Assembly: GCA_964035575.1 (NCBI GenBank)
Contig: OZ037841.1
Coordinates: forward strand, 1,798,001 to 1,862,000
From: Rhynchopus sp. YZ270_cl-10
Lineage: Eukaryota; Euglenozoa; Diplonemea; Diplonemida; Diplonemidae
Direction of reading: 5' to 3'
Length of the DNA stretch: 64,000 nt
The notes under the pieces were generated by a model. That model was given only the letters and a program-made list of their open reading frames with translations. It ran no database searches and was not told the DNA's origin. Both the position numbers and the translations under genes were made by a program. Of this stretch, positions 1 through 64,000 are shown piece by piece. Within the stretch, counting starts at the first letter, position 1, and each line of letters opens with the position of its first letter.

Positions 1-410
1 GCGGCCCGCAGCGCTGCTGCAAAGCTGAGCAGCGGTTGGTTGCCCAGGCCGATGTGGGTGAAGGTGCCTGATAGGGCCTTGGCGTAGGTGAGCTGCCCTT
101 GCTTTGACACTTGAGTGGCAAGGACGAACAACACCGCTGTGTCGGCTGTCATCGGCAGCTGGTGCAGGCCCGTCCACACTGCGAACCTGGACCACAGGTA
201 TTTGCGTTGTTGCGACGTGCGCTTGGCCCACATGTCCTCCACCACGCCTAGCAGCCACTCGGTCGCTTGCTTCGGGTTGACCTCTGTCTCCTTCACTCGA
301 GATATGGGACGCACCCGCCCGGAGGTGGCTACATGCGTCAGTACGGCCTCTCCAAAAAGAGATGGGGGGGTAATACCGGGATGGGGGTAGGGATCTGTGT
401 GGTGTGGTAT
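1..410 (-). CDS. Tyrosine recombinase-like ORF, N-terminal part only
   Basis: Reading the minus strand, a frame different from the gag-like ORF is open from about position 410 to the window edge. It begins Pro-rich and then carries a helical segment of about 80 residues with W/R-rich start, a 'LFVLATQVS' motif and a 'TYAKALSGTF' motif. This pattern matches the SAM-like core-binding domain of tyrosine recombinases (helices that precede the catalytic domain). The catalytic RHRY residues would lie outside the window. Start codon and overlap with the first ORF are unresolved. Confidence 0.4.
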   Translation of the reverse strand, partial: MPHHTDPYPHPGITPPSLFGEAVLTHVATSGRVRPISRVKETEVNPKQATEWLLGVVEDMWAKRTSQQRKYLWSRFAVWTGLHQLPMTADTAVLFVLATQVSKQGQLTYAKALSGTFTHIGLGNQPLLSFAAALRA

Positions 411-608
411 GTGTGTTGGGGGGGGGCTGCGCGGCGGCATTGCTGCTGGGGGCTGCAGTGACCCTTGACTTGGCGGGGAGGCGGGCGGGCACAGCTGCAT
501 CGGAGGTGGACACCTTCGTTTGTACACGCGCGTTGGTGGGGCGGTTGGGACAATGGGAATAACTTGCTGGGGATGTACAGGGGGGGCGGGCCGAGAAGAG
601 GGGGGGAG

Positions 609-2189
609 TCACTGTTTCCCCTTCCCGGCCTTCCCGTTTCCCGGTGGGCCGGTCTTCTGTCCATGCGCTGCCGCACCGCCTTTGCCTCCCTTGTGTGATT
701 TTGGAGGAGGGCGCGTCTGCACATACCGAGCCACTTCATGTCCCGGAGTCGACTGTGCGGTGGCACGGGTGATGTCCTTGCGAGGGACACGCTCTGACGC
801 GAAAGCGTATTGTATGTGTAACTCCCGAAGAAGCATGTTGCCGAGGACGCGGTGGGGGGTGCCCTTCCACGACGGCGTCCACTCCGCAGCCAGTATCCAC
901 ATACGCATCCACTGAAACGTCAACTGCAGGGCCGCCCCCCCCGGTCCATGCTTCAATCCAGACACAAAGTACTGGTTGAGCTCCAAGATGAGGCCCGCCG
1001 AGTCGTTGCGGATACGGTCCGCCCACTCCTCGACCGTCTCCGCCACCACTGGGTCTTTGACCCACATGTCGAGCTCGTCTGTAGGTTGTGGGTTGGTGCG
1101 TGGTGGTAGCGGTCCGTTCTCAGCCACAGCATCGTGCCAGAGCCCGTCGTCCGCCACGTCCGTCTTTACCCGTGTGTAGGTGGGGGCCGTGTGTGTGTGT
1201 GTGTGTGATGAGGACTGCGACACCTTCAGTCGGTCCACCTCGGCTTGCAGCTCCCTCATCTGCACCTCCATCGAACTGTTGATGCCGCTCTGCAGGCGGG
1301 CATCTTCCTCCTGCTGCCGGTTCGCCTGGCGGAGGCGGGCAATCTCCGCGTCGCGCTGCGCAAGTGCGGCTTCTGCGGAACTCCGGATCGAGCTCGCCTC
1401 CTTCTCCGCCGCTTCTGCCTGGTGCCCCATCTTCTGGCGGGCCTGCTCTGTCTGATGCAGAGACAGCGCCACAATGCGCGTGTAGCGCCATCCGGCCACA
1501 GGCAACGCCACCAACTCATCACCTCCCTCATGGGGCACACAGCCCTCTGCGACGTTGTTGTAGCAACTGCTGCGCACAAGACCAAACACCTTATTCCCCA
1601 GGCCAACCAGCTTGCCTGCGTGGTGGAGGGTCTCCTTCCCTCCAGGGGGGTACCCGGAGATCACCACCTCCTGCCCAAGGAGCACCTGCGCCTGCTCACC
1701 CAGCATCCATTCTTTCATCTGCTGGGGTGCGGGCACGTCGCCTTGACCGGCGGAGGCATGGGGTGTGCCCTTCCGCGCCTCCGCAAAAGCAAACTGACTC
1801 TTGGACCTGCAAACGGGCACAGGTTCCTCATCCGCCTCGTCAGAAGAAGAGCGAACCCTCAGGGCGTGGATGGCTCCCACCATCTTCATCAGATTCCAGT
1901 CCGGTCGCACATCGGCTTCGCAGAACTCACGCAGGTACACCGTCAACACATTCTCCGCGACAGTGTCCCCCGTCCACGCTGCCACCACCGCCTCAAAGGT
2001 GCCACTGAGCACGCGGTACGGGTACGAAAACCGTTCCTTGAGGATGGCGGCGTGTTTCGGCGGGAAGCCAAGAGCGTCGGCGGACCCCTCGCCAGTTTGG
2101 GGGTTCCAGAAGAACCGCGCTCCTTCCTCTTCGGACTCAAACCGAGTACGCAGCTTCGCCAGTTCTTCGGGTAGCTCGCGGAGTGCCAT
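609..2189 (-). CDS. Gag-like first ORF of the retroelement
   Basis: 526-residue open frame. The start is the Met at 2189, which follows an A/T-rich leader; an in-frame upstream extension is possible but less convincing. The N-terminal third is globular and acidic. The middle is a predicted coiled coil rich in Ala, Glu, Gln and Arg, followed by a His-Thr run encoded by a GT dinucleotide repeat near 1190-1208. The last 50 or so residues are Lys/Gly/Pro-rich and strongly basic, as nucleic-acid-binding tails of Gag-like proteins often are; no CCHC zinc knuckle is visible. I recognise no specific family by sequence. Its role as a structural protein rests on its position ahead of the recombinase-like frame. 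A host RNA-binding coiled-coil protein is the alternative. Confidence 0.5.
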   Translation of the reverse strand: MALRELPEELAKLRTRFESEEEGARFFWNPQTGEGSADALGFPPKHAAILKERFSYPYRVLSGTFEAVVAAWTGDTVAENVLTVYLREFCEADVRPDWNLMKMVGAIHALRVRSSSDEADEEPVPVCRSKSQFAFAEARKGTPHASAGQGDVPAPQQMKEWMLGEQAQVLLGQEVVISGYPPGGKETLHHAGKLVGLGNKVFGLVRSSCYNNVAEGCVPHEGGDELVALPVAGWRYTRIVALSLHQTEQARQKMGHQAEAAEKEASSIRSSAEAALAQRDAEIARLRQANRQQEEDARLQSGINSSMEVQMRELQAEVDRLKVSQSSSHTHTHTAPTYTRVKTDVADDGLWHDAVAENGPLPPRTNPQPTDELDMWVKDPVVAETVEEWADRIRNDSAGLILELNQYFVSGLKHGPGGAALQLTFQWMRMWILAAEWTPSWKGTPHRVLGNMLLRELHIQYAFASERVPRKDITRATAQSTPGHEVARYVQTRPPPKSHKGGKGGAAAHGQKTGPPGNGKAGKGKQ

Positions 2190-2470
2190 TTTTAAATAAA
2201 AAATACAAAAGCTTTTACGACACAAAAAGCTGAAAGGGAAAACCACCCGAACCTAATTCAGTGATGGTACGTGGTTGGCGAGGAGGTTTCCCGTTGAACA
2301 ACAACCCCAAAAAGCAAGGGGGGTTTTTGGGGGGTTACACGTTTTAGTTTCGGCTTTGCTATTCCCTCGGTAAACCCCAATATACACAGTATACACAGTA
2401 TACACAGTATACACAGTACAGCTGGCCATTGAAAAGAAATGGTATGGCAGGGTTTGGCACGGTATGGCAC
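2190..2470. other. Spacer with a short 9-mer tandem repeat
   Basis: AT-rich leader side of the retroelement. A four-copy tandem of the 9-mer TATACACAG lies at 2381-2419. No gene is visible here. Confidence 0.6.
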
Positions 2471-2472
2471 GG

Positions 2473-2640
2473 GTAGCCATTAGCCATTAGCCATTAGCCA
2501 TTAGCCATTAGCCATTAGCCATTAGCCATTAGCCATTAGCCATTAGCCATTAGCCATTAGCCATTAGCCATTAGCCATTAGCCATTAGCCATTAGCCATT
2601 AGCCATTAGCCATTAGCCATTAGCCATTAGCCATTAGCCA
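2473..2640. repeat. ATTAGCC heptamer satellite, about 24 copies
   Basis: Near-perfect head-to-tail ATTAGCC units fill this interval with no visible interruption. The unit does not match common telomere repeats (TTAGGG, TTTAGGG, TTAGG) on either strand. It directly abuts the next, GGTATGGCA-rich repeat. Confidence 0.95.
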
Positions 2641-2960
2641 GTACCCAGTACCGGGAGGGTATGGCAGGGTATGGCACGGTTTGGCAGGGTATGGCACGGT
2701 ATGGCAGGGTATGGCAGGGTGTGGCACGGTATGGCACGGTTTGGCACGGGTATGGCAGGGTGTGGCACGGTATGGCAGGGCATGGCACGGTATGGCACGG
2801 TATGGGACATGATTATCCCAAAAAAAAGGCAAACGTGCGGTATGGGAGGGTACGGCAGGGTATGGTTGGGTATGGTAGGGTATGCGAGGGTTCGCGAGGG
2901 TTTTGGAGGGTTTGGGGGCATTTGAGGGCGGTATGGGGGGTATGGGACACGATTTTCCAG
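2641..2960. repeat. Degenerate GGTATGGCA(C/G) minisatellite
   Basis: Variants of GGTATGGCAC, GGTATGGCAG and GGTTTGGCAC repeat about 20 times, decaying rightwards into GGTATGGGAGG and GGGTTTTGGAGGG forms. Short pieces of the same repeat lie left of the heptamer satellite (2442-2472), so the heptamer array probably expanded inside it. All frames through it are open or nearly so; those ORFs are artefacts. Confidence 0.9.
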
Positions 2961-5545
2961 AAAAATGGACAAATTTCCTAAACCGACCCGTGGCGTCAAC
3001 TAGCCTAGTGTGTGTGTTCGGAAATATATACTGTCTCTTTTCTAGCTTGTTAAATGTTCATTGTTTTCCTTTCATTGCCCTTTGCTTGTGCTCCCCGACT
3101 CCAATTCAATCAATACTCACAGAGGGGGGCCAAAAATACAATTAGCGTTTCTCGTTTTTCAAAAAAAAAAAAAAAATGGGATGCGTCCAATGAAAGTCAC
3201 GTCAGTAGAAAAGTTCGAGAATGTAGGTTTTATTATTTGCTTGAAAGGCATAATATACAGAGTTTGGGTGAGATGCACACCGACGTCTTTGTTGACAGCG
3301 GCAGCGGTAGTATTGTTTGCGTGTGTTCTTTTAGCAACTTTTTGCTAATTTGAATGTATGCCCCGTGTATTCATCTTTCTGCCTTCTTTTGTTAAAGATG
3401 AGTGTTCACAAAACGAGGGAATATATCAACTTCACTTTTTTTAATTCTAATATATACCAGGACGGCTGGACCCTTCCCTTCCTTCCCCCCTCCTTTCCTC
3501 TTACCGAATCAATAAACTGCGAATACAGTTTACAGTTGTCCTTTTCAATGCAAAGAAAGTAGGAAGAGACGAACGTTACAACTCGCATCTTGCTCACCTA
3601 CTAAAAAGAACTTTTTTCAGGTAGGCGCCACGTAGGGCTGCAAAAAGTGGTCGCTATTACGCTATTTTCATTTTTTTTTTAGTACCCATGAGTGACGAAG
3701 AACCGTGTTTCTTACTTAATTCTGTCTGGCGGTGTTAAGTGGGTTAAACGCTCCATGTGTCCTGTTTGCCGTTCACAAATTATTTTTATTTTCTCACATC
3801 CGTTCCACAGTACCGTCCGTTTCAGAACACCGTGCCCACATGCATTGCACCGAACTGACGGTTACGTCTCTTATATTCTGTTGTTGCGCACTGCTTTATA
3901 TTTCGTATACGACATCTTCAAACCAACAAAACCAATCCCCCTGTACTCAATCACAAAGGCGTCGGGTTGCCATTTGTTCCAAGTGGCACTCCATGTCGTT
4001 GTGCAAATGCTTTCAAAATAGAGAAAGTAAAGCGTCTCATTTATTTCTGATCTCATTTTCCATTCAGGGGAAAGCCTTTGGCGTTATGCGCTGGAGACAG
4101 TTGGTCATTAGTATCTTTTCCTTAAGCAGTGCACACGTTTCCCTTCCACACCCACCCCATCCCAGGAGCTGGGCGCCGACACTAGACGTACACCTTTTCC
4201 ATGCCCCTGTACAGTTTCGCTGTACCTGTTCATGGTAGCTCCGATGTGCCCGGTTGTTCCTCACAGACTACGGAAATCTTTTTTTGTTTGGAGTGTCAGT
4301 GCCTGCGTCCCAGCGCGTTTGCGCCATCAACTTCACGTTTTGTTTTGAAGATCCCTCCAAACCCAGGTCGTGAAGGAGGGTTTTGAGTTTTTCTTTGTAT
4401 CGGAATGAGCCTGGCTCTTTCTAAACTAAAATGCCTTTTTCGGCAAAAAAACAAAAGCCAGGTTAGCCTGGTTATTTTCGTCTAATTTACTCCTCTGTAC
4501 CTCCGTTTTTCTCCCTCTCTTTCGAATACTATTATTCTCTTCTTTGCGGGGGAACAATTGTTTCCCCATAATTTGTGAGATACTATGCAGGTCACGCTGT
4601 ATTCAATGGTATTCTCATTGCATGTGGAACCCTAATGAATTCAGCGCAAAATATTGGACGAATATTTGTAATGTGCGACACACGAACCATGAAAAACACG
4701 GTAGGATCCTACAGATCACAAAATAATGCTTTAGTGCCAGAGCCTTTGTTGTTTTACAATCAGAGAGCAAGGTCCACGTTGAGTGTTTGTATTTATCGAA
4801 ATGTAGTTTTGCAGGCAAAGCTGCCTTTTGAGATGTCTTCCGTATGTCTTGGTTTGTGTTGTGTTGTCTGCGTGTGTTCTTTTCCCCAACTTCTAGTCGA
4901 GAGATGTGTTCTGTGAGGCGCATTCATCTTTCAGAATAATACGTGCTCCTTTTTTATACATCTTTCCAACCCAAAGTGCGTCCACTGGCTTACCAGTGGT
5001 GCCTTTTGGGTGTGCCGCTCATTTGTTGTTGTACACTGTTTTATATTTCGCACGAGCTCTTCATTGTACTAAGCTAAGTGTACAACCCACCCACCCCATC
5101 CCCGTCCTGGTCCAGCTGGCTCCTCAGCAGAGTGCTGGCACCGGGATGAGGATTGCAAAGAGCATTATGTGATACGATCTGGCAAGTGCAGGTGACTTGT
5201 GTGAGGTCGCAGAGTGCTGTACGAGTTATTAGTCAATCTAACAAAACCCTACGTTGTTGCAATACTAACGTATAAAGGATACGGAACGCCCAGTGCCCTT
5301 TTTTCCCCAACCGCATGTTGCTTTCAAAACCCTACCCCCACGCACCACGCACCAGGCAGCACACCACCCATACACATACTGCACAAATCGTCTCCTTCCG
5401 CAGAGGAGTGAGACAACGAAACCCTAGTGCAGCTGCCAGCACACTCGTCAGTTTAGAATCACCCAAAAGCTATATCAACAGCGTAGCGTCCCTCCCACTC
5501 TTCACCGACGACTTCTAGAAGCACACCTCGCATCGTGCAGGCAGG
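2961..5545. other. Gene-poor spacer, T-rich, with decayed dispersed repeats
   Basis: No credible gene is visible. Short ORFs are broken by homopolymers and lack codon bias. A phrase resembling TGTTGTTGyrCACTGyTTTATATTTCG occurs at both 3880-3905 and 5025-5050, which marks a dispersed repeat in decayed copies. Confidence 0.6.
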
Positions 5546-5797
5546 ATGCTTGTGGCAGTCAATGTGATTGTCATGTTGTCGCTTGCAGCTGTGGTGCTCA
5601 TTCTGATGGTAGTTGCAGCACTCGTCTACAAAAGAGTATGCCACACACCCACACACCACCTCACTCCACCCCTTTTCCTGCAGAGTCTCCGTTACATGCT
5701 CGTCCCTTATGCTGGCAGCCACGGCACCAGCATGCAGTGCACGTCCACAACAAGCACACTGCAGCCCATGAACGTTATGATAGAGACAATTGAGTGA
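5546..5797 (+). CDS. Possible small single-pass membrane protein with one 48-nt intron
   Basis: The first exon (5546-5635) encodes 30 residues, almost all hydrophobic after residue 5 and ending in Tyr-Lys-Arg: a clear transmembrane helix with a basic stop-transfer end. A GTATGC donor at 5636 and a pyrimidine-rich TTTTCCTGCAG acceptor ending at 5683 bound a 48-nt intron; the same GTATGC donor is used in the coiled-coil gene at 54912. The second exon (5684-5797) adds 37 Ser/Thr-rich residues and a TGA stop, giving 67 residues in all. The intron is a multiple of three without a stop, so an unspliced 83-residue form is also possible. No family is recognised. It may instead be the first exons of a longer gene: a Cys/His-rich stretch with another possible intron follows at about 5850-6110. 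Confidence 0.4.
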   Translation: MLVAVNVIVMLSLAAVVLILMVVAALVYKRVCHTPTHHLTPPLFLQSLRYMLVPYAGSHGTSMQCTSTTSTLQPMNVMIETIE

Positions 5798-7430
5798 CAG
5801 TACCAACATGCCCATCGTTCATAGAGCACTCCGTTAGCCTTCCTCATGTGGCTTGCGTCGCTTGGGTGCAACTGCGGCCTCCTCTGCGAACACTTCCGTG
5901 GATGTCTGCAAGAGGGTACCACTTACCACGACATAGAGTGTGACTTTGTGCTGTCAGGACCATCGAGAAGAAGTACACTCGCAGAGCTACTGTGCTAACA
6001 AGTGTCTTACTCCAGAGGTGTGCAGAGTCCAAGCTGATGCTAGACGGTATTCAGATCATGTGGTGCATTCAACGTGCCGCAAGCCAGCCAGCTCCATGTA
6101 GAGGAGCGGGCAACGAACGAAATACATTGGGGTGGATAGGGGCAGCCTGCAGCCCGTACATTTGTTTTGGGACAAAAAATTGTTGCAAAATAAAAATAAA
6201 AATGGCGACAACTTTTCTTTCTAGTGCCGTCCGGTGGCGTTTGCACTTTCGGCTTCTCTTTCTAGGTACACTGTCACAGAGCTTTGTATTTCAAATCACT
6301 TTCTATTCAATGAGTTGTGTCTGCGACAGTTGCACTGTCGACGACACTTGCGGTTGAATTTTATCTCTTTTTTCATCCGAATGCTTGGATGGGCGTCAGA
6401 TATGTTTGCGAGCTATTCCCGGTGCACAACAGGATACAGCATAGGTGTCTCTCGTATTCATTCTTTGTCGCTCTTCATGTAGCCTTTTTTAAAAAACGTT
6501 TTTATCTCAAACGCGGATTAATATTTTGATTCGAAATAGTGTGCAAGCAACGGTTTTCCCACTTTCATTTGTCATTCTGGGTCCACTCCTGTGTTCTAAC
6601 ACTTTCTGGGTTGGGTCCACCCGGTTGTACCAAGTACACTGTCGCTGAGAGGACTCAGAGTGCTTTTGTAGCATAGAGTAGTAAGCATTTCCTCAGTGAG
6701 AAATGCATTTTTTTTAGCTTTTATTAGGTAGTTCTTTCGCTCTCTGTCTGTCTCAAATTTTGTTTTATTTGGTGGAATATTTACTATACCGACATCTTGG
6801 TGTGCATGATAAAAGCCCCATAAGTGGCTTGTCATGTACAGATCGATGGACATGATCGATAGTACCTCTGTGTATTACTGTAAATGGGTATCATCGTAAA
6901 AACCTCGAAATTGATGTAGGACTGCATGGTTTGGGGTGCACCTTGGCTTAACCACCGCAGCAAAACTGGAGGTAATTCTGGAGGTTTTGTACACCTCACT
7001 GAGGTCCCTCTGGGGTTTTGCTGCCCCCCCTCAACACATTCTAGAATGAACTGAACTTTTTAGTTATTGTTAGTAGATACGCACGGAAGTACAAGGCACT
7101 CATTGATCAAGGTGGCCTAGGGAGGCTATGCTCATTTTTTTTTTCACTTTTTTTCTCATCTTTTATCCGTGGCTGTGGGCAGCGTGCAGCTGTCGCGCCC
7201 TTCGTCTGACCCCCTACTTCATTTGTCTCAATTCATTTGCCATTGAGGCGCCTTCTGAAGAGCTGTTATATAAGCAACACCCAGAACATCCCCTCAAGTG
7301 AACCGAAAGAAGAAAGAAAAACAAAGAAATTATTCAAATACCAAAAAACCCCATGCTTTTGCAGAACTCACATCTCATCTCTGTACCTCTCTTCAAGGTT
7401 CCCCCCCCTTCCTCCTCGATAATTCTAAAC
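5798..7430. other. Spacer, with possible Cys-rich exons at its left end
   Basis: Between 5850 and 6110 two + frames are rich in Cys and His and could be joined by a GTACCA...TGTCAG intron (about 5919-5959), but no start or homolog is evident. The rest, 6150-7430, is T-rich with no supported gene. A GC-richer patch at 6925-7025 has no recognisable content. Confidence 0.35.
7396..7430 (+). promoter_or_regulatory. Possible trans-splice or 5'-UTR splice acceptor of the ankyrin-like gene
   Basis: A pyrimidine-rich run (CTCATCTCTGTACCTCTCTT) ends in CAAG at 7394-7397, 33 nt before the ATG at 7431. It is typical of a 3' splice site feeding a short leader. Confidence 0.35.
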
Positions 7431-9116
7431 ATGGACTTCTCCGTCTCCTTCCTCCAGACCGAAGCTGTTGTGTGTGTCCCCTGCGACAGTACCACAGGGG
7501 TTCTGCTGCAGTGTGCGGCAGAGGCTTTCGCTGTTGACGTGCGTGCTGTCGCTCTCTTCTGTGATGGGGTGCAGGTTGTTCCCTACACCGAATACGGTAC
7601 ACACAACAGAGATGGACACTTTGTTGAAGGTCCCATTGATTCTGAGTACCCCCCAGGCTGCGACACTCCTCTCAGTGAGACAGATGTCGGCTCAGTTCTG
7701 ACGCTCAAGATCGTTCTCAGTGATGCTGCCCTCGCAGTCCATATCCTCGCTGTGGAAGGGATTCATGCAGACATGTATGAAGGGTCGCTGCGTGCAGCGT
7801 GCAGTGTAGGTGATGTGGTGACGTACCGCCGTCTGCTGGCAACAGGCGTGCTGCTGAGTGCCGCAGCGCATGGGTGTGGGTTGGATGCTGCAGCGCAGGG
7901 TGGGCACACTGCAGTGTTCTGTGCATTGCGCAGCCCGCCGCATGGTGCACGCATTCCGCAAGAGGTGTGGGGGATGGGTGCAGTGGCGTGGTACCTCTGT
8001 GCTGCAGCAAGGTGCTGCCACACCACGTTGGTGCAATATTTGTTGGAGCATTGTGACAAAGGGACGGTGCCGCTCGTAGCTTCAGTGGGGGTGTCCATCT
8101 GGGGACAGTGTGCGCTGCCTCTGCACAGCGCGGTGCAGGTGCACGGAAACGCATCTATCGTGAATATTCTGTTGACGGAAGGAGCAGAACTCCGTGCCTT
8201 CCCGCCCTCACGCTATGGACACGACATGAACTGCCTCGCAGTCGCCCTGCCAGAGTACCTCCCGCTGTTCACCGCAGCGCGGTTCAGAGAACAGTGCCGT
8301 GTCTCGCTGTTAGTTGCAGGGGACAGAAGCGCGATTCAAAATGCGTCTTCGCTAGCCTCGCTGCTGGCGCTGAGGGAGTACCATCGCGTTGCCTTTGAGG
8401 TGGAGTGCACAGGACACACTGGACACACCCTTCACAACTATGCAGCGTTGGAAGAGGCGAGCTGGACCTCATGTCTCCGTAGACCTGTTTGCGTGTATGG
8501 TGATATGCGGAACGTCCTGTCAGGCGTTATCCTGGAACGTCGCTGTGCCAGCATGGTGCGCGCCCTTCTGCAATGGGGGTGCATCGGTGCGAAACAGATT
8601 GAAGCACATCACGACTTTCTGGACGAGGTTTTGGTTATGTTGGCAGACTGCCGCAGCTGGACACTCCTTGCTGCTCTCAGCAACGAGGGTGGTGCCGATC
8701 TGTGCAAGACAAACGCTTCTGGCATCTCTGCTGCAACACTGGCGGCACGCACCGCATGTGGCAGAGCGTTTCTTTCTAGGCTCCACATCGAGGGTGTCCA
8801 GGCGAACCAGCGAGGTCCAGGGTGGCGGCTCAATCAGAGAAACGGCTCAGAAGCGCCACGTTTTGCATACGTCTTGCGGCGCAGAGGTGACGGCGGCCAG
8901 AACGCACACCACGCACTCTCCGCCAGTGAGAATGCAGTACCGTTCGACGCGAAGGGGAGGTCCAAGAAGCGGGCCGCCTTCCTGCACATCGCCCACAAGG
9001 GGCGCAAACAGGACTGTGCCAAAGGCAGGGAGCGCACTCAGTGGCGCCTTGCACAATGCAAGAGGGACAGGGAGAGAAACATGTCCAGGAGCGCAAAAAC
9101 GATGTTGCGCATGTGA
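7431..9116 (+). CDS. Ankyrin-repeat-like protein
   Basis: 561 residues; the Met at 7431 is chosen because codon bias begins there and it follows a splice-acceptor-like tract, although the frame is open 26 codons further upstream. Residues 1-105 look like a small beta-rich N-terminal module. From about residue 115 to 470 the protein has helix-turn-helix units with ankyrin-like phrases: 'GSLRAACSVGDVVTYRRLLATG', shortened here as LRAACSVGDVVTYRRLL, then GLDAAAQGGHTAVF, and 'LPLHSAVQVHGNASIVNILL'. The repeats are divergent and spaced by loops. The C-terminal 90 residues are Arg/Lys-rich and low in structure. No catalytic motif is seen, so it is probably a scaffold or binding protein. No signal peptide or membrane segment. 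Confidence 0.7.
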   Translation: MDFSVSFLQTEAVVCVPCDSTTGVLLQCAAEAFAVDVRAVALFCDGVQVVPYTEYGTHNRDGHFVEGPIDSEYPPGCDTPLSETDVGSVLTLKIVLSDAALAVHILAVEGIHADMYEGSLRAACSVGDVVTYRRLLATGVLLSAAAHGCGLDAAAQGGHTAVFCALRSPPHGARIPQEVWGMGAVAWYLCAAARCCHTTLVQYLLEHCDKGTVPLVASVGVSIWGQCALPLHSAVQVHGNASIVNILLTEGAELRAFPPSRYGHDMNCLAVALPEYLPLFTAARFREQCRVSLLVAGDRSAIQNASSLASLLALREYHRVAFEVECTGHTGHTLHNYAALEEASWTSCLRRPVCVYGDMRNVLSGVILERRCASMVRALLQWGCIGAKQIEAHHDFLDEVLVMLADCRSWTLLAALSNEGGADLCKTNASGISAATLAARTACGRAFLSRLHIEGVQANQRGPGWRLNQRNGSEAPRFAYVLRRRGDGGQNAHHALSASENAVPFDAKGRSKKRAAFLHIAHKGRKQDCAKGRERTQWRLAQCKRDRERNMSRSAKTMLRM

Positions 9117-9727
9117 GCGATTTATGTTAGTCCAGGTGGCCAGCAAACGTCACTTATTCGGAAATATTTAAAAACGTCGTTTCTTATATGTCAGTGTTGT
9201 GTCGAGAGATGATGCACAATCATCTTTCAAGTTTTCTCTGTCACACGTGTTGACAGCGCACAATGTGTGCAGGCATTCTGAATTATTTTTTGTTGGGAAA
9301 AGGTTCGGCTGTTTTCTTTCAACACCCTCGTTTCCCAGAGGTGTGTTAGTGGTGAGAATATCGCACATCGCAAAGCAATGCAATACACCCAATTGCATTA
9401 AGTTTAACTTCTTTGTGTGAAAAATATTTTCGTTCACATTTCTTTACTCGCCCATTCATCTTTCATGTGTTGATGCTGCAATAATAATGTGTGATTAGGA
9501 TGACTAAGCACGCGAGGCTTAAGTTCATCTGGCCAACTTTTCTTTTTAATCTTCTTTGCCCCACCACGAGCCCTGCACCACATCTATCCTTTGCAGTTGG
9601 CTGCGTATGGGTTTTCTTGGAAGTTATCTTCTAGGCTTTTGTGAATGTGTTAGCATCTACCTCTTTGCAGTACATCCCTCCCTCTTCCCTCCTCCTTCTT
9701 ACTCACTTGCAGATCTCAAGCATCAAC
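9117..9727. other. Spacer with the CTAAGC/GCTTAG hairpin motif
   Basis: AT-rich, with no gene. It holds the best copy of a motif found throughout the window, TGACTAAGCA...GGCTTAAGTTCATCTGG (9501-9532), in which CTAAGC and GCTTAA/G can pair around a short loop. A pyrimidine tract follows. Confidence 0.55.
9674..9712 (+). promoter_or_regulatory. Strong splice-acceptor-like tract before the LamG gene
   Basis: A nearly pure pyrimidine run (CCCTCCCTCTTCCCTCCTCC, continuing CTTACTCACTTG) ends in CAG at 9710-9712. The ATG follows 15 nt later. This is the pattern expected of a trans-splicing acceptor or the end of a 5'-UTR intron. It supports a start at 9728 instead of the upstream in-frame Met. Confidence 0.5.
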
Positions 9728-12700
9728 ATGGTGCTCGTTAACCATGTGCTGCTCTTCATGTGTGTTGTGGTGTTGTGTGTGCAGTCGTGCAGCGGTTCGT
9801 GCGCATCGTCGTTCACCATTATCAAATCCTTTTCGGACGTCTCGACGCACAGCGACACTGCACCCCTGGAATTTGGTGCAAGCGACTTCAGGATACGCAT
9901 GAGCGTGCTTATCAACAGTTACACGTTCAACGGACGTATCGTCGACTTCTCAAATGGGGCGAACACCGACAACTTCATCATCTCGCAGTCGGGCACCACA
10001 GGCCAGATCATGGCGCAAAGCTACATTGGCGGTGTTGCGCAGCTAGCGATGCTGGACCCGACACCTGCGCCGCTTGGAGGGTCCTTCATCCTTTACCTGT
10101 CCGTCGTGTACCTGTCGCCCACGAATGCGACCGCGAAGCTGTGGATCAACAACATGCTCCGCGTGTCTGCGGACATCCCCTTTCCTGTGCGCACCACACG
10201 CAGCACGAACTACATAGGGCACAGCCCCTTCGCAGGCGACGTCAACCTCGACGGCACCGTCACCAACTTCGTCATGCGCGAGTGTTTCACCCCATACACA
10301 GATGTCCCTGCAACTCGTCCCCCACCGACACCGACGCCACCGACGCCTTCTCCGCCAACACCTGCTCCTCAGACTCCATCGCCGCCTACACTGTCACCAC
10401 CAACACCTTCTCCACCGACACCAGCACCGGTAACACCTTCTCCACCGACGCCGTCACCACCCACCCCATCACCTCCGACACCGGCACCACCAACATTGTC
10501 GCCACCGACGCCTTCCCCCCCTACACCGTCGCCACCGACACCGGCTCCTCAAACACCATCACCACCAACGTTGTCGCCACCGACACCATCCCCTCCGACA
10601 CCATCGCCACCCACCCCATCACCACCAACCTCAGCACCCCCAACACCGGCTCCTCCGACAGTTGTCCCACTCACGCTGGCTCCAGCAACACTTGCTCCTC
10701 CAACACCAGCCCCGCTGTCACCTGCGCCACCGACTCCATCGCCGCCTACACTGTCACCACCAACACCTTCTCCACCGACACCAGCACCGGTAACACCTTC
10801 CCCACCGACGCCGTCACCACCCACCCCGTCACCTCCGACACCGGCACCACCAACATTGTCGCCACCGACGCCTTCCCCCCCTACACCGTCGCCACCGACA
10901 CCGGCTCCTCAAACACCATCACCACCAACGTTGTCGCCACCGACACCATCCCCTCCCACTCCGTCGCCACTGTCCCCTTCTCCAGCAACACCTGCTCCAC
11001 CAACATTGTCTCCACAGACACCATCCCCTCCATCACCTGCACCACTGTCCCCTTCACCACCAACTCCGTCACCACGTACACCTTCTCCGCCGACACCAGC
11101 ACCGGCAACACCTTCTCCACCGACACCAGCACCGGTAACACCTTCCCCACCGACGCCGTCACCACCCACCCCGTCACCTCCGACACCGGCACCACCAACA
11201 TTGTCGCCACCGACGCCTTCCCCCCCTACACCGTCGCCACCGACACCGGCTCCTCAAACACCATCACCACCAACGTTGTCGCCACCGACACCATCCCCTC
11301 CCACTCCGTCGCCACTGTCCCCTTCTCCAGCAACACCTGCTCCACCAACATTGTCTCCACAGACACCATCCCCTCCATCACCTGCACCACTGTCCCCTTC
11401 ACCACCAACTCCGTCACCACGTACACCTTCTCCGCCGACACCAGCACCGGCAACACCTTCTCCACCGACACCGTCGCCACCAACACCTGCACCACTGTCT
11501 CCTTCACCACCAACGCCGTTCCCGCCAACAGCTTCACCCCCGACACCTTCGCCACCGACAGTGTCCCCACTCTCTCCGGCACCTGAAACACTTTCCCCTC
11601 AAACACCAGCTTCACTGACCCCTTCACCGGCTACTCCGTCACCACCAACGTCTTCACCACCAACACTATCCCCGGAAACTGCATCACCACCGACAGCTGC
11701 TCCAAAGACAGGTGCGCCGCTGTCACCGTCACCGCTGACACTTCTGCCGGACACTGCTGTGCCTGATACGGAAGCACCTGCGACACTTGCCCCCACGACA
11801 CCGGCACCTGCAACAGTGTCGCCTACGACACGTACACCCACAGCAACCGACGTACCGTCCACACCACTGCCAGCCTCCACCACCCCCACACAGCCCTCCG
11901 CCACCACACCCCTCCCCGACACAGCACCACCACGCAGCAGCACGCCCACCGCCGCCGCCTCCACAGCTCCTCTCCTCGAGGCTGCAGAGACGCTCGCACC
12001 GCCACCATCCCTGCCCGCCCCGTCTGTCATGTCTGGTGGTGCTAAGGAGGTTGTGTACACTATGGTCAAGAACGCGGCCGGGTCGCTTGCTGTCATCACT
12101 GCTTCCTTGGAATGCCTGGACGGGGGCGAACGTGTGGTGGAACTTCCTTGGTTGTTGCACCCTACCGGCATGCATGTTCTCGGGAGTGTCCGTGCAGGGT
12201 GTATTGTGGGGAACATTATTTTGATGGTGATGTGGGTGGGTGGGTTGTTTCTTGCGACGTGGCTGCTGGCAGTGCACCGTGGTAGTGGGTTTTCGATGAG
12301 TGGCAGCCACTGGAGCTCTGCAGCGTCGTACTTCAGGTTTCCTTCGAGCTGCTCTTTGGTGCCGTGCTTCTTCATTGCGGGGACGTTCGACTCTTCGGTG
12401 CAGCTTCTGGCTGGGGACTCTGAGTCCATGGGGCAGACTGCCGTGGCGTGGATCGGTATAGTGTACGCTGCGCTGCTCTACGCGTGGCTGTGGTCCTGCT
12501 GCAGAGAGAAGACGTTTACGTCGTTCATCCGGAAGCTTGAGTACGACCCTGCAAGGAAGAGTGCTTCTGTTGAGTACATCTTCGGCAAATCCATCTGGAC
12601 CAGCCGCAGTGCGAACCACACCGAACGCATGGGGGTCATCTTCGAGAACTACTCCTACAGGACCGACGTCCGCTTCTCGTGGGTCACGCAGAACGGACGT

Positions 12701-13759
12701 TACGTATTGGTAGAGGTGGGACAGATTTTGGTTCTTGTTGCGATTTCTGCGATAAAGGTGAACACTTTCCCAGCCTGCGCCGCAAAGGCGTTTACCCTCT
12801 GCGCGTTTCTCGCAGTTCTCGGCATCATCGCTGTGCTGCAGAGACCTTTCATCGCCGCCTTCTTGAACCACATCGTCACTGCGATGTACCTCGTCTCTGC
12901 GGTAGGCATGGCGCTCTTTGGGTTTGTCTTCGCTTCTTCGCAGAACGACAGCCCTCTCTTGCTGTTTGCAGCGTTCCTTCTGTTTGGCGGTCTGCTGTGT
13001 TCTTTTATTCGTGGTGGTTACGATTGCATGACGTATACAATGGATCTTTTTAACTACAACATCAAACTGCGTCGTGAGAAGGAGACACAACACTTCGTTG
13101 AATGCGACTTTGCTAGCGACAACAAAAGCGACCCTTCCAACTACGACGTCAAAGTTGTTGAAATGCGTGACGCGTCGGAATATCTTAGTGACGGATCCGA
13201 GCCAGGCTCGCCACTGCAGCGTGCCGCATTTGGCCTTTCCTCTGGTAGGGGTTCAGGACGCCGTCTCCGTGGTGACTCAGCACTGCGCCGTTCATTTGGT
13301 CACATCTCAAACACTTCGTTGAGTCCACCGCAAAGGCGCAGTGGTTCGTTCATGCGTGTCTCCGAGCAGGGCACCAGCGAAAATGATGACGCGGAGAGTG
13401 ACATCGCCGCATCAGACTTTGAGTCCTCGCCTCGCCAGGCTGCGTTGCTGCCGCCGCCTACGCGAGGTGCGGGGTCACCTCTGAGCACGTTTTCCCCACA
13501 GCATGCAGTGTCGCCAGGTGGTAGAAGGAGTTTGTCGTTTACGCGTAGTGGGGGTGGAGGGGGAGGTGGAGGTAATGGGAGCCCGCACAGCCCCCACAGC
13601 CCCCATCTCAGCCCGCACAGTCCACACAGCCCGCATCTGACGCTCACAGGCAGCACCTCGCTCCCAAAGTCACGCTTGAATGACACAACGACAAGCCTGA
13701 ACAGAACAACCGGAGGGCTCAACAGTACCCGCTCCATTCGGACCAGGTATAGGCAGTGA
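9728..13759 (+). CDS. Large surface protein: LamG-like head, Pro/Thr/Ser stalk, multi-pass C-terminus
   Basis: 1343 residues. Residues 1-28 form a signal peptide ending near a Cys/Ser-rich cleavage region. Residues about 30-195 are a beta-rich LamG/concanavalin-like module (conserved 'FSNGANTDNF', 'LWINNML' and a terminal Cys). Residues about 198-750 are a stalk of PPTPSPPTPAP units, probably rigid and heavily O-glycosylated. From about residue 815 come six or seven hydrophobic segments (nt 12178-12270, 12430-12500, 12700-12770, 12778-12850, 12868-12935, 12950-13010), one with a preceding Cys-containing loop. The cytoplasmic tail (nt 13020-13759) is Ser/Arg-rich with a Gly run and SPHSPH repeats. 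I recall similar 'head plus repeat stalk plus multi-pass tail' proteins in free-living kinetoplastids; that link is unverified. Likely a cell-surface adhesion or sensory protein. Confidence 0.75.
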   Translation: MVLVNHVLLFMCVVVLCVQSCSGSCASSFTIIKSFSDVSTHSDTAPLEFGASDFRIRMSVLINSYTFNGRIVDFSNGANTDNFIISQSGTTGQIMAQSYIGGVAQLAMLDPTPAPLGGSFILYLSVVYLSPTNATAKLWINNMLRVSADIPFPVRTTRSTNYIGHSPFAGDVNLDGTVTNFVMRECFTPYTDVPATRPPPTPTPPTPSPPTPAPQTPSPPTLSPPTPSPPTPAPVTPSPPTPSPPTPSPPTPAPPTLSPPTPSPPTPSPPTPAPQTPSPPTLSPPTPSPPTPSPPTPSPPTSAPPTPAPPTVVPLTLAPATLAPPTPAPLSPAPPTPSPPTLSPPTPSPPTPAPVTPSPPTPSPPTPSPPTPAPPTLSPPTPSPPTPSPPTPAPQTPSPPTLSPPTPSPPTPSPLSPSPATPAPPTLSPQTPSPPSPAPLSPSPPTPSPRTPSPPTPAPATPSPPTPAPVTPSPPTPSPPTPSPPTPAPPTLSPPTPSPPTPSPPTPAPQTPSPPTLSPPTPSPPTPSPLSPSPATPAPPTLSPQTPSPPSPAPLSPSPPTPSPRTPSPPTPAPATPSPPTPSPPTPAPLSPSPPTPFPPTASPPTPSPPTVSPLSPAPETLSPQTPASLTPSPATPSPPTSSPPTLSPETASPPTAAPKTGAPLSPSPLTLLPDTAVPDTEAPATLAPTTPAPATVSPTTRTPTATDVPSTPLPASTTPTQPSATTPLPDTAPPRSSTPTAAASTAPLLEAAETLAPPPSLPAPSVMSGGAKEVVYTMVKNAAGSLAVITASLECLDGGERVVELPWLLHPTGMHVLGSVRAGCIVGNIILMVMWVGGLFLATWLLAVHRGSGFSMSGSHWSSAASYFRFPSSCSLVPCFFIAGTFDSSVQLLAGDSESMGQTAVAWIGIVYAALLYAWLWSCCREKTFTSFIRKLEYDPARKSASVEYIFGKSIWTSRSANHTERMGVIFENYSYRTDVRFSWVTQNGRYVLVEVGQILVLVAISAIKVNTFPACAAKAFTLCAFLAVLGIIAVLQRPFIAAFLNHIVTAMYLVSAVGMALFGFVFASSQNDSPLLLFAAFLLFGGLLCSFIRGGYDCMTYTMDLFNYNIKLRREKETQHFVECDFASDNKSDPSNYDVKVVEMRDASEYLSDGSEPGSPLQRAAFGLSSGRGSGRRLRGDSALRRSFGHISNTSLSPPQRRSGSFMRVSEQGTSENDDAESDIAASDFESSPRQAALLPPPTRGAGSPLSTFSPQHAVSPGGRRSLSFTRSGGGGGGGGNGSPHSPHSPHLSPHSPHSPHLTLTGSTSLPKSRLNDTTTSLNRTTGGLNSTRSIRTRYRQ
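10318..11560 (+). repeat. Coding tandem repeat of the PPTPSPP stalk, with 350-390-bp segmental copies
   Basis: On top of the 15-18-bp ACCGACACC/ACCACCAACA units there is a higher-order repeat. The phrase GCCACCGACGCCTTCCCCCC recurs at about 10501, 10861 and 11207, each followed by the same 90 bp or so. A second block, CCATCCCCTCCATCACCTGC, recurs at about 11022 and 11368. Spacings keep the reading frame. The near-identity of the copies implies recent unequal exchange. Confidence 0.9.
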
Positions 13760-13790
13760 GTCGAAATTTGGTGATTTTTTTATTTTTGTA

Positions 13791-14038
13791 CCGACCCTCC
13801 CCCGTGAAATTGTCCCCCCCCAAAAACCGGTATTTTGCCCCGACGGACAATTTCAAGGGAGTCGCAGGGACAACCTTTGCTCCCCCTTCTTCACACCAAA
13901 ACGGCCACCCCCCTACAGTACGAGAAATTGTCCCCCCCTTTTTGCCGTACGTGATATTGTCCCCCCCTCACTTTTTCTCCCAGGGGGGACAATTTCAAGG
14001 GGGTCGGAGGGGGGGACAATTTCACGGGGGAGGGTCGG
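13791..14038. mobile_element. TA-flanked MITE in the 3' region of the LamG gene
   Basis: 248 bp bounded by TA on both sides (13789-13790 and 14039-14040). The terminal inverted repeats are 30 bp and perfect, starting CCGACCCTCCCCCGTGAAAT. The inside carries further copies of the box GTGAAATTGTCCCCCC in both orientations (about 13846, 13924, 13950, 13984, 14010). The TA duplication is typical of Tc1/mariner-type transposons. There is no coding capacity. It begins 30 nt after the stop codon, so it may lie inside the transcript. Confidence 0.8.
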
Positions 14039-14040
14039 TA

Positions 14041-14893
14041 AAAACGTATTTTTGCCAAGTCAAATGTGACTATTTGACGTTGATTTTTTTCTGTTGATCC
14101 TACTATTTTGCCTTCCCATGGGCTTCTTTCCCACCCCCTTTTTGGTGCCATGAGGTGCATACATTGTTCACATTTTTCTTTGTGATTGAAGTATTTTGTG
14201 TTTGTGTCGTCATATTTTGTGGTTACGTTCGGAATGTTGTTTTTGTGCCTACAGCAGCTGAGGTGTTCTGCACATTGACTACCATCCGGACCTTTTGTGC
14301 TTTGCATCGTGTAGAGCTCTCTTGTTGATGAGATGTCTTGTATTGCCTTAACTTCTCATTATTTGCCCCATATATATTTTTTTGAAAAACGTTTTTGATT
14401 CGAAGAACGTGTACCGCCCTCGTTCTCTTATAGTATGGCAAGTCATTAGGTTTCCTTTTTACATCTGCTGTCGTAGGCCGCAGGGTACTTCTGCTTTCAT
14501 CCGGATGGCTGGCATCGTGGGTCAGTCGGAGGTGCCTGCATCAACTACAGTTTTTTTTTTTTTGAGAAACGTTTCGATTCGAAGAACGGTCTCATTTTTA
14601 TGTGTGTGCACGAGAGAGGCACATCTTCTTTCAGCTCTTCCCCAAACCTCTTTTATTCTGTTCTGATAAAAACTCATTTTTTTTCCGTTAAAGTGACTGA
14701 GCTGTGAGGCTTAGGATCACACTGTACCCCTTTTTACGCAAAGCAAAGTCAGCTGTTCCCCGAGAGGTCATCTGTCTGACATTTTTTTTTACAACAAAAC
14801 AAAAAACGTTAGGAATCTACCAGGTAAAAAAACATCACGTATCCTGGGGGGGTCCGTAAGTTTGTGTATTCGTGTGTAAAATTTCCGGCCCTT
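14041..14893. other. Spacer with dispersed repeat copies
   Basis: Holds one copy of repeat family X (14477-14550; see 60640-60880), a hairpin motif copy (14694-14722) and twin phrases AACGTTTTTGATTCGAAGAACG (cited here as GTTTTTGATTCGAAGAACG) at 14388 and 14568. No gene is supported. Confidence 0.5.
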
Positions 14894-16280
14894 TTGGGTG
14901 AAAAAAAAAAAGGGTGAGGGGAGTTGGGTCCAGTCATAGGGGGTATAGCATATTTTTTGGAAAATTCTTCAAAAAAGCAAGGATTTTTGCTGAGCACAAT
15001 GAAATTTTCAGAAAAATCCCAATTTTCGGCCAAATTTGGAGCAAATTAGGGCCCACACACCCCGATTTTGGGTCAAAAACCGATTTCATTTTTGCTCAGG
15101 AGTGCCTACGATTCCGCAAACCAGAGGTCCTCTGGATGCATGCATTGATAAACACAACACTGGAAATTGCAAGGAACAGGTCTGCATGCGTGTTCTCTAG
15201 CCACTACAGCTACAGGGTATGCACAAAATGACCGTATTGTGGTTGAATTTTGACTTGCAAATGTTTATTCACGAACATGTATTTCTGAGGTTTTTTGGAT
15301 TCTTTGGGCCATTTTATGACTTCGGGTGCCTACCACGCCCGTTTTTGGGCAATAAAAATTTTTTTGTCTGGTCAAAAATCGCCTTGTACTTGTGAAAGGA
15401 ATTGCTAAGGAAATGTGAAATATGCGTGTTTTGGTACACAAAAGTGCGTTTTGGGTACTTCTGAAGGGTCAAAACACCAAAATTTTGCGTTTTTTTGCGT
15501 TTTTGGTCTCCCAAGGACCCACTATTTTGGGTGAATTTTTTTTTCACCTTTGCGAAAAAAAACTGAAAAATCACGGCTATAAGAACGCTAAGAAAAATCG
15601 ATATTCATTTTTTGGGCAGAAAAGTGCGTTTTAGGTGCCCACCGATGGTCAAAACATCAATTTTTTTTGTGTTTTTGGCATCTTTGGACACCCAAGGACC
15701 CATTATCGGGGTGATTTCTTTTTGCCTGAGATTTGCCTTTGCCAAAATCGAAAAAAAAAAAAAATTGTGGCGGAATTTGCTAAGGAAAAGCCGAAATTGT
15801 GGGCCCTGTAGTAATGCATAAGGTGCATAATGCATATGGTTTACCCCCAGATCGTCAAAACACCCGATTTTTGCGTTTTTTTGCACTTTTTGGTGCCCAA
15901 AAACCCAACTCAGGGGTCGAAATTTTCCCGAAAAAAAATTTTTTTTTTTTGAGATTTTTCGATTTTTTGATAAGGCGCTGGCCCATACAAAGTGCACTGG
16001 TGGTGCAGAAAATGGCTGGGGAATAAACTCTAGATGCTCAAAACAGCTCAATTCTTGCTTTTTTTGACTTTTTGGTCCCAGGAGGGTGCCTAGGGTGTAG
16101 TGAACAGGCCTCAAAAACACTTGTGAAAAAAAAATTTTGGGATTTTTTTTTTTTTGAGATTTTTGAAAAATCGGCCGATTTTGCGACCAATTTTGGCTGG
16201 GGAATTTCGACGACCAAAGGGTCCCCCCCTTTGGTTTTTTCCAAAAAATCGGGTATTTTTTGTGTGTACAATTGTACACC
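14894..16280. repeat. Dispersed A/T-run repeat, family B
   Basis: Low-complexity sequence with many A or T runs. Blocks such as TTTGGGCCATTTTATGAC and GGTCAAAAATCGCCTTGT at 15300-15385 recur in the same order at 39405-39480, and the section 15840-16080 matches 39525-39740. Similar phrases also repeat inside this interval (GGTCAAAACACCAAAATTTT-type at 15470, 15645, 15855). The long ORFs read through it come from repeat structure and homopolymers. Confidence 0.7.
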
Positions 16281-16450
16281 CGGTCTGCCGGTCTTTTTCG
16301 AGGGTGGGTAGGACCGGCCCTTATAGCCGGTAATCCTTAAGAGCCGGTCTTTTTACGGACCCTAAAGACCGGCTAAAGACCGGCTATACACACTAATTAC
16401 GTGTCTGGTCGTTGCCGGTCTATTTACGGATCCCCCCTGGTTTTTTTTTG
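16262..16450. repeat. CCGGTCTTT / AAAGACCGG inverted-repeat cluster
   Basis: Motifs GCCGGTCTTTTT, AAAGACCGGCTA (twice), GACCGGC and GCCGGTCTATTTACGGA occur in both orientations within 190 bp, so several alternative hairpins are possible. Function unknown. Confidence 0.6.
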
Positions 16451-17225
16451 TTAAAATAAAGTATTTCTCTTTCTTTGATGTGACTAAGCATGAGGCTTAT
16501 GTTTATCAGATAAGTTCTGCTTTATTTGCTCCCGAATGCGTGCAGTTGATTTTGAGAGAATTTTTTAGTAATTCCGTTAGCTCCAATCATGTGGACGACT
16601 GCAAAGCTGTGCCTTGCTCGATGGTTCTGAAGAATCTTAAGTCTGGTATATTGTCCCAAATCTCTCCAATGTGACGTGCTGTGAATCCGTGACTGTGGTT
16701 GTGGATAAGCAAAAGCGTCGTTTGGAATTTTTGTTGCGCGATCCCATTAAAGCTTCCTCTCAAAGCTCTGTACGAAATCTCGTAGTGAAAAAGAGTGTAC
16801 GGCACGCAGATTATGTGTAAGAACACATGCAATGCATAAAAGCAAAAGGTCAGTTTTTGCTTTGCATCCTCGGGTGCCTGCACAAAACAACCAAGCTTTT
16901 GAAAAACGTATTTTATGCATGAGTTGTGCGTTTGTAAATATAGAGTAACGAACGCCAGAATGAAGAAAAAAAATCCCCCTCCCAAGTATACTTGATGTAC
17001 AAATGTGAGCAGTTTTGCTATTTACTGCCGTCTATTTGCACGAAATCTTTCCTCTCTTTTTCAATATTTTATGTGGTATTTTTGTTGTGCTTTTTTTTGA
17101 TTTTTTTTGCACGGTTTTTTCGATGTGCTATTGAAATACTTTTGCGTATGTTTTCTTTTGGATAACGTCCCTGTACTTTCTCTTCTTTGATTTGAAAGTA
17201 TGAAACATTTTTTTTTTTTTTTTGC
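16451..17225. other. Spacer, no supported gene
   Basis: One hairpin motif copy lies at 16481-16512. Both strands carry ORFs of 64-132 codons between 16480 and 16985, but neither has a recognisable product and they overlap each other. Confidence 0.4.
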
Positions 17226-17233
17226 AACTTTTT

Positions 17234-17781
17234 CAGGGAAATAGCTTGGTTTTCCTCCAAAATCAGGAATTATGCGAAAACGAAATTTTTCCGCGGTCGA
17301 AAGCGGTCGTTGCGCTTCGCGCAAGCCTCACTGAGTGGAGAGGCGAAAGGTCAATTTGCGAGATAACCAAAAACGGAATGTAATCCCTTATTACAGAGCT
17401 TGGTCTTGCACCTTACGTTCCACTAACCGTATGGAAAAAAATAAATGGCGCCGCAGGCGAAAAAAAAAAAATAGGGTACGGTGTAAAAATGCTGGTTTAC
17501 AACCACACAGTCACTCAACAAACCCTTTTTTGCGGAGCAAAAAAGGAAAATGGCGCCGCAGGCAAAAAAAAATTAAGGGGTACGGCACATCTGCAAGCGC
17601 AGCGAGCGAAAATTTTAAGGTTCCATCATTCCAGTCATCTGGGAGATCTGGGGGTCCGCGGGCGAGGGCCCCCAAAAGTGCCCAAAAATCCCCTCTTTTT
17701 TTTTTTTTTTTTTTTTTTTTCCCCCAAAAAATCCAGAATTATGCGATGTCGCATAATTCGGTATATGGAGCTATTTCCCTG
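17234..17781. mobile_element. Non-autonomous hAT-type element (MITE) with exact 8-bp duplication
   Basis: 548 bp. The ends are CAGGGAAATAGCT (17234-17246) and its inverse AGCTATTTCCCTG (17769-17781). The 8 bp outside each end are identical: AACTTTTT at 17226-17233 and 17782-17789. An 8-bp duplication and CAGGG/CCCTG termini are hallmarks of hAT transposons. Subterminal GAATTATGCG/CGCATAATTC pairs lie in inverted orientation. The inside repeats ATGGCGCCGCAGGC twice (17448, 17549) and has long A and T runs; no transposase. Confidence 0.8.
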
Positions 17782-17789
17782 AACTTTTT

Positions 17790-20700
17790 GAAACCTTCAA
17801 GACTCTGCTGTGCCCAGGCTACAGTCGAGCATCTTTTTTTTTGGCCTCAAAGAGGGTTCCTCTTCACGGCCAGGTAGTCAAGTGGGAGCGTATTGCAGTA
17901 ATAAAAATATCACCACAGAATATTTATTACACACTTTACGCACACACAAATGAGACTACTTTCGCGTTTTTACAACTTTCCCCGTTTTTTAGTGTTTTTG
18001 CTACCGTGAAGGAGGGTGGGTACTCTTTCATCTCAGCCACAGTGCCGTCTGTAAGTACCCTCACTTTATTTGGTTGTATTTTTTTGATATTTGAAATCGT
18101 CATTTTGTTTTCCTTTTTCATTTTAACGGTGGCGATCTGTGTAGTGGTGTGTCTGGGTTAAAAGGGCACGGCAATGTGTAGTAATACTGTATTCAGCCCA
18201 CGTATTTTTTCTTTCCCCCTAAAAATTATGACTGCTATCCCATGATAGTAAAATCAAACAACACCTTTTTCCTTTTTCCTTTTGGTGTGTGTCTGTTGTA
18301 TGTGGCGCACACGGTCAATTTTTTTTTTTTGCGCTTTCAAAAAAGTTTTCAATTCAAGTAAAAAGTGAAATTGACTACGTCACTGACAACTCCAAGTTTC
18401 TTCAGAGATGACAAACTTATTGAAAGGGGTTGCAAAGGAGCATGCTCTGCCATATGAAATATTTTTTCTATTTTTTCTTCATTTTTTTTTTCCTTTGTGC
18501 GAGATTCTTTTTTTTTTTTTTTTGACTTCGCCCCTAGTTTTCTTTCCCCCATTTTTCTTCTTCTTTGAAAACAATCTTCAGTGTTCCAAAAAACAAACAT
18601 TGGAGCAGTGCAAACTAAGGTAGATTTTGGTATTTTCAGACCTCAAAGGGGAGTCTTTACCACTCCGATGTTTTTTGGAACACTGAAAAAAATACAATAC
18701 TTCCCCAACTCTTTGATTAAACCTGGTGCGGTCAGCAGTCAAGAACCCTGAGGAACTGGGTTGCTGACCACACCAAACCCCTTTTTTTAGATGTGTAAAT
18801 CAAGAAGTCAGGACTTTGTTTTGAGTCCTCTGTTTGACGAAGGCTTGCACGGAGCAGAGGGTCCATTCATGTGCGTCTTTAATTCCCTTCAAAGACGAGG
18901 CATTTTGGCTACCTTAAGAGAGTCATCGTTACTCCCGCCGAGTGTGAGAGTGCCGTCAAAAGCGAACTCTATACGAAAAGGCCTCTCGTCTCTCTGTGTT
19001 GCTTGACAGCCCCAACAACCCTGTTCTGTGCACTGCATTGGGGGGGGGTTTTGCGCTATCGACTTCACATGCACACCATGTTTTTTTTTTTAATCTTTTG
19101 TGATTCTCGTAATCACGCTGAGTGAGTGCTCAAGAAGTAAGCACCTACAACCAAAGTGTTATATCTCCTCATAGGGTAGTCCGAAGATGAGGTTTTTTGC
19201 ACGAAACATTTTTTTTTACGTAAACAACTTGTCAAGTGACAACATCTTTTAGTTGTCAGGATAAAAAGGATTGGAGGCAGCGCTTTTGGGAAAACAAAAC
19301 GGAAAACAAAAGCGTGCTTTGTGATTGTCTGTTATTCGCCCGGCTTTGAGCGCACAAACAAAGACTCGATCTTATTTTTTTCTTCCAAAATTTTGCCATT
19401 TTTTAAACGACGCAAATGATTAATTCATAGAGGAACTGATAGAAATGAAAAAGCTAACAGAACGAACAGCTTTTTTTATAAAAAATAAACTTTTTTTTAA
19501 ACAGAGTTGACTGTCAAATGGTAGCTACAATAAAACAGCAGATAATCCAAAAACAAGCCACCTTATGCAAAATTCGCCCTGACCTTTCAAAAAGGCAATC
19601 GCGTTGTTGCACAGAATGAATGTGTGTCTTCAGGTTTCAGATATCTGTTCACGTCTGTTGTTTCTAGAAAGCAAACCACTGTATAGGTTTTCCCGTCTTT
19701 CAACACTATCTTTACCATTTTTCATTTTTTTCTTTTCAATTTTAGCAATCTGAGCATCTTCGGTGTTGATTTCTACTTGTAACATACTTTATGTTCAAGA
19801 CTGTTTTGTGCACACTCCTCTCCTTTATCCACAAGCTCACATCTGGGTTGTGTGGAACAATGAGTGGGGAGTGTGCACAGCATATCAAAGAGCTCAACAG
19901 GTTAAGGTACTTTCTCTGTTCCCTCTGCATTTTTTGTGCAGTGCGGTTCGATTCGTCTTTCACGTATTCTTTATCCCCCAACTTAAATGCACAGGAGCTC
20001 TTTGCACAGAGCAACGGCTAAAATTACTGTTTTTCCAATTTACAATAAAAGAGGGTTTTGTGGCATTCTGCGTTCTGTTCTCCTTAAGAAAGTAGAGGGG
20101 AGCAAGCAGCTGTAGGGCTTCCTCCTACAGTGACTCAGCGAGCAGCAGCTAGCATTAGTGAGATCTCCAAATTCAAATTCAAATTCAAATTTAAACACAC
20201 TTTTTTCTGCGTTTTGCGTTTTGAGTACGACGGGCTGTTCTGCGATTAGAAAGTGTAATGTACTTTATATGCGTTCTCTGAACATCTCTCTTTCCTTCAC
20301 TCTCCGTGCCAGTAACTGGTTTGACAAAACCCCGCCTGTGGTGGGTGCTTGTCGATACAAAAGAAGTGCCCCCGCATTGAGGACAAAAATATTTGGACAA
20401 AACCACAATTTTTCCCTCACAACACAACCAATTTCAGCTCTTTCTATTTGATGTGTCTATAACCGCGAGGACACTTAGCACATCTTTTTTACGCTTCCCG
20501 ACACTGTTTTTTTTTTTTGTTTGTGTTCAATGACAGACGTAGATTCAATGAACGTAGCAGACATGACCAAATCAATGCGATTTTATTTTATTTTTGGGTA
20601 TTTTTTTCTTTCTTTTTTGTGTCAAACATTTGACGCACATCACGCACCTATGATGCGACTAAGGCCCTGCCCATCGGCTGTCTACGGCTAGTAGTTTACC

Positions 20701-22690
20701 GGATGTTTTCCCTCCTCGTTTTACTTCATCGATAATTATGTGCTTGCTTTCCCTTTGAGACACTATTTTTTAACGGAACCTCCGAGGCCATGGTACCTTG
20801 GGGTAAATCTTATAGCTTGTCTGGTGTGGATGTAAGAGACATTCATTCATCAGACAAGTTTCTTTCTTTTCTTTCCATTTTTTTCAAACAACCCGCTCGT
20901 TTTTCACAGAGGACATTGACGCGTTTTTTTTTTTCAATTCAAATATTCTGTTTTTATTTCCTCCTTGTTTTCCTCCTCTTTTTTCCTCTTATTCTTTTGT
21001 GTGTCTGTTCTCAAGTTGTGACCTGAGCACGGACAGGCTTAGGTTCATTTCTCTTTTCTTCTTTGGGTTGTTGTTTGGTTAATTCTCTACAGCAAACCCT
21101 AATGCTTTTGTGGATATGTTATAACTGACGAAAGGCAAAATACCGTGTACAGAAATAGGCTTGGGACTTACTAAATTTTGGGAAATTATCCGCCCCTTTT
21201 TCAGTACCTGCGTCCCAGAGGCGTTTGCACTATCAACTTCACTTTTTTGCCATTTCCCAACCCCTCGGTACAGGCCCAACCTATCTACCGTACATAGTAG
21301 CAACCACTGGACACATCACTGCGATGGGTGCTCTGGGAAGCCTTGTTCACAAACATAACACACAAAGCCTACTTCCCGCGACCTCCTTGTCTTCTCTTAG
21401 ACACCAAAGGTTTTTCACTAAAAACCAAAAAAGGTTGTGTTTTTTTTTTGCGTGACTCCTCTCCTCTCTGTACCTCCTTGTCTTCTTTTTAAGGTGCCCC
21501 AACGCAAGGCTTAGGTTCATCTTACAATTTTTGTTCGTGAGAGTCCATTTTTTCCGTGATAGTTTCAATACTACCTGCTTTACTTTTTATGTTTTTTTTT
21601 TTTTTTTCATTTTCAACCAACGCGTGTTCCAGACACTTCATGAGTCTCTGGGCGTTCGACCAGGGGTTATCCCGGGTTATCCCTTGACCATCACAAACTG
21701 GTCCTCTGTTGGGCTGCTTGTGCTATTATATTAAAGGTGGGTACCCCACCTCTCAACCTTTTTCTAAACGAAGGTGAAGTAAATGATTTGGCTTGTGGTT
21801 TTACTTATGGCACCACCGTTGGCTTACAACAGTGAAACCAACAAGTCAAGTCATTTACTTCATCGTCGTGTACAACGGACATCTTCAATTCTTGTCAATT
21901 CTTCAAAAATTCACCTTTTCCCCCCATTAATAGAGATGTGCTCTTCGTCAATGAAGTGCACACAAATATATATTTGTCCTTTTTTTCCTCAATGATTTCA
22001 ATTCTCCTGAATGCTACCACCATTTGTTTGGGTAAAATATGTGCCCTGGGCTTAGATGTTATACTAGGAATGCCGTGAAGGGGTAGGGGCCAGATTCCCC
22101 TAATATTAGAGCACAGAGCGAAGCATACGTTCTCACACTTCGGTGTCTCTTGAGGTTCATTTGCCTTGCCTGGCAGATCACATTTTTTTTAAAATCACCT
22201 CCCCCTCTTTCTCGGTACGTTATTTCCATTTTTTTTTGTCTTTCAATTTTTAATGGTTGGTGGTGCAGGGACGGTTGCCACTATGCCCCGGTAAAAGAAA
22301 CTGTTGTGCGAAGAGGGGTAATAGAAGTGACGTTGCTAACGGGAGATTGCCCCGCTGCTCTTTTTTTTTTCTTAATTTTTCAAATCAGCAGCGTTGTCTT
22401 TTATTCCCAAAGAGGCGGCCTAAGAACTAGAAATATCAAAGGAAAACAAAAAAATTGCCCCAAAAAGGAACAAAAAAACATCTGTGATTTGCTTTCCTTT
22501 TTTACCGTAAAGAGAAAGTATACCATTGAATTCAATTTTTTTAACGGGATAGTGGAAAAAGGTGCAAACCACTCTTGTTTCCATTTTTGACTTACACTAT
22601 TCTCTCTCTTTCCGTTCTCCTTTCTAACTCGTGTTTCCTATTTATCCTCGTATTTTCCTCATCTCTTTTTTTTTTTTTGTACTCAGGTAG
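17790..22690. other. Repeat desert: T-rich spacer without supported genes
   Basis: Almost continuous T-rich sequence. Recognisable items: a phrase GGAGCGTATTGCAGTAATA followed by TTACACACTTTACGCACA (17884-17950), repeated at 31055-31115; a hairpin at 18724-18775; hairpin-motif copies at 21019-21050 and 21494-21525. ORFs are short, T-run-encoded (Phe/Leu/Ser-rich) and unsupported. One 61-codon minus ORF at 18889-19074 has somewhat balanced composition but no identity. Confidence 0.45.
18724..18775. other. Stable hairpin, 14-bp stem with inner 5-bp stem
   Basis: TGGTGCGGTCAGCA (18724-18737) pairs with TGCTGACCACACCA (18762-18775), 13 of 14 positions. Inside, AACCC and GGGTT can also pair. It could be a structured RNA, a terminator-like hairpin or a foldback relic. 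Confidence 0.4.
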
Positions 22691-23110
22691 CTACGTAGCC
22701 TTCAGGGAGGCAATCGTGTGCTAATACAGAAAGTATCAGTCAAGGCTGTCCTTACAGACGCATGCCAAAGCGGCCGCCACATGGGTGTGGACTTAAGATT
22801 GAAGTTTCATCATTGTACTAGCCCAGGGAGGGTTCCCGGCTACCGGCGAGGTCTCTTCCAATCCGTTCCCTAGTTTCCTAGGGGGGCCTCCTTGGCTTCA
22901 CTGGCTAGGGCTCTGCAGGTCCCTCCACACATGTTGTGTGCCTGCCTTCAGCACCCAGGGTAGCATACCCAGCACCTTTTACCCTCAGGTCAGACCTTCA
23001 TAGAGTTTCAGGAGGAGTGCCACAAAAGGGCCCCCGGATGCAATTTAACGTCCAGCCCAGGACGTGGTGACGAGGGTGAGGAGCTCTTTTTGAGTCACGC
23101 TTTTAAATGA
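22690..23110 (-). repeat. GC-rich dispersed repeat, family W, minus-oriented copy
   Basis: An island of about 55% GC inside AT-rich DNA. Its minus strand contains CCTGGGCTGGACGTTAAATT and GAAACTCTATGAAGGT, which recur on the + strand at 60075-60135. Its far end on the minus strand, CAGCCTTGACTGATACTTTC followed by TGTATTAG, recurs at 38575-38600. No ORF spans it. It could be the tail of a non-LTR element, a SINE-like unit or a structured RNA. Confidence 0.55.
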
Positions 23111-23159
23111 TGACCAAGGATAAGATGCCATGGTCAAGATGCTGTCTTTTGTACAGAGC

Positions 23160-24319
23160 ATATGGGTCGATTTCAAACCCCCCCCCCCCCCAAAAAGTTC
23201 TTTTTTGTCTTTTTCATGATATAGGCAGTTTTTTTGCAGTCTGAGGTCCGGAACCGCCCCAAAAACGATTTTCTGGGAGGTTTTGGGTGGTTTTGGGGCG
23301 AAATGGACCTTTTTTGACCATTTTTATGGTATTTTTAGGCTGTTTTTGGCCCTTCTTCTTACACAGCCTATTGGGGGTCAAAATAGCTATTTTTGACCAA
23401 AAAACACAATTTATTTGACGCCAGGAGGCCTCCGTTGGCCCAAATATATCCCAAAAATGGGCTGTGAGCCCAATCCGACCTGTTTTGGGCACATTTGGCA
23501 CTTTTCTTGGTGCTTATTTGATGTTTTTTGGTCAAAAATAGCTATTTTGACCCCCAATAGGCTGTGTAAGAAGAAGGGCCAAAAACAGCCTAAAAATACC
23601 ATAAAAATGGTCAAAAAAGGTCCATTTCGCCCCAAAACCACCCAAAACCTCCCAGAAAATCGTTTTTGGGGCGGTTCCGGACCTCAGACTGCAAAAAAAC
23701 TGCCTATATCATGAAAAAGACAAAAAAGAACTTTTGGGGGGGGGGGGGGGGGGTTTTGAAATCGACCCATATAGGCAGTTTTTTTGCAGTCTGAGGTCCG
23801 GAACCGCCCCAAAAACGATTTTCTGGGAGGTTTTGGGAGGTTTTGGGGCGAAATGGACCTTTTTTGACCATTTTTATGGTATTTTTAGGCTGTTTTTGGC
23901 CCTTCTTCTTACACAGCCTATTGGGGGTCAAAATAGCTATTTTTGACCAAAAAACACAATTTATTTGACGCCAGGAGGCCTCCGTTGGCCCAAATATATC
24001 CCAAAAATGGGCTGTGAGCCCAATCCGACCTGTTTTGGGCACATTTGGCACTTTTCTTGGTGCTTATTTGATGTTTTTTGGTCAAAAATAGCTATTTTGA
24101 CCCCCAATAGGCTGTGTAAGAAGAAGGGCCAAAAACAGCCTAAAAATACCATAAAAATGGTCAAAAAAGGTCCATTTCGCCCCAAAACCTCCCAAAACCT
24201 CCCAGAAAATCGTTTTTGGGGCGGTTCCGGACCTCAGACTGCAAAAAAACTGCCTATATCATGAAAAAGACAAAAAAGAACTTTTGGGGGGGGGGGGGGG
24301 GTTTTGAAATCGACCCATA
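23160..24319. mobile_element. Foldback element, tandemly duplicated
   Basis: Two units of about 600 and 550 bp. Each is itself an inverted repeat: arm starting (A)TATGGGTCGATTTC, then a C run, then a segment with CTGAGGTCCGGAACCGCCCC, a middle with CCAAATATATCCC, and the same arm inverted, ending GAAATCGACCCATAT. The second unit lacks the outer 55 bp of its left arm and is joined at ATATAGGCAG. The outermost ends are GGGTCGATTTC and GAAATCGACCC, flanked by ATAT on both sides. No transposase frame is visible; ORFs here read the same arms in different directions. Confidence 0.7.
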
Positions 24320-24321
24320 TG

Positions 24322-24404
24322 ATTGGTGCTTTCGGAAGTCGGTCAACGACCTGTCGGCGACCTGTCGGCGACCTGTCAATATCGACCCCTCCCGGAGCAC
24401 CAAT
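24322..24404. repeat. 83-bp mini-element with ATTGGTGCT ends, family Z
   Basis: ATTGGTGCT (24322-24330) and AGCACCAAT (24396-24404) bound a core of repeated CGACCTGTCGG units ending in CAATATCGACCCCTCC. The same core and ends appear, far apart, at 61839-61890 and 63180-63231, so this copy may be an internally deleted form. Confidence 0.6.
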
Positions 24405-26079
24405 GATCTGATTTTTTTTCAATACGTTGTCGTTGTGCCACTGCACCACACCGCCACCCGATTTTCCGAACGTTGTGGGTTTTTTGTGAGTGTACGCCCA
24501 TAGCGGCCATCGTTGTTCATTTTATTAATGCGTGTCCCGTGTCTTATTAGCTTCACATTTATCCGTTTCTTTAACTTTCGTTGGGCATCGAAACCCGAAG
24601 TGTACAACTTCACGTCACGACTTTTTTCTGTGCAAAAGCCTTTGGATAATTTACTTTCCAGGAGCTTTTTTCCCCTTTTTTCTTGTACATTTTCTTTCAT
24701 TTTTTGTGATTTTGTTTTGCCACTCCTCGCTTGCACAGCGAGTGTTTTTTTAAAGCACAAAGTGTATTTTTCTAAGATGCACAGGACGTTCATCTTTACA
24801 GTTTTGTTGCTCTTCATTTATTTTTTTAAATTCCGGTGATATCTGCTTTCATATTCTTTCAAACAACTGTACGGATGGAACCTGTAGAAGGATACGCTGC
24901 AATACTTTTTAAAAAGAGTTATTTCTTCACCCCCTATCCCTTCTTGCATTCTCTCCTCCACATTAGCAATGTGGCTCTCCTCAACAAACTTAGCGATCGT
25001 GGTGTGCTTTTGCAACACGGTCGCAGATACGCCATATCAAAGCAGTCTTTTTTCGTTTTGAACTTTTCCTTTTTTTCGCGTCCTTTTTACGCTTTCCTCT
25101 ATTTTGCGTTGTTTCTTTTTACGATTGTGATCAAAAGGTGACTTAAGCAAGAGGCTCTGGTATCATCTTCAGCTCTTCTGATGGCTCCATGTCTTCCATC
25201 TTTCGAGTACTATCCCGCTGTGGATTTCTTTGAACGAACTTCGAAAGCGAAAAAAGAAAATAAAAGAAGTAAAAAAAATGCAATTCACCCCATCCCTCCG
25301 AATTCTCATGGTATTTTTTTTTTATGTGTGGCTGGGCCGAATAATATAGTGTAACTTTAGTACTTTTGTGTACATCAAAAAGGGGTTTTCAAACATTGAG
25401 TTGTGTACATTTTTTTCCCATGCATGCAGGGTGACCGGGTTTCCGGTTTTCTCCTGCAGCAACATGGTGGTGAAAAACCGGTTTTCTGGCGAAAACTTGG
25501 GAAAATATTTTTTTCACCGCCTTAGTGACCTACCCACAATTTAATTTTTGACTCCCCCAAAAAATAAAGTGTACCTTTAGTACTTCTACTTCGTAAGTAC
25601 TGTTTTAGGGGTGTTTCCAGCCACACCAATTGAGTATTTTTTTTGTAGCTCAAAACTCAAAATAAATTATTGTCACACCCACTCAACCAAAAAAGAAGAA
25701 CAAAAAATAAATAGCCTACTTCCTTTCCTCACCCACTTCTTCCACATTCTGTCATCTTACAAAAGACATGGTGCGCCAAGCCCAATACACCCGCCCCATG
25801 TCGTTAGCCTGGGTCCCATTCGTTTAGTAGTCACGTTGCTAAGGTGCGATCACCCCTGGGACTAAGAGAAGCAGGAGTCGTTCACTCAGTAGTTCATACA
25901 CCCAAACCCACAATACGAATCTTCCACTCTACAGATACACAACCGCTCTTTCGTTTGTAATTCTTTTTCGTTCCAACACACATCAACCGAGTTATTTTTC
26001 TTTTTTTTTGCTGTTCTTTCTTTAGCTCTACTAAGCTTGACTTAGCTCCTTTCTTTTGAACCCATCAAAAATATACCAC
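24405..26079. other. Spacer before the first receptor copy
   Basis: No supported gene. It contains repeat family Y (24945-25140), which matches 30160-30420 through CTCTCCTCCACAT, TTAGCAATC/G and GTGTGCTTTTGCAACAC phrases; a hairpin motif copy (25139-25170); and two direct repeats of AGTGTAACTTTAGTACTT type at 25350 and 25568, about 220 bp apart. The T-rich stretch before 26030 ends in TTTCTTTAG, a splice-acceptor-like site. Confidence 0.5.
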
Positions 26080-29034
26080 ATGATGACAACGAGAACCTCG
26101 TCATGGTGCACACAACAGCTGTCCCTTCTCCTCCTCCTTGCCTGCACGACAGTCCCACCTGCAGCAGGGGTGCCACAGCAGCCGATCAGAGTCATGGCAG
26201 TGCTCTCCACCCAGACACCCGTCACCCCACACGGTGCATATGGTCCAGTGTCAGCCTGCATGCAGATCACACCTAGCTGCAAGGGCGGGCTTCCTCCACT
26301 TCACGCATGGCTGCGGCAGCAGCGGTCTGACGCACGAGGCAGCGTCTTCCTCACTGGACCTGACACCAAAAGTCGTTTCATTCTTTCGTACCCTTCGCAG
26401 TATCTTTTCAACCTTGAAGCCTGGCGACGACTTGGTGTTGACTTTGGAGTGCTCCAAGACGAAACGTTTGTGACGATGGACGGTCGTGCTGATGTTGCGA
26501 TACAGTTCCTGGAGGCGGCTCACGTTCCCATGATTGCGTCAAGCATGATGTCTGACAACACATTTACTATGTTCTACGGTCTCACCGAGCGGATTCACTA
26601 CAAAACCATTGATGGTGTAACTATCGCGACGATTACACTCTGGTCTGATGTATGGCAGGGAGGCACATTTGGCTTCTTCCGTCACGCAGTCATCCTTCCT
26701 GTTGTCTGCAAACGTGCCCGTGCACGTGGTGCACAACGTATCGTTGTCTTCATTTCTGGTTCCACCTCCGGTGCTGACGACCCCACCATCTACTCACAGT
26801 ACGACATTGATGTTGCGGTATTTACCTTGTTCGCTGGAGAGACCATCAAAACCAATGGGACGACCATATACAGGACAGGGCCTGATTATGGACTGCTGTC
26901 GGTGAGCCTTGTGCAGGATGGTGCAGTGTGGACGGATTCGTTTGAGGCAATCAGTCTCAACACACCACCTGCAGGATACGACACGGCTGTGTTTGCTGCG
27001 GACCAGGCCTGGGCACAGCTCGCGTTGGACCAGGCGAATGCGAACAACGTTGCTCTCACTGTGTCCACTGCAGCGCTTGACCCGTCCACTGGCCCAGACG
27101 GTGCTTATCTCTGTGCCCTGTACGAATGCCACATGGGACGTATGGGGTGTGATGCAATATATGAATGGGCCACATGGGCCGATGTGGTGGTAACTGTGGG
27201 TGGGTCCTTCAGAGGTCCTGGGTGGCCGGCCGGCCCAGTGACGAACGGCGACATCTATGCGGGGAACCCGTTCACAGATTTGATGTGCACACAGAACTAC
27301 ACAGGTCCAGGGTTGTTGCGTATTTTGGAGCAGGGTCTCAACTTCACAGCTTCTGACGGGACGAAGCCTGAAGGTGCAAGCCATTCGTACCTGCAGGTGG
27401 CGGGGTTGCGATTCAGGTACAACACACTCCTGCCGCGGCAGCAGCGTGTCACGGCGGTGGAGGTCTTTGACAAGGAGCTGGAGGAGTACGTTCCCTTGAG
27501 CAGACGCCGCACCTACTCGGTGGTCACCATCCAGCACCTCCTCCGTGGTGCTGACGGCTACGGAGACAGTCTTGGCGACCACCAACCAGGCTCACAGGTG
27601 TGCCACACGAGCACCACAATTGAGGTGTTCATTGCCTACCTGAAGCGCCAGAGCACCTACACACCACACATTGACGGGCTCTCTATTAACGACTTCAGCG
27701 GGACATGGATGAACCTCTTGAACAAGACACGTGAGGACTGCACAGTGGACGAACGCTTCTTGGCTGAGTGGAGCGACTGCGAGCCGTGTGAGCCAGGCTT
27801 CTGGCATCCCAACGTTGAGAGTGAGTTCTGTGTGGAGAAGCTTGCGACTGTGAAGGAGTCAGGAGACGGTGCGCCTATTGGTTTGATTCTTGGTGTCGTG
27901 TTTGGTGTGCTTGTGCTGCTTGCGATTCCTGTTGCGTGGAAGATGACAGAGAAGCAGCGCCGCATCAACGCACTCTTCAACAACAACAAGATTGCTGAGG
28001 AATGCGCCGTTGCGGTTGTGGAGCTGCGTCTCTCGGACCTGGATTACTTACTGGAGCTGGACAACCCGAACAAAATCCAAGCAGCCTTCATCTCCATTGT
28101 GAAGCAGCTGAAGGTGTACATGGCGTTCATGCCAAAGACTCTCCTTGCTGACCGCCAAGACGCGAATGATTCCACCAAGAACGACTCAGCGGCAGCATCT
28201 GACAGTTCGTCTAACTATAGCAAGTCGTCTGGTCAGTCACGCCAGAAAGATCAGGTCAGGCAAGCAACAAACTTCACAAAGCGCAAAAGCATTTCGATGT
28301 TGTGCCTGAACAGCAGAAACCACACTGCACTCTGCGATAAGTCGGACAGTGCAGGTGTGGTGCACACAGCACTGATTGAGAACTTCACCTTCACTGTTGC
28401 GACACACAAGGGTGTGTCCGAGCCTATGTGTGGCGACCGCCTTGTGGCATCGTGGAACACTGCCATCGACCGTGCGGGGCACTCCGCGTTGTCGTGTGCC
28501 GCAGCACATGCATTGGTTGAAAAGCTCACAGACCCGAACACAATGTCATTGCCCGACGGGTCAGTGATCACACCGAACATTGGAATTGCTTCAGGAAAGG
28601 GACTCTTTGGTTTGTTTGGCGGCACGGCAACAAAGAAGTACGACGTTATCGGGAAGGTGCTGCCGTCTGCAACGATTCTGATGCTTCTGAACAAAGAGCA
28701 CGAGACGCACATCCTCGTCACTGCGAAGGTTGCAGAGGCTGTGGGCTCTCTTTACTTTTTGCGCATTGTGGACTACGTGCACTACGCGAAGCTGGATCGG
28801 GCGAGCTTTATCTTTGAGCTGTGTGAGCGCAAGGAACAGGATGAAGGTGACGAGTGGATGTACACATTGGACTCACACGACAGACGTGACCCTTACCTTG
28901 TATGCAACGATACATGGAGGCTGCTGGTCAAGGAGGGCAGACTCCCGAAGCAGGAAGCAGGGATGAGTGAAAAGCTGCTCTCGATAGTGAACCCGAACTA
29001 CGTAGCACCGTGCGCTTCGCTGAATCTCTTGTAA
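26080..29034 (+). CDS. Receptor copy 1: 5'-nucleotidase-like ectodomain, TM, pseudo-cyclase domain
   Basis: 984 residues from the paired Met at 26080, shared by all copies. A signal peptide (1-31) ends near PPAAG. Residues about 34-560 align with UshA-type 5'-nucleotidases: metallophosphatase-like part, then the C-terminal domain with GGSFRG, NGDIYAGNPF, LQVAGLRFRY and LLRGADGYGD. The metal motifs are changed: DxHG is gone, GNHE reads LQDE, and GHSH is absent. A CEPC-containing juxtamembrane loop precedes one helix (about 601-620). Inside come a helical segment, a Ser-rich linker (about 690-725) and a class III cyclase-like domain. There the first metal Asp is Asn744, the second (Asp786 in CGDRL) is kept, and the GDxVN motif reads Gly858-Lys-Val-Leu-Pro862. 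Probably a plasma-membrane receptor with two non-catalytic enzyme folds. Residual or altered catalysis cannot be excluded. Confidence 0.8.
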   Translation: MMTTRTSSWCTQQLSLLLLLACTTVPPAAGVPQQPIRVMAVLSTQTPVTPHGAYGPVSACMQITPSCKGGLPPLHAWLRQQRSDARGSVFLTGPDTKSRFILSYPSQYLFNLEAWRRLGVDFGVLQDETFVTMDGRADVAIQFLEAAHVPMIASSMMSDNTFTMFYGLTERIHYKTIDGVTIATITLWSDVWQGGTFGFFRHAVILPVVCKRARARGAQRIVVFISGSTSGADDPTIYSQYDIDVAVFTLFAGETIKTNGTTIYRTGPDYGLLSVSLVQDGAVWTDSFEAISLNTPPAGYDTAVFAADQAWAQLALDQANANNVALTVSTAALDPSTGPDGAYLCALYECHMGRMGCDAIYEWATWADVVVTVGGSFRGPGWPAGPVTNGDIYAGNPFTDLMCTQNYTGPGLLRILEQGLNFTASDGTKPEGASHSYLQVAGLRFRYNTLLPRQQRVTAVEVFDKELEEYVPLSRRRTYSVVTIQHLLRGADGYGDSLGDHQPGSQVCHTSTTIEVFIAYLKRQSTYTPHIDGLSINDFSGTWMNLLNKTREDCTVDERFLAEWSDCEPCEPGFWHPNVESEFCVEKLATVKESGDGAPIGLILGVVFGVLVLLAIPVAWKMTEKQRRINALFNNNKIAEECAVAVVELRLSDLDYLLELDNPNKIQAAFISIVKQLKVYMAFMPKTLLADRQDANDSTKNDSAAASDSSSNYSKSSGQSRQKDQVRQATNFTKRKSISMLCLNSRNHTALCDKSDSAGVVHTALIENFTFTVATHKGVSEPMCGDRLVASWNTAIDRAGHSALSCAAAHALVEKLTDPNTMSLPDGSVITPNIGIASGKGLFGLFGGTATKKYDVIGKVLPSATILMLLNKEHETHILVTAKVAEAVGSLYFLRIVDYVHYAKLDRASFIFELCERKEQDEGDEWMYTLDSHDRRDPYLVCNDTWRLLVKEGRLPKQEAGMSEKLLSIVNPNYVAPCASLNLL

Positions 29035-31512
29035 CAACGTTACTACTCGATACCAGATCACACCAGCGAACACCGGCTACAATAGCCTCTTCTTTTATTG
29101 TTTGCGTGAGGCCGAGGTCCGCCTTGTCACTTTTTTTACGTGGTGAAGAGTACCACCGGCATCACCTCGTCTATGTGTGCACGAGGCTGCCACTCTACAG
29201 TGTGCTGTATGTGTATACGTTGTTCAGTGTGTCTTAAATAGCGATCAGCGCACCTGCCATCCCGGGCGTGTTGTGTATACGAAAGGGTTTTTGATTTCAA
29301 GTAGCCTTTGTTTTTCTTTTCTTAACGTACCCTGCGTAGCCTGCGCTATTCTGTGTCGCGTAGGTTATCCCCATCCCCAGTAATTAGGTGAGGTCTGAGG
29401 ATAGTTAGCAGATGCTGCACCCCGTTCGCTACGGTATGGTGGGTCAGCTGCATCAATAGCTATTCCTCTTTTTCTTCTTCTTCAGTTATGGCAGGGTTTC
29501 CACAATCGTGAAGATGTTCATCAAAAAACGAACGGAAAAAAAGGGGGGTTTACACCACAGCAAAAAGTTGTATTTTACACTGTGGTTACAAAGCTTTTTT
29601 GAAAAAATAGGATATATAGTGGAGGACACTCTAGGTGGCTACACTAACACAACCAAGTATTCAAAATAGGAAAACTCCCGAAAATAGGTTCGTCACCTTT
29701 GGGAAACCCTGTTCATGGTGACTAAGTAAGTTGTCGTGCTTAGATGCATACCATCTTTTCTTGTTCTCATTCTTCACAAAGTAAGAGTGTGTCAATTTTG
29801 CTTTCTTTCTAAAAGGGATTCTTTATTTTGCTTTACCATTTCAGCTTAGCTTCATCTTACCAACTTTTCTCTCCACAACTGGAGGGCTATCTTCCCTTGC
29901 CGCGTGCTCGAGGCAAATCACTGTGTTTAACAGTTACCTACAACACAAGCAAAGTGACGACATCCCGAACATGCCGTCTCGGCGCTGCAGAGGGGGCTTC
30001 AGCTGGTGTTCACGCACAAATAGTGGGGCATGTGTGCACGTGTTCAGAACTACTTTCTTTTCAAGGTTCTATTCATTGATGTGCCCAATGAAGAATGAAG
30101 AGTTGGTAAGTTGAACCTTGAATGCTGTCATGAACCCATTTCACCCTCCCCTCCCCCTCGAGGCTCTCTCCTCCACATGAACAATGTGGCGTTCGGTGCT
30201 CTCCTCACATACTTAGCAATCGGGTGTGCTTTGCAACACTGTTGAGGATGTGCATGTCAAAAGCCTTGTTTTTGCTGCTATTTTCTTTTTTCCTTTTGCG
30301 CCTTTTTGTCACGGACGTCTCATTGATGGGACATCCTTTTAAGAAGGCACCTTTTTTTACTCATTCGTGTTTGATGTTTTTGTTCTTTATGCATGTGTAC
30401 ATTGTAGTGTTTGCAAGTTTGAGAAAATATATCCGTTTCGCTTGATCAGATCTCGACCGTTTGTTGCATTGCACGCTTCCACTTTTTTTTTTTTTTTTGA
30501 AAAAATTGATTGTTTCCAGCACACGCGGACTGTGTCAGTGTGTGATGGTATATGATTATTGCCTGAAGTACAGAAAAATGGGAGTGTCGGTGGCGGAGCA
30601 CAAAAGAGGTAAAATGAAAAACATATCGGGTGGGGTCTCTGATCTAATCTGTGCGACGAATATATTTCCCCTATCACGCCATGTTTGGCCAGGGCCTCTC
30701 CAGCGCGTCAGTTGCAAAATTTTTGATAACTTGTGATCCCCGCCAACCCACACTCCCTATTTGTCCAAAAATTAGTTCACCAAAGGTTCCTGGCGAAGCC
30801 ACGGTACGCAACATTTCAAAAATTGCGCTTAAAAATTGCACATTAGTCAAACTATGTTATGGGAAAGGTGGGATACTTGCGCCGCAGGCGCACAGTTCGT
30901 TACTTTTTTCCTTTTGCCACCTTCTTTTTTCTCACTTCTTGTTGGGTTCCACGAGCTCCGTCCGTCAAATGGTGGGGTCACAACGCGTCGCTTTTATTCT
31001 CAACGATTTTTTTTCAAACCCAATTTTTTTGGACCAAATTAAAGAGGTTTCCGGAGCGTATGGTGCAATACAAATATCACAGAATATACATTACACACTA
31101 TACGCACAAACAAAACGTCAGGAAACGACTCACACTGCCATTTTATTCACTGCTTGTGTATCGCGTCTTTTTAATTTTTATGCATGACTAAGCACATGCA
31201 GCTTAGGTACATCTGACCAACGTTTATCTTTATTTTTGCGAGAAAAAAAAATACATCATCATTTTGTTTATTTCCAGTGGACAACCAAACGGTGTTAAGA
31301 GCAGGGCTTGCTTCTGCAGGAACTTCAATCGCGAAGTTTTCAGTTTTGGCAGTAACAAAAAATGCTCAACTCAAAAGCGACACTTGTTTGGGATATCCAA
31401 ATATGCAGTTGAGGAGCAGCACCAACACAGCTTCCTCGCTTCTTAGTGTTGCTGGCAGCTCCAGGAGGAAAGCCAGCATTTTAAAGTAGTTTTTTTTATC
31501 AGACACCTTCAT
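29035..31512. other. Spacer between receptor copies 1 and 2, left part
   Basis: No supported gene. Contents: hairpin motif copies at 29719-29750, 29842-29865 (half) and 31185-31225; repeat family Y at 30160-30420; the palindromic core GCGCCGCAGGCGC near 30880; a copy of the 17884-17950 phrase at 31055-31115. A 60-70-codon ORF pair at 31264-31489 has balanced composition but no identity. Confidence 0.45.
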
Positions 31513-31914
31513 CAGGGGCTTATATATTTTGTAAAGGTTTTGGGGGAAATTTGGGGTGGTCCGAAGAATTGACAGCACGGTGACCACAATCGGTTTTTCC
31601 CGTAAGGGACCCCTTACAACCTCAGGGAGGGTTGCGCCGCAGGCGCATGGTACGCTACTTTTTTTCTCTCGCCATGCTGCATGCTTCCTTTTGCTTCGGC
31701 GTTTGACCAATTGAGTCGCGTGCTGGCTGTGACGGGGTCACGTCTTCATGAAGTCATTTCTGGTCACTCTCAGAGGACTCTCGAGGCTCGTGTGAGGTAC
31801 TAAAAAACCCCTATTTCCCCCCAAGAATTATCATTTTTTTTGGACGAAGAACTGTTAATGCCTGGTGAAAACCTGGTCAGGTTGACCAGGACGTACCTTA
31901 TATATAAGCCCCTG
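31513..31914. mobile_element. Probable hAT-like MITE with CAGGGG ends
   Basis: 402 bp between CAGGGGCTTATATAT (31513-31527) and ATATATAAGCCCCTG (31900-31914). Flanking octamers are ACCTTCAT and ATATTCAT, six of eight identical, consistent with an aged 8-bp duplication. The inside shares GCGCCGCAGGCGC plus GGTACG with the element at 17234-17781. A minus ORF (31366-31710) overlaps the left end and has no recognised product. Confidence 0.55.
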
Positions 31915-33271
31915 ATATTCATATTTCAAGCCTCTTACACTCTCAGTGCTTTCTGTTCTCCTGAATCGAAAGCACATGAATTAAAGTTCTATGTATCTTC
32001 ATGAGTGCCTGTTGCATGTAGCGATCAAATGCATGCAACGTTATCCTCGGAACATACTTTCACGCATACCGTTGCTGGTGTTTGTGCCTTGTGTGGGCGA
32101 ACATCTGCTCTGGTTCATATCTTTTTTCTCTTTTTTTATATATCTCTTTTCATGCATTGGACACCCAGAAAAACCGTCTGTAAGTATCCCCGCCTTTGGG
32201 TTGCATAGAGTAGAGTGCAGAACCCGCCTTTTGTGTTGCGTCTGGTACCACAGAACTGGTAGATATTCTTCTCTCAACAAAGCATTTTTTTTTTTGAAAT
32301 TTCATCGTCTGTGTGGTTCAGCATTGAACTGCCGCGAAACAAACGTATCTTTCCCGAAATAAATGTTAGAGAGATGAGTCCGTGTCTTTTTTTAAATTAT
32401 GCTCTGGTCTTTTTGTTATTTTTGTCTTGGTTTTTTTTTGCGCGGCTGGCAATTATCGTCTCAGCAAAGTTCCTGTCTCGAGATAATTAGTGTTTCAATA
32501 AATTGGTCATCGATTATTGCTGTCGCCTTTTGCGGTAAGGTCCCAGCGCTCCACTGTATTCTTCATAGTGCTCCTTTGTTGGAGGTGACTAACTAATCAG
32601 CAGAGTCGTAGCATCGCCACAAGATTGTTTATTTCTCGTTCTTCTGTTTGTTTTCCTTTTTCTTGTGCATAAAGAACAGCACGTCCTCAGTGAAGGATGT
32701 GCTTTGCACTGTCGGGGAAATGCACATCAAAGCCTTAGTGTTCCTTTCTTTTTGTTCAAAGCGCCCTTCAAAAAAACGATTTATTTGCTCTTACGTGTGT
32801 GTTTTGTTGCCTTTTGAGATCTTGTTGTTTTCCCAAAAGACGCGATATTTTGTTTAGATGTGTGTGCACGAGATGCACATTACATTGCTCAGCACATTCA
32901 CGATTTCTTCAGAATTAATCGACCTCTTGGTAAATCCATTATAATTGTTCAGTGTCACACCCCAGGATCACGCACCCCAGTATACAACCCCTCACAGACG
33001 CTATACCTTCCACCTTTTCCTTTTCCTTTCCTTTTTTTTTTTTACACATTATACTTTCCCTGCATACATCAGCGCAACAGTTTTACATACTAAACTTTTA
33101 CACAATATATTGCAATACCGAATACCTATTTTTCATTTTCTTTCGTTGTCATCTAAGCAGTTCATTTTGTGACATCTTTTTACTGTCTGCATCTTTTACT
33201 TTCTTTAGCTCTACTAAGCTCAGCTCATCTTACCACATTTGCTTCTTTCTTTTGAACCCATCATAAACCAC
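31915..33271. other. Spacer between receptor copies 1 and 2, right part
   Basis: No supported gene. A further decayed family Y piece lies at 32690-32850. A half copy of the hairpin motif, CTACTAAGCTCAGCTCATCT, lies at 33211-33230, after TTTCTTTAG, and matches the region just before receptor copy 1 at 26023-26045. The last 40 bp before the ATG (TTTGCTTCTTTCTTTTGAAC and following) are conserved before three of the four copies. Confidence 0.45.
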
Positions 33272-35643
33272 ATGATGACAACGAGAACCTCGTCATGGTG
33301 CACACAACAGCTGTCCCTTCTCCTCCTCCTTGCCTGCACGACAGTCCCACCTGCAGCAGGGGTGCCACAGCAGCCGATCAGAGTCATGGCAGTGCTCTCC
33401 ACCCAGACACCCGTCACCCCACACGGTGCATGGGGTCCAGTGTCAGCCTGCATGCAGATCACACCTAGCTGCAAGGGCGGGTTTCCTCCACTTCACGCAT
33501 GGCTGCGGCAGCAGCGGTCTGACGCACGAGGCAGCGTCTTCCTCACTGGACCTGACACCAAAAGTCGTTTCATTCTGTCGTACCCTTCGCAGTATCTTTT
33601 CAACCTTGAAGCCTGGCGACGACTTAGTGTTGACTTTGGAGTGCTCCAAGACGAAACGTTTGTGACGATGGACGGTCGTGCTGATGTTGCGATACAGTTC
33701 CTGGAGGCGGCTCACGTTCCCATGATTGCGTCAAGCATGATGTCTGACAACACATTTCCTATGTTCTACGGTCTCACCGAGCGGATTCACTACAAAACCA
33801 TTGATGGTGTAACTATCGCGACGATTACACTCTGGTCTGATGTCTGGCAGGGAGGCTCGTTTGGCTTCTTCCGTCACGCAGTCATCCTTCCTGTTGTCTG
33901 CAAACGTGCCCGTGCACGTGGTGCACAACGTATCGTTGTCTTCATTTCTGGAACAGCCTACGGTGCTGACGACCCCACCATCTACTCACAGTACGACATT
34001 GATGTTGCGGTCTTCACTTTCGTCCCTGGAGACACCATCAAAACCAATGGGACGACCATATACAGGACAGGGCCTGATTATGGACTGCTGTCGGTGAGCC
34101 TTGTGCAGGATGGTGCAGTGTGGACGGATTCGTTTGAGGCAATCAGTCTCAACACACCACCTGCAGGATACGACACGGCTGTGTTTGCTGCGGACCAGGC
34201 CTGGGCACAGCTCGCGTTGGACCAGGCGAATGCGAACAACGTTGCTCTCACTGTGTCCACTGCAGCGCTTGACCCATCCTCTGGCCCGAATGGCGAACTT
34301 CTCTGTGCCGTGAACGAATGCCACATGGGACGTATGGGGTGTGATGCAATATATGAATGGGCCACATGGGCCGATGTGGTGGTGACTGTGGGTGGGTCCT
34401 TCAGAGGTCCTGGGTGGCCGGCCGGCCCAGTGACGAACGGCGACATCTATGCGGGGAACCCGTTCACAAATTTGATGTGCACACAGAACTACACAGGTCC
34501 AGGGTTGTTGCGTATTTTGGGCTGCTTGCGATTCCTGTTGCGTGGAAGATGACAGAGAAGCAGCGCCGCATCAACGCACTCTTCAACAACAACAAGATTG
34601 CTGAGGAATGTGCCGTTGCGGTTGTGGAGCTGCGTCTCTCGGACCTGGATTACTTACTGGAGCTGGACAACCCGAACAAAATCCAAGCAGCCTTCGTCTC
34701 CATTGTGAAGCAGCTGAAGGTGTACATGGCGTTCATGCCAAAGACTCTCCTTGCTGATCGTGTGGGGAGTGATGAAGAGAAGAATGAGGGATCTGATAGT
34801 TCATCCAAGTTCAGCAATAGCAGAAGCAAGCAGTCTTCTTTAAAGTCACGCCAGAAAGATCAGGTCAGGCAAGCAACAAACTTCACAAAACGCAAGCACA
34901 TTTCGATGTTGTGCCTGAACAGCAGAAACCACACTGCACTCTGCGATAAGTCGGACAGTGCAGGTGTGGTGCACACAGCACTGATTGAGAACTTCACCTT
35001 CACTGTTGCGACACACAAGGGTGTGTCCGAGCCTATGTGTGGCGACCGTCTTGTGGCATCGTGGAACACTATCGTCGACCGTGCGGGACACTGTGAGCGT
35101 GCGTGCGATGCAGCACATGCATTGCTTCAAAAGTTCGGGGACACCAAAACCTGTGATGAGCAGGCAGTGATTACACCGAACATTGGAATTGCTTCAGGAA
35201 AGGGACTCTTTGGTTTGTTTGGAGGCACGGCAACAAAGAAGTACGACGTTATCGGGAAGGTGCTGCCGTCTGCAACGATTCTGATGCTTCTGAACAAAGA
35301 GCACGAGACGCACATCCTCGTCACTGCGAAGGTTGCAGAGGCTGTGGGCTCTGCCTATTTTGTGAGCATTGTGGACTACGTGCACTACGCGAAGCTGGAT
35401 CGGGCGAGCTTTATCTTTGAGCTGTGTGAGCGCAAAGAAAATAAAGACGGAGACGAGTGGATGTACACATTGGACTCACACGCCAAGAACGACCCTTACC
35501 TTGTGTGCAACGATGCATGGAGGCAGGTGATCAAGGACGGCACTCTCCCTTCGGCTGAAGGGCTGAGTGAAAAACTACGTTCCATTGCTGCGGATGAGAA
35601 GCAGCAGTATATTGCGCCGTGTGCTTCACTGAATCTCTTGTAA
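33272..35643 (+). pseudogene. Receptor copy 2, internally deleted
   Basis: Starts at 33272 like the other copies. It is collinear with them until TATTTTGG at about 34520, where the sequence jumps to GCTGCTTGCGATTCC. Compared with copy 1 this removes 586 nt (equivalent to 27329-27914), that is, the end of the nucleotidase C-terminal domain, the CEPC loop and most of the TM helix. Because 586 is not a multiple of three, the upstream frame ends at 34552 after 426 residues. Downstream, the pseudo-cyclase frame stays open to 35643 with normal codon use and its own linker sequence. A secreted, truncated ectodomain could still be made; a separate cytosolic product would need an internal start. The event looks recent because the downstream frame has not decayed. 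Confidence 0.8.
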
Positions 35644-36935
35644 CTAAGTGAGGATGGTCTCTGAGTGGCCAACTACACGAACCCAAGCTATTTGTGAGGG
35701 TGGTGAATAGGTTATTTATTTGATGCCTAAGTTCCCGAACAGGGTTCTGAGGCGATTGTCTAGACAACAAAAATCAAGAAATTATAATACGAGTAATATA
35801 TTATCAGATAATATTTATGGTTCTAGTAACACACCTTTGGCCGCCTGTTCGCGCACTGTTTCTGCTCACCTATTTTCTATTGGTGCACCTGGCTACGTTC
35901 AGTGCGACCGATTGCAGTGTTTGCATCTATATTACACCGCTACGCCTATTATTTACTGGTTCAGCATGCTTGCAGCACACAGTCGCAGCAAATTGTCCCT
36001 TTCTCCTGTTCCTATACAATCAAAAACAGAGGGGAACAAAACATCTCACTTTTTTTCTAATTTTTTTCTCTTCCGGCAGCCCTGTGTACACTGCTTTGTC
36101 ATCATACAGCATACATCTGTAAACTATCAAAAATGTCTCCATTTTGAGGCAAGTGTTCTTACCTCCATCATATCGCCGCAGATTCTTCCTGTCATTGTCT
36201 GTCATTAAGCAGGGAGTCCATGCGTGAGAATCCCCCGCCAACGCGTGTCGGTCAACGGAAAGTGCTTGTACGACGTCGAACACTTCACTCCGTTTAGTTA
36301 AAGATGTGCCTCTGCCATCTTCTCCGTGGAAGCGCATCTGAGACCTTCTAAAGAGAGAGCTGCTTCCCGTTTCCATGACATTCAAGCTCCTTGCCAAATG
36401 AACAACTTTTTTAGCACTGTGGTGCTTGCGGGTCGCGACAGGTGAGGTGCTGTCGGCGAAGTTGACCGGCGCCTCACAATGGATTTTTCTTTGAGGCGGA
36501 CTTTCAGAGTCCGCCATAGTCCGTCTCTAACTCAGGCGGACCGAATTGTCTAATTTTTTTCATATTGAACCCCTTTTTGCTGAGATTGGCACGTTTTACA
36601 CAACTACTCTTTTTCGAGCCTTTGTTTCCACAAAGGCAGCATTGCAAAACCGCATCAACCTTGCGACGCTGACATCGTATGTAAGTCAGATGGACTTATT
36701 TTCATCAAGAATTTCACTTTTTTGTTTATCTGAGGAACAGAAGTAATCGAGAGAGATGTCGTCGGGAGATCTCTCGTTCTTTTTCGCCTTGTGCGGAGTC
36801 GTGGCGACTCTGTTTTCTTTCCTTGAGCATTTTTATTGGGGGATGGGTTGTGCAAGCAAAGTAAGGCAATAGGAGAAAATATACCACTAAGCGTGAAAGG
36901 GGAGATGCCCTTGAGCATGAACTGGGGGAACAACT
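35644..36935. other. Spacer between receptor copies 2 and 3, with a hypothetical minus ORF
   Basis: A minus-strand ORF of 165 codons (36020-36517) has fairly balanced composition in its first 120 residues, but no recognised domain, and its start overlaps the palindrome GGCGGACTCTGAAAGTCCGCC (split here as GGCGGACT/AGTCCGCC arms). I give the ORF about 0.2 chance of being a gene. A copy of the phrase TTTGTTTCCACAAA (36607-36620) links to repeat family X. The rest shows nothing. Confidence 0.35.
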
Positions 36936-37396
36936 TAAACCCCCCTCCCAACTATTGTTTACATACAGGTATTGTTTACATATAATTATTCACAGCTATT
37001 ATTTACATCCAATTACTATTTACATTCGAATTATTTATTTACACCCCCTTTTTTTTGCAGGTTTTTGGTGACGGGGTGCGGATTCGTGACCAAAAACACA
37101 ATTTTTTGGAATTTCCGGAATCTGTCCAGAAAATGGTGGGGTCGATGTTGAAAATTGGACAATTTTTTGACCACTTAAATTTTGGAAAATATGAGCCCGG
37201 TCACTAGGTGGGGCCCATTTTCGGCCAAAAACTCACACTCATCCAGGTTACTGCAGAAATACAGTTGGACCGCGCGTCCCCCACGGGTGGTGTTCTTCCT
37301 GTGAAGGATGAGGGATATTCCTCTCGCTTTCCATAAAGCTTTGAACCACACGTCTTCCCGGAAACCCCTACGGTAACAACTGCGTGCCTTCGCGTA

Positions 37397-39998
37397 CACC
37401 GTGCGCTGGTCAGAGGTCTGACCAGGTAATACCTGGTCAGATTTATGACCAGGTACACCTGGTCAGATCTGACCAGGTACACCTGGTCATGACCAGGTAT
37501 ACCTGGTCATGACCAGGTGTACCTGGTCAGATGACCAGGTACCTGGTAGGTTCCCAGACCCACGCAGTACCACGTCGCAGTACTACGCAAAATTTACCAC
37601 CAGACCCTGTCTTCGTGCACCTGAAGTACAACGCCGCAGACAGGCCAAACATGCGTTGGACTCAGAGGAATGCCCGCTGTGCAGGTATCATGAGAACCAA
37701 CTCCCAGCAACAAGGGGCGCCTTTTGGCGGGCGTTGTTGAGGGTGTTTGGGGTGCAAAGTTTTCCACAATTTTGATGCGCGGGTACAGAAGTGTTGTCTT
37801 GTTCTTTCATCTCTAGGAATGTAAATGTCAATCGCGTTTAACTACCACGAGGGCTTGTTCAGTGAACCCACAAGGGGTCGAAGGGGGTTGGTTATCCCAT
37901 ATCTATCAAAGGTTGTGTCGACCAGGCGAAACCACTATGTTACGCTGTACGTTGTTAAATCCGAAGAAATAACACTTTAGCAGCCGCAGGAAGTTTGCTA
38001 AAAAGAGTGCCTCACGCTACACAAACCACCACCCGCGATTGACTTAGATGTTATAACAAAGAGAATTCAGAACAAAACAACACCCTGCCCCATACACACT
38101 AAATTGTCATGCTTCAAGAGCATGCCTGGGCCAAAATTACTGTTGACAAAAAAGGCAACAAGACCACCCACAAGGAGTGTGAAATGTGCACTGGTTTTCT
38201 GGGGGAACGCAATATTTTCTTGTGTCTAGTCCTCCGCAAGCAGAGGACAGACTTTCCGGAAGGTTTCCAAAGGTCGAATTTCTTGCACTAGCTATGCTCC
38301 CTGGGTTAAATGGCAATAGCAGTGACTGACAAAATATTCCCACCCCCCAGGTCTTCGTCCACAAACCCAGAATAGATTGATGTGGGTGAAGCCTTTCGGA
38401 TTTTTGAGTTGTTGATAGAATGTCGAAGAGCGGCGAAACTTCTCATCGCAATCACGGATGCAGTTCAGATTTCACGATCCTGTGATGAGTGTAAATGTGG
38501 GGTGTGATTAAGTTATGGTGTATAAACGCAGTACTGTAAAATCGTTTAATTTGTCACCTACAATTCTTCCGTCCCTAATACAGAAAGTATCACTCAAGGC
38601 TGTACTTTAAAAAGTAGACACAAAAAATCGCCCGACGTAATGTGAGGGGGTGACAAAATTCATTTATGACTGATATTTCAACTCGGTTAATTAGGGTGTG
38701 ACAAATTAAACGATTTTCCAGTATTAAAGATGAGGTTAATGAAGAAAGTGGTAATAACTATGCATTGCCGTGAAATAAGGTAGCCTTTTTTTCACGCCAC
38801 AGCGGATTTCCTGCTGCACTAATGGTTCCCAAGCGAAGCGAGGGGACCATGTATAAGTATTTACCGAGCGAAGCGAGGTGAATATTATGTGCAGCAGGTA
38901 ACGAGCACGCCTGCAGAAGTTTAAAAACGGCTGCCTTATGACAAGCAATATGTAAGTTTATTCCGATTACACAAAGTAGGGGTAGTCTGCAAGCACCAGC
39001 CAAAAAAGAGTGAGATCGGTGATCAGGGAAAACAAACACCACCACACAACAACTTGACAACCACTAAAGGAATGAATCTACACTAGTGCCTGACAGTTAA
39101 ACATATTTACGTACCTTGTCTTCATCGTAACCTGCGCCTTCGCTGCTGTCAAGGTGCCTTCTCTGGGTACAGTGCCCAGTGTCCAGTACAGAAAAAAAAA
39201 TTCGTCTAAAAAATCGAGTACGCAAAACCACATTTTAGACATTTTAGACCCCTACAGAGGCTCAAAAGTGCCAAATTTTGCTTTTATGGCCTCAAATCGT
39301 AAAAATTAGCTACTACAGTACACGGGGTATGACCGTATTTTGGCTGAAATTTTGACTTGAAAATTTTTTTCAACATTTGCCCAATCTGAGGTTTTCTTTG
39401 GATTTTTTGGGCCATTTTATGACCTACCACGGCCAGTTTTGGGCAAAAAAGTTATTTTTTCTTTGGTCAAAAATCGCCTTGTCTAACCACTGTTTCGTGT
39501 AGGATTGTTCAAATACGTGTATTTGGTGAAACCCCAGATGGTCAAAACACCCGAATTTTGCGTTTTTTTGCATTTTTCGGTGCCCCAAGACCCAACCCAG
39601 AGGCCAAATTTTTCCCGAAAAAAAAAATTTTTTTTTTTGAGATTTTTCGATTTTTTGCTAAGGTGATGCCCATACAAAATGTACAGGGTGCACACAAATA
39701 GCCGTGGAATAAATTCTAGATGCTCTAAACTGCTCGTAAGTGCCTTTATTTGCACTTTTAGCCCAGTTTTGAGGTCATATGGACCCACCAAGGGCATTTT
39801 TGTGTTGTCAAAAAAAAAAAAAAAACCTGGTCACAGTGGCCAAATACCTGGTCACTGACCAGGTATACCTGGTCAATACCTGGTCATTGACCAGGTATAC
39901 CTGGTCATGACCAGGTGTACCTGGTCAATCTGACCAGGTCAAAACCTGGTCATATTACCTGGTCAACTGACCAGGTATCCTCTGACCAGCGCACGGTG
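37397..39998. mobile_element. Middle DNA transposon, 2.6 kb, TA-flanked, with CCAGGT palindrome arrays
   Basis: Perfect 20-bp inverted ends, CACCGTGCGCTGGTCAGAGG (37397-37416) and its inverse (39979-39998), each flanked outside by TA. Just inside each end lie arrays of TGACCAGGT/ACCTGGTCA palindromes (37417-37550; 39828-39978). The inside has short Cys-containing frames (37509-37775 and 38109-38291, + strand) that might be remains of a transposase zinc-binding region, and a 39200-39800 section matching dispersed family B. TA duplication suggests the Tc1/mariner superfamily or a relative; no DDE/D domain is recognised. Confidence 0.75.
38534..38721. mobile_element. Innermost TA-flanked MITE (mariner-like)
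   Basis: 188 bp. Ends CTGTAAAATCGTTTAATTTG and CTGGAAAATCGTTTAATTTG (read inward from each side, continuing TCAC), flanked by TA at 38532-38533 and 38722-38723. One mismatch within the 24-bp ends. The interior includes TAATACAGAAAGTATCACTC, shared with the GC-rich repeat at 22720. It sits inside the 2.6-kb element, so it is the third level of nesting. Confidence 0.8.
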
Positions 39999-40510
39999 TA
40001 GGCAAGAACCTCCTTGCGAGTCTTCTCCCCTGAGAACTGCGTTTCCCCCAGAGCCCTAGCAAAGTCCAGTGCCCCTTGCACGGTTTTACTCACTTTTGCC
40101 ATTTTTGTATTTGTTTTCATCCTGTTGTCAAGTAAGTTGTGTGGGAAATTATGGGAAAATGTAGGTTTCCTATAGGAACCTATAGGAAACCAAGGGTACC
40201 AATTTTTACCGTTGGTTTATTTTGCTCTCGGGGGGTATCCATCATATTTCCAATTGGACTTTTTGCTCGTCGTTTTTTTTATTGAACCCAGAAACTTAAC
40301 TCTGAGTTCATTAAAAAAAAAATCGGGGAGAAAGTCCCAGTAGAACCCAGATGAAATAAAAATAAGGACCCCAGGTTACCTTTTGGGGGGGGGTGGTTTA
40401 TGGACTGACCCACATGTACTATTTACATTTAAATTATTTACGTGTATTATTTACATGCACGAATACTATTTACATAAAAATATGTAAACAATAGCTGTGA
40501 GGGGGGTTTA

Positions 40511-41040
40511 CATATTTATTTTACTCTCCCCGTTTTATAGTGTTGAAAGGTGCACACGCCAAGAGAAGAATGACACCACTTCCAGGATAACACCCTGCGT
40601 TTACACTGGGTATTCCAACCACAACCCCGCACCACCTGCGAGCCATCCTCGCATGCTGGCGGCGTACTTTGGCGTGCGCTTGAGGTGCTTCTCTCAACTC
40701 CATATGAATGAACGAACAATAAAAAGAATAAAGTGATCAAAGTGATCAGCACACACAAAAATATGCTTCTCCCCTCCCTCCTTCTTATACATATCTCGTT
40801 CTCTTCTCTCTGTCTCTAAAGAACGCCAGACGGAAAGGACCACGTGTCTGTACATCAGCGTGTTCACCAGAAAGCGCAAAGCACTTTACATATGGACGAA
40901 ATTCTAAATCAGTCTTCTGATTCAGACCAGTTTTATGCACTGAGCCTTTTGGGGGTTGTCTACACTTTCAAAAACAGGTTTTGTTTTATGTGAGCCAAGG
41001 TTTGCATTTGCTTCTTTCTTTTGAACCCATCATAAACCAA
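40511..41040. other. Spacer before receptor copy 3
   Basis: No supported gene. The last 70 nt (TTATGTGAGCCAAGG, then TTTGCATTTGCTTCTTTC) match the leader of copy 4 at 44672-44720. The frame is open upstream of the shared paired Met by 20 codons, but that extension differs between copies. Confidence 0.5.
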
Positions 41041-44007
41041 ATGATGAGAACCAGAACCTCGTCATGGTGCACACAACAGCTGCCCCTTCTCCTCCTCCTT
41101 GCCTGCACGACAGTCCCACCTGCAGCAGGGGTGCCACAGCAGCCGATCAGAGTCATGGCAGTTCTCTCCACTCACATACCCGTCACCCCACACGGTGCAT
41201 GGGGTCCAGTGTCAGCCTGCATGCAGATCACACCTAGCTGCAAGGGCGGGCTTCCTCCACTTCACGCATGGCTGCGGCAGCAGCGGTCTGACGCACGAGG
41301 CAGCGTCTTCCTCACTGGACCTGACACCAAAAGTCGTTTCATTCTGTCGTACCCTTCGCAGTATCTTTTCAACCTTGAAGCCTGGCGACGACTTAGTGTT
41401 GACTTTGGAGTGCTCCAAGACGAAACGTTTGTGACGATGGACGGTCGTGCTGATGTTGCGGTACAGTTCCTGGAGGCGGCTCACGTTCCCATGATTGCAT
41501 CTAGTATGCTGCCGGACAGCACATTTCCTATGTTCTACGGTCTCACCGAGCGGATTCACTACAAAACCATTGATGGTGTAACTATCGCGACGATTACACT
41601 CTGGTCTGATCTCTGGCTCGGAGGCTCATTTAGCTTCTTCCGTCACGCAAGTATCCTTCCTGTTGTCTGCAAACGTGCCCGTGCACGTGGTGCACAACGT
41701 ATTGTGATCTTCATTTCTGGAACACCCTCGCCCGGTGCTGACGACCCCACCATCTACTCACAGTACGACATTGATGTTGCGGTCTTCACTTTCGTCCCTG
41801 GAGACACCATCAAAACCAATGGGACGACCATATACAGGACAGGGCCTGATTATGGACTGCTGTCGGTGAGCCTTGTGCAGGACGGTGCAGTGTGGACGGA
41901 TTCGTTTGAGGCAATCAGTCTCAACACACCACCTGCAGGATACGACACGGCTGTGTTTGCTGCGGACCAGGCCTGGGCACAGCTCGCGTTGGACCAGGCG
42001 AATGCGAACAACGTTGCTCTCACTGTGTCCACTGCAGCGCTTGACCCATCCTCTGGCCCGAATGGCGAACTTCTCTGTGCCCTGTACGAATGCCACATGG
42101 GACGTATGGGGTGTGATGCAATATATGAATGGGCCACATGGGCCGATGTGGTGGTGACTGTGGGTGGGTCCTTCAGAGGTCCTGGGTGGCCGGCCGGCCC
42201 AGTGACGAACGGCGACATCTATGCGGGGAACCCGTTCACAAATTTGATGTGCACACAGAACTACACAGGTCCAGGGTTGTTGCGTATTTTGGAGCAGGGT
42301 TTGAACTTCACAGCTTCTGACGGGACGCATTCAGGTGCAAGCCATTCGTACCTGCAGGTGGCGGGGTTGCGATTCAGGTACAACACACTCCTGCCGCGGC
42401 AGCAGCGTGTCACGGCGGTGGAGGTCTTTGACAAGGAGCTGGAGGAGTACGTTCCCCTGAGCAGACGCCGCACCTACTCGGTGGTCACCATCCAGCACCT
42501 CCTCCGTGGTGCTGACGGCTACGGAGACAGTCTTGGCGACCACCAACCAGGCTCACAGGTGTGCCACACGAGCACCACAATTGAATTGTTCATTGCCTAC
42601 CTGAAGCGCCAGAGCACCTACACACCACACATTGACGGGCTCTCTATTAACGACTTCAGCGGGACATGGATGAACCTCTTGAACAAGACACGTGAGGACT
42701 GCACAGTGGACGAACGCTTCTTGGCTGAGTGGAGCGACTGCGAGCCTTGTGAGCCAGGCTTCTGGCATCCCAACGTTGAGAGTGAGTTCTGTGTGGAGAA
42801 GCTTGCGACTGTGAAGGAGTCAGGAGACGGTGCGCCTATTGGTTTGATTCTTGGTGTCGTGTTTGGTGTGCTTGTGCTGCTTGCGATTCCTGTTGCGTGG
42901 AAGATGACAGAGAAGCAGCGCCGCATCAACGCACTCTTCAACAACAACAAGATTGCTGAGGAATGCGCCGTTGCGGTTGTGGAGCTGCGTCTCTCGGACC
43001 TGGATTACTTACTGGAGCTGGACAACCCGAACAAAATCCAAGCAGCCTTCGTCTCCATTGTGAAGCAGCTGAAGGTGTACATGGCGTTCATGCCAAAGAC
43101 TCTCCTTGCTGACCGCCAAGACGCGAGTGAAGTGATCCAAAAAGAAGCATCAGGAGCAGCATCTGACACTTCGTCAAACATAAGCAAGTCGTCTGGTCAG
43201 TCTCGCCAGAAAGATCAGGTCAGGCAAGCAACAAACTTCACAAAGCGCAAAAGCATTTCGATGATGTGCCTGAACAGCAGAAACCACACTGCACTCTGCG
43301 ATAAGTCGGACAGTGCAGGTGTGGTGCACACAGCACTGATTGAGAACTTCACCTTCACCGTTGCGACACACAAGGGTGTGTCCGAGCCTATGTGTGGCGA
43401 CCGTCTTGTGGCATCGTGGAACACTGCCATCGACCGTGCGGGGCACTCCGCGTTGTCGTGTGCTGCAGCACACGAATTGATTGATAAGTTCACAGACCCA
43501 AAGAAGAGTGTGTTACCAGCATGGACAGCTATTACACCGAACATTGGAATTGCTTCAGGAAAGGTGCTCTTTGGTTTGTTTGGCGGCACGACAACAAAGA
43601 AGTACGACGTTATCGGGAAGGTGCTGCCGTCTGCAACGATTCTGATGCTTCTGAACAAAGAGCACGAGACGCACATCCTCGTCACTGCGAAGGTTGCGGA
43701 GGCTGTGAACTCTCTTTACTTTTTGCGCATTGTGGACCATGTGAAGTACAGGAAGCTGGAGCGGGCGAGCTTTATCTTTGAGTTGCGTGAGCGCAAGGAA
43801 AGCAAGAACGGTGACGAGTGGATGTACGCGATGGAGTCGCACGAGAAGGCTGATCCACACGCCTTCTGCAATGAGACGTGGTATGAGCTTGTCACGAATG
43901 CTAAGTACCCTACGCAGGCTGAAGGGTTGAGTGAAAAGCTGCTCTCGATAGTAAAGTCTCAGAATGACAACTACGTTGCGCCGTGTGCCTCGTTGGATCT
44001 CTTATGA
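41041..44007 (+). CDS. Receptor copy 3: 5'-nucleotidase-like ectodomain, TM, pseudo-cyclase domain
   Basis: 988 residues, full length, same architecture as copy 1: signal peptide, degenerate 5'-nucleotidase ectodomain, CEPC loop, one TM helix (nt 42839-42898) and a class III cyclase-like domain lacking the first metal Asp and the GDxVN motif (reads GKVLP). The N-terminal half shares variants with copy 2 (GAWGPV, RRLSVDFG, DPSSGPNGELLC, FVPGDTIK), while its C-terminal 190 residues or so are essentially those of copy 4 (DPKKSVLPAW through SIVKSQNDNY). The linker reads differently from copies 1 and 2. It ends at a TGA followed by ATAGAGTAAA, also shared with copy 4. Confidence 0.8.
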   Translation: MMRTRTSSWCTQQLPLLLLLACTTVPPAAGVPQQPIRVMAVLSTHIPVTPHGAWGPVSACMQITPSCKGGLPPLHAWLRQQRSDARGSVFLTGPDTKSRFILSYPSQYLFNLEAWRRLSVDFGVLQDETFVTMDGRADVAVQFLEAAHVPMIASSMLPDSTFPMFYGLTERIHYKTIDGVTIATITLWSDLWLGGSFSFFRHASILPVVCKRARARGAQRIVIFISGTPSPGADDPTIYSQYDIDVAVFTFVPGDTIKTNGTTIYRTGPDYGLLSVSLVQDGAVWTDSFEAISLNTPPAGYDTAVFAADQAWAQLALDQANANNVALTVSTAALDPSSGPNGELLCALYECHMGRMGCDAIYEWATWADVVVTVGGSFRGPGWPAGPVTNGDIYAGNPFTNLMCTQNYTGPGLLRILEQGLNFTASDGTHSGASHSYLQVAGLRFRYNTLLPRQQRVTAVEVFDKELEEYVPLSRRRTYSVVTIQHLLRGADGYGDSLGDHQPGSQVCHTSTTIELFIAYLKRQSTYTPHIDGLSINDFSGTWMNLLNKTREDCTVDERFLAEWSDCEPCEPGFWHPNVESEFCVEKLATVKESGDGAPIGLILGVVFGVLVLLAIPVAWKMTEKQRRINALFNNNKIAEECAVAVVELRLSDLDYLLELDNPNKIQAAFVSIVKQLKVYMAFMPKTLLADRQDASEVIQKEASGAASDTSSNISKSSGQSRQKDQVRQATNFTKRKSISMMCLNSRNHTALCDKSDSAGVVHTALIENFTFTVATHKGVSEPMCGDRLVASWNTAIDRAGHSALSCAAAHELIDKFTDPKKSVLPAWTAITPNIGIASGKVLFGLFGGTTTKKYDVIGKVLPSATILMLLNKEHETHILVTAKVAEAVNSLYFLRIVDHVKYRKLERASFIFELRERKESKNGDEWMYAMESHEKADPHAFCNETWYELVTNAKYPTQAEGLSEKLLSIVKSQNDNYVAPCASLDLL

Positions 44008-44743
44008 ATAGAGTAAATGTGACACCAGCCAGCAAACGTTTAGTAGTGCCCCGGGGATATGCTACGATCGTGCTAGGCTGATAAAAGTGAGGGGGTATTG
44101 TGATGCGGTACCAGCTTAACCTATCCGGGTTTCTTTTTACACCTTCTGTTGTTGACCGCAGGGTTTTTGTGCTTTTTTCCGGGGCTGGCTCGTACCCGGG
44201 TCAGTCGGTGCCTGCATCAACTACTTGTTTCTTTTTCGCTTTTGTTTCCACAAAAGACATCGTTGCAAAGCAAAACCTTTCCTCATATTCAGCAGCATTG
44301 ATTTTTTGTTTTACGTTGAGGTTCCCACTTTTCCTTTTGTTTGTTGTCTCAGCCATCTTGTATTTTTGAGAAGTCTGGACAAAGAAACAAAACGAAAAGT
44401 GGGAGTGCCCTTCATGACGACCCTGCATATTCAAAACCTTTACAACCAAAAGATCGCATTTTCTTCATCTTTTTCTCACAGTTCGGGTTTTCTCCTCTTG
44501 TGCAATACCGGACGCAGGACATCCTCCTCCTGCTTTCCTCCTTTGGCAACGTTTTAGCACTGTAGACGGAGTTTAGGTTCAGCTGTCCAGCTCTTGTCCC
44601 TCATCCCATACCCATCCCAGACAACTTTCATTCACTTTTAGGGGTTCTTACACTTACACGGGTTTCATATTATGTGAGCCAAGGTGTCTCGTTCCTGTCG
44701 CACTTTGCATTTGCTTCTTTCTTTTGAACCCATCATATACCAC
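44008..44743. repeat. Intergenic spacer duplicated with the receptor gene
   Basis: From about 44140 to 44610 this spacer matches 48145-48602 downstream of copy 4: the family X core (CCTGCATCAACTACTTG), TTTTGTTTCCACAAAAGACA, GGACGCAGGACATCCTCC, GTAGACGGAGTTTAGGTTCA and TTGTCCCTCATCCCAT. So the unit that duplicated was gene plus 3' spacer. The TTTAGGTTCA phrase is half of the dispersed hairpin motif. No gene. Confidence 0.75.
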
Positions 44744-47713
44744 ATGATGAGAACGAGAACCTCGTCATGGTGCACACAACAGCTGTCCCTTCTCCTCCTC
44801 CTTGCCTGCACGACAGTCCCACCTGCAGCAGGGGTGCCACAGCAGCCGATCAGAGTCATGGCAGTGCTCTCCACCCAGACACCCGTCACCCCACACGGTG
44901 CATATGGTCCAGTGTCAGCCTGCATGCAGATCACACCTAGCTGCAAGGGCGGGCTTCCTCCACTTCACGCATGGCTGCGGCAGCAGCGGTCTGACGCACG
45001 AGGCAGCGTCTTCCTCACTGGACCTGACACCAAAAGTCGTTTCATTCTTTCGTACCCTTCGCAGTATCTTTTCAACCTTGAAGCCTGGCGACGACTTGGT
45101 GTTGACTTTGGAGTGCTCCAAGACGAAACGTTTGTGACGATGGACGGTCGTGCTGATGTTGCGATACAGTTCCTGGAGGCGGCTCACGTTCCCATGATTG
45201 CGTCAAGCATGATGTCTGACAACACATTTACTATGTTCTACGGTCTCACCGAGCGGATTCACTACAAAACCATTGATGGTGTAACTATCGCGACGATTAC
45301 ACTCTGGTCTGATGTATGGCAGGGAGGCACATTTGGCTTCTTCCGTCACGCAGTCATCCTTCCTGTTGTCTGCAAACGTGCCCGTGCACGTGGTGCACAA
45401 CGTATCGTTGTCTTCATTTCTGGTTCCACCTCCGGTGCTGACGACCCCACCATCTACTCACAGTACGACATTGATGTTGCGGTATTTACCTTGTTCGCTG
45501 GAGAGACCATCAAAACCAATGGGACGACCATATACAGGACAGGGCCTGATTATGGACTGCTGTCGGTGAGCCTTGTGCAGGATGGTGCAGTGTGGACGGA
45601 TTCGTTTGAGGCAATCAGTCTCAACACACCACCTGCAGGATACGACACGGCTGTGTTTGCTGCGGACCAGGCCTGGGCACAGCTCGCGTTGGACCAGGCG
45701 AATGCGAACAACGTTGCTCTCACTGTGTCCACTGCAGCGCTTGACCCGTCCACTGGCCCAGACGGTGCTTATCTCTGTGCCCTGTACGAATGCCACATGG
45801 GACGTATGGGGTGTGATGCAATATATGAATGGGCCACATGGGCCGATGTGGTGGTAACTGTGGGTGGGTCCTTCAGAGGTCCTGGGTGGCCGGCCGGCCC
45901 AGTGACGAACGGCGACATCTATGCGGGGAACCCGTTCACAGATTTGATGTGCACACAGAACTACACAGGTCCAGGGTTGTTGCGTATTTTGGAGCAGGGT
46001 CTCAACTTCACAGCTTCTGACGGGACGAAGCCTGAAGGTGCAAGCCATTCGTACCTGCAGGTGGCGGGGTTGCGATTCAGGTACAACACACTCCTGCCGC
46101 GGCAGCAGCGTGTCACGGCGGTGGAGGTCTTTGACAAGGAGCTGGAGGAGTACGTTCCCTTGAGCAGACGCCGCACCTACTCGGTGGTCACCATCCAGCA
46201 CCTCCTCCGTGGTGCTGACGGCTACGGAGACAGTCTTGGCGACCACCAACCAGGCTCACAGGTGTGCCACACGAGCACCACAATTGAGGTGTTCATTGCC
46301 TACCTGAAGCGCCAGAGCACCTACACACCACACATTGACGGGCTCTCTATTAACGACTTCAGCGGGACATGGATGAACCTCTTGAACAAGACACGTGAGG
46401 ACTGCACAGTGGACGAACGCTTCTTGGCTGAGTGGAGCGACTGCGAGCCGTGTGAGCCAGGCTTCTGGCATCCCAACGTTGAGAGTGAGTTCTGTGTGGA
46501 GAAGCTTGCGACTGTGAAGGAGTCAGGAGACGGTGCGCCTATTGGTTTGATTCTTGGTGTCGTGTTTGGTGTGCTTGTGCTGCTTGCGATTCCTGTTGCG
46601 TGGAAGATGACAGAGAAGCAGCGCCGCATCAACGCACTCTTCAACAACAACAAGATTGCTGAGGAATGCGCCGTTGCGGTTGTGGAGCTGCGTCTCTCGG
46701 ACCTGGATTACTTACTGGAGCTGGACAACCCGAACAAAATCCAAGCAGCCTTCATCTCCATTGTGAAGCAGCTGAAGGTGTACATGGCGTTCATGCCAAA
46801 GACTCTCCTTGCTGACCGCCAAGGCGCGAGTGAAGTGATCCAAAAAGAAGCATCAGGAGCAGCATCTGACACTTCGTCGAACAGGAGCAGCAGATCATCT
46901 ATCTGTTCGCGTGACAAGGAGAACATTAGGCAGGCAACAAACTTCACACAACGCAAAAGCATTTCGATGATGTGCCTGAACAGCAGAAACCACACTGCAC
47001 TCTGCGATAAGTCGGACAGTGCAGGTGTGGTGCACACAGCACTGATTGAGAACTTCACCTTCACTGTTGCGACACACAAGGGTGTGTCCGAGCCTATGTG
47101 TGGCGACCGTCTTGTGGCATCGTGGAACACTATCGTCGACCGTGCGGGGCACTGTGAGCGTGCGTGCACTGCAGCACATGCATTGGTTGATAGGTTCACA
47201 GACCCAAAGAAGAGTGTGTTACCAGCATGGACAGCTATTACACCGAACATTGGAATTGCTTCAGGAAAGGTGCTCTTTGGTTTGTTTGGCGGCACGACAA
47301 CAAAAAAGTACGACGTTATCGGGAAGGTGCTGCCGTCTGCAACGATTCTGATGCTTCTGAACAAAGAGCACGAGACGCACATCCTCGTCACTGCGAAGGT
47401 TGCGGAGGCTGTGAACTCTCTTTACTTTTTGCGCATTGTGGACCATGTGAAGTACAGGAAGCTGGAGCGGGCGAGCTTTATCTTTGAGTTGCGTGAGCGC
47501 AAGGAAAGCAAGAACGGTGACGAGTGGATGTACGCGATGGAGTCGCACGAGAAGGCTGATCCACACGCCTTCTGCAATGAGACGTGGTATGAGCTTGTCA
47601 CGAATGCTAAGTACCCTACGCAGGCTGAAGGGTTGAGTGAAAAGCTGCTCTCGATAGTAAAGTCTCAGAATGACAACTACGTTGCGCCGTGTGCCTCGTT
47701 GGATCTCTTATGA
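44744..47713 (+). CDS. Receptor copy 4: 5'-nucleotidase-like ectodomain, TM, pseudo-cyclase domain
   Basis: 989 residues, full length. The ectodomain is almost identical to copy 1 (GAYGPV, RRLGVDFG, STGPDGAYLC, LFAGETIK, TKPEGASH). The region after the linker has a segment shared with copy 2 (TIVDRAGHCERAC). The C-terminal 170 residues or so follow copy 3 (KKSVLPAW, VLFGLFGGTTTKK, HVKYRKLERAS). The linker contains RSSRSSICSRDKEN, unique among the four. The same catalytic residues are missing as in copy 1. It therefore reads as a three-part mosaic made by gene conversion or unequal crossover. Its 3' end and spacer are those of copy 3. Confidence 0.8.
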   Translation: MMRTRTSSWCTQQLSLLLLLACTTVPPAAGVPQQPIRVMAVLSTQTPVTPHGAYGPVSACMQITPSCKGGLPPLHAWLRQQRSDARGSVFLTGPDTKSRFILSYPSQYLFNLEAWRRLGVDFGVLQDETFVTMDGRADVAIQFLEAAHVPMIASSMMSDNTFTMFYGLTERIHYKTIDGVTIATITLWSDVWQGGTFGFFRHAVILPVVCKRARARGAQRIVVFISGSTSGADDPTIYSQYDIDVAVFTLFAGETIKTNGTTIYRTGPDYGLLSVSLVQDGAVWTDSFEAISLNTPPAGYDTAVFAADQAWAQLALDQANANNVALTVSTAALDPSTGPDGAYLCALYECHMGRMGCDAIYEWATWADVVVTVGGSFRGPGWPAGPVTNGDIYAGNPFTDLMCTQNYTGPGLLRILEQGLNFTASDGTKPEGASHSYLQVAGLRFRYNTLLPRQQRVTAVEVFDKELEEYVPLSRRRTYSVVTIQHLLRGADGYGDSLGDHQPGSQVCHTSTTIEVFIAYLKRQSTYTPHIDGLSINDFSGTWMNLLNKTREDCTVDERFLAEWSDCEPCEPGFWHPNVESEFCVEKLATVKESGDGAPIGLILGVVFGVLVLLAIPVAWKMTEKQRRINALFNNNKIAEECAVAVVELRLSDLDYLLELDNPNKIQAAFISIVKQLKVYMAFMPKTLLADRQGASEVIQKEASGAASDTSSNRSSRSSICSRDKENIRQATNFTQRKSISMMCLNSRNHTALCDKSDSAGVVHTALIENFTFTVATHKGVSEPMCGDRLVASWNTIVDRAGHCERACTAAHALVDRFTDPKKSVLPAWTAITPNIGIASGKVLFGLFGGTTTKKYDVIGKVLPSATILMLLNKEHETHILVTAKVAEAVNSLYFLRIVDHVKYRKLERASFIFELRERKESKNGDEWMYAMESHEKADPHAFCNETWYELVTNAKYPTQAEGLSEKLLSIVKSQNDNYVAPCASLDLL

Positions 47714-48627
47714 ATAGAGTAAAGTGACATCAGCCAGCATACGCGTCATAGCAATTCTCATCAGCAAAACCCACGTTAGTTAGGGAGGGTTTATGAAGCT
47801 TTACAGCTTTTAGGGTTGGGATCACTGTCACACGAGGTCTTTGCATTTCAAGTCAACGTTCTCGGTTGACAATCCCACAACGTTCAGCCACCTCGCAGGC
47901 GCAGGGCAGTGGCTTCCCCGTGCACGGAGCTTGACAATCGTGCACCAAGAGTTGGGTGCAGGGAACGAGAGTACCTGAAAGCTTCACAGCTCTTCAGCAG
48001 AAGGTGGGTCGCCGGCGGATGGGAGGTTGTGTACCGTCCCCGTCCACATTATGGTACGGGTAACCAGGGGTGCATGTGATACAGCATTTGTCGTGTTTGA
48101 GATTCACTTCATTCCTTCTTTTGTGTAGGGTTTCACCTCTCGTGTTACTTTATTGGCCGCAGGTTTGTGCTTTCATCCGGAGGCTAGCATCGTACGTGGG
48201 TCAGTCGGAGGTCCCTGCATCAACTACTTGGTTCTTTTGCACTTTTGTTTCCACAAAAGACATCGTTGCAAAACTGCAATACCTTCCCTCATGTTCAGCA
48301 GCATTGATTTTTGTTTTATTTTGAGGGTCACACTCGTCGTCTTTCTTAAGAAACACGACGAAAAGTGGAAGTTCCCTAGCATGAAGCATGTTCAAAACAT
48401 TTCACCACAAAAAACTAACTGAGACTTGCATCATCTTTTTCTCACAGTCCCGTTTTTGTCCTCTTGTGCAAAGCTGGACGCAGGACATCCTCCATCTCCT
48501 TTCCTCCTTTGACGTTACAGCACCTGTAGACGGGGTTTAGGTTCATCCGGCCCTCTTTTGTCCCTCATCCCATCCCTACACACCTCATCCCATCCCATCC
48601 AGGACGTGGGTGTTCGACACAAATAAA
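47714..48627. repeat. Spacer after copy 4, dispersed family X and gene-linked duplicate
   Basis: 47930-48170 matches 60640-60800 (GTTGGGTGCAG, AAGGTGGGTCGCCGGC), and 48145-48602 matches the spacer after copy 3. No gene. Confidence 0.65.
48551..48602 (+). promoter_or_regulatory. Splice-acceptor-like pyrimidine tract before the DnaJ gene
   Basis: CCCTCTTTTGTCCCTCATCC and repeated CATCCCATCC end in CAG at 48600-48602, 26 nt before the ATG at 48628. The pattern fits a trans-splice acceptor. Confidence 0.4.
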
Positions 48628-50720
48628 ATGGAGTCGAAGATCTTAGACGCTGTGCCAGAGATCATCGAAGGTGTCGTAAGCAGCTACGACTGCCTCTGCA
48701 TTCCTGAGGACTGCACTGCTGCGGAGGTCATCAAAGCGTACAAAAGGCAGTCCGTACGCTGGCATCCTGACAAGAACCCTGATAACAAAGTTGTTGCCGA
48801 AAAGCGGTTCAAAGAAGTCAATGAGGCGTACCTCACTCTCGTCGACCCAGCGAGTGGCGAGCTGCGTAAACAGTCTGAACAGCAAAGTGTTGCTCACCAG
48901 GGCACACTGCGCGAGGGCATGCACAAATCGCAGCTCACGTTCTCCCTCACACTCACCATTGACGAATTGTTCCGCGGCTGCACCAAACGCAAGGAACTAA
49001 CCAGGAACAAAGTGGTTTTTGGCGATTTGGTTCCAGAGAACAAAGTGTTAGAGATCGCAGTCGAGTCTGGCTGGCGAACCGGGACGAAGCTGTTTTACCC
49101 AGACCTAGGCGGCCCTGTGGGGGTTGGTGGGCAAAGTGTGGACATCATATATGAAGTGCAGCAGGCTGCTCACGATGAATACCGTCGCGCGGGAGACGAT
49201 CTAAACCACGTCTGCACCTTAGATGGCACGAACCGCCCAGTACGTCTCTCCCGCCTCAGCAGCACACCATTGGGCACCCCTACCGGGCCGCTGGTGCCGT
49301 ACTGCAATATCCTCTCAGAACTCTGTCCGGCAAGCATCACACTGCTCAAACCTCATCCCATCCCGGAGGGCATTCTCGAAGGCATGCTTGGGTGTGGTCA
49401 GGTTTCTGGTAAGGCTGTGCCGAAGTGGGCGACGCCGAAGGGGAAGGGGCTGAAGATGCGTGACAAGGACAGCACAGTGGGGAGGGTGCGCATGCCGGGT
49501 GCGTTGCAGGCGGCTGTGGGTGTGGCGGGGGAGGGTGACAGTGTGCTGTGCAGTGTCGCGTGGAAGGTGACGAAGAAGACACAAGAAGTGGCAGTTGGCC
49601 TCGCGCCGCCCACAGCACACTGCGACAGGCGGCACTACGCAGACGTTGCGCAGGGACGCTGGGGTGTCGTGTGGCGTGCAGACGGCAAGGTGTTCACGCT
49701 CGGCAGCGAACGTGTGAAGCTGACGCTGGCACCGTATGACACGTCGGACAAGTGCCAGATTACAGTGCACCCAACAGATGGTCACATCCTCTTCTTCAAG
49801 AACGGCACTCTCCTGCACCACGAAGGCAAGAAGGTTTGTATTTTTGTAGATTTGTAGATTTCAGGGGTGGAGTAGGGTTTTTGGGCACCATCTGGTGGAA
49901 AGAAGCCATACTGAATTTTTTGACCACTTTCGAGACGGAACGGTGTTAAAATGATAAGTGCGTGTCAAGGCCCACTTTTCGCAGACTGCACTGGTCCAAC
50001 ATTAAACAAATCAACCAAAAAACACTTCACAGATCATTATTCCTACTGAGGACAAAACTGCTGGCGACGTTGTCACCATCGAAGGCGAAGGCATGCCAGT
50101 CATGCGCAAGGGGAAGGTTTGTCCACTTCCATCTCCTCTGACCCCTCCCTCCCTCCCTGCCTCCCTCCCCCCCATTCTCTTCTCTTCAGGTTGTCGGTCG
50201 TGGCGACGTGCTTGTCACCTTCTCTGCCCCACGCGTGCAGAAGCCCCGCCAACGCGAGGCTGCTGCAGACGAGAACATCGAAGGCAGCTTTGCCTCCATG
50301 CAGCTGTGGCTGACAGACCGTGGCCACCCTGAGCCCACCGTAGACATGCAGGAGTGGAGCAGCGACACTGGCACGGGGCGGCAGTACCAGGCACGCCTCT
50401 CCCTTGTGCAGAAGCGGCCCTTCAAGCCAGAAGGTGCCTTCGACGGCCAACCCTTCATGGGCAAAATGAGCCCCGTGCGCGCCCTTGCGCTGGACAGCGT
50501 CGGTGCAAAGGTGCTGCGTTGTCTGTCACGCCTCGCAGACCGCTTCCCATCAAGCCACGTACCCACTGCGAAGCCTGTCAAGCGCAAGGCAGCGGAGATG
50601 GACTCTCCTGCAGAAGAAACCCCAGCGGCAAAGGTGCAGAGAACGGAGGAAGTTGGGAAGGTGGAGCAGAAAGAGGCAGAGATCACAGTGCCTACATCGG
50701 CGCTGGACGACATCGATTAG
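48628..50720 (+). CDS. DnaJ (Hsp40) co-chaperone with large SPRY-like insert, three exons
   Basis: Exons 48628-49833, 50033-50116 and 50190-50720; introns of 199 and 73 nt, both with GTTTGT donors and CAG acceptors, both between codons; 606 residues. The first Met after the pyrimidine tract is used. Residues about 20-75 are a J domain with the HPD motif (RWHPDKNPDNK), which stimulates Hsp70 ATPase. There is no Gly/Phe region and no zinc finger, so it is closest to type II. The first substrate-binding beta domain follows (DIIYEVQQAAHDEYRRAGDD). The second is split: its opening is near 195-215, its end (VVTIEGEGMPVMRKGK, GRGDVLVTF) lies on exons 2-3, and about 190 residues are inserted between, including a SPRY/B30.2-like stretch (RWGVVW, HILFFKNGTLL). 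The C-terminus is Lys/Glu-rich. Insert identity is inference. Confidence 0.75.
49834..50032 (+). other. DnaJ intron 1
   Basis: GTTTGTATTT donor, AACACTTCACAG acceptor, 199 nt. Removing it joins HHEGKK to IIIPTEDK in phase, restoring a normal DnaJ C-terminal strand order. Confidence 0.8.
50117..50189 (+). other. DnaJ intron 2
   Basis: GTTTGTCCAC donor, TCTTCTCTTCAG acceptor, 73 nt, with a long C/T tract. Removing it gives MRKGK-VVGRGDVLVTF, the conserved end of the DnaJ C-terminal domain. Confidence 0.85.
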
Positions 50721-51068
50721 TTTTTTTGAAAGGTTTTTTTTTTGTATCTTTCAAGTTTCTTTGATTCTGGGCAAGGAAAAGCTCAAACAATAGGGTCTGT
50801 GGGTTCCACCACAGGGGAGTCTAGAAAGAACATGAGTCACAAAAAAAAGTCAACTAGTTACAGCAACCAAGTATGCTTCATTTATTCCTCTGCACACCCT
50901 CCTCCTCCTCTTCATCCCCACCCCATATCATTAGAAAGGCTTCCCCAACCATACACCCCAAAAACTCTCTGTGTTTCACACCAATTCTCAAAGAAGTTTC
51001 TTCATAGTTTGGGGTACATTAGGATACGTGCTTGTGTGTGCGTGCAGCAGTAATCGTAATATTTAGAG
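50721..51068. other. Spacer between the DnaJ and coiled-coil genes
   Basis: 348 bp, T-rich at the left, no gene. GTGTGCGTGCAGCAG 25 nt before the next ATG may be a splice acceptor. Confidence 0.5.
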
Positions 51069-54000
51069 ATGTTCCGACGGCTGTACTCTGTCTCACATGA
51101 CGGTGACATCAGCTTTGATGAGTCTGCCCTCGAAGTACTTCAGGCTTTGGAGGGTGGTGTGCGTGCTGTGGCGGTGGTCCCCGCACCCTTGTCCTCGCAG
51201 TCAGCAAATGCCTGCACAAACGAAAACGCGCTGAACGCTCAGCATCTTGCACTGGAGTGCATGACTCGCAACACATCCTCGGACGCCACAACGCTGTCAC
51301 GACAGCGTTACACTGAGACCACTGTGTCGTTCTGCATTGCAAATGGACAGCCACATCCACAGGTTGTTCTGGACATTGACATTCCGGAGGGATCTCCGCC
51401 GTTTAGTATGTCCCGTGCATTTGCTTTGCTTTGTATGGTTTGTAGTAATGTGGTTGTGTGTCCGAACCATTCAAGTGAGACGGACAGTGATGCGGACGAT
51501 GGCACCAGCGATGAAGAGGTCGAGAATGATCTGTCTGTGGGCCATGGTGATATGTCAGTGCCGCAGATTAATGTTTCGAATGTCTCGAATTTGTCGAATC
51601 TTTCGAACAACACTTCTCGGCAGAGCAGTCCTGGAGGCCGTCGCCGCTCCTCAGGTTGGGCCGTCGCAAACGAAGCACTGCAACTCCGCCACAACCGCAG
51701 CGGCAGTCTTCTTCCCTACGACGCGACTGCGAACACGACACCCGTTTCCTCCGTCCCCACCTCTCCTACCCGAGGCAACAACAGAGCAAGAAGAGCTTCC
51801 GTGCAGTCGACCTGCAGTGTTTGTCGCACACAAACCGCACCATCGTTGGGAGTCTTTTATAAAAAGGGTTTTGTGTGTCGAGGGTGCGAGCCTGCGAAGA
51901 GACGACGCGCGGAGAAGGGGAGACGTGCAAAGGTGTTTGGGTCGCATGGTGCGAGGCTGCGTTCTGGTGTGGCGTCGGAGGTGCGTGCCTTCTGTGAACA
52001 GTGTGCCGCGGATCTGTCTGCAATGCGCAGCAGTGCACACAACGAAGCCGACAAAATGCTTCCTATGCCGCGTCTGTCGTGGCTGTTCAGCGAGACAGAA
52101 GTCCCTCTCGCTTTCAGTCTCGAAAGGGTTCTAAGCGACGGTGTTGGCAACGCTGCTGCAGACACTGCCTTCGCAGCAACCCGCACCGAATTTCTTGCGT
52201 TGTTCCCCTACTTCGAAAGCATCCCCCTCCAGTCGCTTCGCTCCCGCGTCCTTGCGCCGCTCGCTCCAAAGGCGTTGACATCAAATCACAACACAACTTC
52301 GGTTGTTTCTGCTGCAGATGTGGTTGCGGTGCTGCGTCGTGTGGCGGGAGAGCTTTCTGCTGGGGGGCGCCCTGCGCTATCTCTTCCTTGGAGGGTCGTG
52401 GCGGAGAGGGAGTGTGAGGGGCTCCAGATTTTGGATGGGGCTGGTGGTGGTGGGAGAGACGCTGTGTGGCTTTCCCTTGTGGAGCGTGCGATGCGTGTCG
52501 GTGGTGTGCTCCGTCCCCTGCTCCCAAGGCTGCGTGGAGAGGTGCGTACTGCAGAGGCAAACCAGATGCACACCATCCTGACAGAAAACGCTGACCTCCA
52601 GACGACCCTGAGGCATTCCTTCGCACAGCGCCTGCAGACCTCGCTGTCTTCGTTTGGGTGCACCGCAACAGAGGCTGCGCCACATGATTGGCAGGCATGG
52701 GCAAGAAACGTAAAGGACACTGCAGCGCATTTGATAGTCTCATCTACATCGTCGTCTGCAGCGTTCTTCCGTTTTCTTGGGTACCGTGGCGAAGAGGACA
52801 CTTCTTTGCCTCTTATTTTGCAGCCGGCAGAGTTGGTAGAAGCCTTTTCGGTGACGTTGAAGATGTGTGGGACGTACCATGGGGCAAAGATGCGGCAGAC
52901 GCAGACGCTGGGGCGGAGGGAGGAGACAGTAGTGCCACCCACGACACCACCGCAGAGCACAACGCAGTTTGAGGAAACGCTGCGGCGCGAGCGTGCAAAG
53001 GTGCAGAGGGAGACGCGCCTGGAGTGCGAAGGTTTGGCCAAACAGCGCATCCGAGACTCCTTCGCAGAGTTGTCTTTGGCAAGCGATGCAGTTCGGGTGC
53101 GGTGCAAGACGGACATCGAGGCAAAGGAGACTGAGATAGCGGCGCTCAGATGTGAGGTGTTGACACTACGCGACGCGCACAGCGAGGTTGAGGCTGGGCA
53201 GCGGATGTATGCGGCGAACAATGCTGTCTTGTCGGAGGATGTTGCGAGCTTAACGCAAGAAGTGGCCAGACTCGAGGAAAATCTCCTTTCCGCAAAGAGC
53301 AGCAGTACCAAACTGCAGGAACAACTGCGCGACGCTGAGTTGCGCATGCAGCAGGATCTTCGCGTTGCTGCAACATTCTCATCTGACTCACATCTGCAGA
53401 CAGCAGCGTCGACGTCGCTGTTGCAATCGAACGCGACGACCACATCCCACAGTGCACCTGCTGCAGCGGAGCTTGACAGAACAGTGTCGCTTCTTGAAAA
53501 GATCGACACTCTCAACTTCAACATCCGCAGCACCTCGCCTGCGGAGGCTCTCTTCGATGGCAGTGGTAGTACCCTAGTAAAGCTGCAGTCTCCAGAAGCT
53601 CAAGATCGTTACGTCCACGATGCTGCTTTTGTTAAAGTACGTGACAAACGGATTAAAGCACAGAAAGACGTCATCGAAGGTCTGCAGCAAGAGAACGCTC
53701 GGTTGCGACAGAGCATGGCGAGCCGCGGGGAGGGTGCACCACGTGAACAAAATACGAATGCGCACAACACGAGCTTCTTCTCGAACGTCACGCAGGACGA
53801 CTTTCTGCAGCGCATCCTGCACACCCCTGATCAGGAGCAGTACCTTGCGAACTTTTCTCTGTTTGACGACGCGACGCTTGCGTCCCTCAACAACGCTGAC
53901 GACATTCAGAACGACTCCGCAGCAGCAGCCCTCCGCCAGCAGCTTAACGGTCTTCGAAGTGAGCTCCGTGCACTGCGCCTTGAGTGTGCCGCAGGAGTGC

Positions 54001-56248
54001 AGAGTCTCAACGACGCGACCACGGATGTTTCCCGTCTAGAGTCCGCCTTACAGCAAAGCGAAGCTGCCTGCGAAGCACTCAGAAGTACTCTGAAGGAGGC
54101 TCAGCTGCTTGGTACTGGGCTCATGCAGGAAAACAGTGTGCTTGTAGACGAGGCCAGCGACCTGCGCATCGCAATGCAGCTCGCACAGACGGAGCAGCGC
54201 CAGGGGGAAGCAAAGTGCGCAGAGTCTGTGGCGCATATGGAACAGCTTCGTGCACAGCTTCGGGCGACAGCTAGCACCACATCTTCTTCTTCGTCACCTC
54301 ACGAAACAAAACGGCTTTTGACCAAAATTGATGACCAAACATCAGCAGCGGCGTCGTTGAAACAGAGGAACCAAGCATTGGAGCTTGCATTAGAAAGTGA
54401 ACAATCGGCACGCCATGAAGATGCGGTGGTGTTGAGGCAACGCATCCAACAGGCGCAGGAGACGGAGAAGGTGCACGAGAGAGACGCAGAAGAGCTGCGT
54501 CAGCGTCAGCGGGTGTTGGATTCTGAGATGGCGGAGGCTGCTGTGGTGGCGCAAGGAGTGGAGGCAGCGCTGAAGAGGAAGGAGGCGGAGCTGGTGGAGC
54601 GTGTGGAGCTCCACACAGCGCTGTTGCGGCGTGCTGCTAGTTTGGAGGACGAGCTGCACAAGGCGCAGACGCAGACAGCTCTCCTCACGCAGCAGGTGGC
54701 ACACCTCGAGGGGGAGTGCGTCACAGCAGCCGCAAGCAGCCGTGCACTCAAGGCACAGCACGAAGCATCGTCAGCAGAGAATGCAGCACTCCAAAGGAGG
54801 CTCTCCGCAAAGGCACGCAGTCTGGACGACGAGCGGACAGACCTTGACATGCAGGCGCTCCGAAGAGATAAGGAGCAAGCATATGAGTTGGAGATGCAAC
54901 GCGCGAAAGTGGTATGCAAAGTGGCTTTTCCCCATCAGCACCTTCAAGATTGTCTTGTTGGCATCCCCGATTTTTTACTTCTTTTCATTTCTGCAGGCGG
55001 AGCTATCTGCACAGCTTCTTCAGCAGACATCACGTTTAGAAGTGTCTGAAGCAAGTTTGGAGCAGAAGAGTGAAGAGCTCAACAGCCTTGCGTTGGATGT
55101 GCAAGAGCTGCGGCAGCAGGCGGTGCTGGATGGGGAGGAGATCCTAGGCCTGCAGCAGCAGCAACAGCAGCAGCATGTGGGCAACAATGTTACCACTTCA
55201 AGCAACATAAGCAACACAGGCAGCGCCCCACCCCGAGAGGAGAGCTCCGCCACAGCGTCTCTGCGCCTGCAACTCGACCGTGCCGCCGAAGAACGTCGTG
55301 CTCTCTGTGCGCACGTCACCGCCCTGCAGGAGGAATGTGTGCAGCTAAAGGTCGAGCTAGCCAAGCGCCGCCAGAGCAAAGTGTACCGTGACGAACAGCA
55401 GGTATGATTGTTTTTTTTTGAATTATGTGTGCACACCCCACCTCTCTCTCTCTCAGGACCGTAACATGCGTGACCACCAAAGCACCGCAGAAGTCACCAA
55501 AGCCGACGCTGCTGCAGAAGTGTCACAGCTGCACAGCCACATCACATCTCTGCAGGATGCACTCCACAAGGCGGAGGCGGAGCACGAAGCTGCTGTGGTG
55601 GACCTGGAAGCAAGGTGTGCTGCGGTGGAGGAGCGAAACAAGACTGTCGCACGGGAGCGAGCTGCACTGGCGACAGAGCTTTCTGCTGCACGCCACGAGG
55701 TCGAGACACTGCGCACCCAGCAGCAGCGTACTGCCGACGACGATGCAAAGCGACATGCAGACGTTGACGAGCAGACTGCCCGCAAGGTTGCAGCCCTGGA
55801 GGAGCGCATCTCTGGGTTGGAGGCTGCGTGCAGGTCTGCTGATGTGCGGCGCCAGGCTGCGGAGCAGCGTATTGTGCAACTGTCGCGTGAGGTTGATGCG
55901 ATGCGTGCCGAGGTGGCCAACTCCGAGCAGCATGCGGAGGACTGCGAGCGGCGTCTGCGGACAGCGTCGGAGGAGACCAAGGCGTTGCGCGAGAGGCTGC
56001 ACACCGTGCAGGAGCGTGGTGAGGTGGAGCGGCGGCGCCTGCGTGACGCCAAGCACACTCTCGTGCAGGCGGACCTGCAGCTCAACAGAGATGCACTCGA
56101 GCGGCAGGCACGCATGCGTTCGAAGTCTCCACAGGACCCTGCAGGGCAGATTGCCGAGCAGCGTGCCCTCCTTGCACGCAACAAACAGCTCCTTGCAGAC
56201 CTCCCATCCGAGGCCACACGAGGGCTGGATGACTCCATACAGGATTAG
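51069..56248 (+). CDS. Large coiled-coil protein with N-terminal CxxC pairs, three exons
   Basis: Exons 51069-54911, 54997-55401 and 55457-56248; introns of 85 nt (GTATGC...CTGCAG) and 55 nt (GTATGA...TCTCAG), all phase 0; 1679 residues. Residues 1-240 are Ser/Asn-rich with an acidic stretch. Three CxxC pairs (CSVC 249-252, CRGC 270-273, CEQC 309-312), with a basic patch between, suggest a small zinc-binding module. Residues about 320-620 look globular. From about 630 to the end the protein is mainly long coiled coil with heptad Leu/Ala and many Glu, Gln and Arg, broken by a short Gln run (about 1330) and Ser/Thr links. No signal peptide or membrane helix. Such proteins commonly serve in the cytoskeleton, basal body or flagellum; the specific role is unknown. 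Confidence 0.75.
54912..54996 (+). other. Coiled-coil gene intron 1
   Basis: GTATGCAAAG donor and TTTCATTTCTGCAG acceptor, 85 nt. Read through, the frame gains a non-coiled, hydrophobic stretch; spliced, the heptad pattern continues (QRAKV-AELSAQLLQQ). Confidence 0.8.
55402..55456 (+). other. Coiled-coil gene intron 2
   Basis: GTATGATTGT donor and CTCTCTCTCTCTCAG acceptor, 55 nt. It contains a stop in frame; splicing joins YRDEQQ to DRNMRD and restores the coiled coil. Confidence 0.85.
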
Positions 56249-56621
56249 TGAAGATGAGGGTGGGCTCATGAGGTAAACTTTCTCAATGAGGGTTCCCATT
56301 TTGGGATTGCTTGGGTGTTTTGTGCGTAGGTGTGTATAAAAGCTCGAATCGTTTTTTCATGGGGATTAACACAATAAATATATCTATACATTCAAAGGGT
56401 TGGTTTGGTGTGCGTGCGAGGCACGTTCAAGTTTCTTCATTTTCTATAGAGTTTGTTGTTTCCTGTTCTTTTTCTTTTTGTATTTTTCTCACCAAATATT
56501 TATATATGGCAATGGAGAGACCACAAAAAGAGCCTACCTCCGCACCTTTTGCGCTCCTGAACCCTTTTATCCTAGCACCCATACTGCCCACACAGACATT
56601 AACCACCACAACACAACAACG
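56249..56621. other. Spacer before the subtilisin gene
   Basis: 373 bp, T-rich in the middle, no gene. Candidate acceptors with pyrimidine tracts (CTTTTATCCTAG, CCCACACAG) lie 53-25 nt before the ATG. Confidence 0.45.
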
Positions 56622-59556
56622 ATGATGAGGACACTGGTCCTGTTGGGGGCTGCCTGTCTGGCCCCCGCACTCGACGTGCCTGCTGAGAAGGCGTACCTGG
56701 CGGTGCTGAAGTCGACCTGCACAGACGAAGATCTGCAGGCGATGAAGATGTGGGCCCTGCAGAAGCAAATCATCAACCCCGGGCCGAAGTCGACAGGAGT
56801 GATCTCGATTGAGGGCTTCAAGGCGGTTGCACTGAAGATGACCGAGGCGCAGCTGGCGGAGGCGAAGAAGCACCCGTTCCTCGACTACTTCGAGACAAAC
56901 GACGAGGGCAGCATCCAGAGCAAGAGCAAGTCGAAGTCGAAGTCGAAGTCAGGCTCAAAGTCAAACTCGAAGAGCGGATCGCACACTGACGCGGAAACCC
57001 TTGCCACAGAGTACTGGGTGACACTGTCGTCGACGGAGATTGGCTGCTCGGGACACTTCCAGCACTGGGTGCTGCGCCGCGGGATCTCGTGGCCGGCAGA
57101 CTTCTGGTATGACGATGACCTGAACGTGTACACAGGGAAGTTCCTGCTGACGGAGGAGCAGGCGGAGATCATCCAGGCCTACAGCAGAGGCCTTGTGAAC
57201 GCAGAGGAGGCCGAGGCTGCGCTGAGCATCCCCGTGAACCAGGTGACTCTGGAGTGCCCCGACACGCAGACAGACAACGTGACGTGGCACCTGGCGGGCA
57301 TGACAGGTGACCCGAAGCACCCGGACCACAGCACCTACATGCACAGCGCACGGTGGGGACAGGGTGTCGATGTGTACATCCTGGACACAGGAATCAAGTG
57401 CGAGCACGAGGAGTTCCAAGAGGGGAGCTGCATGTGGGGCGCGAACCTTGTGGACAACCTGAACGACGACGACAGCGGGCACGGGACCCACATTGCGGCA
57501 AGCATTGCGGGTATCAGGAACGGTGTGGCGAAGTCGGCGACAGTCGTGGCGGTTCGTATTGCACGCGACGGGAACACGAACAAGCAGTCGGTTGCGGAGG
57601 CGATCCAGTTCGTGGTTGAGTCGCGCAAGGCACGTGGTCGCCCTAGCATCATCAACATGTCGATCCAGTTCTTTGGCTCGACGCTGCTGAACGACGCAGT
57701 GAACGCGGCAGCACGCGCAGGCGTGGTGGTGATCTCGGCGGCAGGGAACGGAGACGAGCCGTCGTGCGAGTACTCGCCCTCGGGTGCGTCTGGGTCGATC
57801 ACCGTGGGTCTGCACGACGTGGACTACAACCCGCAGTGGTCGAGCTTCGGGAAGTGCGTTGCGCTCTACGCCCCAGGGTTCGAGGTGTGGTCCGCAGACA
57901 ACGCGAACAGCACTGCCTACCGCAACCGCAGCGGCACGTCGATGGCGGCACCACACGTGGCGGCCATTGCGGCGGCGTACCTGACGGACCGCCCGGAGGC
58001 AACGCCTGCGTCTGTGCGTGCCTTCCTTGTGGAGACGGCGCACAGGAACCTGCTCTCGCCCCTGCGTGAGTTTGACCAGAACCTTGTGGCCCGAATCCCT
58101 TGCGAGGGGAACGCCGTCTCGTACGAGGACGTGCCGCAGGTTGTTGACCGTTCGATGTGTCCGGAGGGCATTGAGACGGAAACGCTCACGGGTGCTTCGG
58201 GCAGCGGCTACTACCTCTCCCTTGGGAACGGGTCGGAGACGACGAACGCTGCGTGCTGGGAGATCAAGTGCGACGGGCTTGTGCAGGTCGACGCAAGGTG
58301 GATCACGGCAAACGCACTGTACTACAGACTGTACATCAACGTGACGGAGGTGAAGTCGAAGGTGCAGATGAGCAACTACGGCTACATCGAGAGCGACAGG
58401 AAGCTCCACGGTGACGTGTTCGTGTCCTTCGTGAACACAAGGCTGGAAGGAGACGTGCCGTTCAACTTCTCGTACACGTGCACCGCACCCGAGGTGTCAC
58501 AGCCCGAGGTGGAGGAGCCGGTGTCTCTCTTCCCCCTTGCACACACACACTTCGGGACCACGGCGGACAACTGCAACAACATTGTGATGCGCGCAAACAG
58601 GCGCCGTGAGAGGCAGGGCACGCTCTCGTACCTCCCAACGGAGGGCTACCCGCACAGCACGGATCTGTGCTGGATGCTGAAGTGCAGGCGCTGGGTCAAG
58701 GTGCAGCCGCAGTTTGTCGACACCGAGCAGGACTTCGACACCATCAGGATGACGGACCGTGGCGAGTACAAGCGCGTGCTCACAGGTAACTACTCCGCAG
58801 GCAACTACTCGGACCTGCCCGACGCGATGTACTTCCGCAAGTTCGCGATTGTGAAGTTCTCCTCGGACGCGACTGTCACTGCGGGTGGGTTCTCGTTTGA
58901 TTGGAGCTGCGACGACTCGTACACACCGCCGGTCACGGAGCTCCCGGTCCCCATCCCGTTCCCGGAGCTGACGCCGTCCCCGAACCCGACGTGCTCGCTG
59001 TCTGGGTGCTTCGGGTCGACATGCGACTGGACGATTCGTGCTTCGTTCGACCTGTACGACTGCACGACGCTCGGCTGGTTCGGGTGCGACTGCACCGGGT
59101 GCGAGTGTGCAGCACCTGCGACGCCGGCACCGTGCCTCCCCGCCACACCGGGCTACATTGAGTACTACAGCGTGGCCACGTACTGCTGGCGCATGGAGTG
59201 CCCTGCAGGGCAGCACGCCGTGTACGAGTGGCTCGGCTTCAGCCTTGCCTGGCACGCGGAGTACCTCACGTTTGCGACTGAGGACGGTGTGCGTGTGTCG
59301 CGTGGCGGGCAGGACTTCACAGGGAGGACCATCGACACCACCGAGTTCAAGGAGCAGATTGCCTATGTCAGGTATGTCGCAGTTTGCAACACATCATCAC
59401 AACCACATCGTATCCCAACACCCACATCATGCACCACAACACAGGTTCGAGAGCTCCCGCGATGGCGACGGTCAGGGAAGCCCGTACGGGTTCAAGTTCA
59501 ACTGGGCCTGCGTTGACACTGTCGAGACGATTGTAGACACAACAGAGACTGTGTGA
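56622..59556 (+). CDS. Secreted subtilisin-like serine protease (S8, proteinase K type), two exons
   Basis: Exons 56622-59371 and 59445-59556 with a 73-nt intron (GTATGTCGCA...CAACACAG) that splits an Arg codon; 953 residues. A signal peptide covers about 1-16. An I9-like propeptide (about 20-90) is followed by a Ser-Lys repeat linker (SKSKSKSKSGSKS), then a second propeptide-like segment (about 125-205). The catalytic domain (about 220-475) has Asp255 (ILDTG), His287 (GHGTH), oxyanion Asn376 (AAGNG) and Ser440 (SGTSMAAPH), so it should be active. The C-terminus carries three Cys-paired CUB-like modules (cores CWEIKC, CWMLKC, CWRMEC), with a Cys-rich link near 790-835. It probably acts in the endolysosomal system or outside the cell, as a digestive protease of a phagotroph. 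Codon third positions are strongly G/C. Confidence 0.9.
59372..59444 (+). other. Subtilisin gene intron
   Basis: Donor GTATGTCGCA, acceptor CCACAACACAG. Splicing extends the last CUB-like module by 36 residues, including FKFNWACVD, which parallels the ends of the other modules (FNFSYTC, FSFDWSC). Confidence 0.85.
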
Positions 59557-60063
59557 GCATGACGACACAATAGTCATGCAATAGACACAATATTATGTAT
59601 CATAAAACGCGATTATCATAAAAACCAAAATGCTCAATCCGAGAATCCCCTACCCCTTCCTTCCTTCCTTCGATGTTCTTACCCTTTCCTCTTTCTCTCT
59701 CATTGTTTTTCTTTCTTTTGACACAACCCTCACGTGGCACTGGTGCGGAACAAACCTCGGTTTGTCTGCACAAATCCACAAAGAAGGGTTTTTGAGAGAC
59801 TGCTGTGCGAGCCCCCTTTTGGCCCTCCGATAACGACGAGAAGAAGTCAAAAATGTCGTTACTTTCATCCTGCACATCACAGGGTTGTGGTCCATGATTT
59901 TGGGGTACTTTTGTTTTTCGTGTTCAGCACCCACCCCCTTTTCCCTGCGCGCGTGTTTTTTTTCCCTCTCCGTTTTTCTTTCGGGAATTTCTTTCAGCTT
60001 TTATTTTGAAATTGCAACGAGTGACACTATTCACACTGTTTATTTTTCATTTTTTCCACTCTC
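59557..60063. other. Spacer after the subtilisin gene
   Basis: T-rich, no supported gene. Confidence 0.5.
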
Positions 60064-60640
60064 TTTTCTCGGTCCTGGGCTGGACCTTAAATTGCACCCG
60101 GGGGTCCGTTCCTCCAGAAACTCTATGAAGGTGTTGACCGCTCGAACCGATGTCTCCTACCTGAGAGATTACAAAACAGGAGGCGAGGAGGGGTATGCGG
60201 GGCGTTTTTGTGCCTTCAGGGTCTTTTTGTTTTTCAGCAACCCTGCCTCTCCTATATCACCAGTGCATAGCCTTTGTCTTTCTGTTGGGGTATGCGGGAC
60301 TTCCCCTAGTCCTCAGGGTCTAAACGCCCCTGCCCTCTTTTATGCAAGTTCACCCTGGCAGGGTATATAAATGCTGGGTCAGGCTGGCCCCCCTATGCTA
60401 TGATGGGTGCTCGCACCCGGAGCATAAATGGCCAGCGGTCAGGCCAGAGTCGCTCTACGGAGTCTCTCTGCCACGCCTTTGGGTTACGGTGTGCTGCCTG
60501 TAAGGACGTCCATGTATATCCCTAAGAGAAAGGGTGAGGCCCAACTGTCGGTACAGCATGGGGCGCCAAGAGAGAGATGTTGTGACCCCCCGCCCACCCC
60601 TTTTTGTGTTTTTGGGTTTCTGCTCTCTTGTGTAGACTAT
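60064..60640 (+). repeat. GC-rich dispersed repeat, family W, plus-oriented copy
   Basis: CCTGGGCTGGACCTTAAATT and GAAACTCTATGAAGGTGTTG match the minus strand of 22980-23060. Further on, CTGCCTGTAAGGACGTCC resembles the minus strand near 22750. The region is GC-rich, has short palindromes (GGGTGCTCGCACCC at 60405) and no ORF with support. Confidence 0.55.
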
Positions 60641-60880
60641 CGTGCATCAAGCGTTGGGTGCAGCGAACTGCAGTACCTGTAAGCTCACAACTCTTCAACG
60701 GAAGGTGGGCCGCCGGCTGTCGAGCGGTTGTGAACCGCCCTCGTTCTCTTACGGTACGGGCCAGTCATTAGGTTTCCTTTTTACATCTTCTGTTGTTGGC
60801 CGCAGGGTACTTGTGCTTTCATCCGGATGGCTGGCATCGTACGTGGGTCAGTCGGAGGTGCCTGCATTAATAACTTCACT
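60640..60880 (+). repeat. Dispersed repeat, family X
   Basis: Longest copy of a family also at 14405-14550, 44070-44222 and 47930-48233. Core phrases: GGCCGCAGGGTACTTGTGCT, TCCGGATGGCTGGCATCGT, GGGTCAGTCGGAGGTGCCTG. At most other copies TTTTGTTTCCACAAAAG or similar follows. No coding capacity; it could be a SINE or the 3' end of a longer element. Confidence 0.7.
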
Positions 60881-61659
60881 TTCTCGCGAATTAAGGTGGC
60901 CCGATCCATCTTCCAAGCTTATCATCAAGGAAACCCTGTTGCGTACAAAGGTGACCTAGCATTGCGCCATAGGTCATTTGTTGGTTCCTTTAGTTTCCAT
61001 TTTTTTTTTGTTCACAAGAAGAGGGTTTCACGCCTTTAAGCGAAAGTGTTAGGCTAACTTAGCCGCCCAAAAACAATGTTTGTTCTCATGAGTGCGCGGG
61101 TGGTAAACGGTTTTTTTTAAACCTTCCTCCATGTGTCATCAAAGTGCCAACAGTATTTTTGCTGGTCCAGAAAGGCGTGCGGCCAAACTTCTTGTGTTCT
61201 GTCGTGCACACATATTCAAGTGTATGACTGCGTGTTGCTTTTTTGTTAAGGACAAATGTGCAAATAGTAAAAGCCCTGAGAAGTGTTTCCTCACGTGAGG
61301 TCACCCAGCTTCAAAGGTCTTTTATTGTTTGGTGGTGTCAACGTGAGAGGGTTTTCCCCAGGCAAGCAGCTGCACGTCAGGTGTGATTGTCTTGTACCAG
61401 CGTTGTCCCATACGAGAGTTTCTGACACTCCTTTCCTTCCCTTGCCCCGACTTACGAATTGGGTTGTGCTGCTTTTGTACTATGCAGGAACACATCATGA
61501 AACCAAGTTTTCAAATACAACCAACAACAAAATTTAACAAATACCAGGTGTCTTGTGCGCATCCCTCACTTCGATTTAGATGTGAAGGACACCATCACCT
61601 GTTGTGTCCCACTAATGAAAAAAGCACGCAATTCACCACAGACGAAAAACGAAATCCTA
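60881..61659. other. Spacer, no supported gene
   Basis: AT-rich with a few short ORFs lacking codon bias; nothing recognised. Confidence 0.45.
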
Positions 61660-61931
61660 AAAAACCTTAGTTTTTTAGTCTTTACTAAAGAGCGTTCGCC
61701 ACCCCTCCCCACACACCCTCCCCACAGTGGGAAAAATCGATTTTTTTAAATAAATAGTTGCTCTTCCAAAAGTGAATTTTTTGGGCTTAACGTGTTGTTT
61801 GGGGGTATTGAGGCCCAAAAAAAAATCCTAAAAAACCTTTGGTGCTATAGGAAATGAGTCAACGACCTGTCAGCGACCTGTCAATATCGGGGGGGGGTGG
61901 GTCATTTTTTAATAGTACTTAGCCATTTTCA

Positions 61932-62172
61932 GGTACACAGGTACACAGGTACAGGTACACAGGTACACAGGTACACAGGTACACAGGTACACAGGTACAC
62001 AGGTACACAGGTACACAGGTACACAGGTACACAGGTACACAGGTACACAGGTACACAGGTACACAGGTACACAGGTACACAGGTACACAGGTACACAGGT
62101 ACACAGGTACACAGGTACACAGGTACACAGGTACACAGGTACACAGGTACAGGTACACAGGTACACAGGTAC
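61932..62172. repeat. ACACAGGT octamer satellite, about 29 copies
   Basis: Near-perfect 8-bp units, with two places where a shortened unit shifts the phase (about 61950 and 62148). Since eight is not a multiple of three, every frame is open and repeats an eight-residue peptide; these ORFs are artefacts. Confidence 0.95.
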
Positions 62173-62250
62173 ATAATCTGTGGTGGTCAAAAGTGCAAAA
62201 TCCACACGTTCTATCTTGTGCATCCCAGCTTGAACGACTCTTTGCCGCTT

Positions 62251-62288
62251 CACAGCTGGTCTGTGAATGTGTTCACAGACCAGCTGTG
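62251..62288. other. Perfect 17-bp hairpin with 4-nt loop
   Basis: CACAGCTGGTCTGTGAA, loop TGTG, then TTCACAGACCAGCTGTG. The stem is uninterrupted. It could be a foldback insertion scar, a cruciform or an RNA hairpin. Confidence 0.8.
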
Positions 62289-62599
62289 GAAATCACCTCC
62301 AGCTTTGAGGGACTCAGGGCTGTGTGACGCTGCTGATTTCGACACGTTGCCGAAGCAGCGATCGCGCTTGGTGTGGTTTTGTGTATCCCAAAAGGAGTCA
62401 TCACTCAAAGCATTTTGACTAAACGTCTGAACGTTCTGAACCTGGAATCGATAGCAGACAGGAACAAGAGGATGGGCAGGCAGCGCCTGCCCGACCTGTG
62501 TGAAGTGAATCAGTGATTGCCTGACAGATGTCTGGGTAACCGTGTATTCTGTGTGGGTATCCATGTCCGGAGTATATCCCATTGTCCCCTTACATTGTG

Positions 62600-63090
62600 A
62601 TTTACGTGTAACTTTTTTTACATGTTAGCCACATGTCATTTGACATGTAAAGTGACATGTGCCACAGGTGAAATGACCTGTTAAGTACATGTCATTTTTA
62701 GGGGGCACATAACATTTACTTCACCGTCGTGTAGGGTCCGCGCGGGGTACCCCGGGGTTTGGGGAGCACACGGCGGTGAAGTAAGTTACATTACATGGAA
62801 TGTTACATGTGAAAAACCGTTACGTAAATGACATGTAACTTCACATGTAATGTAACAGTTACATGTATTAGTACATGTGATCATGTTACATGTGTCGATA
62901 TGTAAAAAACCCATCCACCATAATTTTCACAACGATTTTTGAGGATATTTTTGGTCTCACCAGAAATCACCGCCGAAAGCTGCCCAGAACCACCCCCAAA
63001 ACCATTGTACCACTACCTGATTTCGCCACCTGTACCACATTGTAACAAAAGTTACATGTAATACCACATGTACCACCCGTTACTTCGTGT
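62600..63090. repeat. ACATGT-rich palindrome array with a long GC-rich hairpin
   Basis: The palindrome ACATGT occurs well over ten times, commonly as TTACATGTAA or TGACATGT. In the middle, CTTCACCGTCGTGT (62721-62734) and ACACGGCGGTGAAG (62767-62780) form an imperfect stem around a GC-rich loop. No ORF. Confidence 0.75.
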
Positions 63091-63425
63091 ACCCTGAGGG
63101 TCCGTATGGGCCACTGTGTGTCTGTGTGTGTGCCCCACCAAAAAATCGCTAAGGGCCGTTAAAAAATGACCCTCCCCTATGGCAACGACCTGTCAGCGAC
63201 CTGTCAATATCGGCCCCTCCTGGAGCACCAACCTTAGTTTTTTAGTCTTTACTATAGAGATGTGCGCCACCCACCCACACACCACCCACACACACACACC
63301 CTCACCAGCCCCAGAGGGGATTTGACCAAAAAATCGATTTTTTTAAATAAATAGTTGCTCATCAAAAAGTGAATTTTTTGGGTTTAACGTGTTGTTTGGG
63401 GGTATTGAGGCCCAAAAAAAAATTT

Positions 63426-64000
63426 TTTTTCAGTCGTGTTCAGAAAATGGACTGCCAAATCACATGTGGCATTCGGCCAAAAATCAGCTTTTTTGGTCAT
63501 TTTTACCTTGTAAAACATGACACTTGTGGCATGCTTCCCAGCACAGGAAAGTGCATTGAAAAACCTGAAAAAACACAAGTAATATGTGATGGTCAAAAGT
63601 GCAAGATTCCTTCGTTAATGAACTTTTTGAGTTACCAGTTATAACTGGGGAATATGGTCAGATCACTCTTTTGACCATCTGGCGTTTACCACAAAAACAC
63701 CACTTTTTAACAGGCCACTTTTCACCTGAAAAGCCAGTTCAATGAAGGCACAAGTGAAGTTTTTTTGTACACGTTACCGTGAGCGGGCGCGCGAAGCGCG
63801 CACGCGAACGCCCTGTGGGAAGCGAATAGCGGACCACCTGACCAGTGCGTGAGGTGCTTACAAAAAAAACCACCTGTAAAAAAAGTGTGGTCCTCATCAC
63901 GTTTCCATGAAAGTGTCACACAAGAACGACAGGTTTTTTAGCCCGTCACCAAATCATCTATCGTTTGAAAGACATGATGTGTCCTGCACTCAGCTTTCAG
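63426..64000. other. Right-end spacer, no supported gene
   Basis: Contains the short palindromic run GCGCGCGAAGCGCGC (63787-63801), comparable to TTGCGCTTCGCGCAA at 17309. The phrase GATGGTCAAAAGTGCAA (63589) resembles GTGGTCAAAAGTGCAAAATC at 62182. Nothing else recognised. Confidence 0.5.

Follow-up and report, generated by a model that had tools for sequence, protein, structure and literature searches.

What can a surface receptor do when it is assembled from two enzyme folds, a 5'-nucleotidase outside the cell and a class III cyclase inside it, and neither fold seems to have kept its active site? The question is raised by a stretch of 64,000 nucleotides from the diplonemid Rhynchopus sp. 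YZ270_cl-10, which we call the window (C9:1798001-1862000 in a genome of 152.4 Mb in 126 contigs). The window contains a tandem array of four genes on the plus strand, three of them intact and one broken (Table 1). The starts of the four units are about 7.2, 7.8, and 3.7 kb apart according to the repeat analysis. Each intact copy encodes a signal peptide, a two-domain 5'-nucleotidase fold, one transmembrane (TM) helix, and a class III cyclase fold. Scanning of the window for Rfam families and tRNAs found none, and an NCBIfam scan returned only nucleotidase and cyclase matches, all below its cut-offs.

Table 1. Coordinates of the receptor genes and their parts in the window
Feature	Copy	Residues	Position	Strand	Remark
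Pseudo-nucleotidase/pseudocyclase receptor gene	1	984 aa	26080..29034	+	intact
Signal peptide region	1	1-32	26080..26175	+	
Metallophosphatase-like N-domain	1	~33-325	26176..27054	+	
5'-nucleotidase C-domain	1	337-530	27088..27669	+	PF02872; includes the clamp positions
TM helix	1	594-624	27859..27951	+	single
Conserved juxtamembrane linker	1		27952..28143	+	lk HMM
Pseudocyclase domain	1	719-932	28234..28875	+	
Receptor gene	2		33272..35643	+	broken; reading frames 33272-34552 and 34357-35643
Receptor gene	3	988 aa	41041..44007	+	intact
Pseudocyclase domain	3	720-934	43198..43842	+	
Receptor gene	4	989 aa	44744..47713	+	intact
Pseudocyclase domain	4	722-935	46907..47548	+	

This order of domains (signal peptide, UshA-type ectodomain, one TM helix, cyclase-like domain) was claimed in an earlier note on the same DNA, and both profiles and structure prediction bear it out. 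As to the four-copy family described there, the four tandem units stand, whereas only three copies are intact: relative to copy 3, copy 2 has a 586-bp deletion and a frame-shift near position 34524. The deletion removes the last part of the ectodomain together with the greater part of the TM helix, the frame stops at 34552, and the tail lies in the other frame. The hydrophobic segment of the signal peptide (residues 14-32) and the TM helix were measured in copy 4; the aligned N-termini of the copies are nearly identical, and copy 1 has the same helix residues by alignment. Copies 1 and 4 show zero nucleotide differences over the compared ectodomain codons 35-587, and their tails differ. The dN/dS values range from 0.22 to 0.63 (usable for 12 of 15 ectodomain pairs and for 15 of 15 tail pairs, which are not independent of each other). 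The predicted structure of the main receptor model is of middling confidence, with a mean pLDDT of 66.5 and a linker mostly below 50.

The ectodomain was checked by structure prediction for a different fold, and the full two-domain 5'-nucleotidase fold was found, including the metallophosphatase N-domain. PF02872 is over its cut-off in the three intact copies (E 2.5e-21 to 2.9e-22). The metal site has not been kept with the fold. The His is absent from the GNH, SH, and GHxH columns in 19 of 19 aligned rows, in agreement with the loss of nucleotidase motifs read earlier. The Asp of the GD motif is retained in 16 of the 19 rows and is, as Asp95, the only metal ligand left in the N-domain of copy 1. 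Eight of the rows, the window copies not among them, have a His one column past the GNH His, so that a shifted partial site is possible in those rows. The DxH column, uncertain in the alignment, holds a single His (P0019). Judged by these residues, the nucleotidase domain looks catalytically dead.

The residues that hold the nucleoside are located in the C-domain. N390 of CD73 also belongs to the nucleoside-binding positions. Within 27 family rows (26 at the first positions, where the truncated gene L051 is unreadable) the equivalents of CD73 R354, N390, and R395 are kept in 19/26, 22/26, and 26/26 rows; F417 is represented by Phe or Tyr in 26/26, F500 by Phe or Tyr in 23/27, and D506 is kept in 27/27. 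Types L005, L006, and L007 have the complete clamp. According to the consulted part of PMC7508162, F417 and F500 of CD73 sandwich the adenine, and phosphate and ribose are bound by R354, R395, and D506. Since most clamp residues are kept and the metal site is gone, most of the family would have preserved a nucleoside pocket and lost the cutting site, and the ectodomains of most relatives probably still hold nucleosides. N390 and F500 are replaced only in the window copies and in the type found on contig C90 (L052, which has three sister copies with 100% identical ectodomains); these have Val and His there and also Ala at R354; the window copies W1, W3, and W4 read A, V, R, F, H, D at the six positions. 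The three substitutions make nucleoside binding by the window and C90 copies doubtful, and the window copies probably recognise a ligand different from that of their relatives.

Structure prediction gives a class III cyclase fold for the tail. PF00211 scores below its curated cut-off (12.8 and 13.9 bits vs 21.9; copy 1 is unlisted), and there is no c1 HMM match in the window copies at 0.01. The first metal Asp is replaced by Asn (N746), as the earlier note stated, and the second is kept (D788) in 20 of 20 aligned rows. The loss of the catalytic Asn/Arg pair, also claimed there, was confirmed in a set of 34 rows: the Lys is present in none, the transition-state Asn in three, and the Arg in none. 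In the control set of C1 domains the Lys is present in 21/21, and both Asn and Arg in 19 of 19 readable domains (2 of 21 were not parsed). The counts are independent of the search motifs for Lys, Asn, and Arg only: the Asn at the metal position, the GD, and the base Asp of the 34 tails were located by motifs that name them, as were the two kinds of Asp (metal and base) in the C1 control. With this pattern the cyclase-like tail looks catalytically dead, and the folds together with the lost residues support the initial description of a surface receptor that pairs two non-catalytic folds. The non-catalytic pattern was thus correctly recognised, but the tail cannot be described just as a catalytic domain that has decayed, for its nearest profile is C2.

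The C2 domain in question belongs to receptor cyclases of the same genome (among L018-L038), where it follows C1, is degenerate, and is unreported by Pfam. In hhalign comparisons the window-type domain matched C2 with E 9.5e-9 (147 columns), C1 with 0.001, and generic cyclases with 3.6e-6 (43 columns); inclusion of the six extra loci described below gave 1.3e-12 (138 columns), 2.2e-4, and 3.6e-7, respectively. Matches to the c2 HMM were obtained for 17 of 17 family domains, with a median of 20.1 bits, and to the C1 HMM for 15 of 17 (1.1 bits). The generic HMM matched 17 of 17 with a median of 14.3 bits, and this figure is the least certain and perhaps lowered, because the generic profile comprises 7 sequences, whereas that of C2 has 17 and that of C1 has 21; L011, L015, and P0023-P0025 are not in it, as the excising motif was not found in them. 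A decayed C1 was rejected as the source of the tail, the C2 profile scores being far better than those of C1. By profile comparison the tail is a separate genome-wide pseudocyclase type, nearest to C2 and not to C1. The juxtamembrane linker is common to the window receptors and to C1-C2 receptors with different ectodomains, namely a PnrA-type binding protein (L020), kelch (L036), and one without a Pfam match (L021, P0026). The structure of a C1-C2 receptor predicted from 5 sequences has a mean pLDDT of 38.4 and does not resolve the C1/C2 arrangement.

PF02872 has 36 matches genome-wide. Local profiles place the ectodomain together with a pseudocyclase tail on contigs C9, C90, C8, C21, C44, and C96. 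One locus, on contig C62, combines the ectodomain with C1 and C2, and its Pfam matches to PF02872 (4.2e-33) and PF00211 (1.7e-29) lie on a single frame. The ectodomain with C1 and without a C2 match occurs on contigs C49, where the locus ends before its frame, C65, and C83, where C1 is split over two frames; the cyclase domains on C62, C49, and C65 keep their motifs. Beyond this genome, the tail with PF02872 is found in EukProt entries P0013, P0017, and P0019 and in ENA contigs P0020-P0022. P0013 and P0017 carry one Trinity gene name in common.

The tail was searched with two seeds (the best 150 of 684 candidates, all with E 2.7e-8 or better, and the best 150 of 751), and their union gives at least 205 loci on 54 contigs. 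Judged by the tail, 26 of these are nucleotidase-type, and 25 of the 26 adjoin a PF02872 match. Searched genome-wide, PF00211 had 493 candidates, of which the best 150 all exceeded the cut-off; two tail loci are within 5 kb of these 150 matches. A query with C2 gave the best 150 of 725 candidates at E 1.9e-4 or better. Six of the 179 tail loci outside the nucleotidase-type family were read (L060-L065). The tail is present in all six (fd HMM, 9e-29 to 5e-38), with the N and GD positions kept, and a C1 domain in none of the six. In three of them, of about 1,600 aa, PA domains score above the cut-off; these three also match laminin-G, one above its cut-off and two below. In the other three no Pfam match passes a cut-off, with a weak HAMP hit in L062, a short frame.

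As far as sequence comparison goes, ectodomain and tail are exchanged between genes. We regarded a pair as exchanged if the ectodomains were more than 90% identical and the tails less than 75%, or the ectodomains less than 75% and the tails more than 85%. Such pairs number 23 of 253 (23 genes), with linkers 89-100% identical, and a hand count that takes L052-L055, L040-L042, and L046-L047 once each gives 14 of 136. For example, L048 and L049 are 93% identical in the ectodomain and 52% in the tail, and L040 and the truncated L051 are 54% and 92% identical. In the maximum-likelihood tree of ectodomains (21 rows, midpoint root) L002, which has a C1-C2 tail, groups with L005 and L044 (support 100/100), and this group sits inside the pseudocyclase-tailed group. 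Its placement implies that one sensor type is coupled to both live-looking and dead outputs. That the branch arose when a C1-C2 gene simply lost its C1 in place was rejected because of this nesting, which an exchange of tails fits better.

The same genome was searched with ACTACAGTTTCTGTACTTTATTGGT, allowing up to 3 mismatches, which gave 726 matches; the reversed control gave 0. With one exception, the matches listed read GCTACAGTTTCTGTACTTCATTG followed by GT, and many lie in arrays; in the three loci read, GCTACAGTTTCTGTACTTCATTG is preceded by AACCAACGATTTCTAAA. The AACCAACGATTTCTAAA-GCTACAGTTTCTGTACTTCATTG-GT arrangement in arrays has the organisation of spliced-leader RNA genes and agrees with the diplonemid spliced leader. 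Together with the closeness of a C1-C2 receptor profile to Trypanosoma brucei GRESAG 4.1 (see below), it marks the host as a euglenozoan and almost certainly a diplonemid.

In nucleotidases of this fold the two domains move relative to each other, and CD73 dimerises via its C-domain. Trypanosome receptor cyclases dimerise, and control by their ectodomain has been proposed (the consulted part of PMC6027212). With confidence slightly short of even, we propose that the proteins are nucleoside-type surface receptors that signal through a C2-pairing pseudocyclase and not by making cAMP. The clamp domain would bind an extracellular nucleoside or nucleotide, the ligand would shift the ectodomain, and the movement of the nucleotidase domains would be relayed via the TM helix and the conserved linker. 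The pseudocyclase would give its output by dimerisation, in the simplest case with C2 of full C1-C2 receptor cyclases, a pairing that we infer from homology. As a decoy or modulator it would set the amount of active C1:C1 dimer without making cAMP of its own, so that binding itself would apparently become the signal. Since the tail has no Arg, no Lys, one metal Asp fewer, and mostly no Asn, a tail:C1 pair should form no working site, and the simplest effect on full receptors would be that C1 is held back or repositioned. With sensor and tail exchangeable, gene arrays may generate new sensor-output combinations.

Nearly as likely as this explanation, and possible rather than probable, is a tail that acts independently of cyclases, as a cAMP-independent scaffold or nucleotide-binding adaptor that recruits proteins through the conserved N...GD[RK]...[FW]N and EWMY motifs. 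A tail at no fewer than 205 loci, with several ectodomains among those read, suits such a general output, as do the six extra loci, which keep the N and GD positions without C1; none of the 205 tail loci is within 3 kb of the best 150 of 493 PF00211 matches. Yet the closest domain sits fused directly behind C1, and kinship with C2 and the shared linker point to a role linked to cyclases. The ectodomain could also serve for binding, adhesion, or dimerisation and not sense nucleosides, its clamp residues being retained because the structure needs them. R354, N390, and F500 are altered in the window and C90 copies, and three of the four window copies are nonetheless intact and under purifying selection, but this reading is unlikely given that R395, F417, F/Y500, and D506 are retained together in most members after the metal site is gone.

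It is highly improbable that the proteins are still enzymes in which other residues complete the metal sites. The GD Asp of both domains and the displaced His beside GNH would suit them, but the SH and GHxH His are lost in every row of the nucleotidase alignment, and the cyclase Lys and Arg are lost in every row and the Asn in 31 of 34. We give no more credit to a decaying family of recent duplicates sliding into pseudogenes. In its favour are the broken copy among the four of the window and the copy on contig C17, which is split between frames; against this, open frames are long at most of the 25 nucleotidase/pseudocyclase loci, and relatives from other data sets show the identical residue pattern. 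Neutral decay of the family was rejected on account of dN/dS well below 1.

A wider reading of the proposed receptors is rather doubtful: diplonemids might have hundreds of enzyme-free receptors with exchangeable sensors and one pseudocyclase, and in the window branch a disabled CD73-like enzyme would have become a receptor for extracellular nucleosides. The sensors would then be the nucleotidase fold, PA with laminin-G-like domains, and others without a Pfam assignment, and the pseudocyclase would tune or replace the output of the receptor cyclases, which are similarly numerous. If true, extracellular purine receptors on a nucleotidase fold would be a new sensing mode, and so would receptors with a pseudocyclase as the only output. 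Diplonemids are abundant marine protists and sister to kinetoplastids. Concrete predictions follow from the conserved Asn/Asp pattern, the shared linker, and the exchange of modules, and genetic manipulation is possible in a diplonemid (the consulted part of PMC12621601).

The window receptors resemble the GRESAG4/ESAG4 receptor cyclases of trypanosomatids in having a signal peptide, a large ectodomain, one TM helix, and a tail with a cyclase fold. The profile of five C1-C2 receptors (A4) is closest in PDB to GRESAG 4.1 (8.3e-30), a Trypanosoma brucei protein, and GRESAG 4.3 (2.7e-29). Most trypanosome receptor cyclases, as the consulted part of PMC6027212 describes them, combine two extracellular Venus-flytrap domains with an intracellular cyclase domain. 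In contrast, the window receptors have the 5'-nucleotidase fold, no Venus-flytrap, and no C1, so the difference in ectodomain asserted earlier is upheld within what that source covers. With CD73, UshA, and NadN they share the full two-domain fold and, in most family members, most clamp residues, but they are without the metal site and are fused to a TM helix and a cytosolic tail. The tail matches the profile of C2 from the C1-C2 receptors of the same genome (17 examples, L018-L038), but it is the sole intracellular domain found and keeps GD, whereas C2 follows C1. The transmembrane adenylyl cyclases of Trichomonas vaginalis are likewise a large family (about 123 genes) with gene replacement by recombination and with pseudogenes, according to the consulted part of PMC2914791. 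Unlike the diplonemid tail, theirs is an active single cyclase domain behind several TM helices, and the abstract of that paper names no interchangeable ectodomain. In the literature searched by title and abstract opening we found no description of the nucleotidase/pseudocyclase pairing, in line with the earlier claim that none was described, or of an enzyme-free tail used genome-wide with different sensors; the term "cyclase" occurs 0 times in the main texts of PMC10161547, PMC7052976, PMC4728078, and PMC7859406. Neither the types of fold nor the plan of the receptor is new; the choice of ectodomain, the enzyme-free tail, and its use with multiple sensors appear to be new.

The pseudocyclase is spread widely across the genome. 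Genome-wide searches with the tail alone, from two seeds, found no fewer than 205 loci with it, spread over 54 contigs, and 179 among these loci lie outside the nucleotidase-type family to which the four receptor genes of the window belong (e.g., L060-L065). Large arrays of such outside loci are found on contigs C11, C3, and C4. At three of the outside loci (L060, L063, and L065) the encoded receptor is about 1,600 aa long and has PA domains and a laminin-G-like match N-terminal to the pseudocyclase.

The stretch of TM helix and linker is conserved, and ectodomains and tails have been recombined across it (the array on contig C8; loci L005, L006, L008, and L039-L049; window copies 1 and 4). 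Copies 1 and 4 differ in their tails, whereas the codons of their ectodomains are identical. Another nucleotidase-type copy, on contig C17 (1115697-1120336), is divided between frames and has its own pseudocyclase; a C1-C2 cyclase match (L033) lies about 2.4 kb before it. At L057 (C30:1123000-1132000) a 1,461-aa frame holds two 5'-nucleotidase units in tandem, which by eye have kept GD, GNHE, and SH-type motifs and show GGSNS at the GHxH position.

A second, degenerate cyclase-like domain (C2) follows the catalytic-type C1 domain in 17 of the receptor cyclases read, one in each (among loci L018-L038). It often carries a [WF]N motif, and Pfam reported no C2 domain in those of these receptor cyclases that were scanned. 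At L045 (C65), L004 (C49), and L050 (C83) a C1 domain is attached to related ectodomains; local profiles matched neither the common linker nor C2 there. The cyclase of L050 is divided over two frames.

The Pfam scan also annotated neighbours of the receptor genes (see table) and gave no match for the long frames at 9728-13759 and 51069-55049 of the window.

Neighbours of the receptor genes in the window
Feature	Window coordinates	Source
Protein with ankyrin matches, below cut-off	7353-9116	Pfam
DnaJ protein	48628-49857	Pfam
Subtilase	56622-59516	Pfam

Arrays of spliced-leader-type RNA genes, which point to a diplonemid, occur on contigs C1, C2, C3, C9, C11, C13, and C17 and at L066-L068; the spliced-leader pattern has 726 matches across the genome with up to three mismatches allowed. 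A lone spliced-leader-like stretch at L059 (C14:1213001-1213020) lies directly 5' of an ATG, lacks the GT donor, and resembles a retrocopied mRNA. Window copy 1 (26080-29034) and its relatives are long genes with uninterrupted frames, although diplonemid genes are characterized as intron-packed in an excerpt of a published description (PMC12621601).
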